DNA from: Limibacillus halophilus | Lineage (GTDB): Bacteria > Pseudomonadota > Alphaproteobacteria > Kiloniellales > CECT-8803 | NCBI RefSeq assembly: GCF_014191775.1 | Contig: NZ_JACHXA010000009.1 | Span: 62,001 to 126,000, forward strand | Direction: 5' to 3' | DNA: 64,000 nt | Shown here: positions 1 through 64,000 of the stretch, one piece after another | How positions within the stretch are numbered: position 1 is the first letter of the stretch | Layout of the letters: every line of letters begins with the position of its first letter | The notes under the pieces: generated by a model | The model's input: the letters and a program-made list of their open reading frames with translations, nothing else | Database searches by the model: none | What the model was told of the DNA's origin: nothing | Program-made: the position numbers and the translations under genes

Positions 1-37
1 CGCCCATTACGCCGATCTGGATTTTTAGCTTCTCCAT
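1..37 (-). CDS. possible 5' end of a CDS running off the left edge
   Basis: Reading leftwards from an ATG at 37, twelve sense codons give MEKLKIQIGVMG before the window ends. It starts 12 bases after the htpX stop on the same strand, so it could be the next gene of that transcript. The IGVMG turn is reminiscent of Rossmann-like starts such as LOG-family proteins, but twelve residues are too few to name it. No clear Shine-Dalgarno sequence precedes the ATG. Confidence 0.3.
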   Translation of the reverse strand, partial: MEKLKIQIGVMG

Positions 38-49
38 TTGAAGAAGTAC

Positions 50-931
50 TCAGCGCCAGGGGTTGCGGGTCTGCTTCTGGCCCATCCCCGCGGCCATCTC
101 CCGTAGCTTGGTGATGCGGTTTGCCGTGTTTGGATGGGTGGAAAACAGACTATCGACCTTCTGGGCGTGTAGCGGATTGATGATGAACAGCGAGGCGCTT
201 GCCGGATTGCGCTCTGCGGTCACGTTGTCGATTCGGCTGGCGCTCACCTGCATCTTCTCCAATGCGCTGGCCAGCCATAGAGGCCGGCCGCAAATCTCCG
301 CGCCGATGCGGTCGGCTTCGTACTCGCGGGTGCGCGAAATGGCCATCTGCACGAGCATGGCGGCCATGGGCGCCAGGAACGCCATCAGCAAGACGCCGAC
401 GATACCCAGCGGGTTGTTACGGTTTCCGCCTCCGAATGCGCCAAACCACAAACCCATGTTGGCCAGCATGGAGATGGCGCCCGCCACCGTGGCCGTCAGG
501 GTCATGGTGAGGGTGTCGCGGTTTTTGACATGCGCCAGTTCGTGCGCCATGACGCCGGCCACTTCCTCCTGATTGAGCGTATTGAGCAAGCCCGTGGTGG
601 CCGCCACGGCCGCATTCTGCGGATTGCGCCCGGTGGCGAAGGCATTGGGCTGCGGGTTGTCGATGATATAAACCTTGGGCATCGGCAAGCCCGCGTTGGC
701 GGCTAACTGGGAGACAATGGCATGGAGCGCCGGTGATTCAGCGGCTGTCACCTCGCGCGCCTTGTACATCCGGAGCACAACCTTGTCGGCGTTCCAGTAG
801 GCGAAGAAATTGGTTGCAGCGGCGATCAACAGAGCGATGATCATGCCGCCCTGGCCGCCGATCAGAAAACCGGCCAGCATGAAAATTGCGGTCAGTGCCG
901 CAAGCAGCATACCCGTGCGAAACAACCTCAT
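50..931 (-). CDS. htpX: M48 family zinc metalloprotease HtpX
   Basis: Membrane-bound zinc endoprotease that degrades misfolded membrane proteins at the cytoplasmic face of the inner membrane. The 293-residue length is normal for HtpX. Two hydrophobic segments fill residues 8-45. The HEXXH zinc motif is HELAH at residues 130-134, two more hydrophobic stretches follow at about 145-200, and an EYEAD motif near residue 205 supplies the third zinc ligand. A 112-base gap separates it from the divergent SDHAF4-like gene. Family assignment is firm; the substrate is not visible. Nothing unusual was seen. Confidence 0.96.
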
Positions 932-952
932 CGAATTCAGACCACCTAGCGG

Positions 953-980
953 TTGACACAGTAAAAACAGAGCCTAGAGA
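953..980 (+). promoter_or_regulatory. candidate sigma70-type promoter for the SDHAF4-like gene
   Basis: TTGACA at 953-958 is followed after 16 bases by TAGAGA at 975-980, about 60 bases before the ATG at 1044. The -35 is consensus and the -10 is weak. It lies in the divergent gap between htpX and the next gene. Inferred from sequence only. Confidence 0.4.
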
Positions 981-1043
981 TTGGGTAGAACGCGGGTTGC
1001 TTCAAGACTTGGCGAAAGCCTCCGTAATCGCCATATTTGCGTC

Positions 1044-1298
1044 ATGACCGAGTCGTACAAAGTTCATCAACCGCAAGGCCGCAAGGCAGCGACCGTCGGG
1101 TCGAGTCCTCTGCCACGCGACCAGCGTCAACGCCGCGTTGCCGAGGCGGCGGAGCGTGCAAAACAAGAGGCCGAAGCGCGCCGCCGGAAGCAAGACGCCG
1201 CCGCACAAGTACGCCCTGTCGAGCGTCAGGGCCCCGAAGGTCCGGAGCCAACTCGTTACGGCGATTGGGAAAAGAAGGGTATTTGCTACGACTTCTGA
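1044..1298 (+). CDS. DUF1674 / SDHAF4-like succinate dehydrogenase assembly protein
   Basis: Small 84-residue protein. Residues 30-58 are a charged, Arg/Glu/Ala-rich probable helix. The C-terminus carries the family signature PTRYGDWEKKGICYDF. In mitochondria and alphaproteobacteria, DUF1674 (SDHAF4) proteins bind flavinylated SdhA and help it join SdhB. The ATG at 1044 was preferred over an upstream in-frame ATG at 981 because the conserved part is short and a candidate promoter (953-980) would run up to the longer start. No sdh genes are nearby. Confidence 0.85.
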   Translation: MTESYKVHQPQGRKAATVGSSPLPRDQRQRRVAEAAERAKQEAEARRRKQDAAAQVRPVERQGPEGPEPTRYGDWEKKGICYDF

Positions 1299-1402
1299 CC
1301 TGTTGCTTTAGCGCTTGCCCAAGCCCGAGCCCGAGCCGGAACCCAAATCCTGCGCCATTTTGACCATTGACCAAAGTGCGAAGTCGATACAATCCTCTGC
1401 AC

Positions 1403-1807
1403 ATGAGAAATCTTTTCTTGGCGGCTATCCCCGTTCTTTTGACCAGCACAAGTGCCTTTGCCGCGAGCGATGGCGCCACGCTTTACCAACAGAATTGTGC
1501 ATCATGTCACGGAAGCAATCTGGAAGGTCAGCCGAACTGGAAACAACGGAAGCCGGACGGCAAGCTCCCGGCACCGCCGCATGACGTCTCCGGGCATACT
1601 TGGCACCATAGCGATCAGCAGAATTTTGAGATCACCAAGCTGGGGATCGAGGCACTGGTGTCCGGCTACAAGTCCGACATGATCGGATTTGGCGATAAGC
1701 TGAGCGACGACGAGATATGGGCAATCTTGGACTACATCAAATCCACTTGGCCCGAGGAAATCCGTGCCCGGCGAAAGGCAAACGGGTTGGAGCGGCCCGA
1801 AGGCTGA
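1403..1807 (+). CDS. secreted class I c-type cytochrome
   Basis: Periplasmic mono-heme cytochrome c of 134 residues. A signal peptide with a Leu/Ala/Ile core and an AFA-A type cleavage site spans residues 1-20. The heme site is CASCH at residues 32-36, and Met93 in the SDMIGFGDKL segment is the likely distal ligand. The final helix (DDEIWAILDYIKSTW) is typical of class I cytochromes. The start at 1403 was chosen because it puts the signal peptide at the N-terminus; an in-frame ATG at 1367 would add 12 residues. The electron partner is unknown; no oxidase genes are adjacent. Confidence 0.9.
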   Translation: MRNLFLAAIPVLLTSTSAFAASDGATLYQQNCASCHGSNLEGQPNWKQRKPDGKLPAPPHDVSGHTWHHSDQQNFEITKLGIEALVSGYKSDMIGFGDKLSDDEIWAILDYIKSTWPEEIRARRKANGLERPEG

Positions 1808-1899
1808 CGCAAATTCAAACCAGAGCGGGTAAGCGAATGGATTGGTCCATCGGCGTAAATATGGTCCTATAGCAGGTCCATTTTGCGAGGGTTGGATCG

Positions 1900-3423
1900 A
1901 TGGCCAAGCGCGTCAATGCGGCGCCAATACTACAGTTCGACCTTGGTCGATACGACGGCCCCGTTTATCAGCGTCTTTATCTTGCGCTGCGGGAAGCTGT
2001 GTTGGAAGGGCGCTTGCCGCCCGGCAGCCGCCTGCCGTCCAGCCGCGCGCTGGCCGAAGAATTGGCCTGTTCGCGCAACACGGTGGTCACGGCATTCGAT
2101 CAACTCCATGCGGAGGGATACCTCGACCGTCAAGTCGGCGCGGGCAGTTTCGTCTCGAAGATCTTGCCGGAAGAGTTGCTGGTCGCGCGGCCGCAGCCAT
2201 CGAACAATGCCCGGAAGGCGGTGGCGCCGCGGTCCCTTTCACCGCGCGGAGCGGTCCTGGCGGCCAGCCGCCCGCTCGCGGCGGTTGCTCAGGCGCGCCA
2301 CCGCGCCTTTTTGCCCGGCTTGGCCGATCCTGAGCATTTCCCTTTTGATCTTTGGAGTAAGCTTCTTACGCGTACTTGGCGCCGCCCGCCGCAGTCGCTT
2401 TTCATGCATGGTCATCCCGCAGGGCTTCCCGCGCTGCGCGAAGCGCTGGCAGCGCATCTAATTCGGGCACGCAACCTCGACTGCACGGCGGAGCAAATCA
2501 TCATCACGACGGGTGCACAACAGGCCTTGGCGCTGGCGGCTCAGCTCTTGCTTTCGCCAGGCGACGAAGTTTGGATCGAGGATCCTGGTTATCCGGGTTT
2601 GCGCGGGCCTTTGACTGCCGCCGCCGCAGTCGGCCGTCCGGTTGCCGTCGATGCCGAGGGTCTGTCGGTCGCGGCGGGCCGCCTGCGTGCGCCCAAGGCG
2701 CGGATGGCGGTGGTTTCGCCGTCCCACCACTACCCTTTATCGGTTGTTATGTCGTTGTCGCGCAGGCTGGAGCTTCTGGACTGGGCGCGACAGCACACGG
2801 CGTGGATCATCGAGGACGACTACGACAGTGAGTACCGTTATGCAGGACGACCGCTGGCGGCACTGCAATCTTTGGATAGCCCGCAGCGCGGGGGCGCTGG
2901 GCGGGTGCTCTACATCGGTAGCTTTTCCAAAACTCTCTTCCCTTCGCTGCGGCTGGGCTATCTCGTCGTGCCCGCCGATCTCGCAGAGCGCTTCGTGGCC
3001 GCGCGCCATGCGCTCGACGATCACTCTTCCGCCATAACGCAGCCGGCGCTGGCGGCGTTCATAGGCGAGGGGCACTTCGCGACCCACCTGCGGCGCATGC
3101 GTAAGCTCTACGGTGAGCGGCAGGCGGCCTTGCTGCGGATCGCCGGGGAGCGATTGGCGGACCTTCTGGAGATCAAACCGGATGAGGCAGGTTTGCATTT
3201 AGTGGCAGGGCTTGGTGCAGCCTTGACCGGGCGCATGAATGATCAACAAGCAGTTGCCGCCGCTGCGCGAGCGGGTATCTCCGTCGACGCGCTTAGCCGG
3301 TATTATCTTGAGGCGCCTGCCCGGCAAGGTTTGCTGATGGGTTATGCGGCCGTTCCGGAAGAAACTATGGCAGGAGCCTGCGATCGCTTGGCTAAATCCT
3401 TGAGGGAGTCGCTGCGATCATAA
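1900..3423 (+). CDS. MocR/PdxR-type GntR regulator fused to an aminotransferase-like domain
   Basis: Transcription factor of 507 residues with a GntR winged helix at about 18-90 (SRLPSSRALAEELACSRNTV) and a fold-type I aminotransferase-like domain from about 130 to the end. PLP-binding residues are visible: DDYDSEYRY near 306-314 and the Schiff-base lysine K344 in GSFSKTLFPSLRLGY. MocR proteins use PLP-amino acid adducts as effector signals. The class III aminotransferase starts 108 bases downstream on the same strand and is a plausible target. A BetI-type palindrome also lies in that gap, so control may be shared. The exact effector cannot be told. Confidence 0.9.
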   Translation: MAKRVNAAPILQFDLGRYDGPVYQRLYLALREAVLEGRLPPGSRLPSSRALAEELACSRNTVVTAFDQLHAEGYLDRQVGAGSFVSKILPEELLVARPQPSNNARKAVAPRSLSPRGAVLAASRPLAAVAQARHRAFLPGLADPEHFPFDLWSKLLTRTWRRPPQSLFMHGHPAGLPALREALAAHLIRARNLDCTAEQIIITTGAQQALALAAQLLLSPGDEVWIEDPGYPGLRGPLTAAAAVGRPVAVDAEGLSVAAGRLRAPKARMAVVSPSHHYPLSVVMSLSRRLELLDWARQHTAWIIEDDYDSEYRYAGRPLAALQSLDSPQRGGAGRVLYIGSFSKTLFPSLRLGYLVVPADLAERFVAARHALDDHSSAITQPALAAFIGEGHFATHLRRMRKLYGERQAALLRIAGERLADLLEIKPDEAGLHLVAGLGAALTGRMNDQQAVAAAARAGISVDALSRYYLEAPARQGLLMGYAAVPEETMAGACDRLAKSLRESLRS

Positions 3424-3433
3424 CTTATATTGG

Positions 3434-3449
3434 CTGAACGATTGATCAA
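3434..3449. promoter_or_regulatory. BetI-type palindromic operator before the class III aminotransferase
   Basis: CTGAACGATTGATCAA matches the complementary-strand reading of the palindrome in front of betI (40584-40599) at 14 of 16 positions. A TATATT hexamer at 3426-3431 ends two bases before it, the same spacing as TATTTT before the betI operator. The match and spacing are seen directly; recognition by BetI is inferred. Confidence 0.5.
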
Positions 3450-3531
3450 TTAAAGCTGGACCGGACAAGGCTTCTGTGACAGGATACCAGGAGGTTGAGG
3501 ACCCGCTTTTGCGGGAAAAGAGGAGCAGATC

Positions 3532-4971
3532 ATGACGAAGGGCGTTTGGACGCGGGAACCCGGATCGGGAGACAATGGACCCGCGCCAGGCGATGAGATC
3601 GAGGCGCTTGCGAAGCGGCACCTTTTGCAACCGTGGGAGTCCCTGGAGCATCTGGGACAATCCGCGCGCACGGTGCTCGACCGGGCCGAGAACATCTACC
3701 TGTATGATTCGGAAGGGAACAAGCTGATCGACGCGCCGGCGGGCATGTGGTGCGTTCAGGTCGGCTACGGTTGCCGCGAGATTGCCGAAGCCATGGCCAA
3801 TCAGGCCATGCAGCTCGCCTACAATTCACCCTGGTACACGACCTCCGGTCCAGCAGCCGAACTGGCGGCGCGAATTGCCGACAAGACGCCGGGAGACCTG
3901 AATCATATCTTCTTTACGACCGGCGGTTCTACGGCGGTCGATTCTGCTCTGCGTTTCGTGCAGTTCTACAACAATTACCTGGGCCGTCCGGAAAAGAAGC
4001 TAATCCTATCGCGGCAATCGGCCTATCACGGAAGCACCTATCTATCGGCTTCGTGCTCTGGCAAGGAGCGTGACAAGGTTTTTCTCGATTTTGCAGGGAA
4101 CCTCGTGCATCACCTTTCATCTCCGCTGGTTTACCGGCGGCCGGATGGGATGACCGAAGCGCAGTTTTGCGACTTCCTGATTGCGGAGATGGAATCCACG
4201 ATTCTGGAGAAGGGCGCAGATAAGATTGCGGCCTTTATCGCCGAACCGATTCTGGCTTCCGGCGGCGTAGTGGTGCCGCCGGAGGGCTATCACAAGCGCA
4301 CGCTCGAACTCTGCCGCAAGCACGAAATTCTCTACATCGCCGACGAGGTGGTCACGGCGTTTGGGCGCCTTGGGCACTGGTTTGCGTCCGAGGAGGTGTT
4401 CGGCATCACTCCGGACATCATTACCTTCGCCAAGGGTATTACTTCGGGTTACGTGCCGTTGGGCGGCATGGCGGTTTCCCAGAAGGTGATGGCCGAGGTC
4501 AGTGGCAGCGACGCCAAGGGCGCGGTCTATTCCAACGGCTATACCTATTCCGGGCACCCGGTTTCCTGCGCGGCGGCCATGGCCAACATGGACGTCATCG
4601 AGAAGGAGGGAATTCTGGAGCATGTGCGCGATATCACGCCCTACTTCCAGGATAAACTCGCCGAACTTGATGCATTGGCGCTGGTGGGTGACGTGCGTGG
4701 TGCGGGGTTGGTCGGCTGCGTGGATTGTGTCGCCGACCGGAAGGCCAAGAACCCCCTGAAGCTCGATTCCGAGGTGGGGGGAAGGATTGATGCGCACTGC
4801 CAGGAGAAGGGTCTGATCGTTCGACCGGTCTACAATATGTGCGTGATGTCGCCGCCGCTGGTCATTCGCGAACGGCAGATCGACACGATGGTGGGAATCT
4901 TGCGTGCGGGGATCGAGGACACGATGGTCGACCTGGAACGCGAAGGGCTGTGGCACGCGCCTCGGGACTAA
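3532..4971 (+). CDS. class III PLP-dependent aminotransferase
   Basis: Omega-amino-acid:pyruvate-type transaminase of 479 residues. Features are the GGSTAVDSALR phosphate-binding loop at 131-141, YHGSTY at 165-170, the pyridine-binding D271 in IADEVVTAFGR, and the PLP lysine K301 in TFAKGITSGY. This subgroup includes taurine-, putrescine- and beta-alanine-pyruvate aminotransferases; the exact amine donor is not certain. A strong AGGAG at 3521-3525 precedes the ATG. A small hairpin (3502-3515, CCCGC-TTTT-GCGGG) lies just upstream of the ribosome site. The preceding MocR gene and the BetI-type operator suggest induction by an amine or betaine-related signal. Confidence 0.9.
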   Translation: MTKGVWTREPGSGDNGPAPGDEIEALAKRHLLQPWESLEHLGQSARTVLDRAENIYLYDSEGNKLIDAPAGMWCVQVGYGCREIAEAMANQAMQLAYNSPWYTTSGPAAELAARIADKTPGDLNHIFFTTGGSTAVDSALRFVQFYNNYLGRPEKKLILSRQSAYHGSTYLSASCSGKERDKVFLDFAGNLVHHLSSPLVYRRPDGMTEAQFCDFLIAEMESTILEKGADKIAAFIAEPILASGGVVVPPEGYHKRTLELCRKHEILYIADEVVTAFGRLGHWFASEEVFGITPDIITFAKGITSGYVPLGGMAVSQKVMAEVSGSDAKGAVYSNGYTYSGHPVSCAAAMANMDVIEKEGILEHVRDITPYFQDKLAELDALALVGDVRGAGLVGCVDCVADRKAKNPLKLDSEVGGRIDAHCQEKGLIVRPVYNMCVMSPPLVIRERQIDTMVGILRAGIEDTMVDLEREGLWHAPRD

Positions 4972-4977
4972 TGTCGA

Positions 4978-5445
4978 TTAGAAGATTCCGGCTTCCAGCC
5001 CCGCCGCCACCAGCATTCCCAACTCTTCGCAGTCGGTCTGGAAACTCTCCTGGTAAGCGCCGCGGCAAAGCAGGGGTTCTCTTATCTGCCGCCAGCGCAG
5101 GCCTGTTGTGATACTTTCGATCGCACGCCTTGTGCCGGTGCCGTCGTGTCCGGCGCGGATGAAAAGGGCATAGGGTAACCCTTGGGTCTTTTCGAGGCAG
5201 GGATAATAGCTGCGATCAAAGAAATCCTTCATCGCGCCGCTCATGTAACCAAGGTTCTCCGTGGTTCCCAGTATGATGGCATTTGCCTTGAGCACATCCT
5301 CGGGCCCCGCATCCAAGGGCGCCAGGCAGGCAACGTCGACCCCCTCGATATCAGGATGACGCGCTCCGGCCAGCACTGCGTCGCGCAGGCGCCGGGTATT
5401 CGGTGATGGTGCATGAGCAACTACCAGTAGCTTCTTCGTCGCCAT
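4978..5445 (-). CDS. flavodoxin-like / NADPH-dependent FMN reductase family protein
   Basis: Protein of 155 residues with a flavodoxin fold. The N-terminal strand and phosphate loop (LLVVAHAPSPNTRRL) and the second FMN-contact loop (GTTENLGYMSGAMKDFFDRSYY) are visible. It is a short stand-alone flavoprotein, probably a quinone or FMN reductase, or a NAD(P)H oxidoreductase in the cytoplasm. It converges on the aminotransferase gene with a 6-base gap, so the two are not co-transcribed. The substrate is unknown. Confidence 0.8.
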   Translation of the reverse strand: MATKKLLVVAHAPSPNTRRLRDAVLAGARHPDIEGVDVACLAPLDAGPEDVLKANAIILGTTENLGYMSGAMKDFFDRSYYPCLEKTQGLPYALFIRAGHDGTGTRRAIESITTGLRWRQIREPLLCRGAYQESFQTDCEELGMLVAAGLEAGIF

Positions 5446-5593
5446 ATCCAGCCTTGTCTGCTCGAGTCGAAGGGGCAGCCTAACTAAGAATTGACGGGTC
5501 GCCTATGGCGAGAAGACTTTTCGGGTAGGGGACGGCTGCGCTAGGGTCGCTCGTGAGAGCCACCTCTTCAACAGATCACCTAGGACCCCTGTC

Positions 5594-6295
5594 ATGATTC
5601 CAGAATACCATCACGCTTTGATCATTGGTGCAGGAGAGGGCCTGTCGGCCTCACTTGCGCGTCTGTTCCGTGACAAGGGACTGCGGCTTTCTCTTGCTGC
5701 CCGGAATGCCAGTAAGCTGACCGCGCTTTGCGATGAGATCGGCGCCACGGCCTACGCTTGCGATGCCTCTGACGCGTCGTCGGTGAACGCTCTCTTCGAG
5801 GCGCTGGACAACACGCCGGGCGGCGCTCCCGACGTTGTGGTTTACAATCCCAGTGCCCGGCAGCGAGGTCCGATTGCCGAGTTGGACGCCGATGCGGTTT
5901 TAGCCGCATTGAAGATCACAGCCTATGGCGGCTTTCTGGTATCGCAGCAAGCCGTGCGGCGCATGCTGCCGCAAGGCCAGGGAGCGATTCTGTTCACCGG
6001 GGCGTCGGCCAGTGTGAAGGGTTATCCGCAGTCCGCGCCCTTCGCCATGGGAAAGTTCGCCCTTCGCGGCCTGGCCGAAAGCCTGGCGCGGGAAGTGCAA
6101 CCGCAAGGTATTCACGTCGCCCATTTCGTCATCGACGGCGCGATTCGAAATCCGGGACGGGAGAACCCGGCGGATAAGCCCGATAGTTTGCTTGATCCAC
6201 ATGCAATAGCGCTCACCTACTGGCAGACCTTGAAGCAGGATCGAAGTGCGTGGGCCAACGAAATCGCCCTGCGGCCCTGGCTTGAGCGTTTCTAA
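5594..6295 (+). CDS. short-chain dehydrogenase/reductase family protein lacking the catalytic Tyr
   Basis: SDR-fold protein of 233 residues. The nucleotide loop is GAGEGLSASLARLF near residue 12, a variant of TGxxxGIG. The active-site segment reads APFAMGKFALRG, so the usual YxxxK is FxxxK with Phe in place of Tyr. The upstream Ser is kept in FTGASASVKG. SDRs without this Tyr can use other residues or act as binding proteins, so enzymatic activity is not assured. It stands alone between divergent and distant neighbours. An RBS-like AGGA is at 5582-5585. Confidence 0.8.
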   Translation: MIPEYHHALIIGAGEGLSASLARLFRDKGLRLSLAARNASKLTALCDEIGATAYACDASDASSVNALFEALDNTPGGAPDVVVYNPSARQRGPIAELDADAVLAALKITAYGGFLVSQQAVRRMLPQGQGAILFTGASASVKGYPQSAPFAMGKFALRGLAESLAREVQPQGIHVAHFVIDGAIRNPGRENPADKPDSLLDPHAIALTYWQTLKQDRSAWANEIALRPWLERF

Positions 6296-6697
6296 CCATC
6301 GTTGTCGGCAGGTGCTTCCCTGGGGCGTTCCTTGGGGCGTTCCTTGGGGCGTTCCCTTGGGGCGCTGCACGGACTGGCAGGCGATGCATTCATTCAAATG
6401 AAAGCCGAGACAACTCGAGACATGCTTTGGCGGATTGATACAGTCTGTAACAAAAACTGAACGTAGCCTTGTTGATATGAGGCATGCCGCATGCGACTCT
6501 TTAAGTGCCTGTTGATCCGGTGACTTGGGGGTGCGTTCGTTGTTTGCGGATCAAACCCCGGTAATTGCGGTTAACCACGGAAATGGCAGCGCCGGCTAGC
6601 GGGATGACTTGAACCCGGCGGCCGTAAGACTTGGTGGGAATTAGCCAGAATAAGTAATGCCGCTCGTCGCAAACAATATAGGTGACGGCTTTCAAAG
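6296..6697. other. 402-base non-coding gap before the sphingolipid operon
   Basis: No convincing gene was found here. It holds the 12-base tandem repeat at 6319-6366 and a moderately AT-rich stretch at about 6415-6490, including a TTGATA at 6435-6440 that could be part of a promoter for the acyl-ligase operon, although no good -10 follows at standard spacing. Short open frames here have no recognisable family. Confidence 0.5.
6319..6366. repeat. short direct tandem repeat, unit CTTGGGGCGTTC, about four copies
   Basis: Two perfect 12-base copies (6331-6342 and 6343-6354) are flanked by imperfect copies at 6319-6330 and 6355-6366. It lies just after the SDR stop codon, is non-coding, and may be prone to copy-number slippage. 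Confidence 0.85.
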
Positions 6698-8473
6698 ATG
6701 GACTCGAGCAACTCAATGACTCCTTTGATGCGCGATTCGGATGGTTTGCCGCTTCGGCTTGCAGATTTCGAAACCTTGTGGGAAGGCCTCGACTACGCGG
6801 CTCAGGGCGCGAAGGGCATCAGCTTCTTCGACTCGCTGGGTCGTCTGACGGGCATCCTCAGCTACCGTGAACTGCGTGACCGTGCCGTGGACTTGGCACT
6901 GCGCCTCAATGCCAACGGCTTCAGACACGGTGACCGGTTGGCGATCGTCGCCGAGACCACACCGGATTTTCCGGTGTTTTTCTTTGGCTGTCAGTACGCC
7001 GGCGTCATTCCCGTTCCCCTGCCGATGAATGTCCATCTTGGCGCCCATGACGCTTACATCGTCAGCCTGCGTAACATGATGAAGGCCGCCGGCGTACGCG
7101 GTGTCGTGGCATCGGACGACTGGATTGCCCAGGTTCGCGAGGCCGCGAGCATGCTGGAGATTCCCTTCGCCGGCCCGCCCGAGGATTTCTATGCGCTCAG
7201 CCGCAAGAAAGGTAGCCTGGCACCGTTCGGCAAGGATGACCCCTGTTACATTCAATATTCTTCCGGCAGCACGGCCTTTCCCAAGGGCGTATTGGGGACA
7301 CAGCTCAGTGTCACCAGCAATGCGCGTGGAATTGGCGGTCATGCGCTTCAGGTGCGTGACGGAGACCATGCCGTTTCCTGGTTGCCGCTTTACCACGATA
7401 TGGGGTTGGTCGGTTTCTGCATCACGCCGATGCTGACGCAGCTTTCGCTCGATTACCTCTCGGCCTCCAGCTTCGCGCGGCGGCCACTGGTGTGGCTTAC
7501 GCTCATGTCGGAACGCCGTGGCACTATCTCCTTCAGCCCGACATTCGGGTATGATCTTTGCGTGCGCAAAATGGAGCGACGCGGTATCGAGGAAGCGGAC
7601 CTGTCGCATTGGCGGATCGCCGGTATCGGCGGTGAGATGATCCGGCCGGCGGTACTGGCCAAGTTCGCCGAGGTCTTTGCGCCTTTCGGGTTTGACGAGA
7701 AGGCTTTCTTGCCATCCTATGGGTTGGCGGAATCGACCCTGGCTGTCACTTTTTCTGGCCTTGGCCGCGGCGTACGAACCCATCGCCGCTCGGAGCTGGC
7801 TCCAGACCAGCGAGACGCCAATTATTCCGGCTTGCACCGGGAGTTCGCGATTTGCGGAAAGCCCATGCCTGGCCACGAGCTCGAGGTTCGTGCCGACGAT
7901 GGAACGCGTTGTGTGGAAGGCGAGATAGGGCGTGTTTTCGCCAAGGGTCCCAGCGTCATGGCCGGTTACTTCGGCGAAGCGGAAGCGTCTGCCGAAGTCC
8001 TGGGCGATGATGGTTGGTTGGATACCGGCGATCTCGGTTATCTACTCGACGGAGAGCTTGTGATCTCGGGCCGCGGCAAGGATTTGATTATCCAGAATGG
8101 CCGCAACATCTGGCCGCAGGATATCGAGTGGGCTGTCGAGCAGTTGGAAGGCGTCAAGGGTAGCGGCGTGGCAGCTGTCTCGATGCCGTCACGCGACGGG
8201 TCCGAGAACGTTGTGGTGGTGGTTGAGGCGCGGGTTAAGGCCGCCGAAGAGATTGCGCTCTTGGAGAAGCAGATCCATAGCACGGTCTATCAGGCCGCCG
8301 GGCTGAAAAGCGAGGTCGTTATTACGACGCCCCGCAGTCTGGTCCGAACGTCATCGGGCAAGCTCAGCCGCGCGGGCACGCTGACCAAACTACTTAGCGG
8401 GCAGATCGCCGTTCTCAACCGAGATGACGAGGACGCCGGCGGTTCTGCGAAGCGGACCGCGCTGGCTAGCTGA
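6698..8473 (+). CDS. aasR: fatty-acyl-AMP ligase / acyl-ACP synthetase of the ceramide pathway
   Basis: Adenylate-forming enzyme of 591 residues. The ATP loop YSSGSTAFPKG is near residue 188. The A5-A8 motifs include PSYGLAESTL and LDTGDLGYL followed by GRGKDLIIQNGRNIWPQDIE. Sequence and length fit the fatty-acyl-AMP ligase class, which activates a fatty acid and loads it on an acyl carrier protein. It is the first of four same-strand genes (this gene, the CerR-like SDR, ACP, SPT). The same gene set is known for ceramide synthesis in Caulobacter, where the acyl-ACP feeds serine palmitoyltransferase. An internal ATG at 6716 is an alternative start. The symbol follows that parallel and is an inference. 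Confidence 0.85.
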   Translation: MDSSNSMTPLMRDSDGLPLRLADFETLWEGLDYAAQGAKGISFFDSLGRLTGILSYRELRDRAVDLALRLNANGFRHGDRLAIVAETTPDFPVFFFGCQYAGVIPVPLPMNVHLGAHDAYIVSLRNMMKAAGVRGVVASDDWIAQVREAASMLEIPFAGPPEDFYALSRKKGSLAPFGKDDPCYIQYSSGSTAFPKGVLGTQLSVTSNARGIGGHALQVRDGDHAVSWLPLYHDMGLVGFCITPMLTQLSLDYLSASSFARRPLVWLTLMSERRGTISFSPTFGYDLCVRKMERRGIEEADLSHWRIAGIGGEMIRPAVLAKFAEVFAPFGFDEKAFLPSYGLAESTLAVTFSGLGRGVRTHRRSELAPDQRDANYSGLHREFAICGKPMPGHELEVRADDGTRCVEGEIGRVFAKGPSVMAGYFGEAEASAEVLGDDGWLDTGDLGYLLDGELVISGRGKDLIIQNGRNIWPQDIEWAVEQLEGVKGSGVAAVSMPSRDGSENVVVVVEARVKAAEEIALLEKQIHSTVYQAAGLKSEVVITTPRSLVRTSSGKLSRAGTLTKLLSGQIAVLNRDDEDAGGSAKRTALAS

Positions 8474-8509
8474 CCGGACCGGAGGGAAGACGGACATGGG
8501 AGATAGCCC

Positions 8510-9460
8510 ATGACCGTGATCGCTGTTACCGGAGCAACGGGATTTGTTGGCCGGGCGGTTGTGGTGGAGCTGCTAAGTCAGGGTGTTGCGGTCAGGGCAC
8601 TGGCCCGAAAGCCGGAAATGCTGGCGGAGTTTGAGAATCTTAGCGTCGTGGCCGGTGATATCTCCAGCAGTGATGCATTGATTCCTTTCCTATCTGGGGT
8701 GGATGGTGTGGTTCACTGTGCCGGACTGGTTAAAGCCCTAAGCAATGCGGAGTTTCAAAGGGTCAATGCGGAGGGGACGCAGGCCGTTGTGACGGCAGCG
8801 ACCAGCGCGGCCGTGAAGCGATTGGTCCTTGTGTCGTCGCTGGCGGCGCGCCGCCCCGAGGTGTCACCTTATGCCGCCAGCAAGCGGGCGGGTGAACAGA
8901 GGGCCAGTGAAAGCGCGCTGAATGTCAGTATCGTCCGTCCCCCGGCTGTTTACGGTCCCGGTGACACGGCGACGCTGCCGTTCTTCAGGCAGGCGGAAAG
9001 AGGCTTTCTGGCCTTACCCGTGCCGCGTGATCAGCGCTTTTCAGTGATCTATGTTACTGATCTGGCGAAGCTGCTGGCAGCGTTGGTGTTGGAACCGAAC
9101 CGTCGGGATGCGGCGCCGATTGAATGCGATGACGGGCGTAAGGGCGGATATAGCTGGGAGGAGTTTGCCCAGGCCGCAGGTGCCGCCGCTGGACGCCGCG
9201 TTCGTTTTCTGCCGGTGCCCGGTTGGTTGATTGGACCGGTGGCGGTTGTCGCGCAGGCCATCGCGAAGTTGCGCCGCCAGGCGGAGATTCTTTCTCCGGG
9301 CAAACTATGCGAGATGGCGCAACCAGAGTGGGTGAGCACGCCAGCCTCGCTTGATGGACTGGATTGGCGACCCGCAGTGGGCTTGCGGGACGGCTTGGCG
9401 CAAGCCCGGCGTTGGTACAAGGATCAGGGCCTGTTGAAACAGCGGGTCGAAGAACGTTAA
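8510..9460 (+). CDS. cerR: NAD(P)-dependent epimerase/dehydratase-family SDR, ceramide reductase-like
   Basis: Extended/atypical SDR of 316 residues. The GATGFVG nucleotide loop is at residues 7-13, VHCAGLV near 68, and the active site is SSLAA...YAASK with an intact Tyr and Lys. Related proteins beside bacterial serine palmitoyltransferase reduce the 3-keto group of oxidised ceramide. Position between the acyl ligase and ACP/SPT supports that role here; sequence alone would only say SDR. A hydrophobic C-terminal segment near 240-255 could associate with the membrane. The ATG lies 36 bases after the ligase stop. Confidence 0.82.
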   Translation: MTVIAVTGATGFVGRAVVVELLSQGVAVRALARKPEMLAEFENLSVVAGDISSSDALIPFLSGVDGVVHCAGLVKALSNAEFQRVNAEGTQAVVTAATSAAVKRLVLVSSLAARRPEVSPYAASKRAGEQRASESALNVSIVRPPAVYGPGDTATLPFFRQAERGFLALPVPRDQRFSVIYVTDLAKLLAALVLEPNRRDAAPIECDDGRKGGYSWEEFAQAAGAAAGRRVRFLPVPGWLIGPVAVVAQAIAKLRRQAEILSPGKLCEMAQPEWVSTPASLDGLDWRPAVGLRDGLAQARRWYKDQGLLKQRVEER

Positions 9461-9472
9461 GGGATGAATTTG

Positions 9473-9505
9473 GCCAAGTGTACCCATCTGGGGACTTGGC
9501 TTTTT
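9473..9505 (+). terminator. intrinsic terminator-like hairpin inside the sphingolipid operon
   Basis: GCCAAGT (9473-9479) pairs perfectly with ACTTGGC (9494-9500). An inner CCC/GGG pair tightens the loop and TTTTT follows at 9501-9505. It ends only 8 bases before the ACP start codon. It may terminate transcription after the CerR-like gene, act as an attenuator, or stabilise an mRNA end. Confidence 0.7.
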
Positions 9506-9512
9506 AAACAGG

Positions 9513-9770
9513 ATGGATCGAACGTTGGATAAGAAAATTTTTGGCATCATTCTGGAGATTCTGACGGAGTTCAATCCGGATGGGCGCGACATTGCGCCAG
9601 GAACGAAGCTAAATGAAGACCTGAATCTCGACAGCGTGACGGCTATGGATCTCGTTATGGAGATCGAGGATCGCTTCGAGATCGATATTCCGATGAATAT
9701 GGTCGGCGAGGTGGAAACGGTTTCCGACCTTGTGGCTGTGGTTGAGGACCGTATGGCGGGGGGAAAATAA
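9513..9770 (+). CDS. acpR: dedicated acyl carrier protein for sphingolipid synthesis
   Basis: ACP of 85 residues with the phosphopantetheine attachment Ser41 in LNLDSVTAMDLVMEIED, followed by the acidic helix II typical of carrier proteins. It is not next to fab genes; it sits between an acyl-ACP ligase and serine palmitoyltransferase, so it most likely carries the acyl chain from one to the other. The start codon immediately follows the hairpin at 9473-9505, and AACAGG at 9506-9511 is the only ribosome-site candidate. The stop at 9770 is 2 bases from the next ATG, implying translational coupling with spt. Confidence 0.9.
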   Translation: MDRTLDKKIFGIILEILTEFNPDGRDIAPGTKLNEDLNLDSVTAMDLVMEIEDRFEIDIPMNMVGEVETVSDLVAVVEDRMAGGK

Positions 9771-9772
9771 TC

Positions 9773-10987
9773 ATGGATATCTTCGATAAGTACGCACCGC
9801 TGCTGGAGCGTTTCCAGGCTGCGACTTCAGGAGGCAAGAATCCTTTTGGTGTCTGTCTGGAGGATATCTACTCGGCGACCGAAGCCAAAGTTGACGGCCG
9901 CCGGACCATCCTGTTGGGCACCAACAACTATCTTGGGCTGACCTTCAACGAGGATTGCATTGCCGCAGCGACCGAGATGCTGAAGAGCCATGGCACCGGA
10001 ACCACCGGTTCGCGCATCGCCAACGGCAGTTATGCGGAGCACGAGGCGTTGGAAAAATCCATTGCCGAATACCTGAATCGCAAGTCGGCCATCGTGTTCA
10101 GCACTGGATATCAGGCGAATTTCGGTGTCATCGTCGGCCTCGCCGGACCCAAGGATGTGATCTTTCTTGATGCCGATTCTCACGCCAGCATCTATGACGG
10201 TTGCAAGCTCAGCGGTGCAACGCTGATCCGCTTCCGCCACAATGACACGGAAGACCTCGACAAGCGCATGTCACGCTTTGCCGACTTCGAAGGCTGCAAG
10301 CTTGTGGTCACGGAAGGGCTTTATTCGATGCTCGGTGACACGGCCCCCTTGAAGGAATTCGTCGAGGTCAAGAAAAAGCACGGTGGCTGGCTGCTGGTGG
10401 ACGAAGCCCATTCGTTTGGCATGTATGGTGACCACGGCCGTGGCGCTGCCGAACACTACGGCGTTGAAAAGGATGTCGATTTCGTCGCGGGAACCTTCTC
10501 CAAGAGCCTTGGCGCGATCGGTGGATTTGGAGCGTCGGATCATCCGATGTTCGATGTGTTGCGTTTTGCCAGCCGTCCTTACATGTTCACGGCTTCGCCG
10601 TCGCCCGCCTCCATTGCCTCGGTTCATGCAGCGCTGGATTGCATGCGCAAGGACCCAAGCCTAAGGACGAGAATCTGGGAAAACGCGCGGCATCTCTTCC
10701 AAGGTTTGAAGGACGCGGGTTTCGAGGTAATCTCGGAGCTAAGCCCAATTGTCGCGGTTCGCATGCCCGACGAGGCGACGGCGGTGGCTTTCTGGAACCG
10801 CCTGCTAGAGAACGGAATTTATGTGAACTTGGCCGTGCCTCCCGGCACGCCCAAGGGCGTTTGTTTGATGCGGTGCAGTGTCTCTTCGGCCCATGAGGCC
10901 CGGCAGATCGACGATGCTATCGACGCCTTCGTACGGACCCGGTCGGAAGTGTTCAGCGATGAAGAGGTGGCCGCTACAGCTTCGTAA
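9773..10987 (+). CDS. spt: serine palmitoyltransferase (alpha-oxoamine synthase family)
   Basis: PLP enzyme of 404 residues that condenses serine with an acyl thioester to 3-ketosphinganine, the first committed step of sphingolipid synthesis. Visible residues are NNYLGL at 51-56, GTGTTGSR at 74-81, the cofactor-stacking H138 in DADSHASI, D210 and H213 in LVDEAHSFG, and the PLP lysine K244 in GTFSKSLGAIGG. Related KBL and BioF enzymes share this fold, but linkage to an ACP, acyl-ACP ligase and ceramide enzymes makes SPT the best call. The protein is soluble-like, with no membrane segment, as in other bacterial SPTs. Confidence 0.92.
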   Translation: MDIFDKYAPLLERFQAATSGGKNPFGVCLEDIYSATEAKVDGRRTILLGTNNYLGLTFNEDCIAAATEMLKSHGTGTTGSRIANGSYAEHEALEKSIAEYLNRKSAIVFSTGYQANFGVIVGLAGPKDVIFLDADSHASIYDGCKLSGATLIRFRHNDTEDLDKRMSRFADFEGCKLVVTEGLYSMLGDTAPLKEFVEVKKKHGGWLLVDEAHSFGMYGDHGRGAAEHYGVEKDVDFVAGTFSKSLGAIGGFGASDHPMFDVLRFASRPYMFTASPSPASIASVHAALDCMRKDPSLRTRIWENARHLFQGLKDAGFEVISELSPIVAVRMPDEATAVAFWNRLLENGIYVNLAVPPGTPKGVCLMRCSVSSAHEARQIDDAIDAFVRTRSEVFSDEEVAATAS

Positions 10988-11003
10988 TTGGCAGGGTCGC
11001 CAA

Positions 11004-11915
11004 TCAGCGTAAAGCGCCCTGACGGTAGAGTTTTACGGCAAGCGGTATCCCGGCCAGGATGGGGTGGCGCTTCTGCCATTCCGTGAGCGGTATCCGCACG
11101 CCGGAATGCCGCTCTACCTTCCAGGCCAGATAGGTCGCGCCGCCGGCAAAGGTGAAGGCCGCTTTCATAAGGCGCAGGACAGACAGCGGCTTGCCAATGG
11201 CGCGGCGCATCCACCAGAGGCTTCTGCCGAACCATACTGGCTTGCGCCACAAGCCTTCGACCGACTTGAGAAACAGTTCCCCGGTCAGTCGGTAGCGCTC
11301 TGGGTCGGTTGCAAGAATATCGGCGCCCCGCAGTGCATTCTCGGCCCGTAGCTCCGTCGCATAGGTTTGCTTCAGCGCGTGGAGCCATATCTGGTCGCTG
11401 GTTTCTGCGAGAACCGTCGGCAGCGCGGCCGCCAACATGGTCTGTTGCGCGCGCTCGAAAATCTTCAGACAGGTATCCCTCGTGTCGTCGCTGTCGTGCC
11501 AGGCGATGGCGGTCGGCTGTGAAAAGCGCGCCCAGAAATAGGGATGCAAAGCGCTGCCCTTGACGCGGCTGTGAAGCTGATTCATGGAAACGACGGCGTA
11601 CTTGGCGCGAAACGTTTGCGCGGCATTGCCTGCCTCCAGATAGTAGACATTTGGCGGCAGCAGGGCATTGAAAAGAGCTGAAATGGGGTTGCGGTGAGCC
11701 TCACGGTAACGCCGCACGATCACATAAAGGTCCGCCATGCGGTCCTCGGTGATTCCGTCGCGCAGGCAGCTACCGTAGAAAAGCACGGCCATGGCCCCGG
11801 GGTGGCGGCTACGGGCCTTCTCGACAAGAAGCCGCAAGGCCTCTGAATCCGGAGCCTCGGCTTCGCGCTCCAGAATTGGCCTTAAGAGGCTGGTATGAGC
11901 TTCACCGTGGGGCAT
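11004..11915 (-). CDS. TAM41-like nucleotidyltransferase in the sphingolipid locus
   Basis: Protein of 303 residues. Near residue 46 it has FYGSCLRDG, and about 10 residues later MADLYVIVRRY, a GS...D pattern of the polymerase-beta nucleotidyltransferase fold. The arrangement resembles mitochondrial TAM41, a CTP-using phosphatidate cytidylyltransferase. It is last in the minus-strand run of kinase, CDP-alcohol transferase and this gene, with a 3-base gap to the kinase. It may make the CDP-activated donor or acceptor for the head-group reaction. Basic C-terminal stretches (KLYRQGALR) could bind membrane. Family assignment is by eye and moderate. Confidence 0.65.
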   Translation of the reverse strand: MPHGEAHTSLLRPILEREAEAPDSEALRLLVEKARSRHPGAMAVLFYGSCLRDGITEDRMADLYVIVRRYREAHRNPISALFNALLPPNVYYLEAGNAAQTFRAKYAVVSMNQLHSRVKGSALHPYFWARFSQPTAIAWHDSDDTRDTCLKIFERAQQTMLAAALPTVLAETSDQIWLHALKQTYATELRAENALRGADILATDPERYRLTGELFLKSVEGLWRKPVWFGRSLWWMRRAIGKPLSVLRLMKAAFTFAGGATYLAWKVERHSGVRIPLTEWQKRHPILAGIPLAVKLYRQGALR

Positions 11916-11918
11916 CGC

Positions 11919-12893
11919 TCAGATCCTGACAAACTCGAAACTATGCCCCAACTCGACCTTCAGAGGCTCGGTCGCATGGCAATCGAAAAGCTGCCCGTCG
12001 ATGGTAAAGGGACTGTCCATCCAAAGTTCCAAAACTCTTGCTTCCCCGCTATGGCACCCCTTGGGATTCAGCTTGCGGTCGGCCTTCCCGAAAAGCAACC
12101 GCGGCAGCGACCACCAAAACGCCGCTCCGGGTTTCTGGACCAGGGTCACGCTGAAGCCGCTTCGTTGGCTCGGATCGCGCGGCTGGTTCCAAAAGGGTCG
12201 GGTTCCGACCACCAACCTGTCCAGAGTAGTCGCGACCACGACCGAGAGCGAGTCGCTTTGCTTCTCGCCTCCATCCCAACGCCAGTCGACGTTCTGGCCT
12301 TTTAGCAAGCGACCGCCGATCATCTGCTGAACCAGAAGGCTTGCCATGGTGGCGGCATTGGCCCAACCCGCCTCCAAGCCTAGGGTGTGCACACGGTCTC
12401 GGCAATATTCTATGCCTTGATAGATTCCAGCGCCGCCGAGAAAGAAACCCGCCTGGGGTGGGCCCATGCCACCACCGGAAACTACGATCGGGCTGCGTCT
12501 CAACGTTTCGCTGCGCCAGAGCGCCTCACCTCGCTGAAACCGCTTCACAAGGCGGGCAAGCGCTTTATCGGCCCTGCCTTTGAGGCCAATGTCGGCAGCG
12601 GTCATGTTCGTCATGCCGGCGGATAAAATGGCGATGGCCGGGCGCGGGAGGTCAGGCTGGCGAACAAGGTACTCGGTCATGCTGGCGACGACGGTACCGT
12701 CACCTCCGGCGATCGCAACGAGCGGCAAGCCTGCGTCGGCGAAACGCCGTAACGTGCGACCCAGGGTCTCAATCCCGTCTAACTCCACATAGTCGATCAG
12801 ATCGCCATAACTCTGCACGGCCTCCCTGAGCGCAGGAAGACCGCGCTTGTTGCGCTGGCTGTGCGGGTTGACGACCAGCCCGAAGCGGTTCAT
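11919..12893 (-). CDS. diacylglycerol/sphingosine kinase-family lipid kinase, probable ceramide kinase
   Basis: Protein of 324 residues starting MNRFGLVVNPHSQRNKRG. The kinase signature GGDGTVVASMTEYL is near residue 80, as in DAGK and LCB5 catalytic domains. A membrane-surface contact region is likely near the C-terminus. The ATG at 12893 overlaps the stop of the CDP-alcohol transferase as ATGA, supporting this start over longer in-frame ones at 12917 and 13001. In Caulobacter a kinase of this type phosphorylates ceramide en route to ceramide phosphoglycerate; the same role is inferred here from the SPT/ceramide synthase context. Sphingosine or diacylglycerol are alternative substrates. Confidence 0.8.
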   Translation of the reverse strand: MNRFGLVVNPHSQRNKRGLPALREAVQSYGDLIDYVELDGIETLGRTLRRFADAGLPLVAIAGGDGTVVASMTEYLVRQPDLPRPAIAILSAGMTNMTAADIGLKGRADKALARLVKRFQRGEALWRSETLRRSPIVVSGGGMGPPQAGFFLGGAGIYQGIEYCRDRVHTLGLEAGWANAATMASLLVQQMIGGRLLKGQNVDWRWDGGEKQSDSLSVVVATTLDRLVVGTRPFWNQPRDPSQRSGFSVTLVQKPGAAFWWSLPRLLFGKADRKLNPKGCHSGEARVLELWMDSPFTIDGQLFDCHATEPLKVELGHSFEFVRI

Positions 12894-14041
12894 CGCTTTT
12901 GCGGCTCGGTCAGCCATGATGTCAGACCTTGACCTTTGGCCGTTGCGGCCGCGGCCTGCCCAAGTTGCAGCAGGTGCACTGCGAGAGACAGCGCTGTCCA
13001 AATCGCAACGGCCAGCAAGCCAAGGTCCTCGCGACCGACCAGCGCCGAGGCGGTCAGCAGCAGGAGATTGGGGTTGCGGCGCGCGGTGATCAGACGGAAG
13101 AAGCTGTCGAATGGCCGCCAGACATGAACCTCCAGCTTGAAGAGCGCGATGAACAGCCCTTCGATCAGGCGCTGGATGATGTATCCGGCGAATATGACGA
13201 CCAGGCTGGCGTAGTAGACAGAGGGCTCCAGGCTATGGGGGCCCGCCTGCACGCCCCAAGCCCATGCCAAGTACCAAAAGGGCGGGTGTATCAGGTCGAT
13301 ACTGTGGTCGAAGACGTTGCCCCACTTGCTGTACTGGTAAGTGATTCGCGCCAGTTTGCCGTCGACAGTATCCAGGAAAGTCATGATCCAGGCGGCCAGC
13401 AGCCCCAGTAGCCAGGCACCTTCCGCAAAAAGGAGCATCGCGGCCAGCACCATGATCAAGCTAACCAGCGTCACCATGTTGGGCGTCAGTCCCATACGGG
13501 CGCAGAATTTTGTCACATGGAAAGCAGGCCAGGGCCAGACATGCTTGGTAACGACATCGGTAACGCCTTTGTATGTCCCCATGAAAAGCCGCCACTCCAC
13601 CGCGCGTCGGTTAGTTTCCGTTACGCGCAGCGCCAAGGGTTCGGCCCGTTTGCGCAGGTCATGCCAGTAATCGCTCCCGAGGTCGGCGACACGCCGAGCG
13701 GGCAGGCCGACCGCCGGGTCATCGAGAGCCGCAGCGGCTTCATTTGCCTTGTTGCTTTTCGCTGCCAAACCGGCACCGCTGTCGTCAATCAACAGGAAGG
13801 GCCCGGGTTCCTGCAACAAAGCGCGAATAACCGGCGGGTCGAATGCACAGTCGTCCCAAAGAGCGATATAGGGGCCATCCCCGGCGTCGCTCGACATCGT
13901 GACCTCGCTCGCGTTGGCGAAGGTTGCCGCGCCCAGTTTGCGAAAGGCGCGCTCCAGATGGGCACGTGGCGTCAGCGTCCAGAGCGGTACATTGCTGCGA
14001 CCCACGAACAGAACGGTTGTTTCTGGGGTTCCCTCGGTCAT
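12890..14041 (-). CDS. CDP-alcohol phosphatidyltransferase with an extra N-terminal domain
   Basis: Membrane enzyme of 383 residues. The full CDP-alcohol phosphotransferase motif is present: DTVDGKLAR, then G eight residues later and the spaced D...D of FDHSID. At least five hydrophobic segments follow residue 185. Residues 1-150 are soluble and resemble the nucleotidyltransferase-like N-termini of bifunctional inositol-phosphate cytidylyltransferase/phosphotransferases, but no GxGxR loop is obvious. It probably joins a phospho-head group from a CDP donor to ceramide phosphate. It is coupled to the kinase by ATGA. A 68-base gap separates it from the LptG-like gene. Confidence 0.8.
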   Translation of the reverse strand: MTEGTPETTVLFVGRSNVPLWTLTPRAHLERAFRKLGAATFANASEVTMSSDAGDGPYIALWDDCAFDPPVIRALLQEPGPFLLIDDSGAGLAAKSNKANEAAAALDDPAVGLPARRVADLGSDYWHDLRKRAEPLALRVTETNRRAVEWRLFMGTYKGVTDVVTKHVWPWPAFHVTKFCARMGLTPNMVTLVSLIMVLAAMLLFAEGAWLLGLLAAWIMTFLDTVDGKLARITYQYSKWGNVFDHSIDLIHPPFWYLAWAWGVQAGPHSLEPSVYYASLVVIFAGYIIQRLIEGLFIALFKLEVHVWRPFDSFFRLITARRNPNLLLLTASALVGREDLGLLAVAIWTALSLAVHLLQLGQAAAATAKGQGLTSWLTEPQKR

Positions 14042-14109
14042 ATCTCTAAGCGTAATCCATCATCGGTTTATGGAAGCGGGGATAGAAGTATCGGCTGCGG
14101 GTCTTGCTG

Positions 14110-15177
14110 TCACTCCAGCCGAATCGCATAGGCAAGAATGCCACAAGTCAGTGCCGAAGGTGGAATCCAGGCGGCTGCCATCGCCGGCAGCAATCCTGCT
14201 TCCCCCAGGGAAACCGCTGCCGCGCTTAGAATCTGATAAAAGAACCCGACCAATACGCTGTTCACGATGAGCCATACCGCGGTCCCCCGGCGTCGAAAGC
14301 GCTGGGCCACCGCAGCAACCAACAAGACCAACAGGATTGGATTAAGTATCTGCACGAAGCGGAACTGCCGCCAGGTTTCGAAAATATAACCGGGACGGAC
14401 GCCAAAGCCATCCGCCGAGGAGATTCGCTGCAACGCTTCCAGCGGTAACTCGGGAGCCGGCTGGCGCAGCAGTTCGATATCTTGCAACTGGATATCCGCT
14501 TGCCACGCATAGGTGCTGCCCCGCGTCATTTCCCCCACCTCGCCGACAGGACGAACGATAGCGTCCTTCAACTGCCATCCGGCAAAGGTCTTGCGGGCAA
14601 TTGCGGATTCTACTTCCAGGATCAACTTCCCGGAATCGTCCCGTCGGAAAATATGCAAATCCGTGATGAGGCCCGGCTGCTTGGGATCATAGCGCAAGCT
14701 GACGATATCGTTGCCGCTACGCACCCACAGCCGCCCCTTATCGTCAGTCGGCAGCGGTGCCGGTTGGAACTCAGCGATACCCCACTTCCGAAGTGCGTCT
14801 GCAGCCGGCGGCATGAGCTGATTGTCGACGCCGTACTGGACTATGGCGAGCACGGCCGCGGCCGGCAGCAAAATTCCAAATTGCCTGAAAGGCGACAAAC
14901 CAGAGTTCCACAGGGCCACAAGCTCGCTGTGCCGGATAATGGTCACGAAGGAAAGGATCGCAGCCAACAGAGCCGCGACCGGCAACAGGCGTGAGGCGAG
15001 GGTTGCCGATCGGTAGAGTGCATAATTCAAAAGGGGTGAATTCACACGGGTGCTGGCGACCACGGCATCAGCATTTTCCAAAAGGTCGAAAGCCAGGGCA
15101 AAGAGCACAAGGCCAATGGAAAGCGCCAAGAACCGTATCAGCAGGAGGCGGCCGATGTAGCCGGACAATATGGTCAC
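14110..15177 (-). CDS. LptG-like permease (YjgP/YjgQ family)
   Basis: Protein of 355 residues with three N-terminal and three C-terminal hydrophobic segments flanking a periplasmic beta-rich domain (about 125-255), the LptF/LptG layout. LptG pairs with LptF and the LptB ATPase to lift lipopolysaccharide from the inner membrane onto the periplasmic bridge. Here it sits inside a sphingolipid locus, so a sphingolipid-specific export role is possible. It overlaps the LptF-like gene by ATGA. No lptA, lptB or lptC is in the window, which is common because they are usually separate. Confidence 0.85.
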   Translation of the reverse strand: MTILSGYIGRLLLIRFLALSIGLVLFALAFDLLENADAVVASTRVNSPLLNYALYRSATLASRLLPVAALLAAILSFVTIIRHSELVALWNSGLSPFRQFGILLPAAAVLAIVQYGVDNQLMPPAADALRKWGIAEFQPAPLPTDDKGRLWVRSGNDIVSLRYDPKQPGLITDLHIFRRDDSGKLILEVESAIARKTFAGWQLKDAIVRPVGEVGEMTRGSTYAWQADIQLQDIELLRQPAPELPLEALQRISSADGFGVRPGYIFETWRQFRFVQILNPILLVLLVAAVAQRFRRRGTAVWLIVNSVLVGFFYQILSAAAVSLGEAGLLPAMAAAWIPPSALTCGILAYAIRLE

Positions 15178-16373
15178 TGTGTCCGTCCTCCGGCTTCCAT
15201 AACGATGATGCGCCGCGTTCTCCTCCTGCTAGGCAAATCGAAGAACCGGCCTTCCGATTGACGAACCTTGAAGGCTGCGCTGTAAAACAGGGTCGCGGCG
15301 ACCGTGACGAGAAGCACCAGAGAACCCCATTGGGCCACCCAGGGCGAGGCCAGTCCCTGTTCCACAAGGTCACCGCCAAGGCTCAGCAACTCGTGCTGGA
15401 TGACAAGGATCACGAAGCCGACGATCAACCCTTGGCCCTGCCGCACACGGCGTCCACCCATGGCCAGGGGAATGGCCAGGAAAGGGAGTATGAAGATGGT
15501 CAGGCTCCGCACGAAGCGTTCATGAAGCTCGGCTATGATTTCACCTTTTGTCGCGGTTGTGTCGGGGGAGCTGAGCCCCCTCCACAGCTCAAGAAGTGTC
15601 ATCTCCCGCTCGTCTTCGCCGCGTCCGCGGAACCCCAGATACTCCTGCATAGGTATGACCCAGCGCGTTTCATCGAAGTGGAGCGCGCTGCTGGTTTGGC
15701 CAGGCTGAATCAGACCGTTGGAGATTTTTCGCTCGATCCTCAAACCGTCGAAAAGGCGGAGCAGCAGCACATTCTCGTCGCGCTTTGATACCAGATGCCC
15801 TTCACGCGCCGTGACCAAGGAGACCGGCTGATCGTCGCGATCGGAGAAGATGAAGACCTTCCTGAAAAATTGCCCGTCGCTGGATACCTGTTCTGCGATG
15901 AAGGTGGTTCCCTTGTAGGTTCTGAACACGCCTTCTTGAACATAGGCAAGTTGCGAGGTGTAGGTGATGGCGTGGACCGCTGCCCGGTAAGCATACCGAC
16001 CGTATGGTTGCAGATAGTTGAAGACCGTGAGCGTTAAGAGAGATACGAGCACCGCGATCATCAGCATGGGACGGGTTAACCTGGAAAGGCTGACCCCGCC
16101 CGAGAAAAGCGCGTCCAACTCGTTGTTTCTGTGAAGATTGTTGAAGGCAACGTAGATGGCTAAAAAAAACGCCAACGGCAAGGCGAGGCCAATATAGTGG
16201 GGCGCCAGGAAAGCCAACAGTTTGAGGACCGATCCGAGGGAGCCGTGCGCATCGAGCACCAAGTCCATCACGCGCAGCATGCGTTCGACAAGCAAGGCCA
16301 GCAGGGCAACGCCCATCGTCGCACCCAATGGTGCGGCAAGGAGCCTGAAGAGATAAAAGTCCAACTGTTTCAT
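15174..16373 (-). CDS. LptF-like permease (YjgP/YjgQ family)
   Basis: Protein of 399 residues starting MKQLDFYLFRLLAAPL, with helices at about 10-35, 50-75, 90-120 and three more after 280, and a periplasmic domain between. The conserved FNNLHRNNELDALFSGG segment near residues 75-90 is the coupling-helix region typical of this family. Start 16373 was chosen over the longer frame at 16412 because homology begins there and the longer frame overlaps the HIT gene. It is the partner of the LptG-like protein. A full CDS pair so close to ceramide genes is notable. Confidence 0.85.
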   Translation of the reverse strand: MKQLDFYLFRLLAAPLGATMGVALLALLVERMLRVMDLVLDAHGSLGSVLKLLAFLAPHYIGLALPLAFFLAIYVAFNNLHRNNELDALFSGGVSLSRLTRPMLMIAVLVSLLTLTVFNYLQPYGRYAYRAAVHAITYTSQLAYVQEGVFRTYKGTTFIAEQVSSDGQFFRKVFIFSDRDDQPVSLVTAREGHLVSKRDENVLLLRLFDGLRIERKISNGLIQPGQTSSALHFDETRWVIPMQEYLGFRGRGEDEREMTLLELWRGLSSPDTTATKGEIIAELHERFVRSLTIFILPFLAIPLAMGGRRVRQGQGLIVGFVILVIQHELLSLGGDLVEQGLASPWVAQWGSLVLLVTVAATLFYSAAFKVRQSEGRFFDLPSRRRTRRIIVMEAGGRTQ

Positions 16374-16396
16374 AGAGGGCCCTGCGCGCTTGCCCG

Positions 16397-16828
16397 TCAA
16401 GCGGGCCAGCAATCTTTCAATGCTGTAAGAAGCGCCTGTCGCGTGTGCGGTTCAATATCCGGTGCACTCCCAAGGTTCGGCACTGCGGGCCAACCGCTAT
16501 CGGCGAAGGTCGTGCCGCCAAACTGTTGCGGCGAATCGTAGCGCGGCAGCACGTGAAAATGCACCTCCCGATCCACCATCATAAGCATCAGGTAGTTGAT
16601 CTTTTGATAGGGGCGAAAGGCACGCAAGGCGGTCTCGATGTCCGATACGGCCCGGGCGAGTTCCATGAAGGACTCTTCATTGATGTCGGAGAAGGCCTGT
16701 GCCTTGGACTTGTGGGCTAACACAAGCGCGCCAAGCGTAGCCTGCGCCGGGCGTAGCAGAACCACCCAGTTGGCATAGTCGGCAACCAAGCTATCGGGGT
16801 AGCCGAACTTCTCGATTGTCGGATTCAT
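16397..16828 (-). CDS. HIT family nucleotide-hydrolase-like protein
   Basis: Small HIT-fold protein of 143 residues. The histidine triad region reads REVHFHVLPRYD near residues 87-98, with hydrophobic residues between the histidines. HIT proteins hydrolyse or transfer nucleoside phosphates such as AMP-lysine or dinucleoside polyphosphates. Its place directly upstream of the LptF-like gene suggests co-transcription, possibly clearing a nucleotide by-product, but this is not shown by the sequence. Confidence 0.85.
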   Translation of the reverse strand: MNPTIEKFGYPDSLVADYANWVVLLRPAQATLGALVLAHKSKAQAFSDINEESFMELARAVSDIETALRAFRPYQKINYLMLMMVDREVHFHVLPRYDSPQQFGGTTFADSGWPAVPNLGSAPDIEPHTRQALLTALKDCWPA

Positions 16829-16915
16829 ATGGCTATTACCTTTTTTGGTTGCAGGTTCGGGCTGCCAGAGTCCCCTGGTTACACCAGGCGGTAGGTGATC
16901 GATCTGTTGCGTCTT

Positions 16916-17869
16916 TTAACCCAGAATTATGCTTTTGGGCGAGTGTTGCGGCATTTCAACGATTTCTCCCGCCTCATTCAGCCCCCTTTGGCGTGTTTCC
17001 AAGTACCGATGTCCCCCCTCGCTGTAGAAGCGGTAGAGATTATAGTGGGCTGCAGGGCGGTCGCGATAGGGCAGAGCCGAAGCGGAGGGTACGCCAATAA
17101 CGGGAACCGGGCGCGACGGATCCGGGCCCGGCAAAGTGAGATTGACGAAACGGTGATTATGGCCGTGCAGCACGAGTTCGGCCCCGGCGCGGGCAACAAC
17201 CTCCGCAAAGGCCTGTCGGTCGTCGAGGCCTTTGCGACCCGAGGCCGCCTCCGCCAAGGGCGGATGATGGAGCAACACCACCCTGATCAGACCGGCCGAT
17301 CGGGCATCGGCAAGGAGCCGTTCCAGGCCGGCAAGCTGTTCCGGTCCCAGACGCCCGGACGCCAAACCCGGCGCTGTGGCGACGGCGCTGGAGAGGCCAA
17401 TCAAGGCAAGAGGCCCCCGCTTTCGAATGAAGGGGAACGTGCTTGAGCGCGTTTTAGAGCCCGGATCCTGGTCACTTTGCATGTATCCGGCCCAATGGCC
17501 CCAGCCATCGGCCCAGGAAAGATCGATATAGGCGTCATGATTCCCGGGAACTAGAGACACCGTCTCCGGCGTACCCAGACCATCGAGCCAACGCCGGGCC
17601 TGTCGGAACTCGGCGGGTAGGGAAATATTGGTAATGTCACCGGTAACGGCAATGTGGTCGGGGTTCTGTGCCGCCAGGTCCGCGCAGATCCGATCCAGAA
17701 CGTCGCGCCGATGTATGTGCCGCCGTCGCCGTTGCCACGATAGATAGCCGAGAACCCGCTTGCTGGCGAGTTCGCGCCAACCGGGCTGTGGCAGAGGCGG
17801 GACGTGTGGGTCAGACAGATGTGCTAGAAGATACATTGGGCCGTGGCGGTTTGCGTTCAAATATGCCAT
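16916..17869 (-). CDS. calcineurin-like metallophosphoesterase
   Basis: Protein of 317 residues with all metallophosphoesterase motifs: LSDPHV near 18 (D-x-H), VTGDITN near 75 (GD), VPGNHDAY near 107 (GNHD), LLHHPP near 200 and HGHNHRF near 236 (GHxH). It is a cytosolic Fe/Mn/Zn phosphoesterase; CpdA-like and UDP-diacylglucosamine hydrolase-like proteins share this fold. It lies in the sphingolipid block, so a lipid or CDP-intermediate phosphodiester is a possible substrate. ATG at 17836 is an alternative start that puts the first motif close to the N-terminus. Confidence 0.85.
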   Translation of the reverse strand: MAYLNANRHGPMYLLAHLSDPHVPPLPQPGWRELASKRVLGYLSWQRRRRHIHRRDVLDRICADLAAQNPDHIAVTGDITNISLPAEFRQARRWLDGLGTPETVSLVPGNHDAYIDLSWADGWGHWAGYMQSDQDPGSKTRSSTFPFIRKRGPLALIGLSSAVATAPGLASGRLGPEQLAGLERLLADARSAGLIRVVLLHHPPLAEAASGRKGLDDRQAFAEVVARAGAELVLHGHNHRFVNLTLPGPDPSRPVPVIGVPSASALPYRDRPAAHYNLYRFYSEGGHRYLETRQRGLNEAGEIVEMPQHSPKSIILG

Positions 17870-17886
17870 TGTGATGATAGGGCTTT

Positions 17887-18672
17887 GTGCTCATTGAAGA
17901 CCATCCCACTTTTATCCTGAACAGAGGTTTTCGGACGTTGAAAGCAGTGATCCTGTCCGCCGGTCAGGGCAAGAGGTTGTTGCCTCTGACCGAGAATACC
18001 CCAAAAGCGTTGCTTGATATCCAGGGCCGTCCGCTTTTTGCGTGGCAGGTCGATTCTCTTGCGGCTAATGGCGTAACGGAAATTGTTTTCGTGACGGGGT
18101 ACAATAGCGAACTTTTCGATAAGTCTCTTGAAGACTTGGCGCCGCGCTACCCGCAGGTCAAGCTGCGTAGCCTTTTCAATCCCTTTTATTCAGTGGCCGA
18201 CAATCTGGCGAGTTGCTGGATGGCGCGCTCTGAGCTTCAGGGCGACGTATTCTTGATCAATGGCGATACGTTGTTCCACCGCGATCTTGCCGCGCGGGTG
18301 GTCACCAGCCCCGACGCGCCGATTACCTTGGCCATCGATCAGAAGGCTCAGTACGACGAGGATGACATGAAGGTCGGGCTCGACGGCACCCGGTTGATTG
18401 CCATCGGCAAAACGCTGACTGCGGAGCAGACCCAGGCCGAGTCCATAGGGTTTCTTTTCTTCCGTAAATCCGGCTCCGCTCGCTTCGTGCAAATGCTAGA
18501 GGACTGGATGCGCGACGGTGAAGGCCTGCGGCGCTGGTACCTCTCGGCGATCCACGCGCTTTCCTCGGAAATCGATATCCAGACCCGGCTTATTGCGGGT
18601 CTCGAGTGGTGCGAGGTGGATTATCCGCAGGATCACCAGCGGGCTCAGGAGATGTTGTCGGCCTGGCCTTGA
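17887..18672 (+). CDS. LicC-like NTP (probably CTP) nucleotidyltransferase
   Basis: GT-A-fold nucleotidyltransferase of up to 261 residues. The signature LKAVILSAGQGKRLLPLT is followed by PKALLDIQGRPL, and LINGDTLF holds the metal-binding Asp. It resembles phosphocholine and other small-head-group cytidylyltransferases. The listed start is GTG; a TTG at 17938 would begin right at the signature, is closer to the family norm and has AGAGG upstream. It points away from the phosphoesterase, so the 17-68-base gap must hold both promoters. It could produce a CDP-activated acid such as CDP-glycerate for the anionic head group; this is inference from context. Confidence 0.78.
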   Translation: MLIEDHPTFILNRGFRTLKAVILSAGQGKRLLPLTENTPKALLDIQGRPLFAWQVDSLAANGVTEIVFVTGYNSELFDKSLEDLAPRYPQVKLRSLFNPFYSVADNLASCWMARSELQGDVFLINGDTLFHRDLAARVVTSPDAPITLAIDQKAQYDEDDMKVGLDGTRLIAIGKTLTAEQTQAESIGFLFFRKSGSARFVQMLEDWMRDGEGLRRWYLSAIHALSSEIDIQTRLIAGLEWCEVDYPQDHQRAQEMLSAWP

Positions 18673-19457
18673 GTCAGAATGGATTCCACCAGCTTTAAAT
18701 CCTCGAGCGTATCGACATCGATGCCGACCAGGGGATCCGGGTGGTGAAAAGCAGCGATCTTGCAATCGGCGAGCTTGCTCAAACGATCCAGTGCCCGCTG
18801 CAAAGAGAGCCTTCCCAGCAGATAAGATAACAACAGGCCCAGCCCAAAGCGCCGCAGAATGCGTAAGGGCCGCTTCCGGTCTGCCTCGACACTCCGCCAA
18901 AGCGTCAGCAGGTTTCGAGCAGGCTTCCCGCGCATCAGGAAAAGATTGCAGCCTGCTACCTTTTGGTCACTGAAACGCCAAGCCGTTCTCTTGACCTCGG
19001 GGAAGCGGCGCTGCAAGGCTTCCACATCGGCCAGCGCGGCCACGAAATCGGCATCTTCAGGCGCGCCGTCCAGGAACGTCTTGATCTGACCGGCCTGGAG
19101 CAAAGCGTGGTCGGCGGTCGTCAGCAGAACCCCGGTTTCTTCGGGGAGCTTTGCGAGAGCCTCCAGCACGCTGCTGGCGGGGCTTCCCGACGGGGCCAGA
19201 ATCCGGAGTTGCCCGAGCGCATTGATCCGCTGGGCCGTCTCGCTCTTGCGCACCGCTTCCGGGGCATCGCTGACCACCAGAATTTGGTTGAAGCGCTCAC
19301 TTTCGTGTAACGCATTCAAGACTCGCGACAGCATTTGCTTGCCGCCAACTTCCACCATCCATTTATCGGGTAATCCGAGAGCATTGGCGAGTGGATCGCC
19401 GCTCCTGCGGCGTCCGGCCAACACGATGGCCGCGAGTTTCTCCGTGGCGCTGGTCAC
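18645..19457 (-). CDS. MobA-like NTP transferase domain protein
   Basis: Nucleotidyltransferase-fold protein of 270 residues with the VLAGRRRSGDPLANALGLPDKW loop near residues 12-34 and LLTTADHALL near residue 95. The usual GGxSxRMG-type loop is altered to AGRRRSGDP, which is common in uncharacterised members beside bacterial ceramide synthase genes. Its start overlaps the stop of the ceramide synthase gene (ATGA), so it is translationally coupled. Its 3' end overlaps the convergent LicC-like gene by 28 bases. Function is unknown; head-group activation is possible. Confidence 0.7.
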   Translation of the reverse strand: MTSATEKLAAIVLAGRRRSGDPLANALGLPDKWMVEVGGKQMLSRVLNALHESERFNQILVVSDAPEAVRKSETAQRINALGQLRILAPSGSPASSVLEALAKLPEETGVLLTTADHALLQAGQIKTFLDGAPEDADFVAALADVEALQRRFPEVKRTAWRFSDQKVAGCNLFLMRGKPARNLLTLWRSVEADRKRPLRILRRFGLGLLLSYLLGRLSLQRALDRLSKLADCKIAAFHHPDPLVGIDVDTLEDLKLVESILTQGQADNIS

Positions 19458-20599
19458 AGCAAGTCCTTCTCGTAAACCCGGTAGGTCTTGTAGATTTCAG
19501 CACCCATCGCCTCGATGATCTTATGAGTCCCGTGGTTGTCTTCCAGCACCCAGCCAAGCTCGGCATTAACGTTGCCTCGACCTTGATGGAAAATGCGGAC
19601 ATTCTCGATGATACCTAGAGCAAGAGCCGCACCGAGATTTGTCGATTGATACTTTTGACGCACGCCCATCAAAGGCATGCGCACGGATTCCACACCGGAA
19701 ACCTTCAGCCGCCACAACAGCTTTACCCAGTTGAACGGGAAGAGCCGTCCGCCGAAATCGCGAATTGCTTCGTTAATGTTGGGAAGCGTCACCACCATGG
19801 CCGCTGCTTCTCCGTCTATCTCGGCAATGCAGCCGAATTCGGGAGTGATGATCGGCTTTATGGTTTTGGCGAGGTTGTTGATCTCGGACTCGGTCATGGG
19901 GACGAATCCCCAGTTGCCGGACCAAGCGTCGTTGAAGATATCGACGATGAGATTTAGATCGCGTTCGAAGTTCTTCCAATCAATGGCGCGGAACTCCACG
20001 TCGACCCCGCGCAGCGCTCTGTTCACCAGCTTGTCGGTGAGCGGGGGGCGCGAATTCAACGACCCATAGGCGTAGGCCACCATGTCCTTGGCCTTACCAT
20101 AGCCTTGCTCTTCAACCCGGGGGCCGTAATAGGGCTGGGCGTGCCCCATCATGACGTATGGCGGCGTGTCGAATCCGTCGATCAACAAACCGGTTTCCTC
20201 GTTGATGGATAGGCTGAAAGGACCCAGCGCCCGTTTCATCCCGCGTTGCTTGAGCCAGGACTCCGCGGTCTCAAAAAGCGCTGCAAATACCGCCGGGTCG
20301 TCGACAGCGTCGAGAAACCCGAAGTGTCCGGTCCAATCTTGGTAGCGTTCCAGATAAATGCTATCGATCTGGGCGCTGATTCGACCGACGCAATCTTCCC
20401 CGCGATAAGCAAGCCAGAAGGCCGCTTCGGCGTGCTCGAAATAGGGGTTGTGCTTCGGGCTGAGGTTCAGCAACCGCTCCAATGTGAGTTGGGGAATGTA
20501 GTTTGGGTCCGACGCCATGATGCGGGCGGGCAACCGAACAAAGCGCTTCAGGTCGCGGCGGTTTGCGACGGGAACGACGCTGATCTCGCTGTGTGGCAT
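19454..20599 (-). CDS. bcerS: bacterial ceramide synthase (GNAT-fold N-acyltransferase)
   Basis: Protein of 381 residues with the layout of the family linked to bacterial sphingolipids: the N-terminal RDLKRFVRLPARIMASDPNYIPQL stretch, a central ALGPFSLSINEETGLLIDGFDTPPYVMMGHAQPYY region, and a GNAT-like C-terminal half. Bacterial ceramide synthases acylate the amine of 3-ketosphinganine and are unrelated to eukaryotic TLC-domain enzymes. The start at 20599 is 11 bases after the hydroxylase stop; longer frames run into that gene. In Caulobacter the equivalent gene also sits a few genes away from spt, as here. Confidence 0.82.
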   Translation of the reverse strand: MPHSEISVVPVANRRDLKRFVRLPARIMASDPNYIPQLTLERLLNLSPKHNPYFEHAEAAFWLAYRGEDCVGRISAQIDSIYLERYQDWTGHFGFLDAVDDPAVFAALFETAESWLKQRGMKRALGPFSLSINEETGLLIDGFDTPPYVMMGHAQPYYGPRVEEQGYGKAKDMVAYAYGSLNSRPPLTDKLVNRALRGVDVEFRAIDWKNFERDLNLIVDIFNDAWSGNWGFVPMTESEINNLAKTIKPIITPEFGCIAEIDGEAAAMVVTLPNINEAIRDFGGRLFPFNWVKLLWRLKVSGVESVRMPLMGVRQKYQSTNLGAALALGIIENVRIFHQGRGNVNAELGWVLEDNHGTHKIIEAMGAEIYKTYRVYEKDLL

Positions 20600-20609
20600 C
20601 AAAAGTGCT

Positions 20610-21377
20610 CTACGCCGCTTCTGGAGTATCCGTCTTGCGGGGCGCCTCGTCCCGTCGCTCCGGCGAAAGGCGCGCAACCCACGGATAACGCTCCGCCTCT
20701 TGGGCGGTATAGCCCAGGTTGAAGACGGTTGCGCTTCGGGCGATGTCCTTGGGACGAGCGTAATAGGTGCCGAGCATCTTGTCGGCGGCAAAATTCGTGA
20801 TACCGAAATTGCCCTGCTCGTTATGGAAGTGGTGAGCCAGGTGCAACTTCTTAATCTGCTTCAACCATTCATATTCGGGTTTGAAAGGTAGGTGCTGAAT
20901 GCAATGGCAGAACTCGTAAAAGCAGGTGGTGATGAGCCCTGACGCCAAGGCCGCCGCGGCGCCGCCCGGTCCGGCCAAGACCCAACCGATCGGCAAGGTC
21001 ACGACCAAAATGGTCGGTAGCGTCGTGTAGAGCGCACCGAACAGAATGCCTAAATCGTTGGGGTCCTGATGGTGATCGAAATGAATGCGCTTCCACAGGC
21101 TGGCGGTCGCGGCGCTTTTGTAAAGATAGCGGCCGTGCAGCACGAAGCGGTGCAGCAGGTACCAGATGAAGGGGTAGACGGGCACCACCAGGGCCGCGGC
21201 GAACAGCGACATGACCGTATCTTGGTTCCAGGCGACGGCAGCAATGATCGAGAGGACCGCCAGCAGCAGATAGGCCATGATGGCATAGTAGGTGAAGTAG
21301 GCCCGCACTAGGTCGCCCAGCGTCATCTTGTCCAAAAAATACTTGCGCGCCGACCAGACGCCCCAGCGGATTTCCAC
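20610..21377 (-). CDS. sterol desaturase / fatty acid hydroxylase-family protein
   Basis: Integral membrane di-iron enzyme of 255 residues. Hydrophobic segments are at about 28-50, 55-75 and 112-155. Histidine clusters include HRFVLH (76-81), HFDHH (99-103), a central EFCHCIQH, and HLAHHFHNEQGNFG. This family adds hydroxyls to lipid chains, including sphingoid bases and ceramide acyl chains in eukaryotes and some bacteria. It lies directly upstream of the ceramide synthase in the same transcript. Target chain and position are unknown. Confidence 0.85.
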   Translation of the reverse strand: MEIRWGVWSARKYFLDKMTLGDLVRAYFTYYAIMAYLLLAVLSIIAAVAWNQDTVMSLFAAALVVPVYPFIWYLLHRFVLHGRYLYKSAATASLWKRIHFDHHQDPNDLGILFGALYTTLPTILVVTLPIGWVLAGPGGAAAALASGLITTCFYEFCHCIQHLPFKPEYEWLKQIKKLHLAHHFHNEQGNFGITNFAADKMLGTYYARPKDIARSATVFNLGYTAQEAERYPWVARLSPERRDEAPRKTDTPEAA

Positions 21378-21487
21378 TCTGCTGCTCTCCTGTATTGAGA
21401 ATCTGCCGTAAAGATAGTCTCCATGGGCCTTTTCAGCAAGGCTAGGTCAGGTCTTGGTTCATCGCTAAGCAGTCCAGGGCGTCCAGG

Positions 21488-22243
21488 TCAGAAACGGCCG
21501 AGCCCGCGTGGTTTCAACTTGTTGGCCCAATAGCGGACACCCGCCCGCCCGCCGCCGGCTAGATCCTGCGACGATTGGGGGGTTAAGTCGTCGTCCAGTT
21601 GATAGATTCGGGGGATGGCGGTGGCAATACGAAAGGCCGCACTGGCTTCATCGTCTAGGTTCTCGATCACCCGGGCCAGCCCGCGTATGGAACTGGTATG
21701 GGCCACCACCAGTACGCGTTTCCCGGCCTTTAGAGCCGGGCCGATCTCCTCCTCGAACACTGGCCGCACCCGCGCCGCGGCGTCGCCCAGGCTCTCACCC
21801 CTGGGTAGGCGCGTCGGGTCGATGTCGGCGAAACGCGCGACCTGCTCCAGCCACCGCGGATCATCGTCTTCCAGTAGCGGCGGCACCGCATGGTAGTCGC
21901 GCCGCCAAGCCACGACCTGCGCATTTCCGTGCTCTGCAATTGCGGCGGGACGCGTCACTTCTTGTAGTTGTCCGTAGTGGCGTTCGTTGAGTCGCCAATC
22001 GACAACGACCGGCAGCGTTTCAGCCGCCATCGTTTCGGTAATCGCCTCCAGGGTTTCCCGCGCCCGCAGCAGCCGCGAACAGTAAGCGACATCGAACTCC
22101 AGGTTCGCGCGCCGCAGGGTTTGGGCGGCTTTCCGCGCCTCTGTCCACCCAGCCACGCTGAGCGGTGTATCGCCCCAACCTGCGAAGCGATTTTCCTGAC
22201 CCCAACGCGTGGCGCCGTGACGTATGAGAACAAGTGTTGGCAT
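21488..22243 (-). CDS. phosphoglycerate mutase family protein (dPGM/GpmA-type)
   Basis: Histidine phosphatase fold protein of 251 residues. The catalytic RHG is at residues 8-10 (H9) in LVLIRHGATRWGQENRFAGWGD. The LNERHYGQLQ motif that distinguishes true 2,3-bisphosphoglycerate-dependent mutases follows, and VVAHTSSIRGLAR supplies the second catalytic His. It interconverts 2- and 3-phosphoglycerate. Its place at the head of the minus-strand sphingolipid block could supply 3-phosphoglycerate for a phosphoglycerate head group. The insert near 100-130 differs somewhat from E. coli GpmA. Confidence 0.85.
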   Translation of the reverse strand: MPTLVLIRHGATRWGQENRFAGWGDTPLSVAGWTEARKAAQTLRRANLEFDVAYCSRLLRARETLEAITETMAAETLPVVVDWRLNERHYGQLQEVTRPAAIAEHGNAQVVAWRRDYHAVPPLLEDDDPRWLEQVARFADIDPTRLPRGESLGDAAARVRPVFEEEIGPALKAGKRVLVVAHTSSIRGLARVIENLDDEASAAFRIATAIPRIYQLDDDLTPQSSQDLAGGGRAGVRYWANKLKPRGLGRF

Positions 22244-22447
22244 AATAAAGCGATTCTGTGATGTTAGCGGCCCAATGAAGAGCCTAAGGGTCGTGTGGCC
22301 CGGAGGCCTTCTTCTGGAGTTTTATCGCCTCCAAGACGCTTTTTATACCGCCCATTTGCTTGTGGAAAAAGGTCGGGGGCGGCATACCACGGGGCCTATC
22401 GGTTGGACACCCGCTTAGTTGCTTGCAAGGACGGCCGTAGGAACGAA

Positions 22448-23602
22448 ATGTCGGCACCAGAGACGCCAAGAGATAAAGTCACGCAAAGGTCGAAGAAATC
22501 CGAACCAAAAGTGTGGCTGTTACTAGACGACCGCCCGGGTCATCGTACCCAGGTGCGCGGCCTGGCGCGTCTGCTGGGCGTGACTGGCGTGGAAAAGCAA
22601 ATGGTTTTTTCCTGGCTCAACAAGCTGCCCAACCCCTTATTGGGCGGCAGCTTGCTATCTGTCGACACCGACAAGAGCGCACCATTGGAAGCGCCTTGGC
22701 CGGATTTGGTGATCGCCATGGGGCGTCGCTCGGTGCCACCGGCGCGGTGGATCAAGAAGCAAAGCGGCGGTCGCACCCGAATCGTCCTGTTGGGGCGCAA
22801 GGCCGCCAACGGCATGGCGGATGTCGACCTAGCCCTGGTCTGCGCGCATTTTCAGCTTCCCCCCCACGCACATCGGCGCACCATCGTGTCGCCGCCGACG
22901 CAGGTGCATGCGGCCTTGCTAGAGGCCGAATTGGCGCGGTTTGGCGACCCCCTCCGTGAATTGCCGTCGCCGTGCGCCCTGTTCCTCATAGGCGGCCCGA
23001 CCGCGCAGCATCGCCTGACGGCGACCTTTGCGGGCACGATGGCCGCCGCAGTTGCTTCCGCCGCAAAGAAAGCCGAATTAAGTCTGGCAATCGTCACGAG
23101 CCGCCGCACGCCAGAATCCGCAATCCATGCGATCCGAGAGGCCGCGCCCGACGCTCACCTTCATCTTTGGCGACCTGATGCCGCCGATAATCCCTATCTC
23201 GCCTACCTCGCCGCGGCCGATTGCCTTGTCGTCACGGGCGAGAGTGAGTCGATGCTGGCCGAGGCGGTTGCCACCGAGAAGCCGCTGACGATCTATCCAT
23301 TGGAGCCGCGACCCTTGACGGCTAAACAGCGCATGATTGCGAGTCTGACGCGCAGGGCCGAAGGGCGGGGCCCGCTGGCCACGGGTGTCAGATTTCTGAT
23401 CGGACACGGCTGGATGACGCCGCTGCGCGATCTGGACTTGATGCACCAGCTGCTGAAGGCGGAAGGGCGGGGCGAGCTGTTCGCCGGTAATATCAACCTG
23501 GCGGCGCCAAGGCCTTCAAGTCCGTTTGCGGATGTTTCCGATCAGGTCTGGAAACTACTCGGCGAGGATGTGCGATTCGGCGAAGGGTCCGATGATGCAT
23601 AG
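22448..23602 (+). CDS. ELM1/DUF1022-family protein (GT-B-like fold)
   Basis: Protein of 384 residues with the family start VWLLLDDRPGHRTQVRGLARLLG and a C-terminal Rossmann half (LVVTGESESMLAEAVATEKPLTIYPLE) resembling GT-B glycosyltransferases. The family takes its name from plant mitochondrial fission ELM1; bacterial members occur in surface-polysaccharide and LPS loci and have no proven reaction. Start at 22448 was chosen over the longer frame at 22295, which lacks family similarity in its first part. It overlaps the next gene by ATGATGCATAG. Confidence 0.8.
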   Translation: MSAPETPRDKVTQRSKKSEPKVWLLLDDRPGHRTQVRGLARLLGVTGVEKQMVFSWLNKLPNPLLGGSLLSVDTDKSAPLEAPWPDLVIAMGRRSVPPARWIKKQSGGRTRIVLLGRKAANGMADVDLALVCAHFQLPPHAHRRTIVSPPTQVHAALLEAELARFGDPLRELPSPCALFLIGGPTAQHRLTATFAGTMAAAVASAAKKAELSLAIVTSRRTPESAIHAIREAAPDAHLHLWRPDAADNPYLAYLAAADCLVVTGESESMLAEAVATEKPLTIYPLEPRPLTAKQRMIASLTRRAEGRGPLATGVRFLIGHGWMTPLRDLDLMHQLLKAEGRGELFAGNINLAAPRPSSPFADVSDQVWKLLGEDVRFGEGSDDA

Positions 23603-24911
23603 AGGTTGCAAGGACATTGCTTCTCGGTTGGGGTTCCCAAAACCGCTGGACGAACGGGCAATTTGGTTCTTCGGCGCAAGCCGGGATGACTTCGAGCGCG
23701 CGGCGCCATTGATCGAGGGACTCTCAGGGCGCGACACGCGGTTGGCAGTCCTCCTGACCGTTTCGCCGGGCGGGAATGGCGGGCAGGCCGCGACCCTTTC
23801 TGATTGGCTTGAAACACGGTTCCCGTCAGCGCGGATAGTCCCCGCGCCGTTTGGCAATGCGCTATCACTTAAGCTTTTTCTGCCGCGCTTGAGGCTGCGG
23901 GCCGCGGTTTTTCTGGAAGGCCCCGGTCGCCCCGACGGCCGCTTGGTAGACGGGCTTCGCGCACGGGGCATTTCGCTGGTTGGCGTAGCCGGACCTACGA
24001 CGCCGGGTGACGCCTTTCCAGATAGCCTGAAAAGACTGCTGGAGCGGGTCTTCCTGATTGGCGCGACGCCTGCGCAAGCCCGATCGGACCAGAACCCGCC
24101 GCTGGAGCCGTTGGATGCAGAGGCTTGTGTCGCCCGATTACAGGCCATCATGGCCCGCGATCTGAAAGCATCAGGCTCCGCATCGCGCAAGGGGCTGGCC
24201 GGGAAACTGCTCAATCTGACCGAACGCGATCAATGGAATGAACGCCTTGCATGGCGGATGAAGCGGTATCGCGGGTTGGAGGAACTGTCAGGAATTCTCG
24301 GTGCGCCGCAGACGATCCTCTGTCTGGGCAACGGACCTTCGTCGGAAGACCCGTCGTTGAAGGATTTGTCCTACGATGCCCTGTTCCGAGTCAATCATTC
24401 GTGGCTGGAACGCGGCTTTCTCGCGCAACCTGATGTGGTCTTCACCGGTGCCAAGCAAAGTCTCAGAGTTGTTCGGCAGGCTATTTTCGGCTTGCAGTCG
24501 CGAGGTGCTGAATCGCGTCTGGTACGCGAACGCGTGTTCAACCCGCTGTTGCCCGCCAGCCGGTTTTTCCATGTTGGCGATACGACACCATTGCTTTGGG
24601 ACTTCGATTGGGAACATTTGCGCCCAACGAATGGCGCTTGCATGCTGGCGACAGCGGTTGCCTTGCGCCCTCAGCGATTGATTGTCGCAGGCGTCGACCT
24701 GTTCCAGCATCCCGAAGGCAGCTATCCGGGGGACAAAACGACAGCCAACGCCTATTCGCCCGGGCACAGCCGCGAGAAGGAGCAAGCCTTCATTCTGCAA
24801 CTACTGGCCCGCTATCCGGGTGAGCTGACAATTGTCAGCAAGGTATTGAAGGAAGCTTGGGAAGAATACCGGGCGCAAGTTGATGTGACACAAGCCGGAC
24901 GCACCATCTAG
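23592..24911 (+). CDS. Kdo-transferase-like N-domain joined to a sialyltransferase-like (GT29-type) C-domain
   Basis: Protein of 439 residues. The first 190 resemble the N-terminal half of Kdo transferase (WFFGASRDDFERAAPLIEGL and later GISLVGVAG). From about residue 250 there is LCLGNGPSSEDPSL followed by FRVNHSW, like the nucleotide-sugar L-motif of GT29 sialyltransferases, and then TNGACMLATAVAL with IVAGVDLF. It lacks the C-terminal nucleotide-binding half of a true Kdo transferase. It probably adds a sugar acid or related residue to a surface glycan. The start overlaps the ELM1-like gene, implying coupling. Confidence 0.65.
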   Translation: MMHRGCKDIASRLGFPKPLDERAIWFFGASRDDFERAAPLIEGLSGRDTRLAVLLTVSPGGNGGQAATLSDWLETRFPSARIVPAPFGNALSLKLFLPRLRLRAAVFLEGPGRPDGRLVDGLRARGISLVGVAGPTTPGDAFPDSLKRLLERVFLIGATPAQARSDQNPPLEPLDAEACVARLQAIMARDLKASGSASRKGLAGKLLNLTERDQWNERLAWRMKRYRGLEELSGILGAPQTILCLGNGPSSEDPSLKDLSYDALFRVNHSWLERGFLAQPDVVFTGAKQSLRVVRQAIFGLQSRGAESRLVRERVFNPLLPASRFFHVGDTTPLLWDFDWEHLRPTNGACMLATAVALRPQRLIVAGVDLFQHPEGSYPGDKTTANAYSPGHSREKEQAFILQLLARYPGELTIVSKVLKEAWEEYRAQVDVTQAGRTI

Positions 24912-24913
24912 CA

Positions 24914-24993
24914 TTGGCGACGGGCGCTTCCATATTCTATAAGCTAAAACCGATAGACGGATTTCAGATTGGAGCCGCCTGCCGATAAGGCAG
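24914..24993 (+). promoter_or_regulatory. weak candidate promoter and leader hairpin before the GT/methyltransferase gene
   Basis: TTGGCG (24914-24919), an 18-base spacer and TATAAG (24938-24943) resemble a sigma70 promoter. A small hairpin CTGCC-GATAA-GGCAG (24979-24993) ends eight bases before the TTG start codon at 25001. Both are sequence resemblances only. Confidence 0.3.
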
Positions 24994-25000
24994 ACGTGAA

Positions 25001-26440
25001 TTGGCCGTGGCCGACGAGTTCAAGAAAGAAGCGCAGTTCAAGACCTACTGGCACCACCGCAAGCCGGGCTTCTGGTTTCGCAAGGACCGGGATCGCCCGG
25101 AGGGCATCCGCGATTTTCCCGAGGTTGTGCGTTTCGACGTCGATCCAGGCGTGCCCCCGAGCAGCAAACCACCCGTCAGAATTTTTCTCGGTACCGAGCC
25201 TTCACAATACCGCGCCGAGCGAGTCTTTATCTGGTCGGTCAAGCAAGTCCGCGATCCGGCCCGGGTCTACGAAATTTACATCATGAAGGATCTGAAGGGG
25301 TACGACCGGCGCGGCTGGAAGACTGGCTTCACGAATTATCGTTACGCGATTCCCGCGATGGCCGGCGGTCAAGGCCGAGCGATCTACAATGATGTCGATC
25401 AGGTCTATCTGTCGGACCCGGCCGAGCTGTTCGATCTGGAGATGGACGGCGCGGGGATTCTCGGCATTACCGGGCGTGAGACATCGGTTCTGCTGATCGA
25501 TTGCGAGAAAATGGCGACGTTCTGGTCGATTGACGAAGCCAAGGCGGGCCGTAAGCATCGTTACTTTCGCGAAATCACCCATGGCAACAACCTCTGGGGC
25601 CAGCTTCCCGGCGAATGGAATGCGCGCGATGAGGAGTTCGAGCAGGGCAAGTCGAAGTGCTTCCACTTCACGACCTTGCAGACCCAGCCTTGGCAGCCGT
25701 TTCCCGATCAATTGCTCTATAAACCGCACCCCGACGGTGAAGTTTGGTTCGCGCTTGAGCGCGCCGCCGATGAAGCCGGATACACGCCCTTCACGAAGGA
25801 CCGTCCCAGCCGTCGTTTCACGGAGATGCTGGAGCAGTACCGTATCCTTCACGAGCAGGGCGAACAGACTCTGGAGTTGGAGCCGCAGCAGACCTTCAGC
25901 GGCAAGTCGCTGGCCCGGCATCTCGCCGATATCGGCAAGCTTTGCGGCAGGCACGGTGCTTCGAGCCTGCTCGACTATGGTTGTGGCAAGGCGCTGTTCT
26001 ACGACCGCTTGCCAGGTGAACCCGACAGCAGCCGTCTGCGGCGACACGCGCAGCTTCCAGGCGTGACGGTGACTTGCTATGACCCAGGGTACAAACCCTT
26101 TTCCGATCCTTATGAGGGCCCATTCGACGGGGTTATCTCCACGGATGTCCTGGAACACATTCCCGAAGAGGATATCGGTTGGGTGCTGGATGAGATATTC
26201 GGCGCGGCCCGCAAGTTCGTCTATGTGGTTGCCGCTTGCTATCCAGCCCGCAAAACGCTGCCCAATGGCGAGAACGCGCACTGCACGCTGCTTAGTCCGG
26301 AATGGTGGGTCGGCCAGCTTGAAACCGCGGCGCGTCGCAAACCGGGGGTTCATTGGACGCTCTGCACGATTGAGAAAACCAGGATAGGCAAGCGGCGTCG
26401 CCTGCAAGACGGTACTGGCGCTCAGCGTCAGGCAGCTTGA
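25001..26440 (+). CDS. GT8-like glycosyltransferase fused to a class I methyltransferase
   Basis: Protein of 479 residues with two domains. Residues 45-260 look like a GT-A transferase of the GT8 kind: YRYAIP, then AIYNDVDQVYLSDP with a DVD metal motif near 128-130. From about residue 305, SLLDYGCGKALFYDRLP is a SAM-binding motif I, and VISTDVLEHIPEEDI is the methyltransferase post-motif. The start codon is TTG; no ATG or GTG in frame is better placed. It may glycosylate a surface glycan and methylate it. The acceptor is unknown. The fusion is unusual. Confidence 0.78.
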   Translation: MAVADEFKKEAQFKTYWHHRKPGFWFRKDRDRPEGIRDFPEVVRFDVDPGVPPSSKPPVRIFLGTEPSQYRAERVFIWSVKQVRDPARVYEIYIMKDLKGYDRRGWKTGFTNYRYAIPAMAGGQGRAIYNDVDQVYLSDPAELFDLEMDGAGILGITGRETSVLLIDCEKMATFWSIDEAKAGRKHRYFREITHGNNLWGQLPGEWNARDEEFEQGKSKCFHFTTLQTQPWQPFPDQLLYKPHPDGEVWFALERAADEAGYTPFTKDRPSRRFTEMLEQYRILHEQGEQTLELEPQQTFSGKSLARHLADIGKLCGRHGASSLLDYGCGKALFYDRLPGEPDSSRLRRHAQLPGVTVTCYDPGYKPFSDPYEGPFDGVISTDVLEHIPEEDIGWVLDEIFGAARKFVYVVAACYPARKTLPNGENAHCTLLSPEWWVGQLETAARRKPGVHWTLCTIEKTRIGKRRRLQDGTGAQRQAA

Positions 26441-26465
26441 GAGCAAGGACGCAAGAGAAACGGCG

Positions 26466-27212
26466 ATGCTGAACTATGACAACATGGAGCTTGCATACGA
26501 GCCTTATCCAATCGGCGTGACGCGACCGGCGTTGCCTGAGGCGGAGTATCGTGCGCTGGTTGCGAGCTTTCCCTCCGCGGATAAGATGCGCTTCAAGCCC
26601 GATAAGGGTGGCAAGTACTCGCTGTCGCAAGTGAACAATCCTGCCGAGTACAACCGTTTCATTCGTGAAACGCCGCCCTGGCGACGGTTTCATGCCTATA
26701 TCAAATCACCCAAGTTCATCGAGGGGGCGCTGGCGATGTTGTTGCGGCACAACATCGACCTGGGGTTTCCCATGCCCGCTTTGCGCGAACGACTCTATCT
26801 CAAGCTCCGCGCCATCAAACGTGGCAACCCGGTGCCTCATTTTCCCCGCCTGAAGGCACGGTTTGAATTCTCCGCCATGCCCATTACAGGCGGCAATATC
26901 CTGCCGCACAGCGATCATGCTAAGAAGTTGATCACTATGGTGATCCCAATGCTTGATGAGGGTGAGTGGGACGAGAGCTGGGGCGGCGGCACCTCGATGG
27001 TTTGGCCAAAGGATCGCAGCCGGGCTTTCAATCGGGTCAACAACTATCTGGATTTCGACGAGGTGGAGCGCGTCAGAACCTTCCCCTTCCAGAGAAACCA
27101 GTGCCTCGTATTCATCAAAACGGATTTTTCCTGGCATGCGGTCTGGCCAATGACTGGCGATGATCCGGATAAGTTGCGTCGAACCTTGACGATTAACATT
27201 GAAAGCAGTTAA
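26466..27212 (+). CDS. 2-oxoglutarate/Fe(II) oxygenase-like protein
   Basis: Protein of 248 residues. The ILPHSDHAKKLITMVIPM stretch near residue 140 gives the His-x-Asp iron motif (H-S-D), FSWHAVWPM near residue 222 gives the distal His, and RRTLTINI near the end offers the Arg that would hold 2-oxoglutarate. Prolyl-hydroxylase-like members occur in glycan and lipid clusters. It starts 25 bases after the GT/methyltransferase gene and likely shares its transcript. Substrate unknown; assignment by motif only. Confidence 0.68.
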   Translation: MLNYDNMELAYEPYPIGVTRPALPEAEYRALVASFPSADKMRFKPDKGGKYSLSQVNNPAEYNRFIRETPPWRRFHAYIKSPKFIEGALAMLLRHNIDLGFPMPALRERLYLKLRAIKRGNPVPHFPRLKARFEFSAMPITGGNILPHSDHAKKLITMVIPMLDEGEWDESWGGGTSMVWPKDRSRAFNRVNNYLDFDEVERVRTFPFQRNQCLVFIKTDFSWHAVWPMTGDDPDKLRRTLTINIESS

Positions 27213-27263
27213 GGCTGGCTCACGTGCGCCGGAATGGGCGCAGGGGAAAGGGAGCCGGTATTC

Positions 27264-28019
27264 ATGAGCAACAGGTTCGTCAAGGACCCGAAGGGCGGCT
27301 TCCTTTGGAACCGGCGCAGACGCTTCGCCTATAGCCGGTTGAAGCGCATCGCGCGGCGGTATGGTTTCAACATCTATCGCCGTCACATCATCTGGCAGAC
27401 GGATTCTGAGTTTCTTGCGGTGCAGAAAGTCATCGAGGAACGCGAGATCGTACACATTCCCTACGACCGCTGTTATGTCCTGCTGGAAGCCAGCCGCAAA
27501 ACAAGGCATTTGCCCGGGGACATCGCCGAGTGCGGTGTGCGCTTCGGCGCTTCGACTCTTTTTATCGCCGCGGGTATGGGCCGGGACGGCGATAAGACGC
27601 TTCACGCGTTCGACTCTTTTGCGGGTTTATCGGAACCTGGAGAGCACGACGTCGCCAAAGAGTCCCAGCATGTTTGGGAAAGCGGCGAATTGGCCGTGGC
27701 CGAAGCCACCTTCCGCGACAATCTGCGTGATTACGCCGGACACATCGAAGTTCACAAGGGCTGGATTCCAGAGCGTTTCCCCGATGTAGAGGGTAAGCGT
27801 TTCTCCCTCGTCCATGTCGATGTGGATCTTTACGAGCCGACTTTGGACGCACTGGCGTTCTTCTATCCCCGGACCAGTCCGGGCGGCATGATTCTTTGTG
27901 ACGATTACGGGTCCGCCAACTGTCCGGGCGCGAAGAAAGCGGTGGATGAATTCTTCGCCGACAAGCCAGAGGCGGTACTTTCTCTTCCGACCGCCCAATC
28001 TCTGGTCATTAAGCAATAA
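27264..28019 (+). CDS. TylF/MycF-family O-methyltransferase
   Basis: SAM-dependent methyltransferase of 251 residues. The family pattern GDIAECGVRFGAST is followed by LHAFDSFAGLSEPG, then the metal-site VHVDVDLYEPT and ILCDDYGS. Macrocin O-methyltransferase TylF and relatives methylate sugar hydroxyls in a Mg-dependent way, which fits a role on the glycan made by the preceding transferases. The ATG at 27264 is preferred over an upstream in-frame codon at 27234. It converges on the ABC exporter with a 9-base gap. Confidence 0.85.
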   Translation: MSNRFVKDPKGGFLWNRRRRFAYSRLKRIARRYGFNIYRRHIIWQTDSEFLAVQKVIEEREIVHIPYDRCYVLLEASRKTRHLPGDIAECGVRFGASTLFIAAGMGRDGDKTLHAFDSFAGLSEPGEHDVAKESQHVWESGELAVAEATFRDNLRDYAGHIEVHKGWIPERFPDVEGKRFSLVHVDVDLYEPTLDALAFFYPRTSPGGMILCDDYGSANCPGAKKAVDEFFADKPEAVLSLPTAQSLVIKQ

Positions 28020-28028
28020 TTTGCTCAG

Positions 28029-29753
28029 TTAGGCCTTTTGATTGACCGGACTTTTGGCGGTTTCAGAGGTGCTGGACGTGATCCGGCCGCTGTCCAGATG
28101 CCAGACTTCGTCGGCGACCGCCAGCAGAGCGGGTCGGTGAGTGACGGCAATGATCGTCACCTGTCCTGCCAACGCGCGGATGCGCTTGCAGATATCCTGT
28201 TCCGATTTCGGATCAAGCGCGCTGGTCACCTCGTCGAGAAGCAAGAGCTTGGGCTTCAGTGCAAGGGCTCTGGCAAGCGCGACCCGCTGACGCTGGCCAC
28301 CCGATAGACGGGTGCCGCGTTCGCCTACCACGGTGTCCAGGCCCTCCGGAAGCTTGGTTACGTAGTCCCAGGCCCCCGCGACTTTCAGGCTCTCCTCCAC
28401 ATCGGCCTCGCTGATGCGCGGGTCGCCCAGCGTGACGTTGGCGCGCACGGTGTCATGGAACAGAGCTAGTTCCTGGGGTACGTATCCGACCATGCCGCGC
28501 CACTGGTGCAGATCCAGATCTTCCAATGACCGGCCATCGAGAAGAACCTGACCGCTTTGCGGCCGGTGCAACCCCAGGATCAGGTCGATGATCGATGTCT
28601 TGCCGGCGCCTGAGGGGCCGGTCAGCACATAGATTCGGTTGGCTACAATGCGCGCCGAGAAATCCTTGAGGATTGGCAGGTCCTTGTGGCCGAAGGATAC
28701 CTTGTCCAGCTCTATGCTCTGATTGAGCGACGGGACGCCGCGCCCTTGGTTGCTTTCCTGTTCCTTGCGCGCTTCTTTTATGAGGCTCTGCACGGCAACG
28801 TGCGCCGCTTCGAACACAACTGACTTCTGGAAATACTGCTGCACTTTACCGACCGCGCCCAGGGTCTGGATCAAGATGACGCCGACGACCAACAAGGGCG
28901 TTACCGGCGAACCCATGACGTCCGTGGCGATGAAGAAACTGATCGTCATGACCAGGACGATCAAGACCTCCTCGGCAGAGGTGCGGGCGACGTTGGAAAT
29001 GACTTGTCGATGGAGGGCTTTTTGCAGCTGAGCGATGCGATCGGTGAACAACCTCTCAAGGCCTTCGTGTTTGGCCATGGCTTTGAGGGGTTTCATATTG
29101 TTGAGCGCATCGCTGAGGTGGATCACAAGCTCGGCCGTACGCTTTTGCTGCCGGTAACCCGCCTTTTTTGAAAGGCGTACCAGGAAGTTCAAGGACCCAG
29201 CGATGCTGACGCCGACGATAATGGCGTAAAGAGCGGCCTCCCACGAAATCGTAAGGGCGACGATAATCAGCACCAGCGCGCGTATCGACTCCGCCATGAC
29301 CCGTGCGGCCATGAAGTAACTCTGTCCCGCCTGCGTTGCGTCGACGCTGACGGCGTTCGCCATCCGGCCAACCGGCTGTGAAGTGAAATAGGACCAACGC
29401 GCCGCCATGACGTTCTTCAATAAGCGCGCCCGCAGACCAGTCGAAACGCGGGCCACCGCATGCGCCACATGATTCATGGCGACAATTGTCAGAGTCGCCT
29501 TGAGGATGACCGCCACGACAATGAGCGACAACAGGTTCATCAGGTTGACGCTCAATCCGATGGAACCAAGTAGACCCGAAATCAGATCATAGGCAAGCGA
29601 TCCCTCGGCACTCTGGTTCATCGCCACCGACAGCAGGGGCAGGAAGCTCGCCATGCCGAGTCCCTCGGCAAAGGACGCCAGAACCAGCGCGATCAAGACC
29701 GTCCAGGGATTGGCGTCCGGAGACTTGAAGAAAACCTTCAGGAGGTGGCGCAT
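28029..29753 (-). CDS. ABC exporter, fused permease and ATPase (MsbA-like)
   Basis: Half-transporter of 574 residues. The N-terminal ABC membrane domain (about 15-300) has six hydrophobic segments. The ATPase has Walker A GPSGAGKT, signature LSGGQRQRVALARAL, Walker B LLLLDEVTSALD and the His switch AVTHRP. It works as a homodimer in the inner membrane, flipping lipids or lipid-linked glycans, or exporting peptides. Context between glycan enzymes and a DUF3108 protein favours a lipid-linked substrate. It may share a transcript with the upstream DUF3108 gene 106 bases away. Confidence 0.88.
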   Translation of the reverse strand: MRHLLKVFFKSPDANPWTVLIALVLASFAEGLGMASFLPLLSVAMNQSAEGSLAYDLISGLLGSIGLSVNLMNLLSLIVVAVILKATLTIVAMNHVAHAVARVSTGLRARLLKNVMAARWSYFTSQPVGRMANAVSVDATQAGQSYFMAARVMAESIRALVLIIVALTISWEAALYAIIVGVSIAGSLNFLVRLSKKAGYRQQKRTAELVIHLSDALNNMKPLKAMAKHEGLERLFTDRIAQLQKALHRQVISNVARTSAEEVLIVLVMTISFFIATDVMGSPVTPLLVVGVILIQTLGAVGKVQQYFQKSVVFEAAHVAVQSLIKEARKEQESNQGRGVPSLNQSIELDKVSFGHKDLPILKDFSARIVANRIYVLTGPSGAGKTSIIDLILGLHRPQSGQVLLDGRSLEDLDLHQWRGMVGYVPQELALFHDTVRANVTLGDPRISEADVEESLKVAGAWDYVTKLPEGLDTVVGERGTRLSGGQRQRVALARALALKPKLLLLDEVTSALDPKSEQDICKRIRALAGQVTIIAVTHRPALLAVADEVWHLDSGRITSSTSETAKSPVNQKA

Positions 29754-29859
29754 AAAAAGCGAGTATCCTTGGTATCGGGCGAGTTCGGTTTGCTGGCGGC
29801 CATCATGCCGCAGGACCGGTTCATTCGCAAATGCCCGGGACGGTTATTGAGACGCGGAG

Positions 29860-30672
29860 TTACTGACTCGGCAGGCGCTCGGCGACCTGCTCGGGGGAAA
29901 GCCTGGAAACCTTATCCAGTTCGACGCGCACATCACCCATACCAATCTTCGCTTCGATCAGGCGTGGAATGATGGGCCCACCGTCATAAGCACGGACCAA
30001 TGTGAACCTCAAGCCGTCCGGATAGGGGGCTTGGCGCCGTTCCTTGTCGGTGAACCCGGCCATCCAATCGAGCCGCATTTCGCAGAAGAAACTGCCGTCG
30101 GAACCTTTCTCGGGTAAATGTTCAATGGTCATGTCGTAAAGTCTGCGCCCGTCGAACACCAACTCTCTGGCGGTGCAGTCGTTGCGGCTTTCGGCGCGTT
30201 CCAGCATCCAGGCAAAGCTACTCAACGGGTCAAAACTTTGGCGCCGCAAGTCCTCCGCTATGGCCTCGCGCTCATCATCCTGGACCGGGTCCGGCGAAGC
30301 CATCAACGCAGACGCCTCTTCGCCGTGAGATACCTCCGACCAACGGAACTTCTTCTCTTTGCGGTACTCGGTGCGGAAATAATGTGGTTTGAAGCGCTCT
30401 TCATCGCGCGAACCGCGGGCGGAGGCGTCAACGGTGAACATAGGTGAGAAAAAGGCCGGCAACCCATCCTTTTCCATATGCAGTTCGACGCTATAGGATT
30501 CGCGGTCCATAGCGACCAGAAGGTCGGCTTTCATGCTGTATATGCCCGCCACGTAGATATCGTATGACAGGCGGAAACCCGTGGGTTCGGCAGCGATAAC
30601 CGGCGTCACCAATAGAGATAGGGTGACGGCGATTGGAGCAAAAAAGAACCGCTGCATCTTCGTTATGTTCAT
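29860..30672 (-). CDS. DUF3108 periplasmic protein
   Basis: Secreted protein of about 270 residues. The N-terminus MNITKMQRFFFAPIAVTLSLL with VIAAEP is a clear signal peptide. The mature part begins with the DUF3108 pattern FRLSYDIYVAGIYSMKADLLV. Structures predicted for DUF3108 are lipid-binding beta barrels like LolB or LptA-type half-pipes; the function is not established. The start at 30672 keeps the signal peptide at the end; an in-frame ATG at 30699 is possible. It lies next to a lipid-type exporter. Confidence 0.8.
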   Translation of the reverse strand: MNITKMQRFFFAPIAVTLSLLVTPVIAAEPTGFRLSYDIYVAGIYSMKADLLVAMDRESYSVELHMEKDGLPAFFSPMFTVDASARGSRDEERFKPHYFRTEYRKEKKFRWSEVSHGEEASALMASPDPVQDDEREAIAEDLRRQSFDPLSSFAWMLERAESRNDCTARELVFDGRRLYDMTIEHLPEKGSDGSFFCEMRLDWMAGFTDKERRQAPYPDGLRFTLVRAYDGGPIIPRLIEAKIGMGDVRVELDKVSRLSPEQVAERLPSQ

Positions 30673-30818
30673 TCGTTTCTGAATCTCCATCTCCTGCAAA
30701 ATAGGCCCGTAGGATTCACATTGGAAGAGGATCGCAATTGTAACACTCTACGTAGCGGTACCAGGAATCCTCCCCGCTATTGCGATCAACACCTGTTGAC
30801 CCTCAACGCAGCTAAGAT

Positions 30819-30847
30819 TTGAACTCTGCGGCAATCTCTTATATGAA
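30819..30847 (+). promoter_or_regulatory. candidate sigma70-type promoter for cysD
   Basis: TTGAAC at 30819-30824, a 17-base spacer and TATGAA at 30842-30847 lie about 100 bases before the cysD start in the 277-base divergent gap to the DUF3108 gene. A second TTGACC lies at 30796. No CysB-type site was recognised. Confidence 0.4.
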
Positions 30848-30949
30848 GCCGCAGGTAAGCCCGCGAGACCGAATGATCGAATTCGGCTGGATTCGGACAG
30901 AACAGACAATAACCAATGGGGGCCGCGACGCTGCGGGGGCTGCAGGACG

Positions 30950-31852
30950 ATGCCTAGATTGACCCATCTCGATCGCCTTGAGGCGGAAAGCATCGAAATC
31001 ATGCGTGAGGTTGTGGCGGAATGCCGCAATCCCGTGATGCTCTATTCGATCGGTAAAGACTCCTCGGTCATGCTTCATCTGGCCCGCAAGGCGTTCCATC
31101 CGTCGGTGCCGCCTTTCCCGCTCATGCACATCGATACCACTTGGAAGTTCCGCGAAATGATCGCCTTTCGCGACAGGACGGTGGCCGAGGTGGGCATGAA
31201 GTTGATCACCTATACGAACGAAGAGGGCCGCAAGCAGGGCGTTACACCTTTCACCCACGGCTCGGCGGTCTATACGGACATTATGAAAACCGAAGCGCTG
31301 AAACAGGCGCTTGACCTGCACGGCTTTGATGCCGCGTTCGGCGGCGCACGGCGCGACGAGGAAAAGTCGCGTGCCAAGGAGCGTATTTTCTCCTTCCGTG
31401 CGCCCGGGCATCGCTGGGACCCCAAGCGTCAACGGCCGGAGCTCTGGAACCTCTACAACACGCGCATCAAAAAGGGCGAGAGCATTCGTGTTTTTCCCCT
31501 GTCGAACTGGACCGAACTGGATATCTGGCAGTACATCTACCGGGAAGAAATTCCCATCGTGCCGCTTTACTTCGCCGATGAACGACCGGTGGTCGAGCGC
31601 GACGGCGCACTCATCATGGTTGATGACGAGCGGCTGCCCTTGGCCGAAGGCGAAACGCCGCAGATGCGGCTTGTGCGTTTCCGAACGCTCGGGTGCTACC
31701 CCTTGACCGGTGCCATTGAAAGCCCCGCGCGCTCCTTGGCGGAGATCGTGGCGGAAACGCTGGCGGCCAAGACCTCCGAGCGCAGCGGACGGGTGATCGA
31801 TCATGACGGCGCTGGCTCCATGGAACGCAAAAAGCAGGAGGGCTACTTCTGA
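30950..31852 (+). CDS. cysD: sulfate adenylyltransferase subunit 2
   Basis: PAPS-reductase-like fold ATP pyrophosphatase of 300 residues, the normal CysD length. The PP-loop is [16 protein letters not shown] near residue 30, and [13 protein letters not shown] follows. The family signature region [16 protein letters not shown] near residue 130 and a long [22 protein letters not shown] segment are intact. CysD makes adenosine 5'-phosphosulfate with the GTPase CysN. Its stop overlaps the cysNC start by ATGA-type overlap, so subunits are coupled. Confidence 0.96.
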
Positions 31853-33756
31853 TGACGGCGCCGGATAGCCCAAGCCCCGAGGTGCTGACCGCGGAAACGG
31901 TGGAAGAATACCTGAAGGCTCAGGACGACAAGGATTTGCTGCGGTTTATCACCTGCGGCAGCGTCGACGACGGGAAGTCCACCTTGATTGGGCGTCTGCT
32001 CTATGAGTCAAAGCTGATTTTCGAGGATCAGCTTGCCACGCTGGAGGCGGATTCCAAGAAAGTCGGTACCCAGGGCGAAAAACTCGATCTGGCCTTGCTG
32101 GTCGATGGTCTGCAGGCCGAGCGCGAGCAGGGTATAACCATTGACGTGGCTTACCGGTTTTTTTCCACCGATGCCCGTAAGTTCATCGTCGCCGACACAC
32201 CGGGGCACGAGCAGTACACCCGTAACATGGCGACCGGGGCTTCCACGGCGTCCGTCGCCGTCATTCTGATCGATGCCCGCAAGGGCGTTCTGACCCAAAC
32301 CCGCAGGCACAGCCGTATTGTCTCGTTGGTCGGCATCCGCCATGTGGTCGTGGCCATCAACAAGATGGATTTGGTCGGCTACGACGTCTCGGTCTTTGAG
32401 AAGATCGAGCAGGAGTACCGGACTGCTGTCGCAGATCTTGGCTTTGCGGATATCCACTGTGTGCCGGTCTCGGCGCTGGACGGCGAAAACGTCGTGCAGC
32501 CCAGCCAGAAGATGCCCTGGTACAACGGGCCGACCTTGCTCAGCTACCTGGAGACGGTCCCGGTCGCGGATGCGGCCCTAGCGCAGAAATTCTGCATGCC
32601 GGTGCAGTGGGTCAACCGACCAAACCTCGATTTTCGCGGGTTTTCCGGGCGTATCGCCGGGGGGACCGTTCGCTGCGGCGACTCGATTCGCGTGCTTCCT
32701 TCCGGGGTGGAGAGCAGGGTGCGCTCAATCGTGACCTTCGACGGTGAACTGGACGAGGCGGGCGCCGATCAATCCGTGACCCTGACCTTGACCGATGAAG
32801 TCGATGTCAGCCGCGGCGATGTGATCGCGGCCGCCGCGCAACCGCCGCAGGCCGCCGATCAGTTCGAGGTAAAACTACTATGGATGGCCGAGCATCACTT
32901 GATGCCGGGGCGAGCCTACACGGTGAAGATCGGCACGAAACAGGTGACCGGTACGGTGACCGATATCAAGCATCTGATCGACGTCAATTCCGGCGCGCAC
33001 CTGGCGGGCAAGGCGGTCGAGTTGAACGAGATCGCGGTGGTCAATATTTCCTTCGATCGCCCGGTGGTCTTCGAACCGTATCAGCAGAACCGGACGCTCG
33101 GTGCGTTCATCATGATCGATCGTATGACCAATGACACGGTCGGTGCGGGCATGATCGACTTCGCCTTGCGCCGTGCATCCAATATTCATTGGCAGGCGCT
33201 CGACGTATCGAAGGAATCCCGCGCTACATTAAAGAATCAAACGGCGCGTTGCTTATGGTTCACGGGCCTTTCAGGGTCGGGCAAGTCGACCATCGCAAAC
33301 CTTCTGGAAAAGCGATTGCATTCCCTGGGCAAACACACCTACCTGCTGGACGGCGACAATGTGCGCCATGGTCTCAACCGAGACCTAGGCTTCACGGAGA
33401 CGGACCGTGTTGAGAACATACGCCGGGTTGCCGAAGTATCTCGATTGATGGTCGATGCGGGATTGATTGTGCTGGTTTCCTTTATCTCGCCCTACCGGTC
33501 GGAACGTGATTTGGCACGTTCGCTCTTTGATGAGGGCGAGTTCCTGGAAGTCTTCGTGGATACGCCGCTGGCGCTTTGCGAGGCGCGCGATCCCAAAGGC
33601 CTCTACGCCAAGGCCAGACGCGGCGAGATCAAGAACTTCACCGGCATAGACAGCGGCTACGAGCCGCCGGAAAAACCGGAAATGCGTCTGGAAACCGCGG
33701 ACCTCTCGCCTGAGCAAGCAGTGACCTTACTCCTGGATTACCTCAAGGAGCACTAG
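31852..33756 (+). CDS. cysNC: bifunctional sulfate adenylyltransferase subunit 1 / adenylylsulfate kinase
   Basis: Fusion of 634 residues. The EF-Tu-like GTPase half has [15 protein letters not shown] near 37, DTPGHEQY near 117 and NKMD near 170. From residue 450 the APS kinase half has the P-loop [16 protein letters not shown] and the [15 protein letters not shown] motif. It yields PAPS directly. No cysH, cysIJ or sulfotransferase is adjacent, so PAPS could serve assimilation or sulfation; the glycan genes next door leave that open. It converges with dctM by 4 bases. Confidence 0.96.
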
Positions 33757-35057
33757 TAAGCGCCCAGGAGCTTTGGCAGCCAGAGCGAGATGGCCGGGAA
33801 TGCGGCCAGGATCGCCAACCGCAAGAGGTCAATACCGACGAAGGGCAGGATGCCGCGCATGATGTCTTGCATGGCGATATCCGGCGCAACGCTTCGGATG
33901 ACGAAGAGATTCATGCCCACCGGCGGCGTGATGAGCCCCAATTCAACCGTCACCACGGCGACAATGCCGAACCAGACCGGATCGAAACCGCTTTCCAGGA
34001 TCAAGGGATAAAAGATCGGCACGGTCAGCAGGATCATGGCCAAGCTGTCCATGAAGCAGCCGAATATCACGTAGAAGACCAGAATGACGATCAGTACCTG
34101 CCAGGGCGCCAGGCCCCATTCGCGGATCAGTTCGACCATGCCGAAGGACAACTGGGAGACCGACAGCAGGAATCCGAAAATCTCCGCGCCAATGATGATC
34201 AGGAAAAGAGCGGCTGAGGTGACGACGGTATCGCGCAAAGCTTGCGCGAAAGCTTGCCGTTTCAGCCCCCGCGCCAAAGCGACCAACAGGGTCAGCATGG
34301 CGCCGGCGCCAGCGGCCTCGGTCGGCGTAAAAATGCCGCCGTAAAGACCGCCCATGACGGTTGCGAAGAGTAAGGCCACAGGGGATGCGCGCCATAGCAA
34401 GGGCCACAGAGGTTCGTCCTGTAGCGCCTCCGGGCGTCCCGCATCTTCAGGGTGCAGCTTTAAATGCAGGACGATGACCAGCAGGTAGAGGGCGAAGGCG
34501 AGTAGCCCGGGCAGAACGCCCGCCAGGAACAAGGCGCCGACCGACTGCTCGGTGATCAGGGCATAGAGCAACAGCGCTATGCTGGGTGGGATCATGATGC
34601 CCAGTGTGCCGCCAGCGGCCAGACTGCCGCTTGCCAAGCGGTTGCTGTAGCCCTGGCGCTTCATCTCCGGTAGCGCCACCCGACCCATCGTGGCGGCGGT
34701 GGCAAGGGATGAGCCGGAGACCGCGGCAAAGCCCGCACTGGCGGTCACCGAAGCCAAGGCGAGGCTGCCCCGCCAGCCGCCCATCAAGCGCCGGGCCGCT
34801 GCGAAAAGGTCTTTGGAGAGTCCAGTCTGGGCGGCCAAATTCCCCATCAGGAGAAACAAGGGAATCATGGTGAACGAGTAGTTGCTCGCCACTTCGAAGG
34901 GACCTGTCATGAAGAGCGAGACCGCTGGCTGCCAGCCGACGATCGCGGCAAACCCGCCCGCACCGGTCAGGATCATTGCCAGCGCCACCGGACAACGCAG
35001 CACGATCAACAAAAGTAAAATGCCGATTGCCAGGAATCCGATAGCCTCGGGGCTCAT
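33753..35057 (-). CDS. dctM: TRAP transporter large permease subunit (DctM)
   Basis: Inner-membrane protein of 434 residues with about 12 hydrophobic segments. Family motifs are [18 protein letters not shown] near 62, [17 protein letters not shown] near 97, and [11 protein letters not shown] near 140. It translocates an organic acid or related solute with Na+. The ATG at 35057 overlaps the dctQ stop as ATGA, which decides the start; longer in-frame codons lie inside dctQ. The C-terminus keeps the [11 protein letters not shown] motif. Confidence 0.92.
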
Positions 35058-35542
35058 CAGCTCGACTCCGCTCGATGGTGGCGTGTCACGGCGCGAAGCA
35101 CGGCAGCGAGTGCAAAAGCGGCGGAGGTGATGGTTATGAAACCGTGGAACAGGAAGAGCGGTATCTGCATATCCTGAGTCGCATCGCCCCGCTGTAGCGC
35201 GGTCAAGGTCTCCCAGGCGAAATTCCAGGCCATCAGACCACCCACACAACCGGCCAGGATCAGCCATAGCCGGTCCAAATACTGGCGTAGCGCCAGAGGG
35301 AAACGCGCCGTCAGGAATTCCACCCTGATCAAGCCTTCACCGGCAGCAAGTGGCAGGGCTGCGAAAATCAGAACGAGAAGCGCATAGCTGGCGGCCTCGA
35401 TCGCGCCAGGAATCAGCAGGTCTATGGCGCCGCCACTGCTATCGTAAAGGATGCGCGCCAGAATGCTGGCAGCGACCACTAGCAGCAGGAATCCTAGGGC
35501 TGCCGAGGACAGAGCAACACTGATCGCAACGAGGCGCGGCAT
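35057..35542 (-). CDS. dctQ: TRAP transporter small permease subunit (DctQ)
   Basis: Protein of 161 residues with four hydrophobic helices, the DctQ layout. VEFLTARFP and a later LWLILAG stretch match the DctQ domain. It binds the large subunit and the solute receptor complex. It lies between the receptor gene (37-base gap) and dctM (ATGA overlap), a standard order for TRAP operons. Confidence 0.88.
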   Translation of the reverse strand: MPRLVAISVALSSAALGFLLLVVAASILARILYDSSGGAIDLLIPGAIEAASYALLVLIFAALPLAAGEGLIRVEFLTARFPLALRQYLDRLWLILAGCVGGLMAWNFAWETLTALQRGDATQDMQIPLFLFHGFITITSAAFALAAVLRAVTRHHRAESS

Positions 35543-35579
35543 GGCCTTCCTTTACCGCGCCACCGGCGCGGTCCCGTAT

Positions 35580-36611
35580 TCAATTGGCGATCATGGCACG
35601 GCAGTCGGCGACATAGCCTTTGAAATCCGCGTAGGTCTGGCGTGCCGGAAGCCCTTGGGCCTCCAATTCGGTCAGATAGGATTCCGTAACCCGTTGACCC
35701 GCCTCTTCCCAGGCGGCGGTTTGCGCGTCGGAGAGTTGGTAAATCGTGCCGCTTGCCGCGGCTGCCTCACGCCCGACAATATCGCCCTGATCATAACCCC
35801 GTCCGGCGATCACCGCCCATTTCATCCCGGAATTGGCATCGATCGCCGCTTTTCCCGCGGCACCAAGCCGGTCGTAGGCCGCCTTGTTCATGGTTGCGAC
35901 GAAAGCCAGGGAGTAGAGGCCGATCTCCGTGTGATTGGGCGCAACCTCGTCTACACGAAAACCCTTCACTGCTTCCCAAGGCAGCATGAAGCCATCGATG
36001 GTTCCGCGTTGAGTCGCCTCGTAGATTCCGGGGGCGGGCATTCCTACGGGTTCCGCACCCAGCTCCTCCAACAGTTTACCGATCACCGTCGTCGGGCGGC
36101 GAATCTTCAGGCCCTTCAGGTCGTCCAGGCTGGTGACCGCTTTATCGCGCGTGTGCAGATGGCCGGGGCCATGCACATGCACATAGAGCACCTTGGTGTC
36201 CTCGTACTCCGAATCCAGCACACCGCTGTCGTAGAGCTTCTGGAACGCGCAGGAGCCTTCCTCCGCTGTCTTGAACAGCCCAGGAAGCTCGACGATTTGG
36301 CTCAGCGGAAAACGATTCGCAGTATAGCCCTGTACCGTCCAGGCGATCTCGGCAATGCCGTTCTTGGCGTTGTCGTAGCCCGCGGGCGCTTTGCCCAGGG
36401 TCTGTGCCGGGAAAACCTTCACCTCCAGTTCGCCGCCGGACGCCTGTTCCACGCTTCGTGCCCAGTCCTCGAAGATTACCTGATTCTGCCAGGATCCGGC
36501 TGGCATGAAGTGCGCGTAACGCAGCGTCGTCTCCGCCGCGCTCGTGTCCGTCGGCTGCCCCATGCTCCAAAGCGAACCAGCAATCAGGCCTGCAACGATA
36601 GCTTTTTTCAT
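35580..36611 (-). CDS. dctP: TRAP transporter periplasmic solute-binding protein (DctP)
   Basis: Secreted receptor of 343 residues. The signal peptide MKKAIVAGLIAGSLWSMG ends near residue 26. The mature part begins TTLRYAHFMPAGSWQNQ, and the family LKGLKIRRPTTVIGKLLEELGAEPVGMP stretch contains the Arg that binds the carboxylate of the ligand. The start at 36611 is set by the signal peptide. Ligand unknown. The ligand pocket sequence does not by itself identify the substrate. Confidence 0.92.
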   Translation of the reverse strand: MKKAIVAGLIAGSLWSMGQPTDTSAAETTLRYAHFMPAGSWQNQVIFEDWARSVEQASGGELEVKVFPAQTLGKAPAGYDNAKNGIAEIAWTVQGYTANRFPLSQIVELPGLFKTAEEGSCAFQKLYDSGVLDSEYEDTKVLYVHVHGPGHLHTRDKAVTSLDDLKGLKIRRPTTVIGKLLEELGAEPVGMPAPGIYEATQRGTIDGFMLPWEAVKGFRVDEVAPNHTEIGLYSLAFVATMNKAAYDRLGAAGKAAIDANSGMKWAVIAGRGYDQGDIVGREAAAASGTIYQLSDAQTAAWEEAGQRVTESYLTELEAQGLPARQTYADFKGYVADCRAMIAN

Positions 36612-36936
36612 TTCGGTCGTTCCCCTGTTTTCTCGCGTCCGGCCGGGGCCAACCCTGCCCACGCGCAGCTTGCGGATCGGGCGTGAGCCTAGCGCCCCAA
36701 CTCGACAATGCAAGTGCATAGCAAAGCTATAACCCCTCTGCATCTCCGGGAAACGGCGGCCTTGAGTCCGTTGGCGACCTGACCGCAGCGTCAAGAGACG
36801 GCGTGGCCCCCGAACCTCGTGGATGCGCTCACGGACCGCGACCAAATCACCCCGGTTTGCGGGTTTGTGCAAGACGGTGGCGAACCTGCTGTTAACGCTG
36901 TCGATCATGCGTTTTGAAGTTTGTGCAAAATTTTTC

Positions 36937-36965
36937 TTGCACCGTGGATTCATTGGTCTTATATC
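36937..36965 (+). promoter_or_regulatory. candidate promoter for the polyamine operon
   Basis: TTGCAC (36937-36942), a 17-base spacer and TATATC (36960-36965) form a fair sigma70 match. Transcription from here would give a leader of about 315 bases before the decarboxylase start at 37287. The first part of the gap between dctP and this operon, 36612-36936, is GC-rich and shows no recognisable gene. Confidence 0.5.
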
Positions 36966-36971
36966 CGCATT

Positions 36972-37286
36972 CGTTGTCGTCAATCGCACGTGCCTGTGGT
37001 TGGGCCTAGTCGCGGGATCGGATCATCGGTTCCCCCCAGCTTAAAGCAACGACGTAAGACGGCTTTTTTGGTCTCTGCCGGCGAGTCCAACCGCCGGGGT
37101 CACTGAAGAGGCGCTTACTGTTTGCCATAGCCGTGCGGAATGACACTTTCCAAAGACATTCCGTAAGACCGATGAAGGGTCATGATAATCTGCCTGCCTG
37201 AGCGGCTCGCGGATGCTTATGAACCTGGATATCGGCCACGTGACGCAAACATTCCCTTTCGTTCGCTTGAAGGAGGAGTGTGGGTC
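36972..37286 (+). ncRNA. candidate speF leader RNA upstream of ornithine decarboxylase
   Basis: No credible gene fills this stretch, which lies directly upstream of an ornithine decarboxylase. It contains CCGGCG (37078-37083) pairing with CGCCGG (37092-37097) around AGTCCAAC, and CGGAATG (37136-37142) pairing with CATTCCG (37157-37163). Alphaproteobacteria commonly carry the conserved speF RNA motif in this position. The match to that motif is from memory of the family position and structure, not from a covariance search. AGGAGGAG at 37271-37278 is a strong ribosome site for the following gene. Confidence 0.5.
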
Positions 37287-38417
37287 ATGACGGATCGTAT
37301 CCGTGACTATTTCAAGGCTCTCCCGCATGAGGAGCCGACCCTGGTTATTGATCTCGACGTGGTTCGCCAGAACTACCTCGGATTTGCGCGTGCATTGCCG
37401 GATAGCCGGATTTTCTATGCCGTAAAGGCCAACCCAGCGCCCGAGATCCTGTCTCTGCTGGCCAGCCTGGGAAGCTGTTTCGATACAGCTTCGCTGCAAG
37501 AGATCCGCATGGCTCAGGCCGCCGGTGCTTCAGCCGAGCGCATCTCGTTTGGCAATACGATCAAGCGGGAAAGCGATATCGCCCGCGCCTACCAGTTGGG
37601 TGTTCGGCTTTTTGCCTTCGACAGCGATGCCGAACTGGAGAAGCTTGCGCGTCAAGCACCAGGCGCCAAGGTCTTCTGTCGCATTCTTTGTGACGGCGAG
37701 GGTGCGGAGTGGCCGCTGTCGCGTAAGTTCGGTTGCGAGCCCCGGATGGCCGAGCGTTTGATGCTCCGCGCCGCCGAACTGGGCCTCGATCCTTACGGCG
37801 TTTCCTTTCATGTCGGCTCCCAGCAGGCCAATACCATGGCCTGGGACGCCGCCTTGGCAACGGTCGGTCAGATTTTCCGCCGCCTGGAGCGCCTGGGCGT
37901 CAATCTGCGCATGGTAAACCTGGGCGGCGGTTTCCCAACCCGCTACACCAGGGACGTGCCGAATGCCGAACGCTACGGCTTTGCGATTCGTGATGCGCTC
38001 AGCCGCCATTTCGGCAACCGGTTGCCCGAGACCATTATCGAGCCGGGCCGTGGCATGGTCGGAAACGCAGGTATGATCCGTAGCGAAATTCTCCTGATCA
38101 GCCGTAAAAGCGATGCTGAGACGCAGCGTTGGATATATCTCGACATCGGAAAGTTCGGCGGGCTTGCCGAAACGATGGACGAGGCGATTCGCTATCCGAT
38201 TGAGACACCCTGCGACGGTGCCGAAACGGAGGGTGCCATTCTTGCCGGTCCTACTTGCGATTCGGCGGATGTGCTCTATGAGAAGCGACCCTATGCGCTG
38301 CCCGTCAGTCTGGAGATCGGAGATCTGCTGCTGATCGGTGCTACGGGCGCTTATACCTCAACCTATTCATCCGTGGCCTTTAACGGTTTTCAGCCGCTTA
38401 GAACCGTCTGTATCTAA
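37287..38417 (+). CDS. ornithine (or lysine/ornithine) decarboxylase, alanine-racemase fold
   Basis: Group IV PLP decarboxylase of 376 residues. PLP lysine K47 is in FYAVKANP; HVGSQ, NLGGGFP and EPGRG bind the phosphate; the catalytic Cys is in GPTCDSADVLYE, followed by IGDLLLIGATGAYTS. It makes putrescine, the substrate of the homospermidine synthase two genes on. The start at 37287 follows AGGAGGAG by 8 bases; the open frame extends further upstream but lacks homology. Lysine may be a second substrate. A candidate polyamine-responsive leader precedes it. Confidence 0.93.
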   Translation: MTDRIRDYFKALPHEEPTLVIDLDVVRQNYLGFARALPDSRIFYAVKANPAPEILSLLASLGSCFDTASLQEIRMAQAAGASAERISFGNTIKRESDIARAYQLGVRLFAFDSDAELEKLARQAPGAKVFCRILCDGEGAEWPLSRKFGCEPRMAERLMLRAAELGLDPYGVSFHVGSQQANTMAWDAALATVGQIFRRLERLGVNLRMVNLGGGFPTRYTRDVPNAERYGFAIRDALSRHFGNRLPETIIEPGRGMVGNAGMIRSEILLISRKSDAETQRWIYLDIGKFGGLAETMDEAIRYPIETPCDGAETEGAILAGPTCDSADVLYEKRPYALPVSLEIGDLLLIGATGAYTSTYSSVAFNGFQPLRTVCI

Positions 38418-38439
38418 CTCCCGGAAGGAGGATCCTGTT

Positions 38440-38964
38440 ATGATGAGAATCATTGAACAGCGTCCCCAGGACGCTATTGCTGTCGCCGCACTTCTGCAGG
38501 ACGTGTTCAACGGCAGTCATACGCGCAAGACCGTTCATCGGCTGCGTAGCGGTCGCCTCCCGGCTGACGGCCTGGCTTTGGCCGCCTGGGAGAACGACGC
38601 CCTGATTGGCAGCGTCACCTTGTGGGACGTTGCGGTCGGCGAACCGCATCGCTCAGCCTTGTTGCTGGGGCCGCTCGCCGTTCGGTCCGAGCGGCGGGGT
38701 GAGGGTTTTGGAATCGGCTTGATGGAGGTGGCTTTGCGGCGTGCGCGCGCCAAGGGTCACGGGGCGATCCTTCTGGTCGGCTGTGCGTCTTATTACGGAC
38801 GCTTTGGCTTCTCCACGCTGCCCACACGCTCGTTGACCCTGCCGGGGCCGGTCGAGCGCAATCGCTTCTTGGGCCTGGAGTTGCGGCCCGGCTGGTTGCG
38901 TGGTCTTTCCGGGATGGTGCGCCCCGCAGCGCCCCTCTTTTTCGAGCAGCGCGCGGTCGCCTGA
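38440..38964 (+). CDS. GNAT-family N-acetyltransferase
   Basis: Small acetyltransferase of 174 residues. The acetyl-CoA loop is VRSERRGEGFGIGLMEVAL near residue 81, with LGPLAV before it. It resembles the YhbS subgroup (SYYGRFGFS). It starts 23 bases after the decarboxylase with AAGGAGG at 38424-38430, so it is co-transcribed. A role in polyamine acetylation is possible from context but not shown. Two adjacent ATGs occur at 38440 and 38443; either is the start. Confidence 0.85.
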   Translation: MMRIIEQRPQDAIAVAALLQDVFNGSHTRKTVHRLRSGRLPADGLALAAWENDALIGSVTLWDVAVGEPHRSALLLGPLAVRSERRGEGFGIGLMEVALRRARAKGHGAILLVGCASYYGRFGFSTLPTRSLTLPGPVERNRFLGLELRPGWLRGLSGMVRPAAPLFFEQRAVA

Positions 38965-38990
38965 TCCGCAATCAATTTAGTGCTAGAGTG

Positions 38991-39016
38991 AACCGGGCCG
39001 GGTTGTCGGCCCGGTT
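38991..39016 (+). terminator. strong GC hairpin between the GNAT gene and homospermidine synthase
   Basis: AACCGGGCCG (38991-39000) pairs perfectly with CGGCCCGGTT (39007-39016) around GGTTGT. A short GTTTT follows at 39021-39025. The T-run is weak and offset, so it may be a partial terminator, attenuator or RNA-processing stem that lowers expression of the last operon gene. Confidence 0.5.
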
Positions 39017-39067
39017 CCGCGTTTTATCGAATTTTGAGACTTGATCGAGACGAGAGGGAGTTCTGCT

Positions 39068-40495
39068 ATGGCTAACTGGCCCATTCATGCCAGCTTCGAT
39101 GGCGACATGGTGATGATCGGTTTTGGTTCGATCGGTAAGGGAAGCCTGCCGCTGATCCTACGTCATATCGCCGTGGACCCGAAACGCGTTACCGTGATTT
39201 CGCCGGACGATAGCGGACGCCCGGAGGCCGAGGCGCTTGGCGTTACTTTCGTCAAGACTGCCATCACACCGGAAAATTTGGCCGCAACGCTCGATCCGTT
39301 GTTCACCAAGCCCGGTGGTTTCCTCGTCAATCTCTCGGTCGAGGTGTCATCGCTCGACTTGATCCGCTATGCCGCAACGAAAGACGCGCTTTACATCGAT
39401 ACCTGCATCGAACCATGGCCGGGCGGCTATACGGATCCCTCGCTATCACCATCCGAGCGTTCCAACTACGCCTTGCGTGAGACGGCCTTGGCGCTCCGCG
39501 CCGAACTGGGGACGGACAGCCCGACAGCCGTTCTGACCCACGGCGCGAATCCGGGCATGGTCAGCCATTTGGTCAAGCAGGCCTTGCTCAATTTGGCCAA
39601 GGATCTCGACGTGGCCACCGACGTCCCCAGAACCCGCGCTGGCTGGAGCGCGTTGGCGGAACGCCTGGGCGTGAAGGGCATACACATCGCGGAGCGCGAT
39701 ACCCAGGTCACGGGCCAACCCAAGCCAAAGGACGTGTTCCATAACACCTGGTCCATTGACGGTTTCATCTCCGAGGGTTTGCAGCCGACCGAGCTTGGTT
39801 GGGGTAGCTTCGAGGGCGACCTTCCCTTCGACGGCGGAGAGCATGCGTTCGGCGAGAAGGCCGCCATCTATCTGAATCGTCCCGGCTGCACCACCCGCGT
39901 CAGAACCTGGACGCCGGCCGCGGGCTCTATCATCGGCTACCTGATCACCCACTCGGAAGCGATCTCGATTGCCGATTACTTCACGATCAAGAACGCCGAC
40001 GGCTCGCTGCGCTATCGCCCGACTTGCCACTACGCCTATCACCCCTGCGACGACGCAATCCTGTCGCTGCACGAGATGCAGGGCAATGGCCTGGAACCTC
40101 AGAGCCGCTTCCGCTTGCTCAATGACGAGATCATTCAGGGTATGGACGAGCTAGGCGTGCTGCTCTACGGCCATGCGAAGAATGCCTACTGGTACGGCTC
40201 GCAGCTTTCCATCGAGGAAGCGCGTGAACTGGCGCCCTACCAAAACGCAACCGGGCTTCAAGTGACCTCGGCCGTTCTTGCAGGCATGGTCTGGGCTCTG
40301 GAGAACCCGCGCCGTGGTGTCGTCGAGCCCGACGAGATGGATTTTGACCGGGTCTTGGAGATTCAAATGCCTTACCTCGGTCCGGTGATTGGGCAGTACA
40401 GCGACTGGACGCCGCTCAAGGGCCGCGAAGCATTGTTCCCGGAGGATGTGGACCGGGACGAGCCCTGGCGCTTCAAGAACGTCATCGTTCGCTGA
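39068..40495 (+). CDS. hss: homospermidine synthase
   Basis: NAD-dependent enzyme of 475 residues, the usual bacterial Hss length, joining two putrescines (or putrescine and spermidine) to homospermidine. The Rossmann start MVMIGFGSIGKGSLPLIL, CIEPWPGGYTDP, THGANPGMVSHLVKQAL and EMQGNGLEPQSRFRLL are recognisable. The start at 39068 follows GAGAGGGAG; a TTG at 39041 is less likely. It completes a putrescine-to-homospermidine route with the decarboxylase upstream. Homospermidine is a typical alphaproteobacterial polyamine. Confidence 0.95.
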   Translation: MANWPIHASFDGDMVMIGFGSIGKGSLPLILRHIAVDPKRVTVISPDDSGRPEAEALGVTFVKTAITPENLAATLDPLFTKPGGFLVNLSVEVSSLDLIRYAATKDALYIDTCIEPWPGGYTDPSLSPSERSNYALRETALALRAELGTDSPTAVLTHGANPGMVSHLVKQALLNLAKDLDVATDVPRTRAGWSALAERLGVKGIHIAERDTQVTGQPKPKDVFHNTWSIDGFISEGLQPTELGWGSFEGDLPFDGGEHAFGEKAAIYLNRPGCTTRVRTWTPAAGSIIGYLITHSEAISIADYFTIKNADGSLRYRPTCHYAYHPCDDAILSLHEMQGNGLEPQSRFRLLNDEIIQGMDELGVLLYGHAKNAYWYGSQLSIEEARELAPYQNATGLQVTSAVLAGMVWALENPRRGVVEPDEMDFDRVLEIQMPYLGPVIGQYSDWTPLKGREALFPEDVDRDEPWRFKNVIVR

Positions 40496-40553
40496 CAGTG
40501 GGAATATGGGTCCGGGCTGACGTTGATTCCTGAGGTTTAGCACGGCGGGCGGC

Positions 40554-40581
40554 TTGCTTTTTGTGGTGGGCCGGGTATTTT
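40554..40581 (+). promoter_or_regulatory. candidate promoter of betI-betA
   Basis: TTGCTT at 40554-40559, a 16-base spacer and TATTTT at 40576-40581. The palindromic operator begins two bases after the -10 hexamer, so a bound repressor would cover the transcription start. Confidence 0.5.
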
Positions 40582-40583
40582 TG

Positions 40584-40599
40584 TTGATCAATTGTTCAA
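40584..40599. promoter_or_regulatory. palindromic BetI operator before betI
   Basis: TTGATCAATTGTTCAA is a near-perfect 16-base palindrome (only the symmetric positions 5 and 12 do not pair). It sits 23 bases before the betI start, where BetI autorepression is expected. A close copy lies at 3434-3449. Confidence 0.65.
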
Positions 40600-40621
40600 C
40601 TTTCCGCGGGGCCGTGCGATC

Positions 40622-41212
40622 ATGCCAAAGGTGGGAATGGAGCCGATCCGTCGGCGGCAACTGATCGCCGCAACCATCGAGGCAATACACGATCGCGGCT
40701 TTTGCGGCGTCACCATTGGCGAGATCGCGAAGCGTGCGGGGCTGTCCTACGGACTGGCGCATCACTACTTCGGCAGCAAGGAGCAGTTGCTGGCTGCCAC
40801 TATGCGCCAGTTGCTGGATTCGCTGGGGCTGGAGCTACGCCAGCGTCTGGCTAAGGCGACCACACCCGATGAGCGAGTCCGAGCCATCATTGCCGCCAAT
40901 TTCGGCGACACCCAGTTCACAAAAACGTTGATATCGGCTTGGTTGGCCTTCTATTTGCAAGCCCAGACCGGCCCTAATGCCCGCCGGCTGTTGCAGATTT
41001 ATCAGATACGCTTGGCGCGTAACTTCGCCTATGCTTTCCGTGCTTATCTGCCCCCGGAGGAAGCGCGCGCTTGCGCGATCGGGGCGGCAGCCATTATCGA
41101 CGGTCTCTGGCTGCGCTACGCACTCGCTGGACGGATACCTGATCCAGCGGACGCCATTGCCTGGGCCGAAGGTTTGATTTTCCGTCTGATCGGGAGACAT
41201 GAGATTGCCTAG
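40622..41212 (+). CDS. betI: TetR-family choline-responsive repressor BetI
   Basis: Regulator of 196 residues starting [22 protein letters not shown], with the TetR helix-turn-helix [23 protein letters not shown] at about 31-53, diagnostic of BetI. BetI represses choline-to-betaine genes and is released by choline. The start at 40622 was chosen because the longer frame (40592) would begin inside the palindromic operator. It overlaps betA by 14 bases. betB, often between betI and betA, is missing here. Confidence 0.93.
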
Positions 41213-42875
41213 ATCCTACACCGACGAGAGCGACTTCATCATCGTCGGCGCCGGGTCCGCCGGTTCGGCCATGGCCAACCGCCTGTCGGAAGACGGAGCC
41301 AACAGCGTCTTGGTGCTGGAATACGGCGGCAGCGATTTCGGTCCTTTCATCCAGATGCCGGCAGCACTCTCCTATCCCATGAACATGCGCACTTACGATT
41401 GGGGTTACTGGTCGGAGCCGGAGCCTCATCTGGGTGGGCGCAGTTTGGCTTGCCCGCGCGGCAAGGTGATTGGTGGGTCTTCCTCCATAAATGGAATGGT
41501 GTACGTACGCGGTCACGCTTGCGATTACGATACTTGGGAGGAAATGGGCGCCAAGGGATGGGGTTACCGAGATGTGCTTCCCTATTTCAAACGTCTGGAG
41601 AATTCTCACGGCGGCCAGGAGGGGTGGCGCGGCAACGACGGCCCCTTGCATGTCAGCCGCGGGAAGCAGAAAAATCCGCTTTACAGTGCCTTCATAGAGG
41701 CGGGTCGGCAGGCGGGGTATCCTGTCACGGAAGATTATAACGGCGCCCAACAGGAAGGCTTCGGCGCCATGGAGATGACAATCTGGAAGGGGCGTCGCTG
41801 GTCCGCGGCCAACGCCTACCTGAAACCGGTGCGCGCACGCGCCAATCTGGAAATGCGTACGCGCACGATGGTTCGCCGCATTCTCTTCGATGGCAAACGT
41901 GCCGTTGGCGTTGAGGTCGACCGGGGTGGCCGCATCGAGCGTTATCACGCCCGCCGCGCCGTCATAATGGCGGCGTCCTCGATCAACTCGCCGAAGATTC
42001 TCATGCTCTCGGGCATAGGTCCGGCCGCGCAACTCCGCGAACAAGGGATCGAGGTTGTCGCCGACCGCCCGGGCGTTGGGGAAAACCTGCAGGACCACCT
42101 TGAGCTTTACCTGCAGATGGAATGCCTGCAGCCCATCACACTGTATAAGCACCTGAACCTGATTTCCAAGGGTATGATCGGTCTGCGTTGGCTGCTGTTC
42201 AAAAACGGCCTGGGAGCGACCAACCATTTTGAGTCGGCAGCCTTCGTCCGCTCCAAGGCAGGGGTCAAGTACCCTGATATTCAGTATCATTTCCTGCCGG
42301 TCGCCATTCGCTACGACGGCAAGGCGCCCGCCAAGGCGCACGGCTTCCAGGCCCATGTTGGTCCCATGCGTTCGCCCTCGCGCGGCTGGGTGCGTCTGCG
42401 CTCCGGCGATCATCGCGATGCGCCGAGAATTCAGTTCAACTACATGTCCTCGCCGCAGGATTGGGAGGATTTCCGAACCTCCATCCGCATGACGCGGGAG
42501 ATTTTCTCACAACCCGCTTTCGCGCCTTATGTGGGCCGCGAGATCACACCGGGCGTTGCCGTTCAGGAGGATGCCGCGCTGGACGATTTCATCCGCGAGG
42601 CCGTGGAGAGCGCCTATCACCCCTGTGGCACCTGCCGCATGGGCGCTGCAGACGATGTGAACGCCGTGGTTGACCCGGAGTGCAGGGTCATAGGCGTCGA
42701 AGGACTCTACGTTGCCGATTCCTCGATCTTTCCAAGGATCACGAACGGCAACCTGAATGGCCCCTCAATCATGGTCGGCGAGAAGGCAAGCGATCATATT
42801 CTGGACCGCGAGCCCTTGCCGTCTGCCAATCAGGAACCCTGGATCAACCCGAATTGGCAGACCAGCCAGCGCTGA
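41199..42875 (+). CDS. betA: choline dehydrogenase (GMC oxidoreductase)
   Basis: FAD-dependent enzyme of 558 residues oxidising choline to betaine aldehyde. The N-terminal FAD loop [15 protein letters not shown] is at about 15-29, [14 protein letters not shown] near 91, and the C-terminal catalytic His pair lies in [10 protein letters not shown] near 470 and in [19 protein letters not shown]. It is membrane-associated in E. coli. Linkage to betI supports BetA over other GMC enzymes. The next step enzyme, BetB, must be encoded elsewhere or replaced. Confidence 0.95.
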
Positions 42876-42934
42876 GGAAACCCAGCAGCGAAGAAACTTT
42901 GCACGACCGGGAAAAGCATCCTACATCTATCAGC

Positions 42935-43774
42935 ATGATCGAAGATTTTACCGACCCACAGATCGAACGCTATGCCCGCCACCTGGTGTTGCCGGAGATC
43001 GGTGACGAGGGGCAGGCGCGTTTGCTGAGTGCCAGCGTGCTGATCGTCGGCGCGGGTGGTCTTGGCTCGCCGCTGTTGCTCTATCTGGCTGCTGCCGGTG
43101 TTGGCCGTTTGGGCGTCGTCGAGGACGATAGCGTCGATCTGTCGAACCTGCAGCGCCAGGTTTTGCACGACACGCCCGCCGTGGGCAGCCACAAGGGCGA
43201 CAGTGCCCGTGAGCGCCTGGCCGCGATCAATCCGGAGGTCGAGGTGACGCTCCACAAGACGCGCCTGACGGCGGAGAACGCGGGCGAGATCGTCGCTGGC
43301 TATGATCTGGTGGCCGACGGGTCGGACAACTTCGCCACCCGCTTCCTGGTTAACGATGCCTGCTATCTGGCCGGGAAGACTCTGGTATCGGCGGCAATCA
43401 TGCGCTTCGACGGACAGCTTTCGACCTTCAAGGCGCACCAGCGTCACGAAGGGGAGGAGGCGCATCCTTGCTACCGCTGTCTCTTTGGCGAGCAGCCGGA
43501 GCGTGATCCCAAGCAGTCCTGCGCCGATGTCGGGGTGCTGGCCAGTCTGCCGGGCGTGATGGGCAGCCTGCAAGCCACCGAGGTCATCAAGGAAATTACC
43601 GGCGCGGGCGACTCTCTTTCGGGCCGCCTGCTGCTCTACGACGCCCTTTCGACCAGCTTCCGGGTGATCCGCGCCAAGCCCGACCCGGCCTGCCTGCTCT
43701 GCGGCCCGCAGGCGCGCATCACCAGCCTGGACCCGGCCCGCTACCGCCCCGAAGAAGCCGTCTGCGAGAGCTGA
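42935..43774 (+). CDS. moeB: MoeB/ThiF-type adenylyltransferase
   Basis: E1-like enzyme of 279 residues that adenylates the C-terminal glycine of a small sulfur carrier such as MoaD. It begins ERYARHLVLPEIGDEGQARL; the nucleotide loop is VLIVGAGGLGSP near 35, NLQRQVLHD follows, and DGSDNFATRFLVND holds the catalytic Asp. The CYRC and CLLC pairs are the structural zinc ligands. No rhodanese domain is attached. Start 42935 was chosen by homology; the longer open frame overlaps betA. ThiF-like specificity cannot be excluded. Confidence 0.88.
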   Translation: MIEDFTDPQIERYARHLVLPEIGDEGQARLLSASVLIVGAGGLGSPLLLYLAAAGVGRLGVVEDDSVDLSNLQRQVLHDTPAVGSHKGDSARERLAAINPEVEVTLHKTRLTAENAGEIVAGYDLVADGSDNFATRFLVNDACYLAGKTLVSAAIMRFDGQLSTFKAHQRHEGEEAHPCYRCLFGEQPERDPKQSCADVGVLASLPGVMGSLQATEVIKEITGAGDSLSGRLLLYDALSTSFRVIRAKPDPACLLCGPQARITSLDPARYRPEEAVCES

Positions 43775-43845
43775 AATCTTAGGTTGAAATACTTAGATTT
43801 TTGAATAACTCTGCCTAATTAACGATACGATTTTCAGGCGGAATT

Positions 43846-44826
43846 ATGAACGAATCGAAAGTGCAATGCCCGGTTTGCTTGAATGCACACGGCGGGGAAT
43901 GTATCAAAATTGCATTGGCTTCAATTGATGCTGCAAAATATCAGTGTGATATTTGCGGTCAATTTCAACTAGATGGTCTAACCTTGCTAACGCGGCTGGG
44001 TGCGGACAATCAAGAGTTTGACCAGGTTCAAAGAGCGGCGATTACTCACCGCATAAGAAATCTGAATGATGAAGCGGGCCAAATACCGGCTCTTGATTCG
44101 GACTGGCTTGGTGAGTTCAAAGATCACGCGGCCTTACCTACCCCAGCAACGCAAATGCTGAATCTGATTAGATATGTTGGATGGTACGTGCACAAAAACG
44201 GTGCTCACCTTAAACAGCTTCCGATTGAATTGTATGCAGTAATTGGCGCTCCTAACCCTGAACGGGTTGCCGAATTAGCTGTTGAATTGAAAGCAGAAGG
44301 TATTCTGAAAGGAGTTGATGTTAGTAACCTGCAAGATAAAGGCCTAATCGATGTCGATTTAACGACAAGAGGGTGGAAAGAATATCAAATGGAATATGAA
44401 GGTAAAAAGTCAGGAGGTTATTTTTTTATTGCACTTCAGTTTCATGATGAGATTCTTGATCCATTGATAAAAACATATATTAAACCAGTTATTGAAAAAG
44501 AACTCGGCTTCAAGGCGCAAGATATGCGCGATGTAGCAAGAGCTGGAATAATTGATGAAATAATGCGGCAACAAATTCGAGATTCGACACTCGTTATTGC
44601 AGATCTGACTCATGACAACGCAAACGTATATTGGGAAGCGGGATTTGCGGAAGGCTTGAAAAAGCCGGTAATTTATATTTGTGAGGAATCAAAATTTAAC
44701 CGAAAAGACAGGTACTTTGATACAAGTCACTGTACGACTGTCACATGGAAGGCTGACGCGCCAGAAGATTTCAGTGCGCGCCTACTCGAGACAATCAAAC
44801 GGTCACTCCAACTAGAGGTCAAATAG
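43846..44826 (+). CDS. AT-rich acquired gene: zinc-ribbon plus nucleoside-deoxyribosyltransferase-like domain
   Basis: Protein of 326 residues, clearly richer in A and T than its neighbours (19 of 60 bases are G/C in the row from 44401). Residues 8-37 form a probable zinc ribbon with CPVC and CDIC pairs. Residues 190-280 look like the nucleoside 2-deoxyribosyltransferase-like fold: YFFIALQF, IIDEIMRQQI, then IADLTHDNANVYWEAGFAEG with Glu264 where the catalytic Glu is expected. Such domains occur in predicted defence and nucleotide-signalling proteins. It stands alone between convergent metabolic genes with no toxin, nuclease or transposase partner. Function is unproven. Confidence 0.7.
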   Translation: MNESKVQCPVCLNAHGGECIKIALASIDAAKYQCDICGQFQLDGLTLLTRLGADNQEFDQVQRAAITHRIRNLNDEAGQIPALDSDWLGEFKDHAALPTPATQMLNLIRYVGWYVHKNGAHLKQLPIELYAVIGAPNPERVAELAVELKAEGILKGVDVSNLQDKGLIDVDLTTRGWKEYQMEYEGKKSGGYFFIALQFHDEILDPLIKTYIKPVIEKELGFKAQDMRDVARAGIIDEIMRQQIRDSTLVIADLTHDNANVYWEAGFAEGLKKPVIYICEESKFNRKDRYFDTSHCTTVTWKADAPEDFSARLLETIKRSLQLEVK

Positions 44827-44845
44827 TTAGCTTGACTGTTTTTCC

Positions 44846-45835
44846 CTAGAACATTGTCTCCAGGACCCGGTCGGGCGGCGTGTGGCCGTCGGCAAAGGTC
44901 TTGATGTTGATGATCACCTTTTCGCCCATGGCGATACGCCCCTCGATTGTGGCCGAGCCCATGTGCGGCAGCAGGATCACATTGTCCATCTTCAAGAGCT
45001 TGGGATTGACCGCCGGTTCGTGCTCGAAGACATCGAGCCCGGCGCCCGCCAGTTCGCCCCGGTCCAACATGCGGGTCAGGGCGTTCTCGTCCATGACCTC
45101 GCCACGGCTGGTGTTGACGATGTAGGCCTGCGGCTGCAACAGCTTCAGGCGCCGCGCCGACAGCAGATGGTAGGTCGCGGGGGTATGCGGGCAGTTGATC
45201 GAGATGATGTCCATGCGGGCCAGCATCTGGTCCAGGCTGTCCCAATAGGTCGCCTCCAACTCGGCCTCGAGGTCCGGGTGGACCCGGCGGCGGTTGTGAT
45301 AGTGGATCGATAGCCCGAAGCCCTTGGCCCGGCGCGCCACGGCGGTGCCGATGCGGCCCATGCCGATGATCCCCAGGCGTTTGCCCCAGATGCGGTTGCC
45401 CAGCATGTGGGTGGGTCCCCAGCCGCTCCATTCACCGTCGCGCAGCAGACGCTCGCCTTCGGTCAGGCGGCGCGGCACGGCAAGGATCAGCGCCATGGTC
45501 ATATCTGCGGTGTCCTCCGTCAGGACACCGGGGGTATTGGTCACGGTGATGCCACGCTGGCGCGCCGTTTTGATGTCGATATGGTCGACGCCGGTGCCGA
45601 AGGAGGCGATCAGCCGAAGCTTTGGCCCGGCCTGCGACAGGACGGCGGCGTCAATGCGGTCGGTCACGGTCGGCACCAGGATTTCGGCAGTCTTCACCGC
45701 CTCCACGAGTTGCGCCTGGCTCAAAGGTTTGTCGTCCAGGTTCAGTTTCGTGTCGAACAGCTCCATCATCCGCGTCTCGATGACGTCTGGAAGACGGCGA
45801 GTGACAATGACCAGAGGCTTCTTCGATGGAGCCAT
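44846..45835 (-). CDS. D-2-hydroxyacid dehydrogenase (glyoxylate/hydroxypyruvate reductase type)
   Basis: NAD(P)-dependent dehydrogenase of 329 residues. The Rossmann loop is LGIIGMGRIGTAVARRA near 152. The catalytic Arg is in VNTSRGEVMDE, the Glu in GLDVFEHEP, and the His in LLPHMGSAT. It most resembles GyaR-type glyoxylate reductases and D-glycerate dehydrogenases. The stop converges on the AT-rich gene with a 19-base gap. A weak ribosome site precedes the ATG. Confidence 0.9.
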   Translation of the reverse strand: MAPSKKPLVIVTRRLPDVIETRMMELFDTKLNLDDKPLSQAQLVEAVKTAEILVPTVTDRIDAAVLSQAGPKLRLIASFGTGVDHIDIKTARQRGITVTNTPGVLTEDTADMTMALILAVPRRLTEGERLLRDGEWSGWGPTHMLGNRIWGKRLGIIGMGRIGTAVARRAKGFGLSIHYHNRRRVHPDLEAELEATYWDSLDQMLARMDIISINCPHTPATYHLLSARRLKLLQPQAYIVNTSRGEVMDENALTRMLDRGELAGAGLDVFEHEPAVNPKLLKMDNVILLPHMGSATIEGRIAMGEKVIINIKTFADGHTPPDRVLETMF

Positions 45836-46125
45836 TCTTTTCTCCCTTCAGGACGGCCGACGGATAGGACGGCGACAAAGCGAACTTGCGTGGCGCTGGC
45901 GGTCCCTTAGCAAGACCCTATGGCCTTTGTCCAGATTAACACAAGCAGCCTTCGTGTAAGTCCAGAATGATGAGGGGGCTAGCAGTCTCTTCAAAGTGGC
46001 CGATAGTGTTGACGCGAGCACCAAACCCTGCGACAGCAGAAGGTCGGCTGGCCGTGAAGGTCGTCCGAGTCGCGGTGCGGGCTTGAGTAGCGATCCCTGC
46101 CGACGGGGTGGAGAGGGTTTGACGT

Positions 46126-46671
46126 ATGACGGGCAGAAGAGGAAGGCAAGTCGTTTTAAACGCGCTTTTCTGCTTCGGTCTGTTGTTTTCAACCTACGCC
46201 GAAGGCCTGGCCCAGCAGGCGGGCAGCGAGACCCGCGAAATCGAGCGGCCGGGCCGGACCGGTCTTCCACTGCCCCGGTTTGCCTCCTTTCGATCAGATG
46301 AAGTCAACCTGCGCACCGGCCCAGGTGTGCGCTATCCGATCGAGTGGGTCTACCGGCGGCAAGGGCTGCCCGTTGAAATCGTCGATGAATTTGAAACCTG
46401 GCGGCGGGTTCGCGATTGGGAGGGCACGCTGGGCTGGGTTCACCAATCCATGCTGAGCGGTCGCCGCACCCTTCGCGTCCAGGGCGACCAGGTCGCCTTG
46501 CGACGGGAGCCTTCGGAGAGTGCGGCCCTGGTGGCTTGGCTGGAAGGCGGCGTCATCGGTGAGCTCAAGGGCTGTGACGGTGGCTGGTGCAGGGCCGAGG
46601 TTGCGGGTTATGACGGCTGGCTGATGCGGAGCGATTTCTACGGCACCCTGCCGCGCGAAGATTTGCAGTGA
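46126..46671 (+). CDS. secreted SH3-domain protein
   Basis: Protein of 181 residues. A signal peptide (LNALFCFGLLFSTYAEGLAQQ) ends near residue 30. Two bacterial SH3-like repeats follow: one begins near residue 58 with VNLRTGPGVRYPIEWVYRR, the other near 122 with VALRREPSESAALVAWLEGG. Such proteins bind peptidoglycan or stabilise envelope complexes. This kind of gene often lies upstream of 2-hydroxyacid dehydrogenases in alphaproteobacteria, here divergently. Function unknown. The 290-base gap to the dehydrogenase shows no other gene. Confidence 0.82.
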   Translation: MTGRRGRQVVLNALFCFGLLFSTYAEGLAQQAGSETREIERPGRTGLPLPRFASFRSDEVNLRTGPGVRYPIEWVYRRQGLPVEIVDEFETWRRVRDWEGTLGWVHQSMLSGRRTLRVQGDQVALRREPSESAALVAWLEGGVIGELKGCDGGWCRAEVAGYDGWLMRSDFYGTLPREDLQ

Positions 46672-46736
46672 CTTGACCCTGGCGGCTTCAACGCCGATAT
46701 CTGTGGGCGCCCATAGCCCAGCAAATGATCTGAAAT

Positions 46737-47405
46737 ATGAATTTTAGTACGCACAAGTTTTTTCCCGACCGACTGTTTGCGGCATTGCTGTTGGCACTGA
46801 CGGTCCTGGCAATGGCATTGCCCCAGGCTGCTGCAAAGCCGTTGCGGTTGATGGCGTACGGCGATTCCTTGATTCACGGCTATGGTCTGGGTCCCGGTGA
46901 AACCTTTCCGGATCAGCTTCAGGACGCCCTGGATGAAGCCGGATACGACGTGACCGTCATCAACGCCGGCAATTCCGGCGAGACGACGGCGGGCGGTCGT
47001 GCTCGGCTGGACTGGAGTCTGGCGGAGAGTCCAGATGCGGTGCTTTTGCTGTTGGGCGCCAACGATATGCTTCGCGGCATCGATCCTGCCGAGGCAAAGG
47101 CCAATCTTTCCGCCATTATCGAAGCATTGCAGGCCCGCGACATAGAGATACTGCTCGCCGGTATGCGCGCGCAGCCGGGGCTTGGAGCTGATTACGTCGA
47201 CGCGTTCAACGCGCTCTACCCGGCGCTGGCCGAAACCTACCAAGTGCCGCTCTATCCCTTTTTCCTTGAGGGCGTGGCGGCCGTGCCGCCGCTGAATCAA
47301 TCCGACGGTTTGCATCCCAACGCCGATGGCGTGGCGCGGATTGTCGAAGCAATCCTGCCCAGTGTGACGGGTTTGCTCGATCAACTCCGAGAGGCGCCTA
47401 GATGA
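46737..47405 (+). CDS. periplasmic SGNH-type arylesterase/lysophospholipase (TesA-like)
   Basis: Secreted hydrolase of 222 residues. The signal peptide ends at PQAAAKP near residue 35. GDS in MAYGDSLIHGYGL is block I with the catalytic Ser near 41, GNSGETTAGG is block II, LGANDMLRG is block III, and DGLHPNADG gives the catalytic Asp and His. It acts on short acyl esters, lysophospholipids or thioesters. It overlaps the FIST gene by ATGA. Confidence 0.9.
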   Translation: MNFSTHKFFPDRLFAALLLALTVLAMALPQAAAKPLRLMAYGDSLIHGYGLGPGETFPDQLQDALDEAGYDVTVINAGNSGETTAGGRARLDWSLAESPDAVLLLLGANDMLRGIDPAEAKANLSAIIEALQARDIEILLAGMRAQPGLGADYVDAFNALYPALAETYQVPLYPFFLEGVAAVPPLNQSDGLHPNADGVARIVEAILPSVTGLLDQLREAPR

Positions 47406-48544
47406 CGGATGGGCCAACGGGAATCGAATCGGTGTTTGTGGCAGGGCGGGGGCAAGGTGCCGACTGGAGCGCTTGTCTAAGCGCTGCACTGGCGGAGATC
47501 GGACGCTTGCCTGACCGGGCGAACATCGGGTTCATCTATGCGACTGACGAACTGGCGAAGGACTGGGACGATATCCTGGTTGCCTTGCGGTCTAGAACAT
47601 CGGTTGACAACTGGCTTGGCACGGTTGGTGTTGGGGTGGCGGCAAGCGGATGGGAGGCTCACGATCAGCCCGCTCTTGTGTTGCTGATCGGACGCCTGCC
47701 GGAAGAGGATTTTCGCGTTTTCGGACCGTTGGTCGACAGCCTTTCCGACCTTGAAACCAAGCATGGCGCGTGGCTTGGGGATAAGCACCCGACACTGGCG
47801 CTGGTGCATGCCGATCCGACAAATCCGCACATTGCCGACATGATTCCGGCGCTCAGTCAGGTCAGCGGCTGCTTTTTGGTTGGCGGATTGACTGCGAGCC
47901 GAAGCCCAAGCCAACCGCAGGCCGCAGGTGGGGCGGTGACAGGTGGTTTGAGCGGCGTATTCTTTGGCTCGCGGGTTTTGGCGGCGACGGCGTTGAGCCA
48001 GGGATGCACGGCGTTGGGCGATAGCCATGTCATTACAGCAGCAGACCAGAATGTCATCGAAACGTTGGATGGCCGGCCTGCCTATGAGGTGCTGCGCGAG
48101 ACGGTTGGCGAACTCTTGATGCGCGACCCTCGGCGGCTTGCGGGATACATAACGGTGGGCTTTCCGATTTCCGGCAGCGACACCGGTGATTACCTCGTTC
48201 GCAATCTCGTTGGGCTCGACCCGAATTCGGGGCTCGTGGCGGTTGGCGAGGAAGTGACGGTCGGGCAACGGGTCTTTTTCGCTCGCCGCGACCCGCAATC
48301 GGCCGTGCGCGACCTGTGCCGCATGCTGGAGGGAATTGAAAGCCGTATCGAAGGTGTGCCCAAAGCCGGAATCTATGTTTCCTGCTCGGCTCGGGGGCCG
48401 CATCTTTTTGGCGTTAATTCCGAAGAGTTGAAACTTGTTCGAGAGGTTTTGGGAGATTTCCCGCTGGTTGGTTTCTATGCCGGGGGGGAGATTTCCAATG
48501 ACCGACTTTATGCCTATACCGGCGTGCTCACGCTCTTGCTCTGA
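47402..48544 (+). CDS. FIST domain sensory protein
   Basis: Cytoplasmic sensory protein of 380 residues with FIST N-terminal (about 30-220, including FLVGGLTASRSPSQPQ) and FIST C-terminal (about 230-370, with YEVLRETVGEL and the closing GFYAGGEIS motif) domains. FIST proteins are thought to bind small ligands such as amino acids. It lacks a kinase or GGDEF partner domain and is translationally coupled to the arylesterase. Partner and ligand unknown. Confidence 0.85.
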   Translation: MTDGPTGIESVFVAGRGQGADWSACLSAALAEIGRLPDRANIGFIYATDELAKDWDDILVALRSRTSVDNWLGTVGVGVAASGWEAHDQPALVLLIGRLPEEDFRVFGPLVDSLSDLETKHGAWLGDKHPTLALVHADPTNPHIADMIPALSQVSGCFLVGGLTASRSPSQPQAAGGAVTGGLSGVFFGSRVLAATALSQGCTALGDSHVITAADQNVIETLDGRPAYEVLRETVGELLMRDPRRLAGYITVGFPISGSDTGDYLVRNLVGLDPNSGLVAVGEEVTVGQRVFFARRDPQSAVRDLCRMLEGIESRIEGVPKAGIYVSCSARGPHLFGVNSEELKLVREVLGDFPLVGFYAGGEISNDRLYAYTGVLTLLL

Positions 48545-48589
48545 CAAGCTTGGGGCCGTTGGATTTCCTGATCGGGGAGTAGCTATCAA

Positions 48590-49630
48590 ATGGAGATGAG
48601 AAAGCTCGGCCGTAGCGGCCTTGAGGTCAGTGCGGTTTGCCTGGGGACCATGACCTGGGGAGAACAGAACAGCGAGGCCGAAGGGCATGCGCAAATGGAT
48701 CTGGCGCTCGAACGCGGCATTAATTTTTTCGACGTTGCTGAGATGTACCCGGTTGATCCTCGCGCCGAGACTTACGGGCGGACCGAGGAGATCATCGGCA
48801 CTTGGTTTGCCGCTCGCAAGCAGCGGGACAAGGTGATCCTGGCCACGAAGGTCGTGGGCCCCGGCCCTCGCTTTCCCTATATCCGCGACGGCAACCAACG
48901 GCTTGATCGCAAGAATATCAGCGCCGCTGTGGATGCGAGCCTGAAGCGTTTGCAGACGGACTATATCGACCTCTATCAACTTCACTGGCCCGACCGCGCG
49001 ACCAATGCCTTTGGCCGCCTGGGATTCGTCCACAAACCCGATGAAACCATGACCCCGTTGGCTGAAACCCTGGAAGCTCTGGACGAGCAGGTAAAAGCCG
49101 GAAAAATACGGCATATTGGCGTTTCAAACGAAACGGCTTGGGGCTTGATGCGCTATCTGGCGCTCTCCGATCAGGGCTTGGGGCCGCGTATGGCTTCTAT
49201 CCAGAACCCCTACAGCCTTTTGAACCGCAGTTTCGAAGTCGGGTTGGCCGAGGTGGCGATTCGCGAGGACTGCGGGTTGTTGGCTTATGCGCCGCTGGCC
49301 GCGGGGGCGCTGTCAGGTAAGTATCTCGACGGGAAGCTGCCCGCGGGCGCTCGCTTCACCCTGTTCCCAGGCAACACGCGCTATAGGGGCGCGCGCGCCG
49401 ACTCGGCGGTTCGTACCTATTGCGAAATCGCCGCACGGCACGGTTTGGACCCCGTTCATGTGGCCCATGCCTGGGTAATCAGCCGCCCCTTCGTCACCAG
49501 TTCCATCATCGGGGCAACCTCCGTTGAGCAGCTTGAGCACGACCTGAAGGCCGCAACACTCAAGCTTTCCAAGGAATTGTTGGCTGAGCTGGAAGAAGCC
49601 CACAAAGATCATACCTATCCCTGCCCCTGA
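48590..49630 (+). CDS. aldo/keto reductase (Tas-like)
   Basis: NADPH-dependent TIM-barrel reductase of 346 residues. The catalytic Asp and Tyr lie in INFFDVAEMYPVDPRAETYGRTEEIIGTW, Lys in LATKVVGPG, and His in YQLHWPDRATNAFG. The extra PVDPRAETYGRTEEI and PDRATN patterns mark the Tas subgroup. Substrate unknown. The ribosome site GGGGAG lies near 48574. Confidence 0.92.
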   Translation: MEMRKLGRSGLEVSAVCLGTMTWGEQNSEAEGHAQMDLALERGINFFDVAEMYPVDPRAETYGRTEEIIGTWFAARKQRDKVILATKVVGPGPRFPYIRDGNQRLDRKNISAAVDASLKRLQTDYIDLYQLHWPDRATNAFGRLGFVHKPDETMTPLAETLEALDEQVKAGKIRHIGVSNETAWGLMRYLALSDQGLGPRMASIQNPYSLLNRSFEVGLAEVAIREDCGLLAYAPLAAGALSGKYLDGKLPAGARFTLFPGNTRYRGARADSAVRTYCEIAARHGLDPVHVAHAWVISRPFVTSSIIGATSVEQLEHDLKAATLKLSKELLAELEEAHKDHTYPCP

Positions 49631-49714
49631 GGGTATTTTTCCGGGTGACGTCGAGATGCTTGATTCGCTGGCACCAGATGTCATGCTTATCGGAGCATCA
49701 AGGAGGGATTCGTC

Positions 49715-50299
49715 ATGCGCCTCTTCGTCGCCCTGGATATACCTGAAGACCTGCGTGACGATCTTGCCATTCTCTGCAACGGAATTCCCGGCGCGCGCTG
49801 GGTCCGTCCGGAGAACTTCCACATAACCCTGCGTTTTCTGGGTGAGATCGACGGCGGGCAGGCCGATGACCTGCACAGCCTGCTGACCCGCATCTTTGCG
49901 CCAGGCTTTGAGCTTTCGCTACGTGGTGTCGGTGCCTTCGGCGACCGCAGCAAAACCAGGTCTCTTTGGGCGGGGGTGGAACCCAACGGCGCCCTCAATC
50001 ACCTACGCGACAAGATTGAATCGGCGGCGGTCCGGGCGGGGCTGCACCCCGAACCGCGCAAATTCCGACCGCACATCACGTTGGCGCGCTTTCGCGGCGG
50101 CGGTTCGGCAATGCCGGAGATACAGGATTTCATAACCCGCAACGCCCTGTTCCGCAGCGCGCCCTTCCAGGTCGAGCGTTTCACGCTGTACCAATCGTTC
50201 CTGAGCGGCGAGGGCTCTATCTACCGGGCTGAAGCGGATTATGAACTGTTGCGGGTCATGGCTGAGGGCTATCAGTTGAACGCAGGACTTCAGCGGTAA
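49715..50299 (+). CDS. thpR: RNA 2',3'-cyclic phosphodiesterase
   Basis: 2H phosphoesterase of 194 residues. The two catalytic motifs are HITL at residues 36-39 and HITL at 120-123. ThpR opens 2',3'-cyclic phosphates on RNA and was first known as a 2'-5' RNA ligase. A strong AAGGAGG lies at 49700-49706, eight bases before the ATG. It converges with the SemiSWEET gene with a 10-base overlap. Confidence 0.93.
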   Translation: MRLFVALDIPEDLRDDLAILCNGIPGARWVRPENFHITLRFLGEIDGGQADDLHSLLTRIFAPGFELSLRGVGAFGDRSKTRSLWAGVEPNGALNHLRDKIESAAVRAGLHPEPRKFRPHITLARFRGGGSAMPEIQDFITRNALFRSAPFQVERFTLYQSFLSGEGSIYRAEADYELLRVMAEGYQLNAGLQR

Positions 50300-50544
50300 A
50301 TCAGTTTGCACAGCAGGATCAATCCGGCGAGCAGCAGGGTCATGCTGTTAGCAAGGATTATCGGCAAGTCCCCGATCATGAGCCCGTACGTCAGCCATAA
50401 AAGCACGCCAGTCACGAATATTAGGAACATGGATAGCGAAAGATCGCGGGTGGAGCGTGATCGCCAGGCTTTGACCGCCTGGGGCAAGAAGGCGAGGGTG
50501 GTGCAACTCCCGGCTAGAATCCCGATCAAAGTGAAGGACTGCAT
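50290..50544 (-). CDS. SemiSWEET-type PQ-loop sugar transporter
   Basis: Membrane protein of 84 residues with three helices, one SWEET half. The PQ motif is in TLAFLPQAVKAWRSRSTRDLSL near residues 17-38, followed by LWLTYGL. SemiSWEETs dimerise in the inner membrane and move small sugars down a gradient. It is single and has no adjacent sugar genes, so the substrate is open. Confidence 0.9.
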   Translation of the reverse strand: MQSFTLIGILAGSCTTLAFLPQAVKAWRSRSTRDLSLSMFLIFVTGVLLWLTYGLMIGDLPIILANSMTLLLAGLILLCKLIYR

Positions 50545-50759
50545 TTTGGGTCACCGTTTCGAGAAAGAGGAATCACGGAGGTTCAAGCGCTCCTATAATC
50601 CCGAAACCCACTGGACTGGAAGCCCTCATTTTGCCGATCTGCGGATTGGCTTCACTCTGCGGCAACAAAGACCTTGCCTGGGGCGATTCCTGGGTGCACA
50701 CCTTCTGTCCGGATTTAAGGGCGGCCTCGTAACGGACCGCTCCAGGGGAGACGTGCTTC

Positions 50760-52802
50760 ATGGCGCTGCTGCTGGGAATTGATACGGGCGGAACCTACAC
50801 CGATGCCGTCGTCTTCGACGATGAACGCGAGCGGGTGATTGCCAGCGCCAAGGCGCTCACGCGTAAGGACAATCTCTCCCGTTCCGTAACCGAGGCGAGC
50901 GATGCCGCTCTTGCTCAGCTGGAGCCCGGAACGCATCGCGCCATCGGGTTCGTGGCGCTTTCGACCACCCTGGCCACCAATGCCATTGTTGAGAATCACG
51001 GATTCCCGGTGGCGCTGGTCATGATCGGGCAAGACGAGAAGATGCTCGACCGCGCCGGTCTGGGGGCCGCTTTGGCGGGCGACCCGGTGTTGTTTATTAC
51101 CGGCGGCCACAACCATGACGGCAGCCCACGCGCGGCGCTCGATGAAGCCCAGTTGCTGGAAGGGGTTCGGAAGATTGAAGGACGCGCCGCGGCCTTCGCG
51201 GTCTGTAGCTACTTTGCCGTGCGCAACCCGGAGCATGAACTGCGCGTTCGGGACCTATTGCGTGATAAAACGGGCCTGCCGGTTACTTGCGGGCACGACC
51301 TTTCCGGAGCGCTGGACGCACCGCGCCGGGCGCTGACGGCACTTTTGAATGCGCGCCTCATTCCCATGATCGAACAGCTCATACGCGCTGTGCAGGGTAT
51401 GTTGGAAGCGCGTGAGATCGCGGCGCCCCTGATGGTGGTCAAGGGTGATGGTTCCCTGATCGCTGCGGAAACGGCGCTTGAGAAACCGGTGGAAACAATA
51501 CTTTCCGGTCCGGCGGCCAGTGTGGTCGGCGCGCGCTTTCTTTCCGGCGAGGGCGATATTGTGGTCTCCGATATCGGCGGCACCACGACCGATATCGCGG
51601 TTCTCCAGAACGGCCAGCCGCTGCTTGATCCAGATGGCGCGCGCGTCGGTGGTTACCGCACCATGGTCGAAGCGGTGGCGGTCCATACTGTCGGACTTGG
51701 CGGCGACAGCGAGTTTAGGCTTGATGACCGGTTACGGCCCGTGCTGGGTCCGCGCCGAGCTCAGCCGCTCAGTCTTTTGGCGCTGGAGCATCCTGGCGTG
51801 CTGCCGGTTCTGCGCGAGCAGGCCGAGCGTCCCTGGCCCAGCGAGAACGATGGTCGCTTTGCGCTGAGGGTCCGTAGCCTGCCACCGGGCGGAGAGGGCG
51901 CGCTTTCCCGGCTGGAGCGCAGCATCTGGGACGCTCTGGCGACCGGGCCGGTGGCGCTGGGGAATCTACTTGGCGGCGCATTCCCAATTGGATCGCTTCG
52001 CAAGTTGGTGGACCGCGGATTGGTCATTCTCAGTTGTTTCACACCTTCTGACGCCGCGCATGTCCTGGGTCTACAGAGCACCTGGGAAGTGGGGGCCGCA
52101 CGCCTCGGCGCTTTACTCTGGGCACGCCGGGAGGATGCCTTCGGTAAAGCGATTGCTGATTCCGCCGAGGCTTTTGCGTCGATGGTTTACGAACAGGTCA
52201 TCTTGCAGTCAGGAGAAGCCATCGCCTTGGCGGCCTTGTCCGAGGAACTTCGGTCGAGCAATCCGGCGGCTTCCAAGCTGGCGGCCGGTGCAAAGGAGGA
52301 ATCCCGGAGTTTTATCAACCGCGCGCTGGCAAAGCCCGGCGTGGGCGGCTTGCTGGGATTTTCCGTAAAACTGCAACGCCCTTTGGTCGGCATCGGCGCA
52401 CCTGCCGCGACCTACTACGAAGAAATCGCCAAGCGTCTTGGCACGCGTCACGTGGTGCCGCGTTTTGCGGAGGTATGTAATGCGGTCGGCGCCGTTGCCG
52501 GTGGCGTCAGCCAGCGGGTCCTGGTTTCTGTGACTCAGCCAGAGGAAGGCCGTTTCCGCCTGCACAGCGCTTTGGGAGTCGAGGACTTCACGCAACTCGA
52601 CAAGGCGATGCAACGTGCTGACGCGGTGGCCACTGCAAGTGCGCGCAAGGCAGCAGAAGCCGCCGGAGCGACAGAGATCAAGGTTGAGCTGCAGCGTGAA
52701 ATCAAGGCAGCGACACTGCGCGGGGACAAGGAGATTTTTGTCGAGGCGCAGGTCACGGCCCGCGCCTACGGCAGACCCAGGCTAACTCGGCCCGCAGCGT
52801 GA
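50760..52802 (+). CDS. hydantoinase/oxoprolinase family protein (HyuA)
   Basis: Protein of 680 residues, the HyuA size. The first ASKHA-type loop is LLGIDTGGTYTDAVVFD at the N-terminus, with STTLATNAIVENHG near 65 and VVSDIGGTTTDIAV near 270 as the second phosphate loop. HyuA-type enzymes hydrolyse hydantoins, 5-oxoproline or N-methylhydantoin with ATP, usually with HyuB. No hyuB is adjacent, so it may act alone or with a distant partner. A RBS GGGGAG precedes ATG at 50760. Confidence 0.88.
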   Translation: MALLLGIDTGGTYTDAVVFDDERERVIASAKALTRKDNLSRSVTEASDAALAQLEPGTHRAIGFVALSTTLATNAIVENHGFPVALVMIGQDEKMLDRAGLGAALAGDPVLFITGGHNHDGSPRAALDEAQLLEGVRKIEGRAAAFAVCSYFAVRNPEHELRVRDLLRDKTGLPVTCGHDLSGALDAPRRALTALLNARLIPMIEQLIRAVQGMLEAREIAAPLMVVKGDGSLIAAETALEKPVETILSGPAASVVGARFLSGEGDIVVSDIGGTTTDIAVLQNGQPLLDPDGARVGGYRTMVEAVAVHTVGLGGDSEFRLDDRLRPVLGPRRAQPLSLLALEHPGVLPVLREQAERPWPSENDGRFALRVRSLPPGGEGALSRLERSIWDALATGPVALGNLLGGAFPIGSLRKLVDRGLVILSCFTPSDAAHVLGLQSTWEVGAARLGALLWARREDAFGKAIADSAEAFASMVYEQVILQSGEAIALAALSEELRSSNPAASKLAAGAKEESRSFINRALAKPGVGGLLGFSVKLQRPLVGIGAPAATYYEEIAKRLGTRHVVPRFAEVCNAVGAVAGGVSQRVLVSVTQPEEGRFRLHSALGVEDFTQLDKAMQRADAVATASARKAAEAAGATEIKVELQREIKAATLRGDKEIFVEAQVTARAYGRPRLTRPAA

Positions 52803-52952
52803 CAAGAGACGGGGCGGGCGTTCTATCGGATATCTGACCAGATGACCGGGCGATTGACTCGTTCGGATCGACCGGGCCAGACTGTTTCCAACTGGTCATA
52901 CCAATTCACTTCACCCTGCGCGGAGCCCTTGCCTTTGGACGCCCTGCCCGAG

Positions 52953-53762
52953 ATGACATTTCTGGCGCTTTTCGTCCTGGCAATGACGGGGACGGGGCTG
53001 CTTGGAGGCGTCCTCGCAGGGATGCTCGGTGTCGGCGGGGGCATCGTCATCGTACCGGTGCTGTTTCACCTGCTGGGGTTGTTGGGGGTGGCTGAAGGGC
53101 AGCGAATGCACGTTGCCGTGGCCACTTCACTGGCGACGATTGTGGCGACATCGGTTTCTTCGGCCAGAGCACATAGTAGACGCGGCTCGGTTGACTGGAC
53201 GCTGCTGAAAAGCCTGCTCGTTTCGGTTTTGATCGGCGTTGCTGTCGGCACGGCCTTCGCCACTTACGTCAAAGGACCCGTGCTGTCGGCGATATTTGGA
53301 GCGGTCGCCCTTATCGTAGCCGCCAATATGGCTTTGCGTCGGGAGGGTTTCTCGCTGGTCGCGGAGGTACCTAAGGGCCTGTTGCGGCAGGTGTTTGGGT
53401 TCATTATCGGCGGATTCTCATCAATGATGGGTATTGGCGGCGGCACTTTGGCGGTGCCGCTGTTGAGCCTGTGCAGCTATCCGATCCGCAATGCCGTCGG
53501 CACCTCATCCGCTTTGGGGTTGGTGATCGCGGTTCCGGCGACCGCAGGATTTATCTACGGCGGCTGGCAGGGTATCGACCTTCCGCCCTTCAGCCTTGGT
53601 TACGTCAATGTGCTGGGATTCTTGTTGATAGCGCCGGCGACCGTCCTGACGGCACCTTGGGGGGCGCGCATTGCCCACAGCATCAACGTCAACTATCTCC
53701 GAAAAGCGTTTGCCTTGTTTCTGATCATCACCGGCATTCGTATGATCGTCAGCCTTTTCTGA
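52953..53762 (+). CDS. TauE/SafE family membrane transporter
   Basis: Inner-membrane protein of 269 residues with about eight hydrophobic helices. The repeated family loops are VLAGMLGVGGGIVIVP near residue 22 and FIIGGFSSMMGIGGGTLAVP in the second half. Members export sulfite, sulfoacetate or other organosulfur anions. The start at 52953 was chosen because helix one begins there; an ATG at 52842 would add 37 residues that look cytosolic. No ribosome site decides between them. It overlaps the convergent PAP2 gene by 14 bases. Confidence 0.85.
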   Translation: MTFLALFVLAMTGTGLLGGVLAGMLGVGGGIVIVPVLFHLLGLLGVAEGQRMHVAVATSLATIVATSVSSARAHSRRGSVDWTLLKSLLVSVLIGVAVGTAFATYVKGPVLSAIFGAVALIVAANMALRREGFSLVAEVPKGLLRQVFGFIIGGFSSMMGIGGGTLAVPLLSLCSYPIRNAVGTSSALGLVIAVPATAGFIYGGWQGIDLPPFSLGYVNVLGFLLIAPATVLTAPWGARIAHSINVNYLRKAFALFLIITGIRMIVSLF

Positions 53763-54564
53763 ACGACCTGAACCAGTTTGCGGTGATATCCCGACGCACC
53801 AACGGGCCATGCAACAGCCACGCAAGCCCCAGCATCAGTAGGAAAGAGAAGTAGACATCGCTGAGGAAGTGGCCGCCCTGCAGAATGCGAACCGCACTCA
53901 ACAACGACCCGTAAGCAAATGCGCAAACCATGCCGGTCCCCCGCCGCCAACCTGGCGGCAACAGAAAGGCGACCGCCAGGAACAGAAATCCCAGACTGGC
54001 CTCGCCTGAGATGAAAGAGCAGTTGCTTTCGCACTGATCCGATAAAATCCAGGCTGGCGAGAAGTCCTTTTCCCAGTGGCTGAGCTCGGCAAGATGCAGC
54101 GGACGGGCACGGCCCCAGATTTCCTTTAAGAAGAGGTTGGTGATCAACAGCACGCCCAGAAGGGCATTGCTTACCAGATAGAGGATCGCCGGACGGCCCA
54201 GTCCGAAAAGATAACGGCCTTTGATGCTGCACCAAAGCAGCGACAGGCCGCATGCCGCAGCAAGAACGTAAGCCGGAATCGACAAGGCGGCGCGAAAGTC
54301 ATCCATCCGGTAGTTCGTTATGTTGAGAGAGAAAAAGCCGAAATCGAACAGGTGCGCGACCCAGCGATCAATCTCGGCCTGCCCCTCTGCCGTAAAGAAG
54401 GGCTGCTGCCAGGCAAAGGGAAAGCCGTCTATGGCCGGCAGGTAGAACTGCCGGGCCATCCAAAGATCGATCTCGGGGCGCAAAGTCAGGAGCAGCCCAA
54501 TGCCCAGCAGTGGGATGGCTATGGCAAGTGGCCGTACGAAGCGATAAGGGGGGGCAGTCAACAA
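53749..54564 (-). CDS. PAP2-family membrane phosphatase (possible lipid phosphatase)
   Basis: Membrane protein of 271 residues. Motif 1 is KEIWGRARP at 147-155, motif 2 region is SGE at 186-188, motif 3 is RILQGGHFLSD at 226-236 with the catalytic His232 and Asp236. The usual PSGH of motif 2 has Glu instead of His, a variant seen in some alphaproteobacterial PAP2 proteins. Likely substrates are lipid A or other lipid phosphates at the periplasmic face. It is not adjacent to a lipid operon here. Confidence 0.85.
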   Translation of the reverse strand: MLTAPPYRFVRPLAIAIPLLGIGLLLTLRPEIDLWMARQFYLPAIDGFPFAWQQPFFTAEGQAEIDRWVAHLFDFGFFSLNITNYRMDDFRAALSIPAYVLAAACGLSLLWCSIKGRYLFGLGRPAILYLVSNALLGVLLITNLFLKEIWGRARPLHLAELSHWEKDFSPAWILSDQCESNCSFISGEASLGFLFLAVAFLLPPGWRRGTGMVCAFAYGSLLSAVRILQGGHFLSDVYFSFLLMLGLAWLLHGPLVRRDITANWFRSFRKG

Positions 54565-54616
54565 GGGGCGCGGCCCTCCTGGTCATTGCCGCCTGGGAAG
54601 CGCGCCTGGCCGCACC

Positions 54617-55264
54617 CTACTTCTTGCCGCGGCTGATCGACTGAAGCTGTTGCTGGAGCGCTTCTACCTGACGCCGGAGTTGCTGTAGTTGGTCGTCGTC
54701 CGGACCATCCGAATCGTCCGATGAATCCGTTGTGGGCGGCTGGCCCTGCTGCCCCTTTTCGTCGCCGGCGAAGGGAGAAAACATTTTCATCGCGCTTTCG
54801 AAGAAGGCGACGTTCTGCTTGCTCATTTCCTCGATGTTGCCAAAGGGAAACATGCCGCCCAAAGTGTCCTGCATCGATTGGCGCATCTGCTCCTGATTCT
54901 TCTGCAGGGATGCCATCATGTGCTCAAGGTAGCGCGGCACCATCCATTCCATGTTATCGCCGTAGTATCCGATGAGCTGGCGCAGGAACGAAATCGGTAG
55001 CAGATTTGTGCCTTTCGATTCTTCCTCGACGATGATTTGCGTCAATACGCTTCGCGTGATGTCGTCGCCGGCCTTGGCGTCGTAAACCACGAAATCAACG
55101 CCGTCTTTGACCATCTGGCAAAGGTGGTCGAGAGTGACGTAGCTGCTGGTCGCGGTGTTGTAGAGGCGCCGGTTGGCGTACTTTTTGATAACGACGATCT
55201 CGTCATCCTTTTTGCCGGTCGTTTTGTCGCCGGTCTTCGCTTCCGTCGGTTTTGACTTCTGCAT
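54617..55264 (-). CDS. phaR: polyhydroxyalkanoate synthesis repressor PhaR
   Basis: DNA-binding protein of 215 residues. The PHB_acc N-terminal domain reads VIKKYANRRLYNTATSSYVTL near residues 26-46, with a C-terminal coiled coil of Gln/Leu (DQLQQLRRQVEALQQQ). PhaR senses PHA granules and represses phasin and PHA genes. It is divergent from the PHA cluster, with a 177-base gap that probably contains its binding site; TGCNNNNGCA-type sites were not firmly identified. The start at 55264 skips a poor in-frame extension to 55306. Confidence 0.93.
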   Translation of the reverse strand: MQKSKPTEAKTGDKTTGKKDDEIVVIKKYANRRLYNTATSSYVTLDHLCQMVKDGVDFVVYDAKAGDDITRSVLTQIIVEEESKGTNLLPISFLRQLIGYYGDNMEWMVPRYLEHMMASLQKNQEQMRQSMQDTLGGMFPFGNIEEMSKQNVAFFESAMKMFSPFAGDEKGQQGQPPTTDSSDDSDGPDDDQLQQLRRQVEALQQQLQSISRGKK

Positions 55265-55441
55265 GGACACTTCCCGCCCTATCCATTGAATTTTTTGGCA
55301 TTGCACACAGGATTGTGCTGCGCCGCGTCAAGATATGTCAATGTTTGACCAATGACCCTATGGCGATCTCGGTAAGCCGCGGTTGGTTTAAATCATTCGC
55401 CTTGGTCAATGATGGCCGCCAGACCTATAATTGTTGCCACC

Positions 55442-55966
55442 ATGAAACAGAGCGACGATGACACGAATGCAGAGGCTGCGCTGGCGCGCCGCTTCTTGGA
55501 CTTATGGGAAGACCAGATGGCTCGGGCTTGCAGCGACCCGCAAGCGTTGAGCTTACTGAGACTCTCGGGCCTTGGTGTCGTTTCCGATGCCGATGCGAAA
55601 GCCGCCTCGCCCTTGTTGTTGTGGCAACAGAGCATGGCGGGCATGATGGAATTCTGGAAATCCCAGGGAAGTGAAGGGGATGGCACGAGCGCGGCGCGGG
55701 CCAGCACAGATCGACAAGAAAGGCGGGCGGGACACGACGATGCCCCGAACGGAGCAACTGCGTCCGGCGCTAGAGCGCCAGGGACCGCGTCCGTTGCCGC
55801 TGCATCTGGCGACCGCGACGCTGCTCTGGGGCTCATCCTTGAGCGCCTGGACACTCTGGAAAAGCGACTCGCTACGCTGGAGCGCCAGTCTGCAGGCAGC
55901 AAAGCCGGCGCAAGAGGAAGCAAGCGAGCAGGCACTAAGGGCAGCCCTGGAAAAATGCGATCCTGA
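55442..55966 (+). CDS. coiled-coil phasin/PhaE-like protein overlapping the PHA synthase-like gene
   Basis: Small protein of 174 residues. Residues 10-75 form an amphipathic helix-rich region (ALARRFLDLWEDQMARA, MAGMMEFWKS). The C-terminal part has a Leu heptad helix (LILERLDTLEKRLATLERQ) followed by a basic tail. This layout resembles PhaE or PhaM-type granule proteins that pair with short PhaC enzymes. Its last 227 bases (55740-55966) are read in another frame by the next gene. A coding frame with a heptad so regular argues that the gene is real, but a spurious frame is not excluded. Confidence 0.55.
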   Translation: MKQSDDDTNAEAALARRFLDLWEDQMARACSDPQALSLLRLSGLGVVSDADAKAASPLLLWQQSMAGMMEFWKSQGSEGDGTSAARASTDRQERRAGHDDAPNGATASGARAPGTASVAAASGDRDAALGLILERLDTLEKRLATLERQSAGSKAGARGSKRAGTKGSPGKMRS

Positions 55967-57005
55967 GGTATTTCAAACGGCGCTCGCCCAAGCAGTCAGG
56001 GAACGGATGGGTCGGTTTCTGGATGGTGTAGAGGCCTACCGGTCCTATCCCGAACACCGAGAGTTACCTGAAATGCCGGTCGTCTGGCAGGAGGGCAATA
56101 GCCGCTTGCTCGATTATGCCCCGGACGCGCCTTCCGACGCGCCGACGGTGCTGTTCGTTCCGTCGCTGGTCAATCGCTTCTATGTCCTTGATCTGGACCG
56201 GGAAACCAGCCTCCTACGCTGGTTGGCGCGCGAGGGCTTCAAGCCAGTAGTGATGGATTGGGGCGCGCCGGGTGAAAGCGAGATGGATTTCACTCTGACC
56301 GACTACGTCGCCGGTCGTCTTGAAGCTGCGCTTGATGCGCTCAAGCAAATTCAGGAAGGACCACTGCATCTCGCGGGCTACTGCATGGGTGGGCTTTTGG
56401 CCTTGGCGCTGGCGCAGCGCCGCAGTCGCGATTTCGCCAGCTTGGTGTTAATGGCCGCACCATGGGATTTTCACGCAGAGCAACCTGAAGCGGCCCGGCT
56501 CTTGGGACTGCAGGCCGAGGTCATGGCGCCCTTGCTCAGGACGATGGGCGTGATGCCAACGGATATGATCCAGAGCTATTTTGCGCTTCTCGACCCGGCA
56601 GGTGTGCTGCGGAAATTCCTCGCCTTCGCGCAGTTTGAGCCTGGCAGCCCGAAGGCTCGACGATTTGTCGCACTGGAAGATTGGTTGAACGACGGTGTTC
56701 CCCTGGCGGCGAAAGTGGCTGGGGAATGTTTGTCCGGTTGGTATGGCCGTAATGAACCCGCGCGCGGTCGCTGGCGTATCGCGGGACACCCCGTAAAGCC
56801 CGAGGATTTGCGCCTACCGGCGCTGGTCATGGTTCCGGCGCAAGACCGCATTGTGCCGCCCCGATCCGCCCTGGCGCTGGCCGCTGCCTTGCCGGGCGCG
56901 CAAGTCGAGCAGCCGAAGCTCGGGCACATCGGCATGGTGGTTTCCGCACGCGCGCCCGAGCGGATTTGGAAGCCGCTCGTCGAATGGCTTTCGGCGCGCA
57001 GCTAG
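55740..57005 (+). CDS. short PHA synthase-like alpha/beta hydrolase (PhaC-type)
   Basis: Protein of 421 residues, between class III PhaC (about 355) and class I PhaC (about 600). The N-terminus carries RPLPLHLATATLLWGSSL. The catalytic Cys is C215 in LAGYCMGGLLAL, the GxCxGG box of PHA synthases. VMDWGAPGES, PAQDRIVPP with the catalytic Asp, and LGHIGMVV with the His complete the set. Its position between phaR and phaA/phaB supports PHA polymerisation. The first 76 codons share DNA with the phasin/PhaE-like gene in another frame. Start at 55740 is set by the conserved N-terminus. Confidence 0.8.
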   Translation: MPRTEQLRPALERQGPRPLPLHLATATLLWGSSLSAWTLWKSDSLRWSASLQAAKPAQEEASEQALRAALEKCDPEVFQTALAQAVRERMGRFLDGVEAYRSYPEHRELPEMPVVWQEGNSRLLDYAPDAPSDAPTVLFVPSLVNRFYVLDLDRETSLLRWLAREGFKPVVMDWGAPGESEMDFTLTDYVAGRLEAALDALKQIQEGPLHLAGYCMGGLLALALAQRRSRDFASLVLMAAPWDFHAEQPEAARLLGLQAEVMAPLLRTMGVMPTDMIQSYFALLDPAGVLRKFLAFAQFEPGSPKARRFVALEDWLNDGVPLAAKVAGECLSGWYGRNEPARGRWRIAGHPVKPEDLRLPALVMVPAQDRIVPPRSALALAAALPGAQVEQPKLGHIGMVVSARAPERIWKPLVEWLSARS

Positions 57006-57207
57006 TCATAGTTCGTCATGCGAATATCTGCATGATTTCGGTTTCCGGCTTCACGGGTTCACCTTGCGGGCCGGGTGGCGGCGGGCTATATCAGAGGGGA
57101 TTGTTGCATCGCAGCGTGAGGTTGGGGTCTTCTACGACCTCCCTGCGACCTGGAGGGTCGCGCCCTCGTGGCCCGCATGCAAATGAAAAATAGGAGGTCC
57201 TTTCTCA

Positions 57208-58383
57208 ATGGCCGATATCGTGATTGCCAGTGCCGTTCGCACGGCGGTTGGCGCTTTCAATGGGGGGCTCTCCAGCGTCCCGGCGTCCTATCTTGGAACC
57301 ACCGTCATCAAAGAAGCCTTGAACCGAGCCAAGCTCGAAGCTGGCGATGTCGATGAAGTTGTGCTGGGCCAGATTCTTTCCGCTGGCGCCGGGCAGAATC
57401 CGGCGCGTCAGGCTGCAGTGCATGCGGGTATTCCCGTCGAAAAAACGGCTTATCAGATCAACCAGCTTTGCGGTTCGGGTCTTCGGACGGTGGCGCTGGG
57501 CTCGCAAGCCATTCAATGCGGAGACGCCAAGGTCGTCGTCGCTGGTGGGCAGGAGTCCATGAGCCAGGCACCGCACGTGGCGCATCTGCGTAACGGTGCG
57601 AAGATGGGTGACGTGAAGTTCATCGATTCGATGATCCGCGATGGTCTTTGGGACGCGTTCAACGGTTACCACATGGGCAACACAGCCGAGAATGTTGCGC
57701 GCAAGTGGCAACTGACCCGGGATGAGCAGGATGCTTTTGCTGCATCTTCCCAGCAGAAAGCCGAAGCGGCGCAAAAGGCGGGTCGCTTTGCCGATGAGAT
57801 CGTTCCGGTTGTGATAAGCAGCCGCAAGGGCGATGTTGTCGTCGACAGCGACGAGCATCCCAAGCACGGCACTACGGCAGAAAGCCTTGCCAAGCTTCGT
57901 CCGGCTTTCGACAAGGAAGGCACCGTCACCGCGGGCAACGCCAGCGGTATCAACGATGGTGCCGCCGCGGTCGTGTTGATGGAGGCTGGCGAAGCCGCGC
58001 GTCGCGGCGTGCAGCCGTTGGCCCGGATCGTTTCCTGGGCGACCTGTGGCGTCGATCCCGCGATCATGGGTACCGGCCCCATTCCCTCGTCGCGCTTGGC
58101 ACTGGAGAAAGCGGGTTGGACTGCCGACGATCTGGACCTGATCGAAGCCAACGAAGCTTTTGCGGCCCAGGCTTTGGCCGTCAACAAGGATATGGGCTGG
58201 GATCCTGCAAAGGTGAATGTCAACGGCGGTGCGATTGCACTCGGCCATCCGATCGGCGCTTCGGGCGCTCGGGTTCTCGTGACTTTGCTGCACGAAATGC
58301 AACGCCGCGACGCCAAGAAGGGCTTGGCGACCCTGTGCATCGGCGGTGGCATGGGTATTGCCATGTGCGTGGCGCGCGACTGA
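57208..58383 (+). CDS. phaA: acetyl-CoA acetyltransferase (beta-ketothiolase)
   Basis: Thiolase of 391 residues, standard size. The acyl-accepting Cys88 is in [12 protein letters not shown]. The His of [14 protein letters not shown] and the second Cys in [10 protein letters not shown] complete the active site. It condenses two acetyl-CoA to acetoacetyl-CoA as the first PHB step. TAGGAGGTC at 57191-57199 is a strong ribosome site. The 202-base gap before it holds no gene that I can see. phaB follows after an intrinsic terminator. Confidence 0.96.
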
Positions 58384-58412
58384 ACGACGCTCTAGGCGCT
58401 ACACGGAAAAGG

Positions 58413-58442
58413 CGCGGCGGCCGGTGTGGCCGCCGCGTTTTT
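58413..58442 (+). terminator. intrinsic terminator after phaA
   Basis: CGCGGCGGCC (58413-58422) pairs with GGCCGCCGCG (58428-58437), loop GGTGT, followed by TTTTT at 58438-58442. A strong rho-independent terminator. phaB, 120 bases on, probably has its own promoter or depends on readthrough. Confidence 0.9.
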
Positions 58443-58563
58443 ATACGGGCGCGCCGCTTTGCTCGGATATTGTCACCGCACTTGGCCTGATGGGCGCTTC
58501 CGTGTTTTCATCGTTTCTCAGGGTAAGCTGGCATCGAGAAGCAAACCAGGGAGGTCATGAAAT

Positions 58564-59289
58564 ATGGGACGAGTAGCAGTTGTCACGGGTGGCACGCGCG
58601 GAATCGGCGCAGCCATCTCCATCGGCCTCAAGGATGCAGGCTACAGCGTCGCCGCAAATTATGCGGGCAACGATGAAGCTGCAAACAGCTTTAAGGCAGA
58701 GACGGGCATCTCGGTCTACAAATGGGACGTGTCGGATTTCGATGCCTGTAAGGAAGGGCTCGCTGCCGTTGAAGCGGATCTTGGGCCGGTTGAGATTCTG
58801 GTCAACAACGCGGGCATCACGCGTGACACTACGCTGCATCGTATGTCGCCGGAGCAGTGGCGTGCGGTGGTTAGCACCAATCTCGATTCTTTGTTCAACA
58901 TGACCCGAAACGTGATCGAGGGCATGCGCGAACGCGGATTTGGCCGGATCGTGTCTATTTCGTCGATCAATGGGCAGAAGGGTCAGTTCGGGCAAGCCAA
59001 CTATTCGGCGGCAAAGGCTGGGGTTGCCGGCTTTACCAAGGCGGTGGCTCAGGAAAACGCCGCCAAAGGCATTACGGTCAACGTTATTGCGCCCGGCTAT
59101 ATCGGCACCGAGATGGTGCGGGCGGTTCCCGAGGAAGTCTTGAAAAGCAAGATACTGCCGCAAATTCCCGTTGGCCGGTTGGGCGAACCGGAGGAGATTG
59201 CGCGCAGCGTTGTTTTTCTTGCCTCGGACGAGGCTGGATTCATCACCGGGTCAACCCTGACGGTGAACGGCGGGCAATACATGATCTGA
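58564..59289 (+). CDS. phaB: acetoacetyl-CoA reductase
   Basis: SDR of 241 residues, standard for PhaB. It has the GGTRGIGAAI cofactor loop, NNAGIT, the catalytic Ser in SSINGQKGQFGQ and the intact YSAAK. The closing GFITGSTLTVNGGQYM is typical. It reduces acetoacetyl-CoA to (R)-3-hydroxybutyryl-CoA with NADPH. Ribosome site AGGGAGG at 58549-58555. FabG-like activity is the alternative, but linkage to phaA and the PhaB-type QKGQFGQ loop favour PhaB. Confidence 0.93.
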   Translation: MGRVAVVTGGTRGIGAAISIGLKDAGYSVAANYAGNDEAANSFKAETGISVYKWDVSDFDACKEGLAAVEADLGPVEILVNNAGITRDTTLHRMSPEQWRAVVSTNLDSLFNMTRNVIEGMRERGFGRIVSISSINGQKGQFGQANYSAAKAGVAGFTKAVAQENAAKGITVNVIAPGYIGTEMVRAVPEEVLKSKILPQIPVGRLGEPEEIARSVVFLASDEAGFITGSTLTVNGGQYMI

Positions 59290-59371
59290 CGCAACAGGGA
59301 AATTTGCACGGCGTCGGGCTTGCGTAGATGCAAGCATCGGAAGAACCAACTTCTCAATTTCGGGAATACAG

Positions 59372-60280
59372 ATGACAGCAGGTGTGGAGCATGTCGGCGG
59401 TCGCCAAAGATTGGCTACGCTGGTAGGGTTTCTTGCGGTTTTATTGTGGGCGCTATTGGCTCTTTTTACGGCAGCGGCGGGGGCTATTCCCCCGTTTCAA
59501 CTTCTATCGCTTTCGTTTGCCACCGCTTTTTTGGTCAGTCTTTGCTTCCTGTTGCGCCGCGGTCGCGCCGGCTTGTCGGCTTTGCGGCAACCTTGGCCCG
59601 TTTGGGCAGTTGGGGTCGGAGGCTTGTTCGGCTATCACCTCTTTTACTTCATCGCCTTGCAGAATGCACCGCCGGTCGAGGCTGGTTTGATCGCCTACCT
59701 CTGGCCTTTGCTGATCGTCATTTTCTCGGCCATGTTGCCGGGTGAAAAACTACGGTGGTTTCATGTTGCCGGTGCGCTGCTGGGATTGCTGGGCGCAGCC
59801 CTCCTTGTGACCGACGGCGGACGGGTTTCTTTCAAGACCGAGTACATGACGGGCTATATCGCCGCGCTGGTCTGCGCACTTATCTGGTCAAGCTATTCCG
59901 TCATCAACCGGCGGTTCGGAACCGTGCCTACGGAGATCGTTTCGGGATTCTGCGCGGTTGTTGCCGTTTTGGGTGCATTTTTCCATCTGTTGTTCGAGCC
60001 AACGGTTCTGCCGACGGCAACGCAATGGCTGGCGATTATCGGATTGGGCCTGGGACCGGTGGGGATTGCTTTTTTCTTCTGGGATTTTGGGACCAAGCAT
60101 GGCCACATCCAGACGCTAGGCGCCTCGTCGTACATGGCGCCTCTGCTCTCAACGATCGTGCTGGTCGCAGCGGGGCTCGCTTCGCCCAGCCTAAGCCTGG
60201 CGGTGGCTACGATACTGATCGTCTGTGGAGCAGCGTTGGCCGCCAAGGACATGTTACTGCGGCGTGGCAAGCAGGGATGA
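59372..60280 (+). CDS. EamA/DMT-family transporter
   Basis: Inner-membrane permease of 302 residues with ten hydrophobic helices in two EamA halves (about 15-140 and 155-290). Family marks include the LIAYLWPLLIVIFSAML segment and the second-half YMAPLLSTIVLVAAGL. DMT members export amino acids, purines or other metabolites. Substrate unknown. It begins 82 bases after phaB and is followed closely by a HAD gene. Confidence 0.9.
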   Translation: MTAGVEHVGGRQRLATLVGFLAVLLWALLALFTAAAGAIPPFQLLSLSFATAFLVSLCFLLRRGRAGLSALRQPWPVWAVGVGGLFGYHLFYFIALQNAPPVEAGLIAYLWPLLIVIFSAMLPGEKLRWFHVAGALLGLLGAALLVTDGGRVSFKTEYMTGYIAALVCALIWSSYSVINRRFGTVPTEIVSGFCAVVAVLGAFFHLLFEPTVLPTATQWLAIIGLGLGPVGIAFFFWDFGTKHGHIQTLGASSYMAPLLSTIVLVAAGLASPSLSLAVATILIVCGAALAAKDMLLRRGKQG

Positions 60281-60292
60281 GATGACACGGTA

Positions 60293-60982
60293 ATGGTGCA
60301 TGGTGTTCCTTCTCCCGGTTTGCTCATCTTCGATTGCGATGGGGTTCTGATCGACAGCGAGACGCTCGCCTGTCAGGCCATTGCCGATGAACTGGCCGGT
60401 TGGGGCCTTCGGTATGAAGGCGCCGAGGTGGCAAAGCGTTTTGCCGGATATACCGACCGGCAGATTGCCGATCAGGTAACCCAGGAGACGAGGGTTTCTC
60501 TCCCGAAGGATTTTCCGCTTCGTGTTCAGAACCGGGCGCTGGAGGCGTTCGAAACATCGCTCAAGACGCCGCCCGGTATTCATGAACTCTTGCGCAGCGA
60601 CCAACGCCCACGCTGCGTTGCCTCCAACTCTGGCCGAAACCGCCTCCGTCGCGCCCTGGAAATTGTCGATTTGCTGGATTTTTTCGGGGGCCGGAGCCTG
60701 TTCAGCGCAGAGCAGGTGCCGCAGCCTAAGCCGGCGCCCGATCTGCATCTTCTGGCCGCCGGTATGTTTGGTTTTGCACCGGAGAATTGTTTGGTGATCG
60801 AAGACAGCGGTACGGGAGTCCAAGCGGCGCGCAATGCCGGGATGCAGGTCGTCGGTTTTCTCGGCGCCACTCATCTGGACCGATCGGAACGCACCGCCCA
60901 GGCGCAACATCTATCGAGCCTGGGCGCGGTCGCTATCTTCAATGATTTCACAAGTTTAGGTGACTGGCTCCGGCAACTTTAA
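60293..60982 (+). CDS. HAD-family phosphatase (beta-phosphoglucomutase/phosphoglycolate-like)
   Basis: Haloacid dehalogenase superfamily protein of 229 residues. Motif I is IFDCDGVLIDSE near residue 11 with the nucleophilic Asp, motif II is CVASNSGR near 103, Lys is in KPAPDLH, and motif IV is CLVIEDSGTGVQAA. The cap domain is inserted after motif I (subclass I). It probably dephosphorylates a small sugar phosphate such as 2-phosphoglycolate. It lies 12 bases after the transporter stop and may be co-transcribed. Confidence 0.9.
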   Translation: MVHGVPSPGLLIFDCDGVLIDSETLACQAIADELAGWGLRYEGAEVAKRFAGYTDRQIADQVTQETRVSLPKDFPLRVQNRALEAFETSLKTPPGIHELLRSDQRPRCVASNSGRNRLRRALEIVDLLDFFGGRSLFSAEQVPQPKPAPDLHLLAAGMFGFAPENCLVIEDSGTGVQAARNAGMQVVGFLGATHLDRSERTAQAQHLSSLGAVAIFNDFTSLGDWLRQL

Positions 60983-60993
60983 AAGCTCCAGGA

Positions 60994-61623
60994 TCAAGCC
61001 TCGGGCGGTTGGTTGTTCACCATGGAGGGTCGTGCCGAGAACCCCTGATACCACGCCGCAAGTCGCGGGTGACTGGCTTGCCACTGCTCACCGGCAAAGC
61101 GGAAGTCGATGTATCCGAGTGCGCAGGCTACGGTGATCTGACCAATCGTCAGGCCGCCGCCCGCGAGTTCGTCGGACTGGGCTTCGAGTTGGGCGATGGC
61201 GTTGCGCACCTTTTGAAGCTGCTTATCGACCCAGGGCTGCCACCGCTTTTCCTCGGGTCGCCTCCCTTCGAGCATGGCCAGGATCGCCGCGTCGAGAATG
61301 CCATCCCCCAGAGCCTGTTGTTGGAGCGCCTGCCAGCGCGGCGCGCCGGCCGACGGAAACACTCGCGGGCCGTCGTGTAGGCTGTCCAGGTACTCGCAGA
61401 TGACAGGAGAATCAAACAAGATCCGCCCGTCTTCCAATTCTAGGGTTGGCACCTTGGCAAGCGGATTGACCTTGCCGATCGGGTCGTCGGGATTTTGCGT
61501 ATTGGTAGGGATCTTTTCAATCAAGTCGGCCAAGCCGACTTCGGTCGCGGTGACCATCACCTTGCGTACATAAGGCGAGGTCGGGGAGAAACGCAACTTC
61601 ATGGTCGAAGCGTTCGTGCTCAT
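60994..61623 (-). CDS. glutathione S-transferase family protein
   Basis: GST of 209 residues. The thioredoxin-like N-domain begins with MKLRFSPTSPYVRKVM, with the NPLAKVPTLELEDG loop bearing the cis-Pro and FDSPVICEYLDSL binding glutathione. An all-helical C-domain follows. The start at 61623 has AAGGAAAT upstream; an alternative ATG at 61602 lies just before the conserved strand. The frame open to 61677 has no support. Substrate unknown. Confidence 0.9.
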   Translation of the reverse strand: MSTNASTMKLRFSPTSPYVRKVMVTATEVGLADLIEKIPTNTQNPDDPIGKVNPLAKVPTLELEDGRILFDSPVICEYLDSLHDGPRVFPSAGAPRWQALQQQALGDGILDAAILAMLEGRRPEEKRWQPWVDKQLQKVRNAIAQLEAQSDELAGGGLTIGQITVACALGYIDFRFAGEQWQASHPRLAAWYQGFSARPSMVNNQPPEA

Positions 61624-61710
61624 GGGACGTGATTTCCTTTCAAGTGCAATCGCAAAGGCCGTGGAAGTATTGGGCAAAGCGCGATCATCGTAGGCAATTA
61701 GTAGAAGAAC

Positions 61711-62496
61711 TCAGAACGAATCCTTACGTTTGCGCACCTCTGCAAAGACAATCTCCGGCGCGGCGTTTGTCAATCCAAGTCCATCGGCTAGACTGCGTTC
61801 ATCGGCGCGCAGGAAAGGGTTCGTGGCTTTTTCCTCACCCAGCAGGGACGGCACGGTCGGCTTACCCTGTGCACGCGCCACGTCGATTGCGGCGCTGCGG
61901 TCGTGGAGCGCTTGGTTCGCCGGGTCGACCGTCACTGCAAAACGGGCGTTGGCCTGGGTATATTCATGGGCGCAGAACACGCGCGTTTCGTCCGGCAAGC
62001 GCCTGAGCTTGGAGAGCGACGACCACATCTGCTGGGGAGATCCTTCGAAGAGCCGCCCGCAACCCAGCGCAAATAGCGTGTCGCCACAGAAAAGCGCCGC
62101 GCTGTCTGCAAACCAATAGGCGATGTGCCCACGGGTATGGCCGGGAACGAAGAACACCTGGGCCGTGGCGTCGCCAAGGCTGTAGTGGTCGCCATCGTCG
62201 ACTTCGACATCAATGCCGGGAATGCGTCCTGCGTCGGCCTTGGGGCCGACTATTGTGCAGCCGGTTGCAGCCTTGATCTCCAGATTACCGCCGACATGAT
62301 CACCATGATGATGCGTATTCAGAATATGGGTGATCCGCCACCCGAGCCGCTTTGCCTCCGCCAGCACGGGCCCGGCGACCGCTGGGTCGATCACGGCCGT
62401 GTCGCCGGTGGTGGGGCAGTGAGCGAGATAGACATAATTGTCGTTTAGGACCGGTATCTGATGAACCTCTAGTTTGTGCGATGTCGTCTGTGGCAT
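61711..62496 (-). CDS. gloB: hydroxyacylglutathione hydrolase (glyoxalase II)
   Basis: Metallo-beta-lactamase-fold hydrolase of 261 residues. The metal site is THHHGDHVGG near residue 60, with PGHTRGH near 119, CGDTLF near 137 and CAHEYT near 172. The C-terminal NPFLRADE motif binds glutathione thioester and marks true GloB. It splits S-D-lactoylglutathione to D-lactate. It is divergent from a methyltransferase gene. Confidence 0.96.
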   Translation of the reverse strand: MPQTTSHKLEVHQIPVLNDNYVYLAHCPTTGDTAVIDPAVAGPVLAEAKRLGWRITHILNTHHHGDHVGGNLEIKAATGCTIVGPKADAGRIPGIDVEVDDGDHYSLGDATAQVFFVPGHTRGHIAYWFADSAALFCGDTLFALGCGRLFEGSPQQMWSSLSKLRRLPDETRVFCAHEYTQANARFAVTVDPANQALHDRSAAIDVARAQGKPTVPSLLGEEKATNPFLRADERSLADGLGLTNAAPEIVFAEVRKRKDSF

Positions 62497-62598
62497 GGCG
62501 CCTTTTCCGATAGTTAGGAGCAGAGGGGCAGCGTTTGCGAAACGTAACAGAGGTCACTTGCGACTTGAAGACTTCGCAGACCGCTTCATGATAGGGAT

Positions 62599-63345
62599 AT
62601 GTGGGCAGATATCATCGATCTCCATGAGTTTTATGAGTCCGACCTGGGTCAGGTCGCGCGGCATATGGTGCGCAGAGGCATTCGCAAGCTGTGGCCGGAC
62701 GTCAAGGGCAAGACAGTTCTGGGTGTCGGTTACGCCACACCCTACCTGCGCCATTACCGCAGTGAAGCGGATCGCGTGCTTGCCTTCATGCCAGCGCCGC
62801 AAGGTGTGATGGCATGGCCGGACGAAGGGCCGAATGCCGCTGCGCTGGTTGAGGAGAACGCCTTGCCGCTTCCAGACGCCTCGGTTGATCGGGTTCTGTT
62901 GGTGCATGGACTGGAAAGCAGCCAGGCACAGCGGGGCTTGTTGGAGGAAATTTGGCGCGTGATGGCGGGTGACGGTCGTTTGCTGGTGGTGGCTCCGAAT
63001 CGCCGCGGCGTCTGGGCCCGGAGCGACCGCAGCCCCTTTGGTTTGGGCCACCCCTTCAGCCAGAACGAGCTGTCCCGCTTGTTGCGGCATCACGGATTCA
63101 CGCCGACGGCGCGTGAGCGTGCCCTGTTCGTACCGCCGCTCAGGAGCCGTACGCTTTTGCACTCGGCCGCCGCTTGGGAACGTATCGGCGCCCAGTGGTG
63201 CCCCCGCTTCTCTGGGATTGTACTGGCCGAAGCCGGAAAGCAAATATGGGCGGTCAATGCGCGCAGGGCTGAGGAAACCCGCCGTCCCTTTGCCGCCAAG
63301 ATGCCGCAGGCCGTACCGACACCAAGAAGTGAGGTTACCGATTGA
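62599..63345 (+). CDS. class I SAM-dependent methyltransferase domain protein
   Basis: Protein of 248 residues. It has GKTVLGVGYATPYL as an altered SAM motif I, ALPLPDASVDRVLLVHGLE as the post-motif and IWRVMAGDGRLLVVAPNRRGVWAR as motif III. Such genes commonly sit beside gloB in alphaproteobacteria and lack a proven substrate. The stop overlaps the next start by one base. Confidence 0.85.
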   Translation: MWADIIDLHEFYESDLGQVARHMVRRGIRKLWPDVKGKTVLGVGYATPYLRHYRSEADRVLAFMPAPQGVMAWPDEGPNAAALVEENALPLPDASVDRVLLVHGLESSQAQRGLLEEIWRVMAGDGRLLVVAPNRRGVWARSDRSPFGLGHPFSQNELSRLLRHHGFTPTARERALFVPPLRSRTLLHSAAAWERIGAQWCPRFSGIVLAEAGKQIWAVNARRAEETRRPFAAKMPQAVPTPRSEVTD

Positions 63346-64000
63346 TGGGGTCTACCCAAGTAGATTTGGAACACAAGCCATTCACGCGCGACGATGCGGA
63401 GGTCTGGGTCTTCGATCTCGACAACACACTCTACCCAGCCACCAGTGACCTCTTCCCGCAGGTGAGCGATCGCATTCGCAGCTACGTGCAAAGCTTGCTG
63501 GGTCTCGACGCCGAAGCTGCGCACGCTTTGCAGAAGGACTACTACCGCCGTTATGGCACGACCATGAACGGGCTGATGCAGGTGCAGGGAATCGACCCGA
63601 AAGCGTACCTCGACTTCGTTCATGACATTGACCTGTCGCCGATTGTTCCAGATCCGCGTGTGATTGCGGCGATCGAGCGCCTGCCGGGCCGCAAATTGAT
63701 CTATACGAACGGCTCCACGCCGCATGCAGAGCGCATTCTCGATCGTCTGGGATTATCGGCGCACTTCGAGGGTATTTTTGATATCGTGGCCGCCGATTAC
63801 CGGCCCAAGCCCGGGGCCGCAGCCTTCGACAGTTTCCTCGAGCGCCATGCGGTCGACCCGCGCCAGGCAGTATTCGTTGAGGATACGGCGCGAAACTTGG
63901 TTCCCGCGCACATGTTGGGAATGGTAACGGTTTGGCTTGACCACGGTCACCCCGATACATTGGTGGGACTGGACCGGAACTGCATTCATTTCAGGATCAC
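63345..64000 (+). CDS. HAD-type pyrimidine 5'-nucleotidase-like protein, cut by the window end
   Basis: Open reading frame from the ATG at 63345 to the right edge with no stop, 218 residues visible. Motif I is WVFDLDNTLYPA near residue 21, LIYTNGS near 116 is motif II, KPGAAAF supplies the Lys, and VFVEDTARNL is motif IV. The family includes yeast Sdt1 and Phm8 and bacterial pyrimidine 5'-nucleotidases. TGATG joins it to the preceding methyltransferase gene, so they are coupled. Confidence 0.88.
   Translation, partial: MGSTQVDLEHKPFTRDDAEVWVFDLDNTLYPATSDLFPQVSDRIRSYVQSLLGLDAEAAHALQKDYYRRYGTTMNGLMQVQGIDPKAYLDFVHDIDLSPIVPDPRVIAAIERLPGRKLIYTNGSTPHAERILDRLGLSAHFEGIFDIVAADYRPKPGAAAFDSFLERHAVDPRQAVFVEDTARNLVPAHMLGMVTVWLDHGHPDTLVGLDRNCIHFRI

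Follow-up and report, generated by a model that had tools for sequence, protein, structure and literature searches.

Does the sphingolipid locus in the window, the whole 64,000-nucleotide stretch of Limibacillus halophilus DNA analysed here, encode a pathway that is already known, and which of its genes go beyond it? The original prediction was of a self-contained locus for making, decorating and exporting an anionic sphingolipid, with a hydroxylase, an LptFG pair and a phosphoglycerate mutase (PGM) exceeding the core set. With a probability of roughly 0.68, we consider the locus to be the Kiloniellales representative of the Caulobacter-type ceramide-(di)phosphoglycerate (CPG/CPG2) system, with a CpgA-CpgD module that includes an extra paralogue of the cofactor-dependent PGM (dPGM).

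ORF and family searches of the locus, together with predicted structures for CpgC and CerS, recovered every gene that had been named, each at its given coordinates and as an intact ORF:

6698..8473, plus strand: aasR, fatty acyl-AMP / acyl-ACP ligase (NF006624 fatty acyl-AMP ligase, 690.7 bits, cut-off 600; syntenic in SPT loci)
8510..9460, plus strand: cerR, SDR/epimerase-fold reductase, ceramide reductase (PF01370, E 7e-27; constant place between aasR and acpR)
9513..9770, plus strand: acpR, dedicated acyl carrier protein (PF00550, E 1.9e-10)
9773..10987, plus strand: spt, serine palmitoyltransferase (NF047599, 617.9 bits, cut-off 500)
11004..11915, minus strand: cpgC, Tam41-like nucleotidyltransferase, predicted CTP:ceramide-1-phosphate cytidylyltransferase (AF2 pLDDT 91.6; Foldseek rank 1 Tam41 7ecd; VIA Z 18.1, rmsd 3.2 over 222 residues)
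11919..12893, minus strand: cpgB, ceramide kinase, DAGK_cat (PF00781, E 6e-11; ORF opens at 13001, likely start ATG 12893, overlapping the cpgA stop)
12890..14041, minus strand: cpgA, CDP-alcohol phosphotransferase for the second phosphoglycerate (PF01066, E 6e-11)
14110..15177, minus strand: lptG2, second LptG-like permease (PF03739, E 3e-41)
15174..16373, minus strand: lptF2, second LptF-like permease (PF03739, E 1e-67; likely start ATG 16373)
16397..16828, minus strand: HIT-domain protein, CC_1157 counterpart (PF01230, E 0.003, under the Pfam cut-off; a 12-homologue profile matches the HIT protein 2oik, E 9e-11)
16916..17869, minus strand: calcineurin-like phosphoesterase, CC_1158 counterpart (PF00149, E 9e-13; profile matches Rv0805 and relatives)
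17887..18672, plus strand: cpgD, CTP:phosphoglycerate cytidylyltransferase (PF00483; LicC 1jyk, E 8e-19; true start probably 17938 or nearby)
18645..19457, minus strand: CofC/IspD-like nucleotidyltransferase (NTase), CC_1153 counterpart (PF12804, E 7e-13; profile matches 2dpw and IspD structures)
19454..20599, minus strand: cerS, bacterial ceramide synthase, tandem GNAT fold (AF2 model pLDDT 92; tandem GNAT matches, E ~1e-14; kept adjoining the hydroxylase)
20610..21377, minus strand: fah, FA_hydroxylase, Scs7-like predicted ceramide hydroxylase (PF04116, E 3e-20)
21488..22243, minus strand: pgm2, specialised dPGM paralogue (TIGR01258, 228 bits, cut-off 82; separate clade, altered pocket)

This gene order is repeated in many further genomes, so that the arrangement lies far beyond chance. 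Judged by gene families, order and published descriptions, it corresponds to the phosphosphingolipid cluster of Caulobacter (CC_1165-CC_1152), in which LptFG (CC_1156/CC_1155) is included (PMC11324152). The sphingolipid core and the LptFG pair are thus not new, and the idea that LptFG adds to the published genes is rejected. Two genes do exceed the published Caulobacter set, the Scs7-like hydroxylase and the dPGM-family PGM; the PGM stands as an addition in full, the hydroxylase only by half, as it is no part of the Caulobacter cluster yet is frequent at other loci. The match to the CPG2 cluster lends good support to the predicted synthesis, decoration and export of an anionic sphingolipid. 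By analogy with the known gene set, the product would be a sphingolipid of the outer-membrane type, with phosphoglycerate as its head group.

Following the steps established in Caulobacter and assigned here by correspondence, AasR would load AcpR with a fatty acid, Spt would carry out the condensation with serine, and N-acylation by CerS together with reduction by CerR would yield ceramide. Neither CerS nor CpgC has a Pfam or NCBIfam match, and PDB sequence profiles gave nothing useful for either; the structural matches of the CerS model (AF2 with Foldseek/VIA) are tandem GNAT proteins. CpgB, shown to phosphorylate ceramide in Caulobacter (PMC10331486), would do the same here, and CpgC, whose modelled Tam41 fold gives it a structural match to a CDP-lipid synthase, would probably form CDP-ceramide on the way to CPG. 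In Caulobacter, CpgD uses CTP and its preferred substrate, D-2-phosphoglycerate (D-2-PG), to form CDP-glycerate (PMC12275187), and the window protein is expected to catalyze the same reaction. Its R30, K40, D127, M161 and K175 are invariant among 23 homologues and correspond, with numbering mapped by spacing, to the published R16/K26/D112 and to the 2-D-PG determinants M147/K161, so that catalytic and specificity residues alike are conserved. CpgA, as proposed in the literature, would then add the second phosphoglycerate using CDP-glycerate. All four genes, cpgA to cpgD, are found in the window genome by family searches or, for CpgC, by predicted structure.

Across genomes, the genes for the second phosphoglycerate come and go together. 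A genome-wide search of 27 genomes placed cpgA and cpgD together in 9 and found neither gene in the remaining 18; in G012, G019 and G023 the pair lies outside a 20-kb region around spt and was recovered by this search. At the locus itself, cpgA, cpgD and HIT are all present in 12 Kiloniellales genomes and all missing from 8, and HIT forms a block with cpgA/cpgD in three genomes. In this locus comparison, the hydroxylase counts of G031 and G023 are clipped by a region edge or contig end and do not stand for true absences. Comparison ties the HIT gene to the CpgA-CpgD module, against the literature, which holds it to be probably unrelated. Loci lacking cpgA/cpgD retain cpgB and cpgC, and in most cases also the phosphoesterase and the NTase, and this retention of the CofC-like NTase constrains published pathway schemes.

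For export, the description of the locus as self-contained fails, as it holds neither LptB/A/D nor a second LptC; the single LptC found genome-wide with PF06835 lies elsewhere, and a divergent LptC2 could fall under detection. The window genome has two LptFG pairs, the housekeeping pair at G000:C3:166905-169156 being 25-26% identical to the locus pair. We infer that LptF2G2 extracts the lipid with the help of Lpt components shared with the housekeeping system. In Caulobacter, a second Lpt set (LptF2, LptG2, LptC2) has been proposed but not shown to be required.

The hydroxylase adjoins cerS in 61 of 80 named loci across Alphaproteobacteria, with or without CPG2 genes. The expected co-occurrence of the extra genes with spt is borne out for this gene, while the PGM is limited to a Kiloniellales subset and follows cpgA/cpgD rather than spt. 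The only significant PDB relatives of Fah are SCS7 structures (4zr1/4zr0, E ~1e-14), to which it can be aligned; it has the histidine-rich di-iron motif of PF04116, and H76, H81, H99, H102, H103, H158, H162, H179, H182 and H183 are invariant in 24 sequences. The enzyme would thus be an Scs7-like di-iron hydroxylase of ceramide, acting probably at the N-acyl chain; the Scs7 match itself is compatible with acyl 2-hydroxylation or C4 sphingoid hydroxylation alike. We found no published assignment for this PF04116 hydroxylase in the open-licence literature. From sequence, this widespread neighbour of cerS is likely to be a source of hydroxylated alphaproteobacterial ceramides.

The second addition, Pgm2, has a far narrower range: besides the window genome, it is carried only by seven Pelagibius and by a single further Kiloniellaceae MAG. 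It is confined to loci with cpgA/cpgD, or to a contig fragment with PGM, FAH and CerS in that same order, and never occurs in Kiloniellales loci without cpgA/cpgD/HIT. As its carriers fall into just two lineages within a single order, few independent origins lie behind this link. Every carrier has another, housekeeping PGM, either a second dPGM (window genome) or a full gpmI (Pelagibius, G058), and Pgm2 as the sole glycolytic PGM is accordingly rejected. A tie to the hydroxylase and CerS rather than to CPG2 is disfavoured, since loci without cpgA/cpgD hold both of these genes and never Pgm2. Most CPG2-type loci (Dongia, G012, G015, G284 and, as published, Caulobacter) have no linked Pgm, and thus Pgm2 is not needed for CPG2.

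The origin of 2-phosphoglycerate (2-PG) for CpgD was left open in 2025, with a dedicated supplying enzyme suggested as possible (PMC12275187). In the open-licence literature we found no link between a phosphoglycerate mutase and bacterial ceramide. The locus offers a concrete candidate, always additional to the housekeeping PGM: Pgm2 may be dedicated to the CpgA-CpgD module, its simplest role being conversion of 3-PG to 2-PG, the head-group building block used by CpgD. The housekeeping PGM already produces 2-PG, which counts against a need for Pgm2.

All Pgm2 copies retain R10, H11, R62, E89, R116, R117 and H186 (catalytic His, Glu, phosphate-binding Arg) and are changed at S14T, N17S/G, S/T23A, K100R, G187T and N188S/A (PGAM1 numbering). 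No cluster copy has the canonical dPGM substrate pocket (N17, S/T23, K100, G187-N188), and we therefore name Pgm2 a dPGM-family protein rather than a proven mutase. The changes may mean that it no longer converts 3-PG to 2-PG and has another substrate. A possible but less favoured explanation is that Pgm2 has kept the dPGM fold but been neofunctionalised towards another phosphate, for example as a mutase or phosphatase for a CPG2 intermediate that contains glycerate or for 2-/3-PG analogues, and does not supply D-2-PG. This would fit the shared changes S/T23A, K100R, G187T and N188S/A, missing from housekeeping copies and human PGAM1, beside intact phosphohistidine machinery; however, the fold, the C-terminal region and most phosphate-binding arginines are still dPGM-like, every one of the best solved relatives is a true PGM or BPGM, and the phosphatase-type truncation is absent. 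Equally tentative is the extension that the cluster dPGM is neofunctionalised on the sphingolipid head-group phosphoglycerate or an unusual phosphoglycerate isomer and forms, with CpgA, CpgD and HIT, a gain/loss module setting one versus two phosphoglycerates.

That Pgm2 is a mere neighbour, a glycolytic isozyme lying by chance upstream of the hydroxylase-cerS genes, appears improbable. Its narrow phylogenetic range and absence from most CPG2-type loci would agree with this, but its position and orientation are the same at every locus with full context, despite protein divergence of about 50%, it is missing wherever cpgA/cpgD are even though hydroxylase-cerS remain, and it has a diverged pocket and comes in addition to two different kinds of housekeeping PGM. 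Still harder to credit is that CPG, or another ceramide phosphoester, is all that the organism makes, and not CPG2, with CpgA/CpgD/HIT/PGM serving a different CDP-glycerate-derived product: the head-group genes retained without cpgA/cpgD, and product chemistry proven in Caulobacter only, allow for it, but the conserved CpgD specificity residues and the strict coupling of cpgA with cpgD oppose it.

The CPG/CPG2 assignment is best seen against the Caulobacter crescentus CC_1168-CC_1152 cluster (PMC11324152; CpgB PMC10331486; CpgD PMC12275187), which shares gene families with the window locus in a nearly identical arrangement: aasR, cerR, acpR, spt, cpgC, cpgB, cpgA, phosphoesterase, HIT, lptF2, lptG2, cerS, CofC-like NTase and cpgD. 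Of the two, only the Caulobacter cluster has a linked LptC2 (CC_1168), CC_1167 and the putative flippase CC_1166, and only the window locus has the cerS-adjoining Scs7-like hydroxylase and the specialised dPGM. CpgC shares its modelled fold with the Tam41 CDP-DAG synthase (7ecd, 6ig2, 6ig4) over 222 residues, at about 15% identity and with ceramide-1-phosphate as the expected substrate. With the yeast Scs7 / human FA2H ceramide fatty-acid 2-hydroxylase (PF04116; 4zr0, 4zr1), Fah has in common the hydroxylase domain, histidine boxes and ceramide context; unlike them it is bacterial and has no cytochrome b5 domain. Finally, Pgm2 shares with dPGM/GpmA and PGAM1 the fold family and H11, R62, E89, R116, R117 and H186, but differs from them at six residues of the substrate site and its surroundings, changed in all cluster copies, and as an extra PGM encoded in a lipid locus.

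The locus at 6698-22243 is of the same type as the Caulobacter crescentus cluster CC_1168-CC_1152, in which five genes lead to ceramide and six further genes to ceramide phosphoglycerate (CPG) and ceramide diphosphoglycerate (CPG2) (PMC11324152). Its kind is already known and its novelty lies in variant features. Reading of the open reading frames and family profile searches identify sixteen genes, all intact and closely packed:

Plus strand: aasR, cerR, acpR and spt (four genes)
Minus strand: cpgC (Tam41-like), cpgB, cpgA (CDP-alcohol phosphotransferase), lptG2, lptF2, a HIT gene (16397-16828) and a phosphoesterase gene
Plus strand: cpgD, between the phosphoesterase gene and a CofC-like nucleotidyltransferase (NTase) gene
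Minus strand: the CofC-like NTase gene, cerS (19454-20599), a PF04116 hydroxylase gene (20610-21377) and a phosphoglycerate mutase (PGM) gene, pgm2 (21488-22243), of the dPGM family by profile

All enzyme activities assigned to the locus are predicted, as are its lipid product and the roles proposed for the PGM, HIT and hydroxylase genes. The first four genes would provide the long-chain base, with Spt and the fatty acyl-AMP ligase surpassing curated NCBIfam cut-offs. Profile searches returned no match for CpgC or CerS; the AF2 model of CpgC (pLDDT about 92) resembles Tam41 (7ecd; Z 18.1, rmsd 3.2, 222 residues), and that of CerS (pLDDT about 92) matches tandem GNAT proteins. In Caulobacter, CpgB is a ceramide kinase and CpgD a CTP:phosphoglycerate cytidylyltransferase preferring D-2-phosphoglycerate (PMC12275187; PMC13228409). 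The CpgD of the window carries the published active-site and specificity residues at matching spacing, invariant in 23 homologues.

Named relatives (Pelagibius, Fodinicurvata, Aquibaculum) identify the order as Kiloniellales, in which 24 of 61 genomes encode a window-type Spt; the window's family has one other genome, and it lacks this Spt. Across 20-kb neighbourhoods the stable core consists of aasR-cerR-acpR-spt, cpgC, cpgB, lptF2G2, the NTase, cerS and the hydroxylase, usually with the phosphoesterase.

By genome-wide search cpgA and cpgD are strictly coupled, with both present in 9/27 genomes and neither in 18/27. HIT tracks them at the locus (all three in 12/20 Kiloniellales genomes, none in 8/20), a co-occurrence whose p-values are optimistic because genomes are taken as independent. 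In three genomes HIT, cpgA and cpgD lie together in this order as a block apart, close to the main cluster or, in the fragmented G023, on its own contig. A tree of nine core proteins groups the window genome with Fodinicurvata/Aquibaculum (support 1.00), among loci devoid of cpgA/cpgD. Thus the three genes either disappeared jointly on several occasions or were lost and then regained. Since they occupy separate places in the cluster, loss by a single deletion is less likely. Both histories imply functional coupling. The co-occurrence argues against the literature view that the HIT gene CC_1157 is probably unrelated (PMC11324152). In our alignment of HIT proteins, two of the three triad histidines are invariant; the first position holds E or D in the proteins of the window and of Pelagibius and H in several others.

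Within the order, close relatives of pgm2 are confined to seven Pelagibius genomes and G058 (locus L147), a highly fragmented assembly, 87% complete, in which the order-wide search found no Spt. Each adjoins hydroxylase-cerS and, wherever the contig reaches, is divergent from an Elm1-family gene. A further PGM is present in all carriers: the window genome has a second dPGM (contig C4, 37% identical), and Pelagibius and G058 have a full-length gpmI. The cluster copies fall outside the housekeeping clade (support 1.00) and share T14, S/G17, A23, R100, T187 and S/A188 (PGAM1 numbering); the corresponding residues of human PGAM1 and the housekeeping copies are S, N, S/T, K, G and N. In dPGM structures these positions line the substrate site; catalytic residues are unchanged. 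pgm2 is absent from every examined locus lacking cpgA/cpgD, and also from CPG2-type loci outside the window genome, Pelagibius and G058. In the simplest reading, pgm2 would be a dedicated supplier of D-2-phosphoglycerate for CpgD, a possibility raised by the CpgD authors (PMC12275187). Action on a different substrate is a serious rival, favored by the pocket changes common to the cluster copies.

The CofC-like NTase, required for CPG2 in Caulobacter, is retained in most loci lacking cpgA/cpgD and therefore probably has a role beyond the CpgA step. In Dongia-type and some other loci (L109, L110, L111, L112, L116, L118, L155, L169, L178, L185, L192, L193), the interval from lptG2 to the hydroxylase holds a second CDP-alcohol phosphotransferase gene, cpgA-like but diverged (33-41% identity), whose product possibly adds a further head-group unit. 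Three loci of another alphaproteobacterial family, f38 (L125, L131, L132), keep cpgC, cpgB, lptF2, the hydroxylase and cerS; no CofC-like NTase, phosphoesterase, cpgA or cpgD was seen in them, which suggests an even simpler head group.

The original prediction placed the LptFG pair beyond the known set and called the locus self-contained. The published Caulobacter cluster already includes second LptC/F/G copies, with a proposed transport role (PMC11324152), so the pair is no addition; it is distinct from the housekeeping LptFG pair on another contig. For export, self-containment is not supported: the single LptC found in the genome lies elsewhere, which leaves LptF2G2 to share that LptC, to rely on one that escaped detection or to work without any. 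An MsbA-like ABC exporter (28029-29753), 6 kb from the locus and above the cut-off of no specific NCBIfam family, and a weak Kdo-transferase N-domain protein (23526-24911) are both encoded just downstream and offer a possible flippase for the sphingolipid. The Elm1-family gene (PF06258; 22295-23602), divergent from pgm2, has counterparts next to the hydroxylase in further loci, those of Pelagibius included; its product is a GT-B-like candidate for decorating sphingolipid or LPS.

The hydroxylase keeps all histidine-box residues in 24 homologues, and among solved structures only those of the yeast ceramide hydroxylase Scs7 match significantly. Of 80 named loci, 61 have the hydroxylase near cerS, in Kiloniellales, Dongia, Geminicoccaceae, Sphingomonadales and some Nitrospirota and gammaproteobacterial MAGs; as the 80 are the best matches to the hydroxylase, this fraction is valid for this clade only. 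The remaining loci are mostly Myxococcota devoid of other locus genes. Hydroxylase homologues of the same clade (55-59% identity) in Myxococcus/Corallococcus (L152, L156, L158-L160, L164, L171, L173, L180, L183, L187, L212, L220, L221) have no further gene of the window in their vicinity, which suggests transfer between sphingolipid producers. The hydroxylase occurs independently of the cpgA/cpgD module, and its predicted target is either the acyl chain or the base. Caulobacter hydroxylation is ascribed to an unlinked DesA-family enzyme, so the PF04116 hydroxylase of the window would be a different solution.
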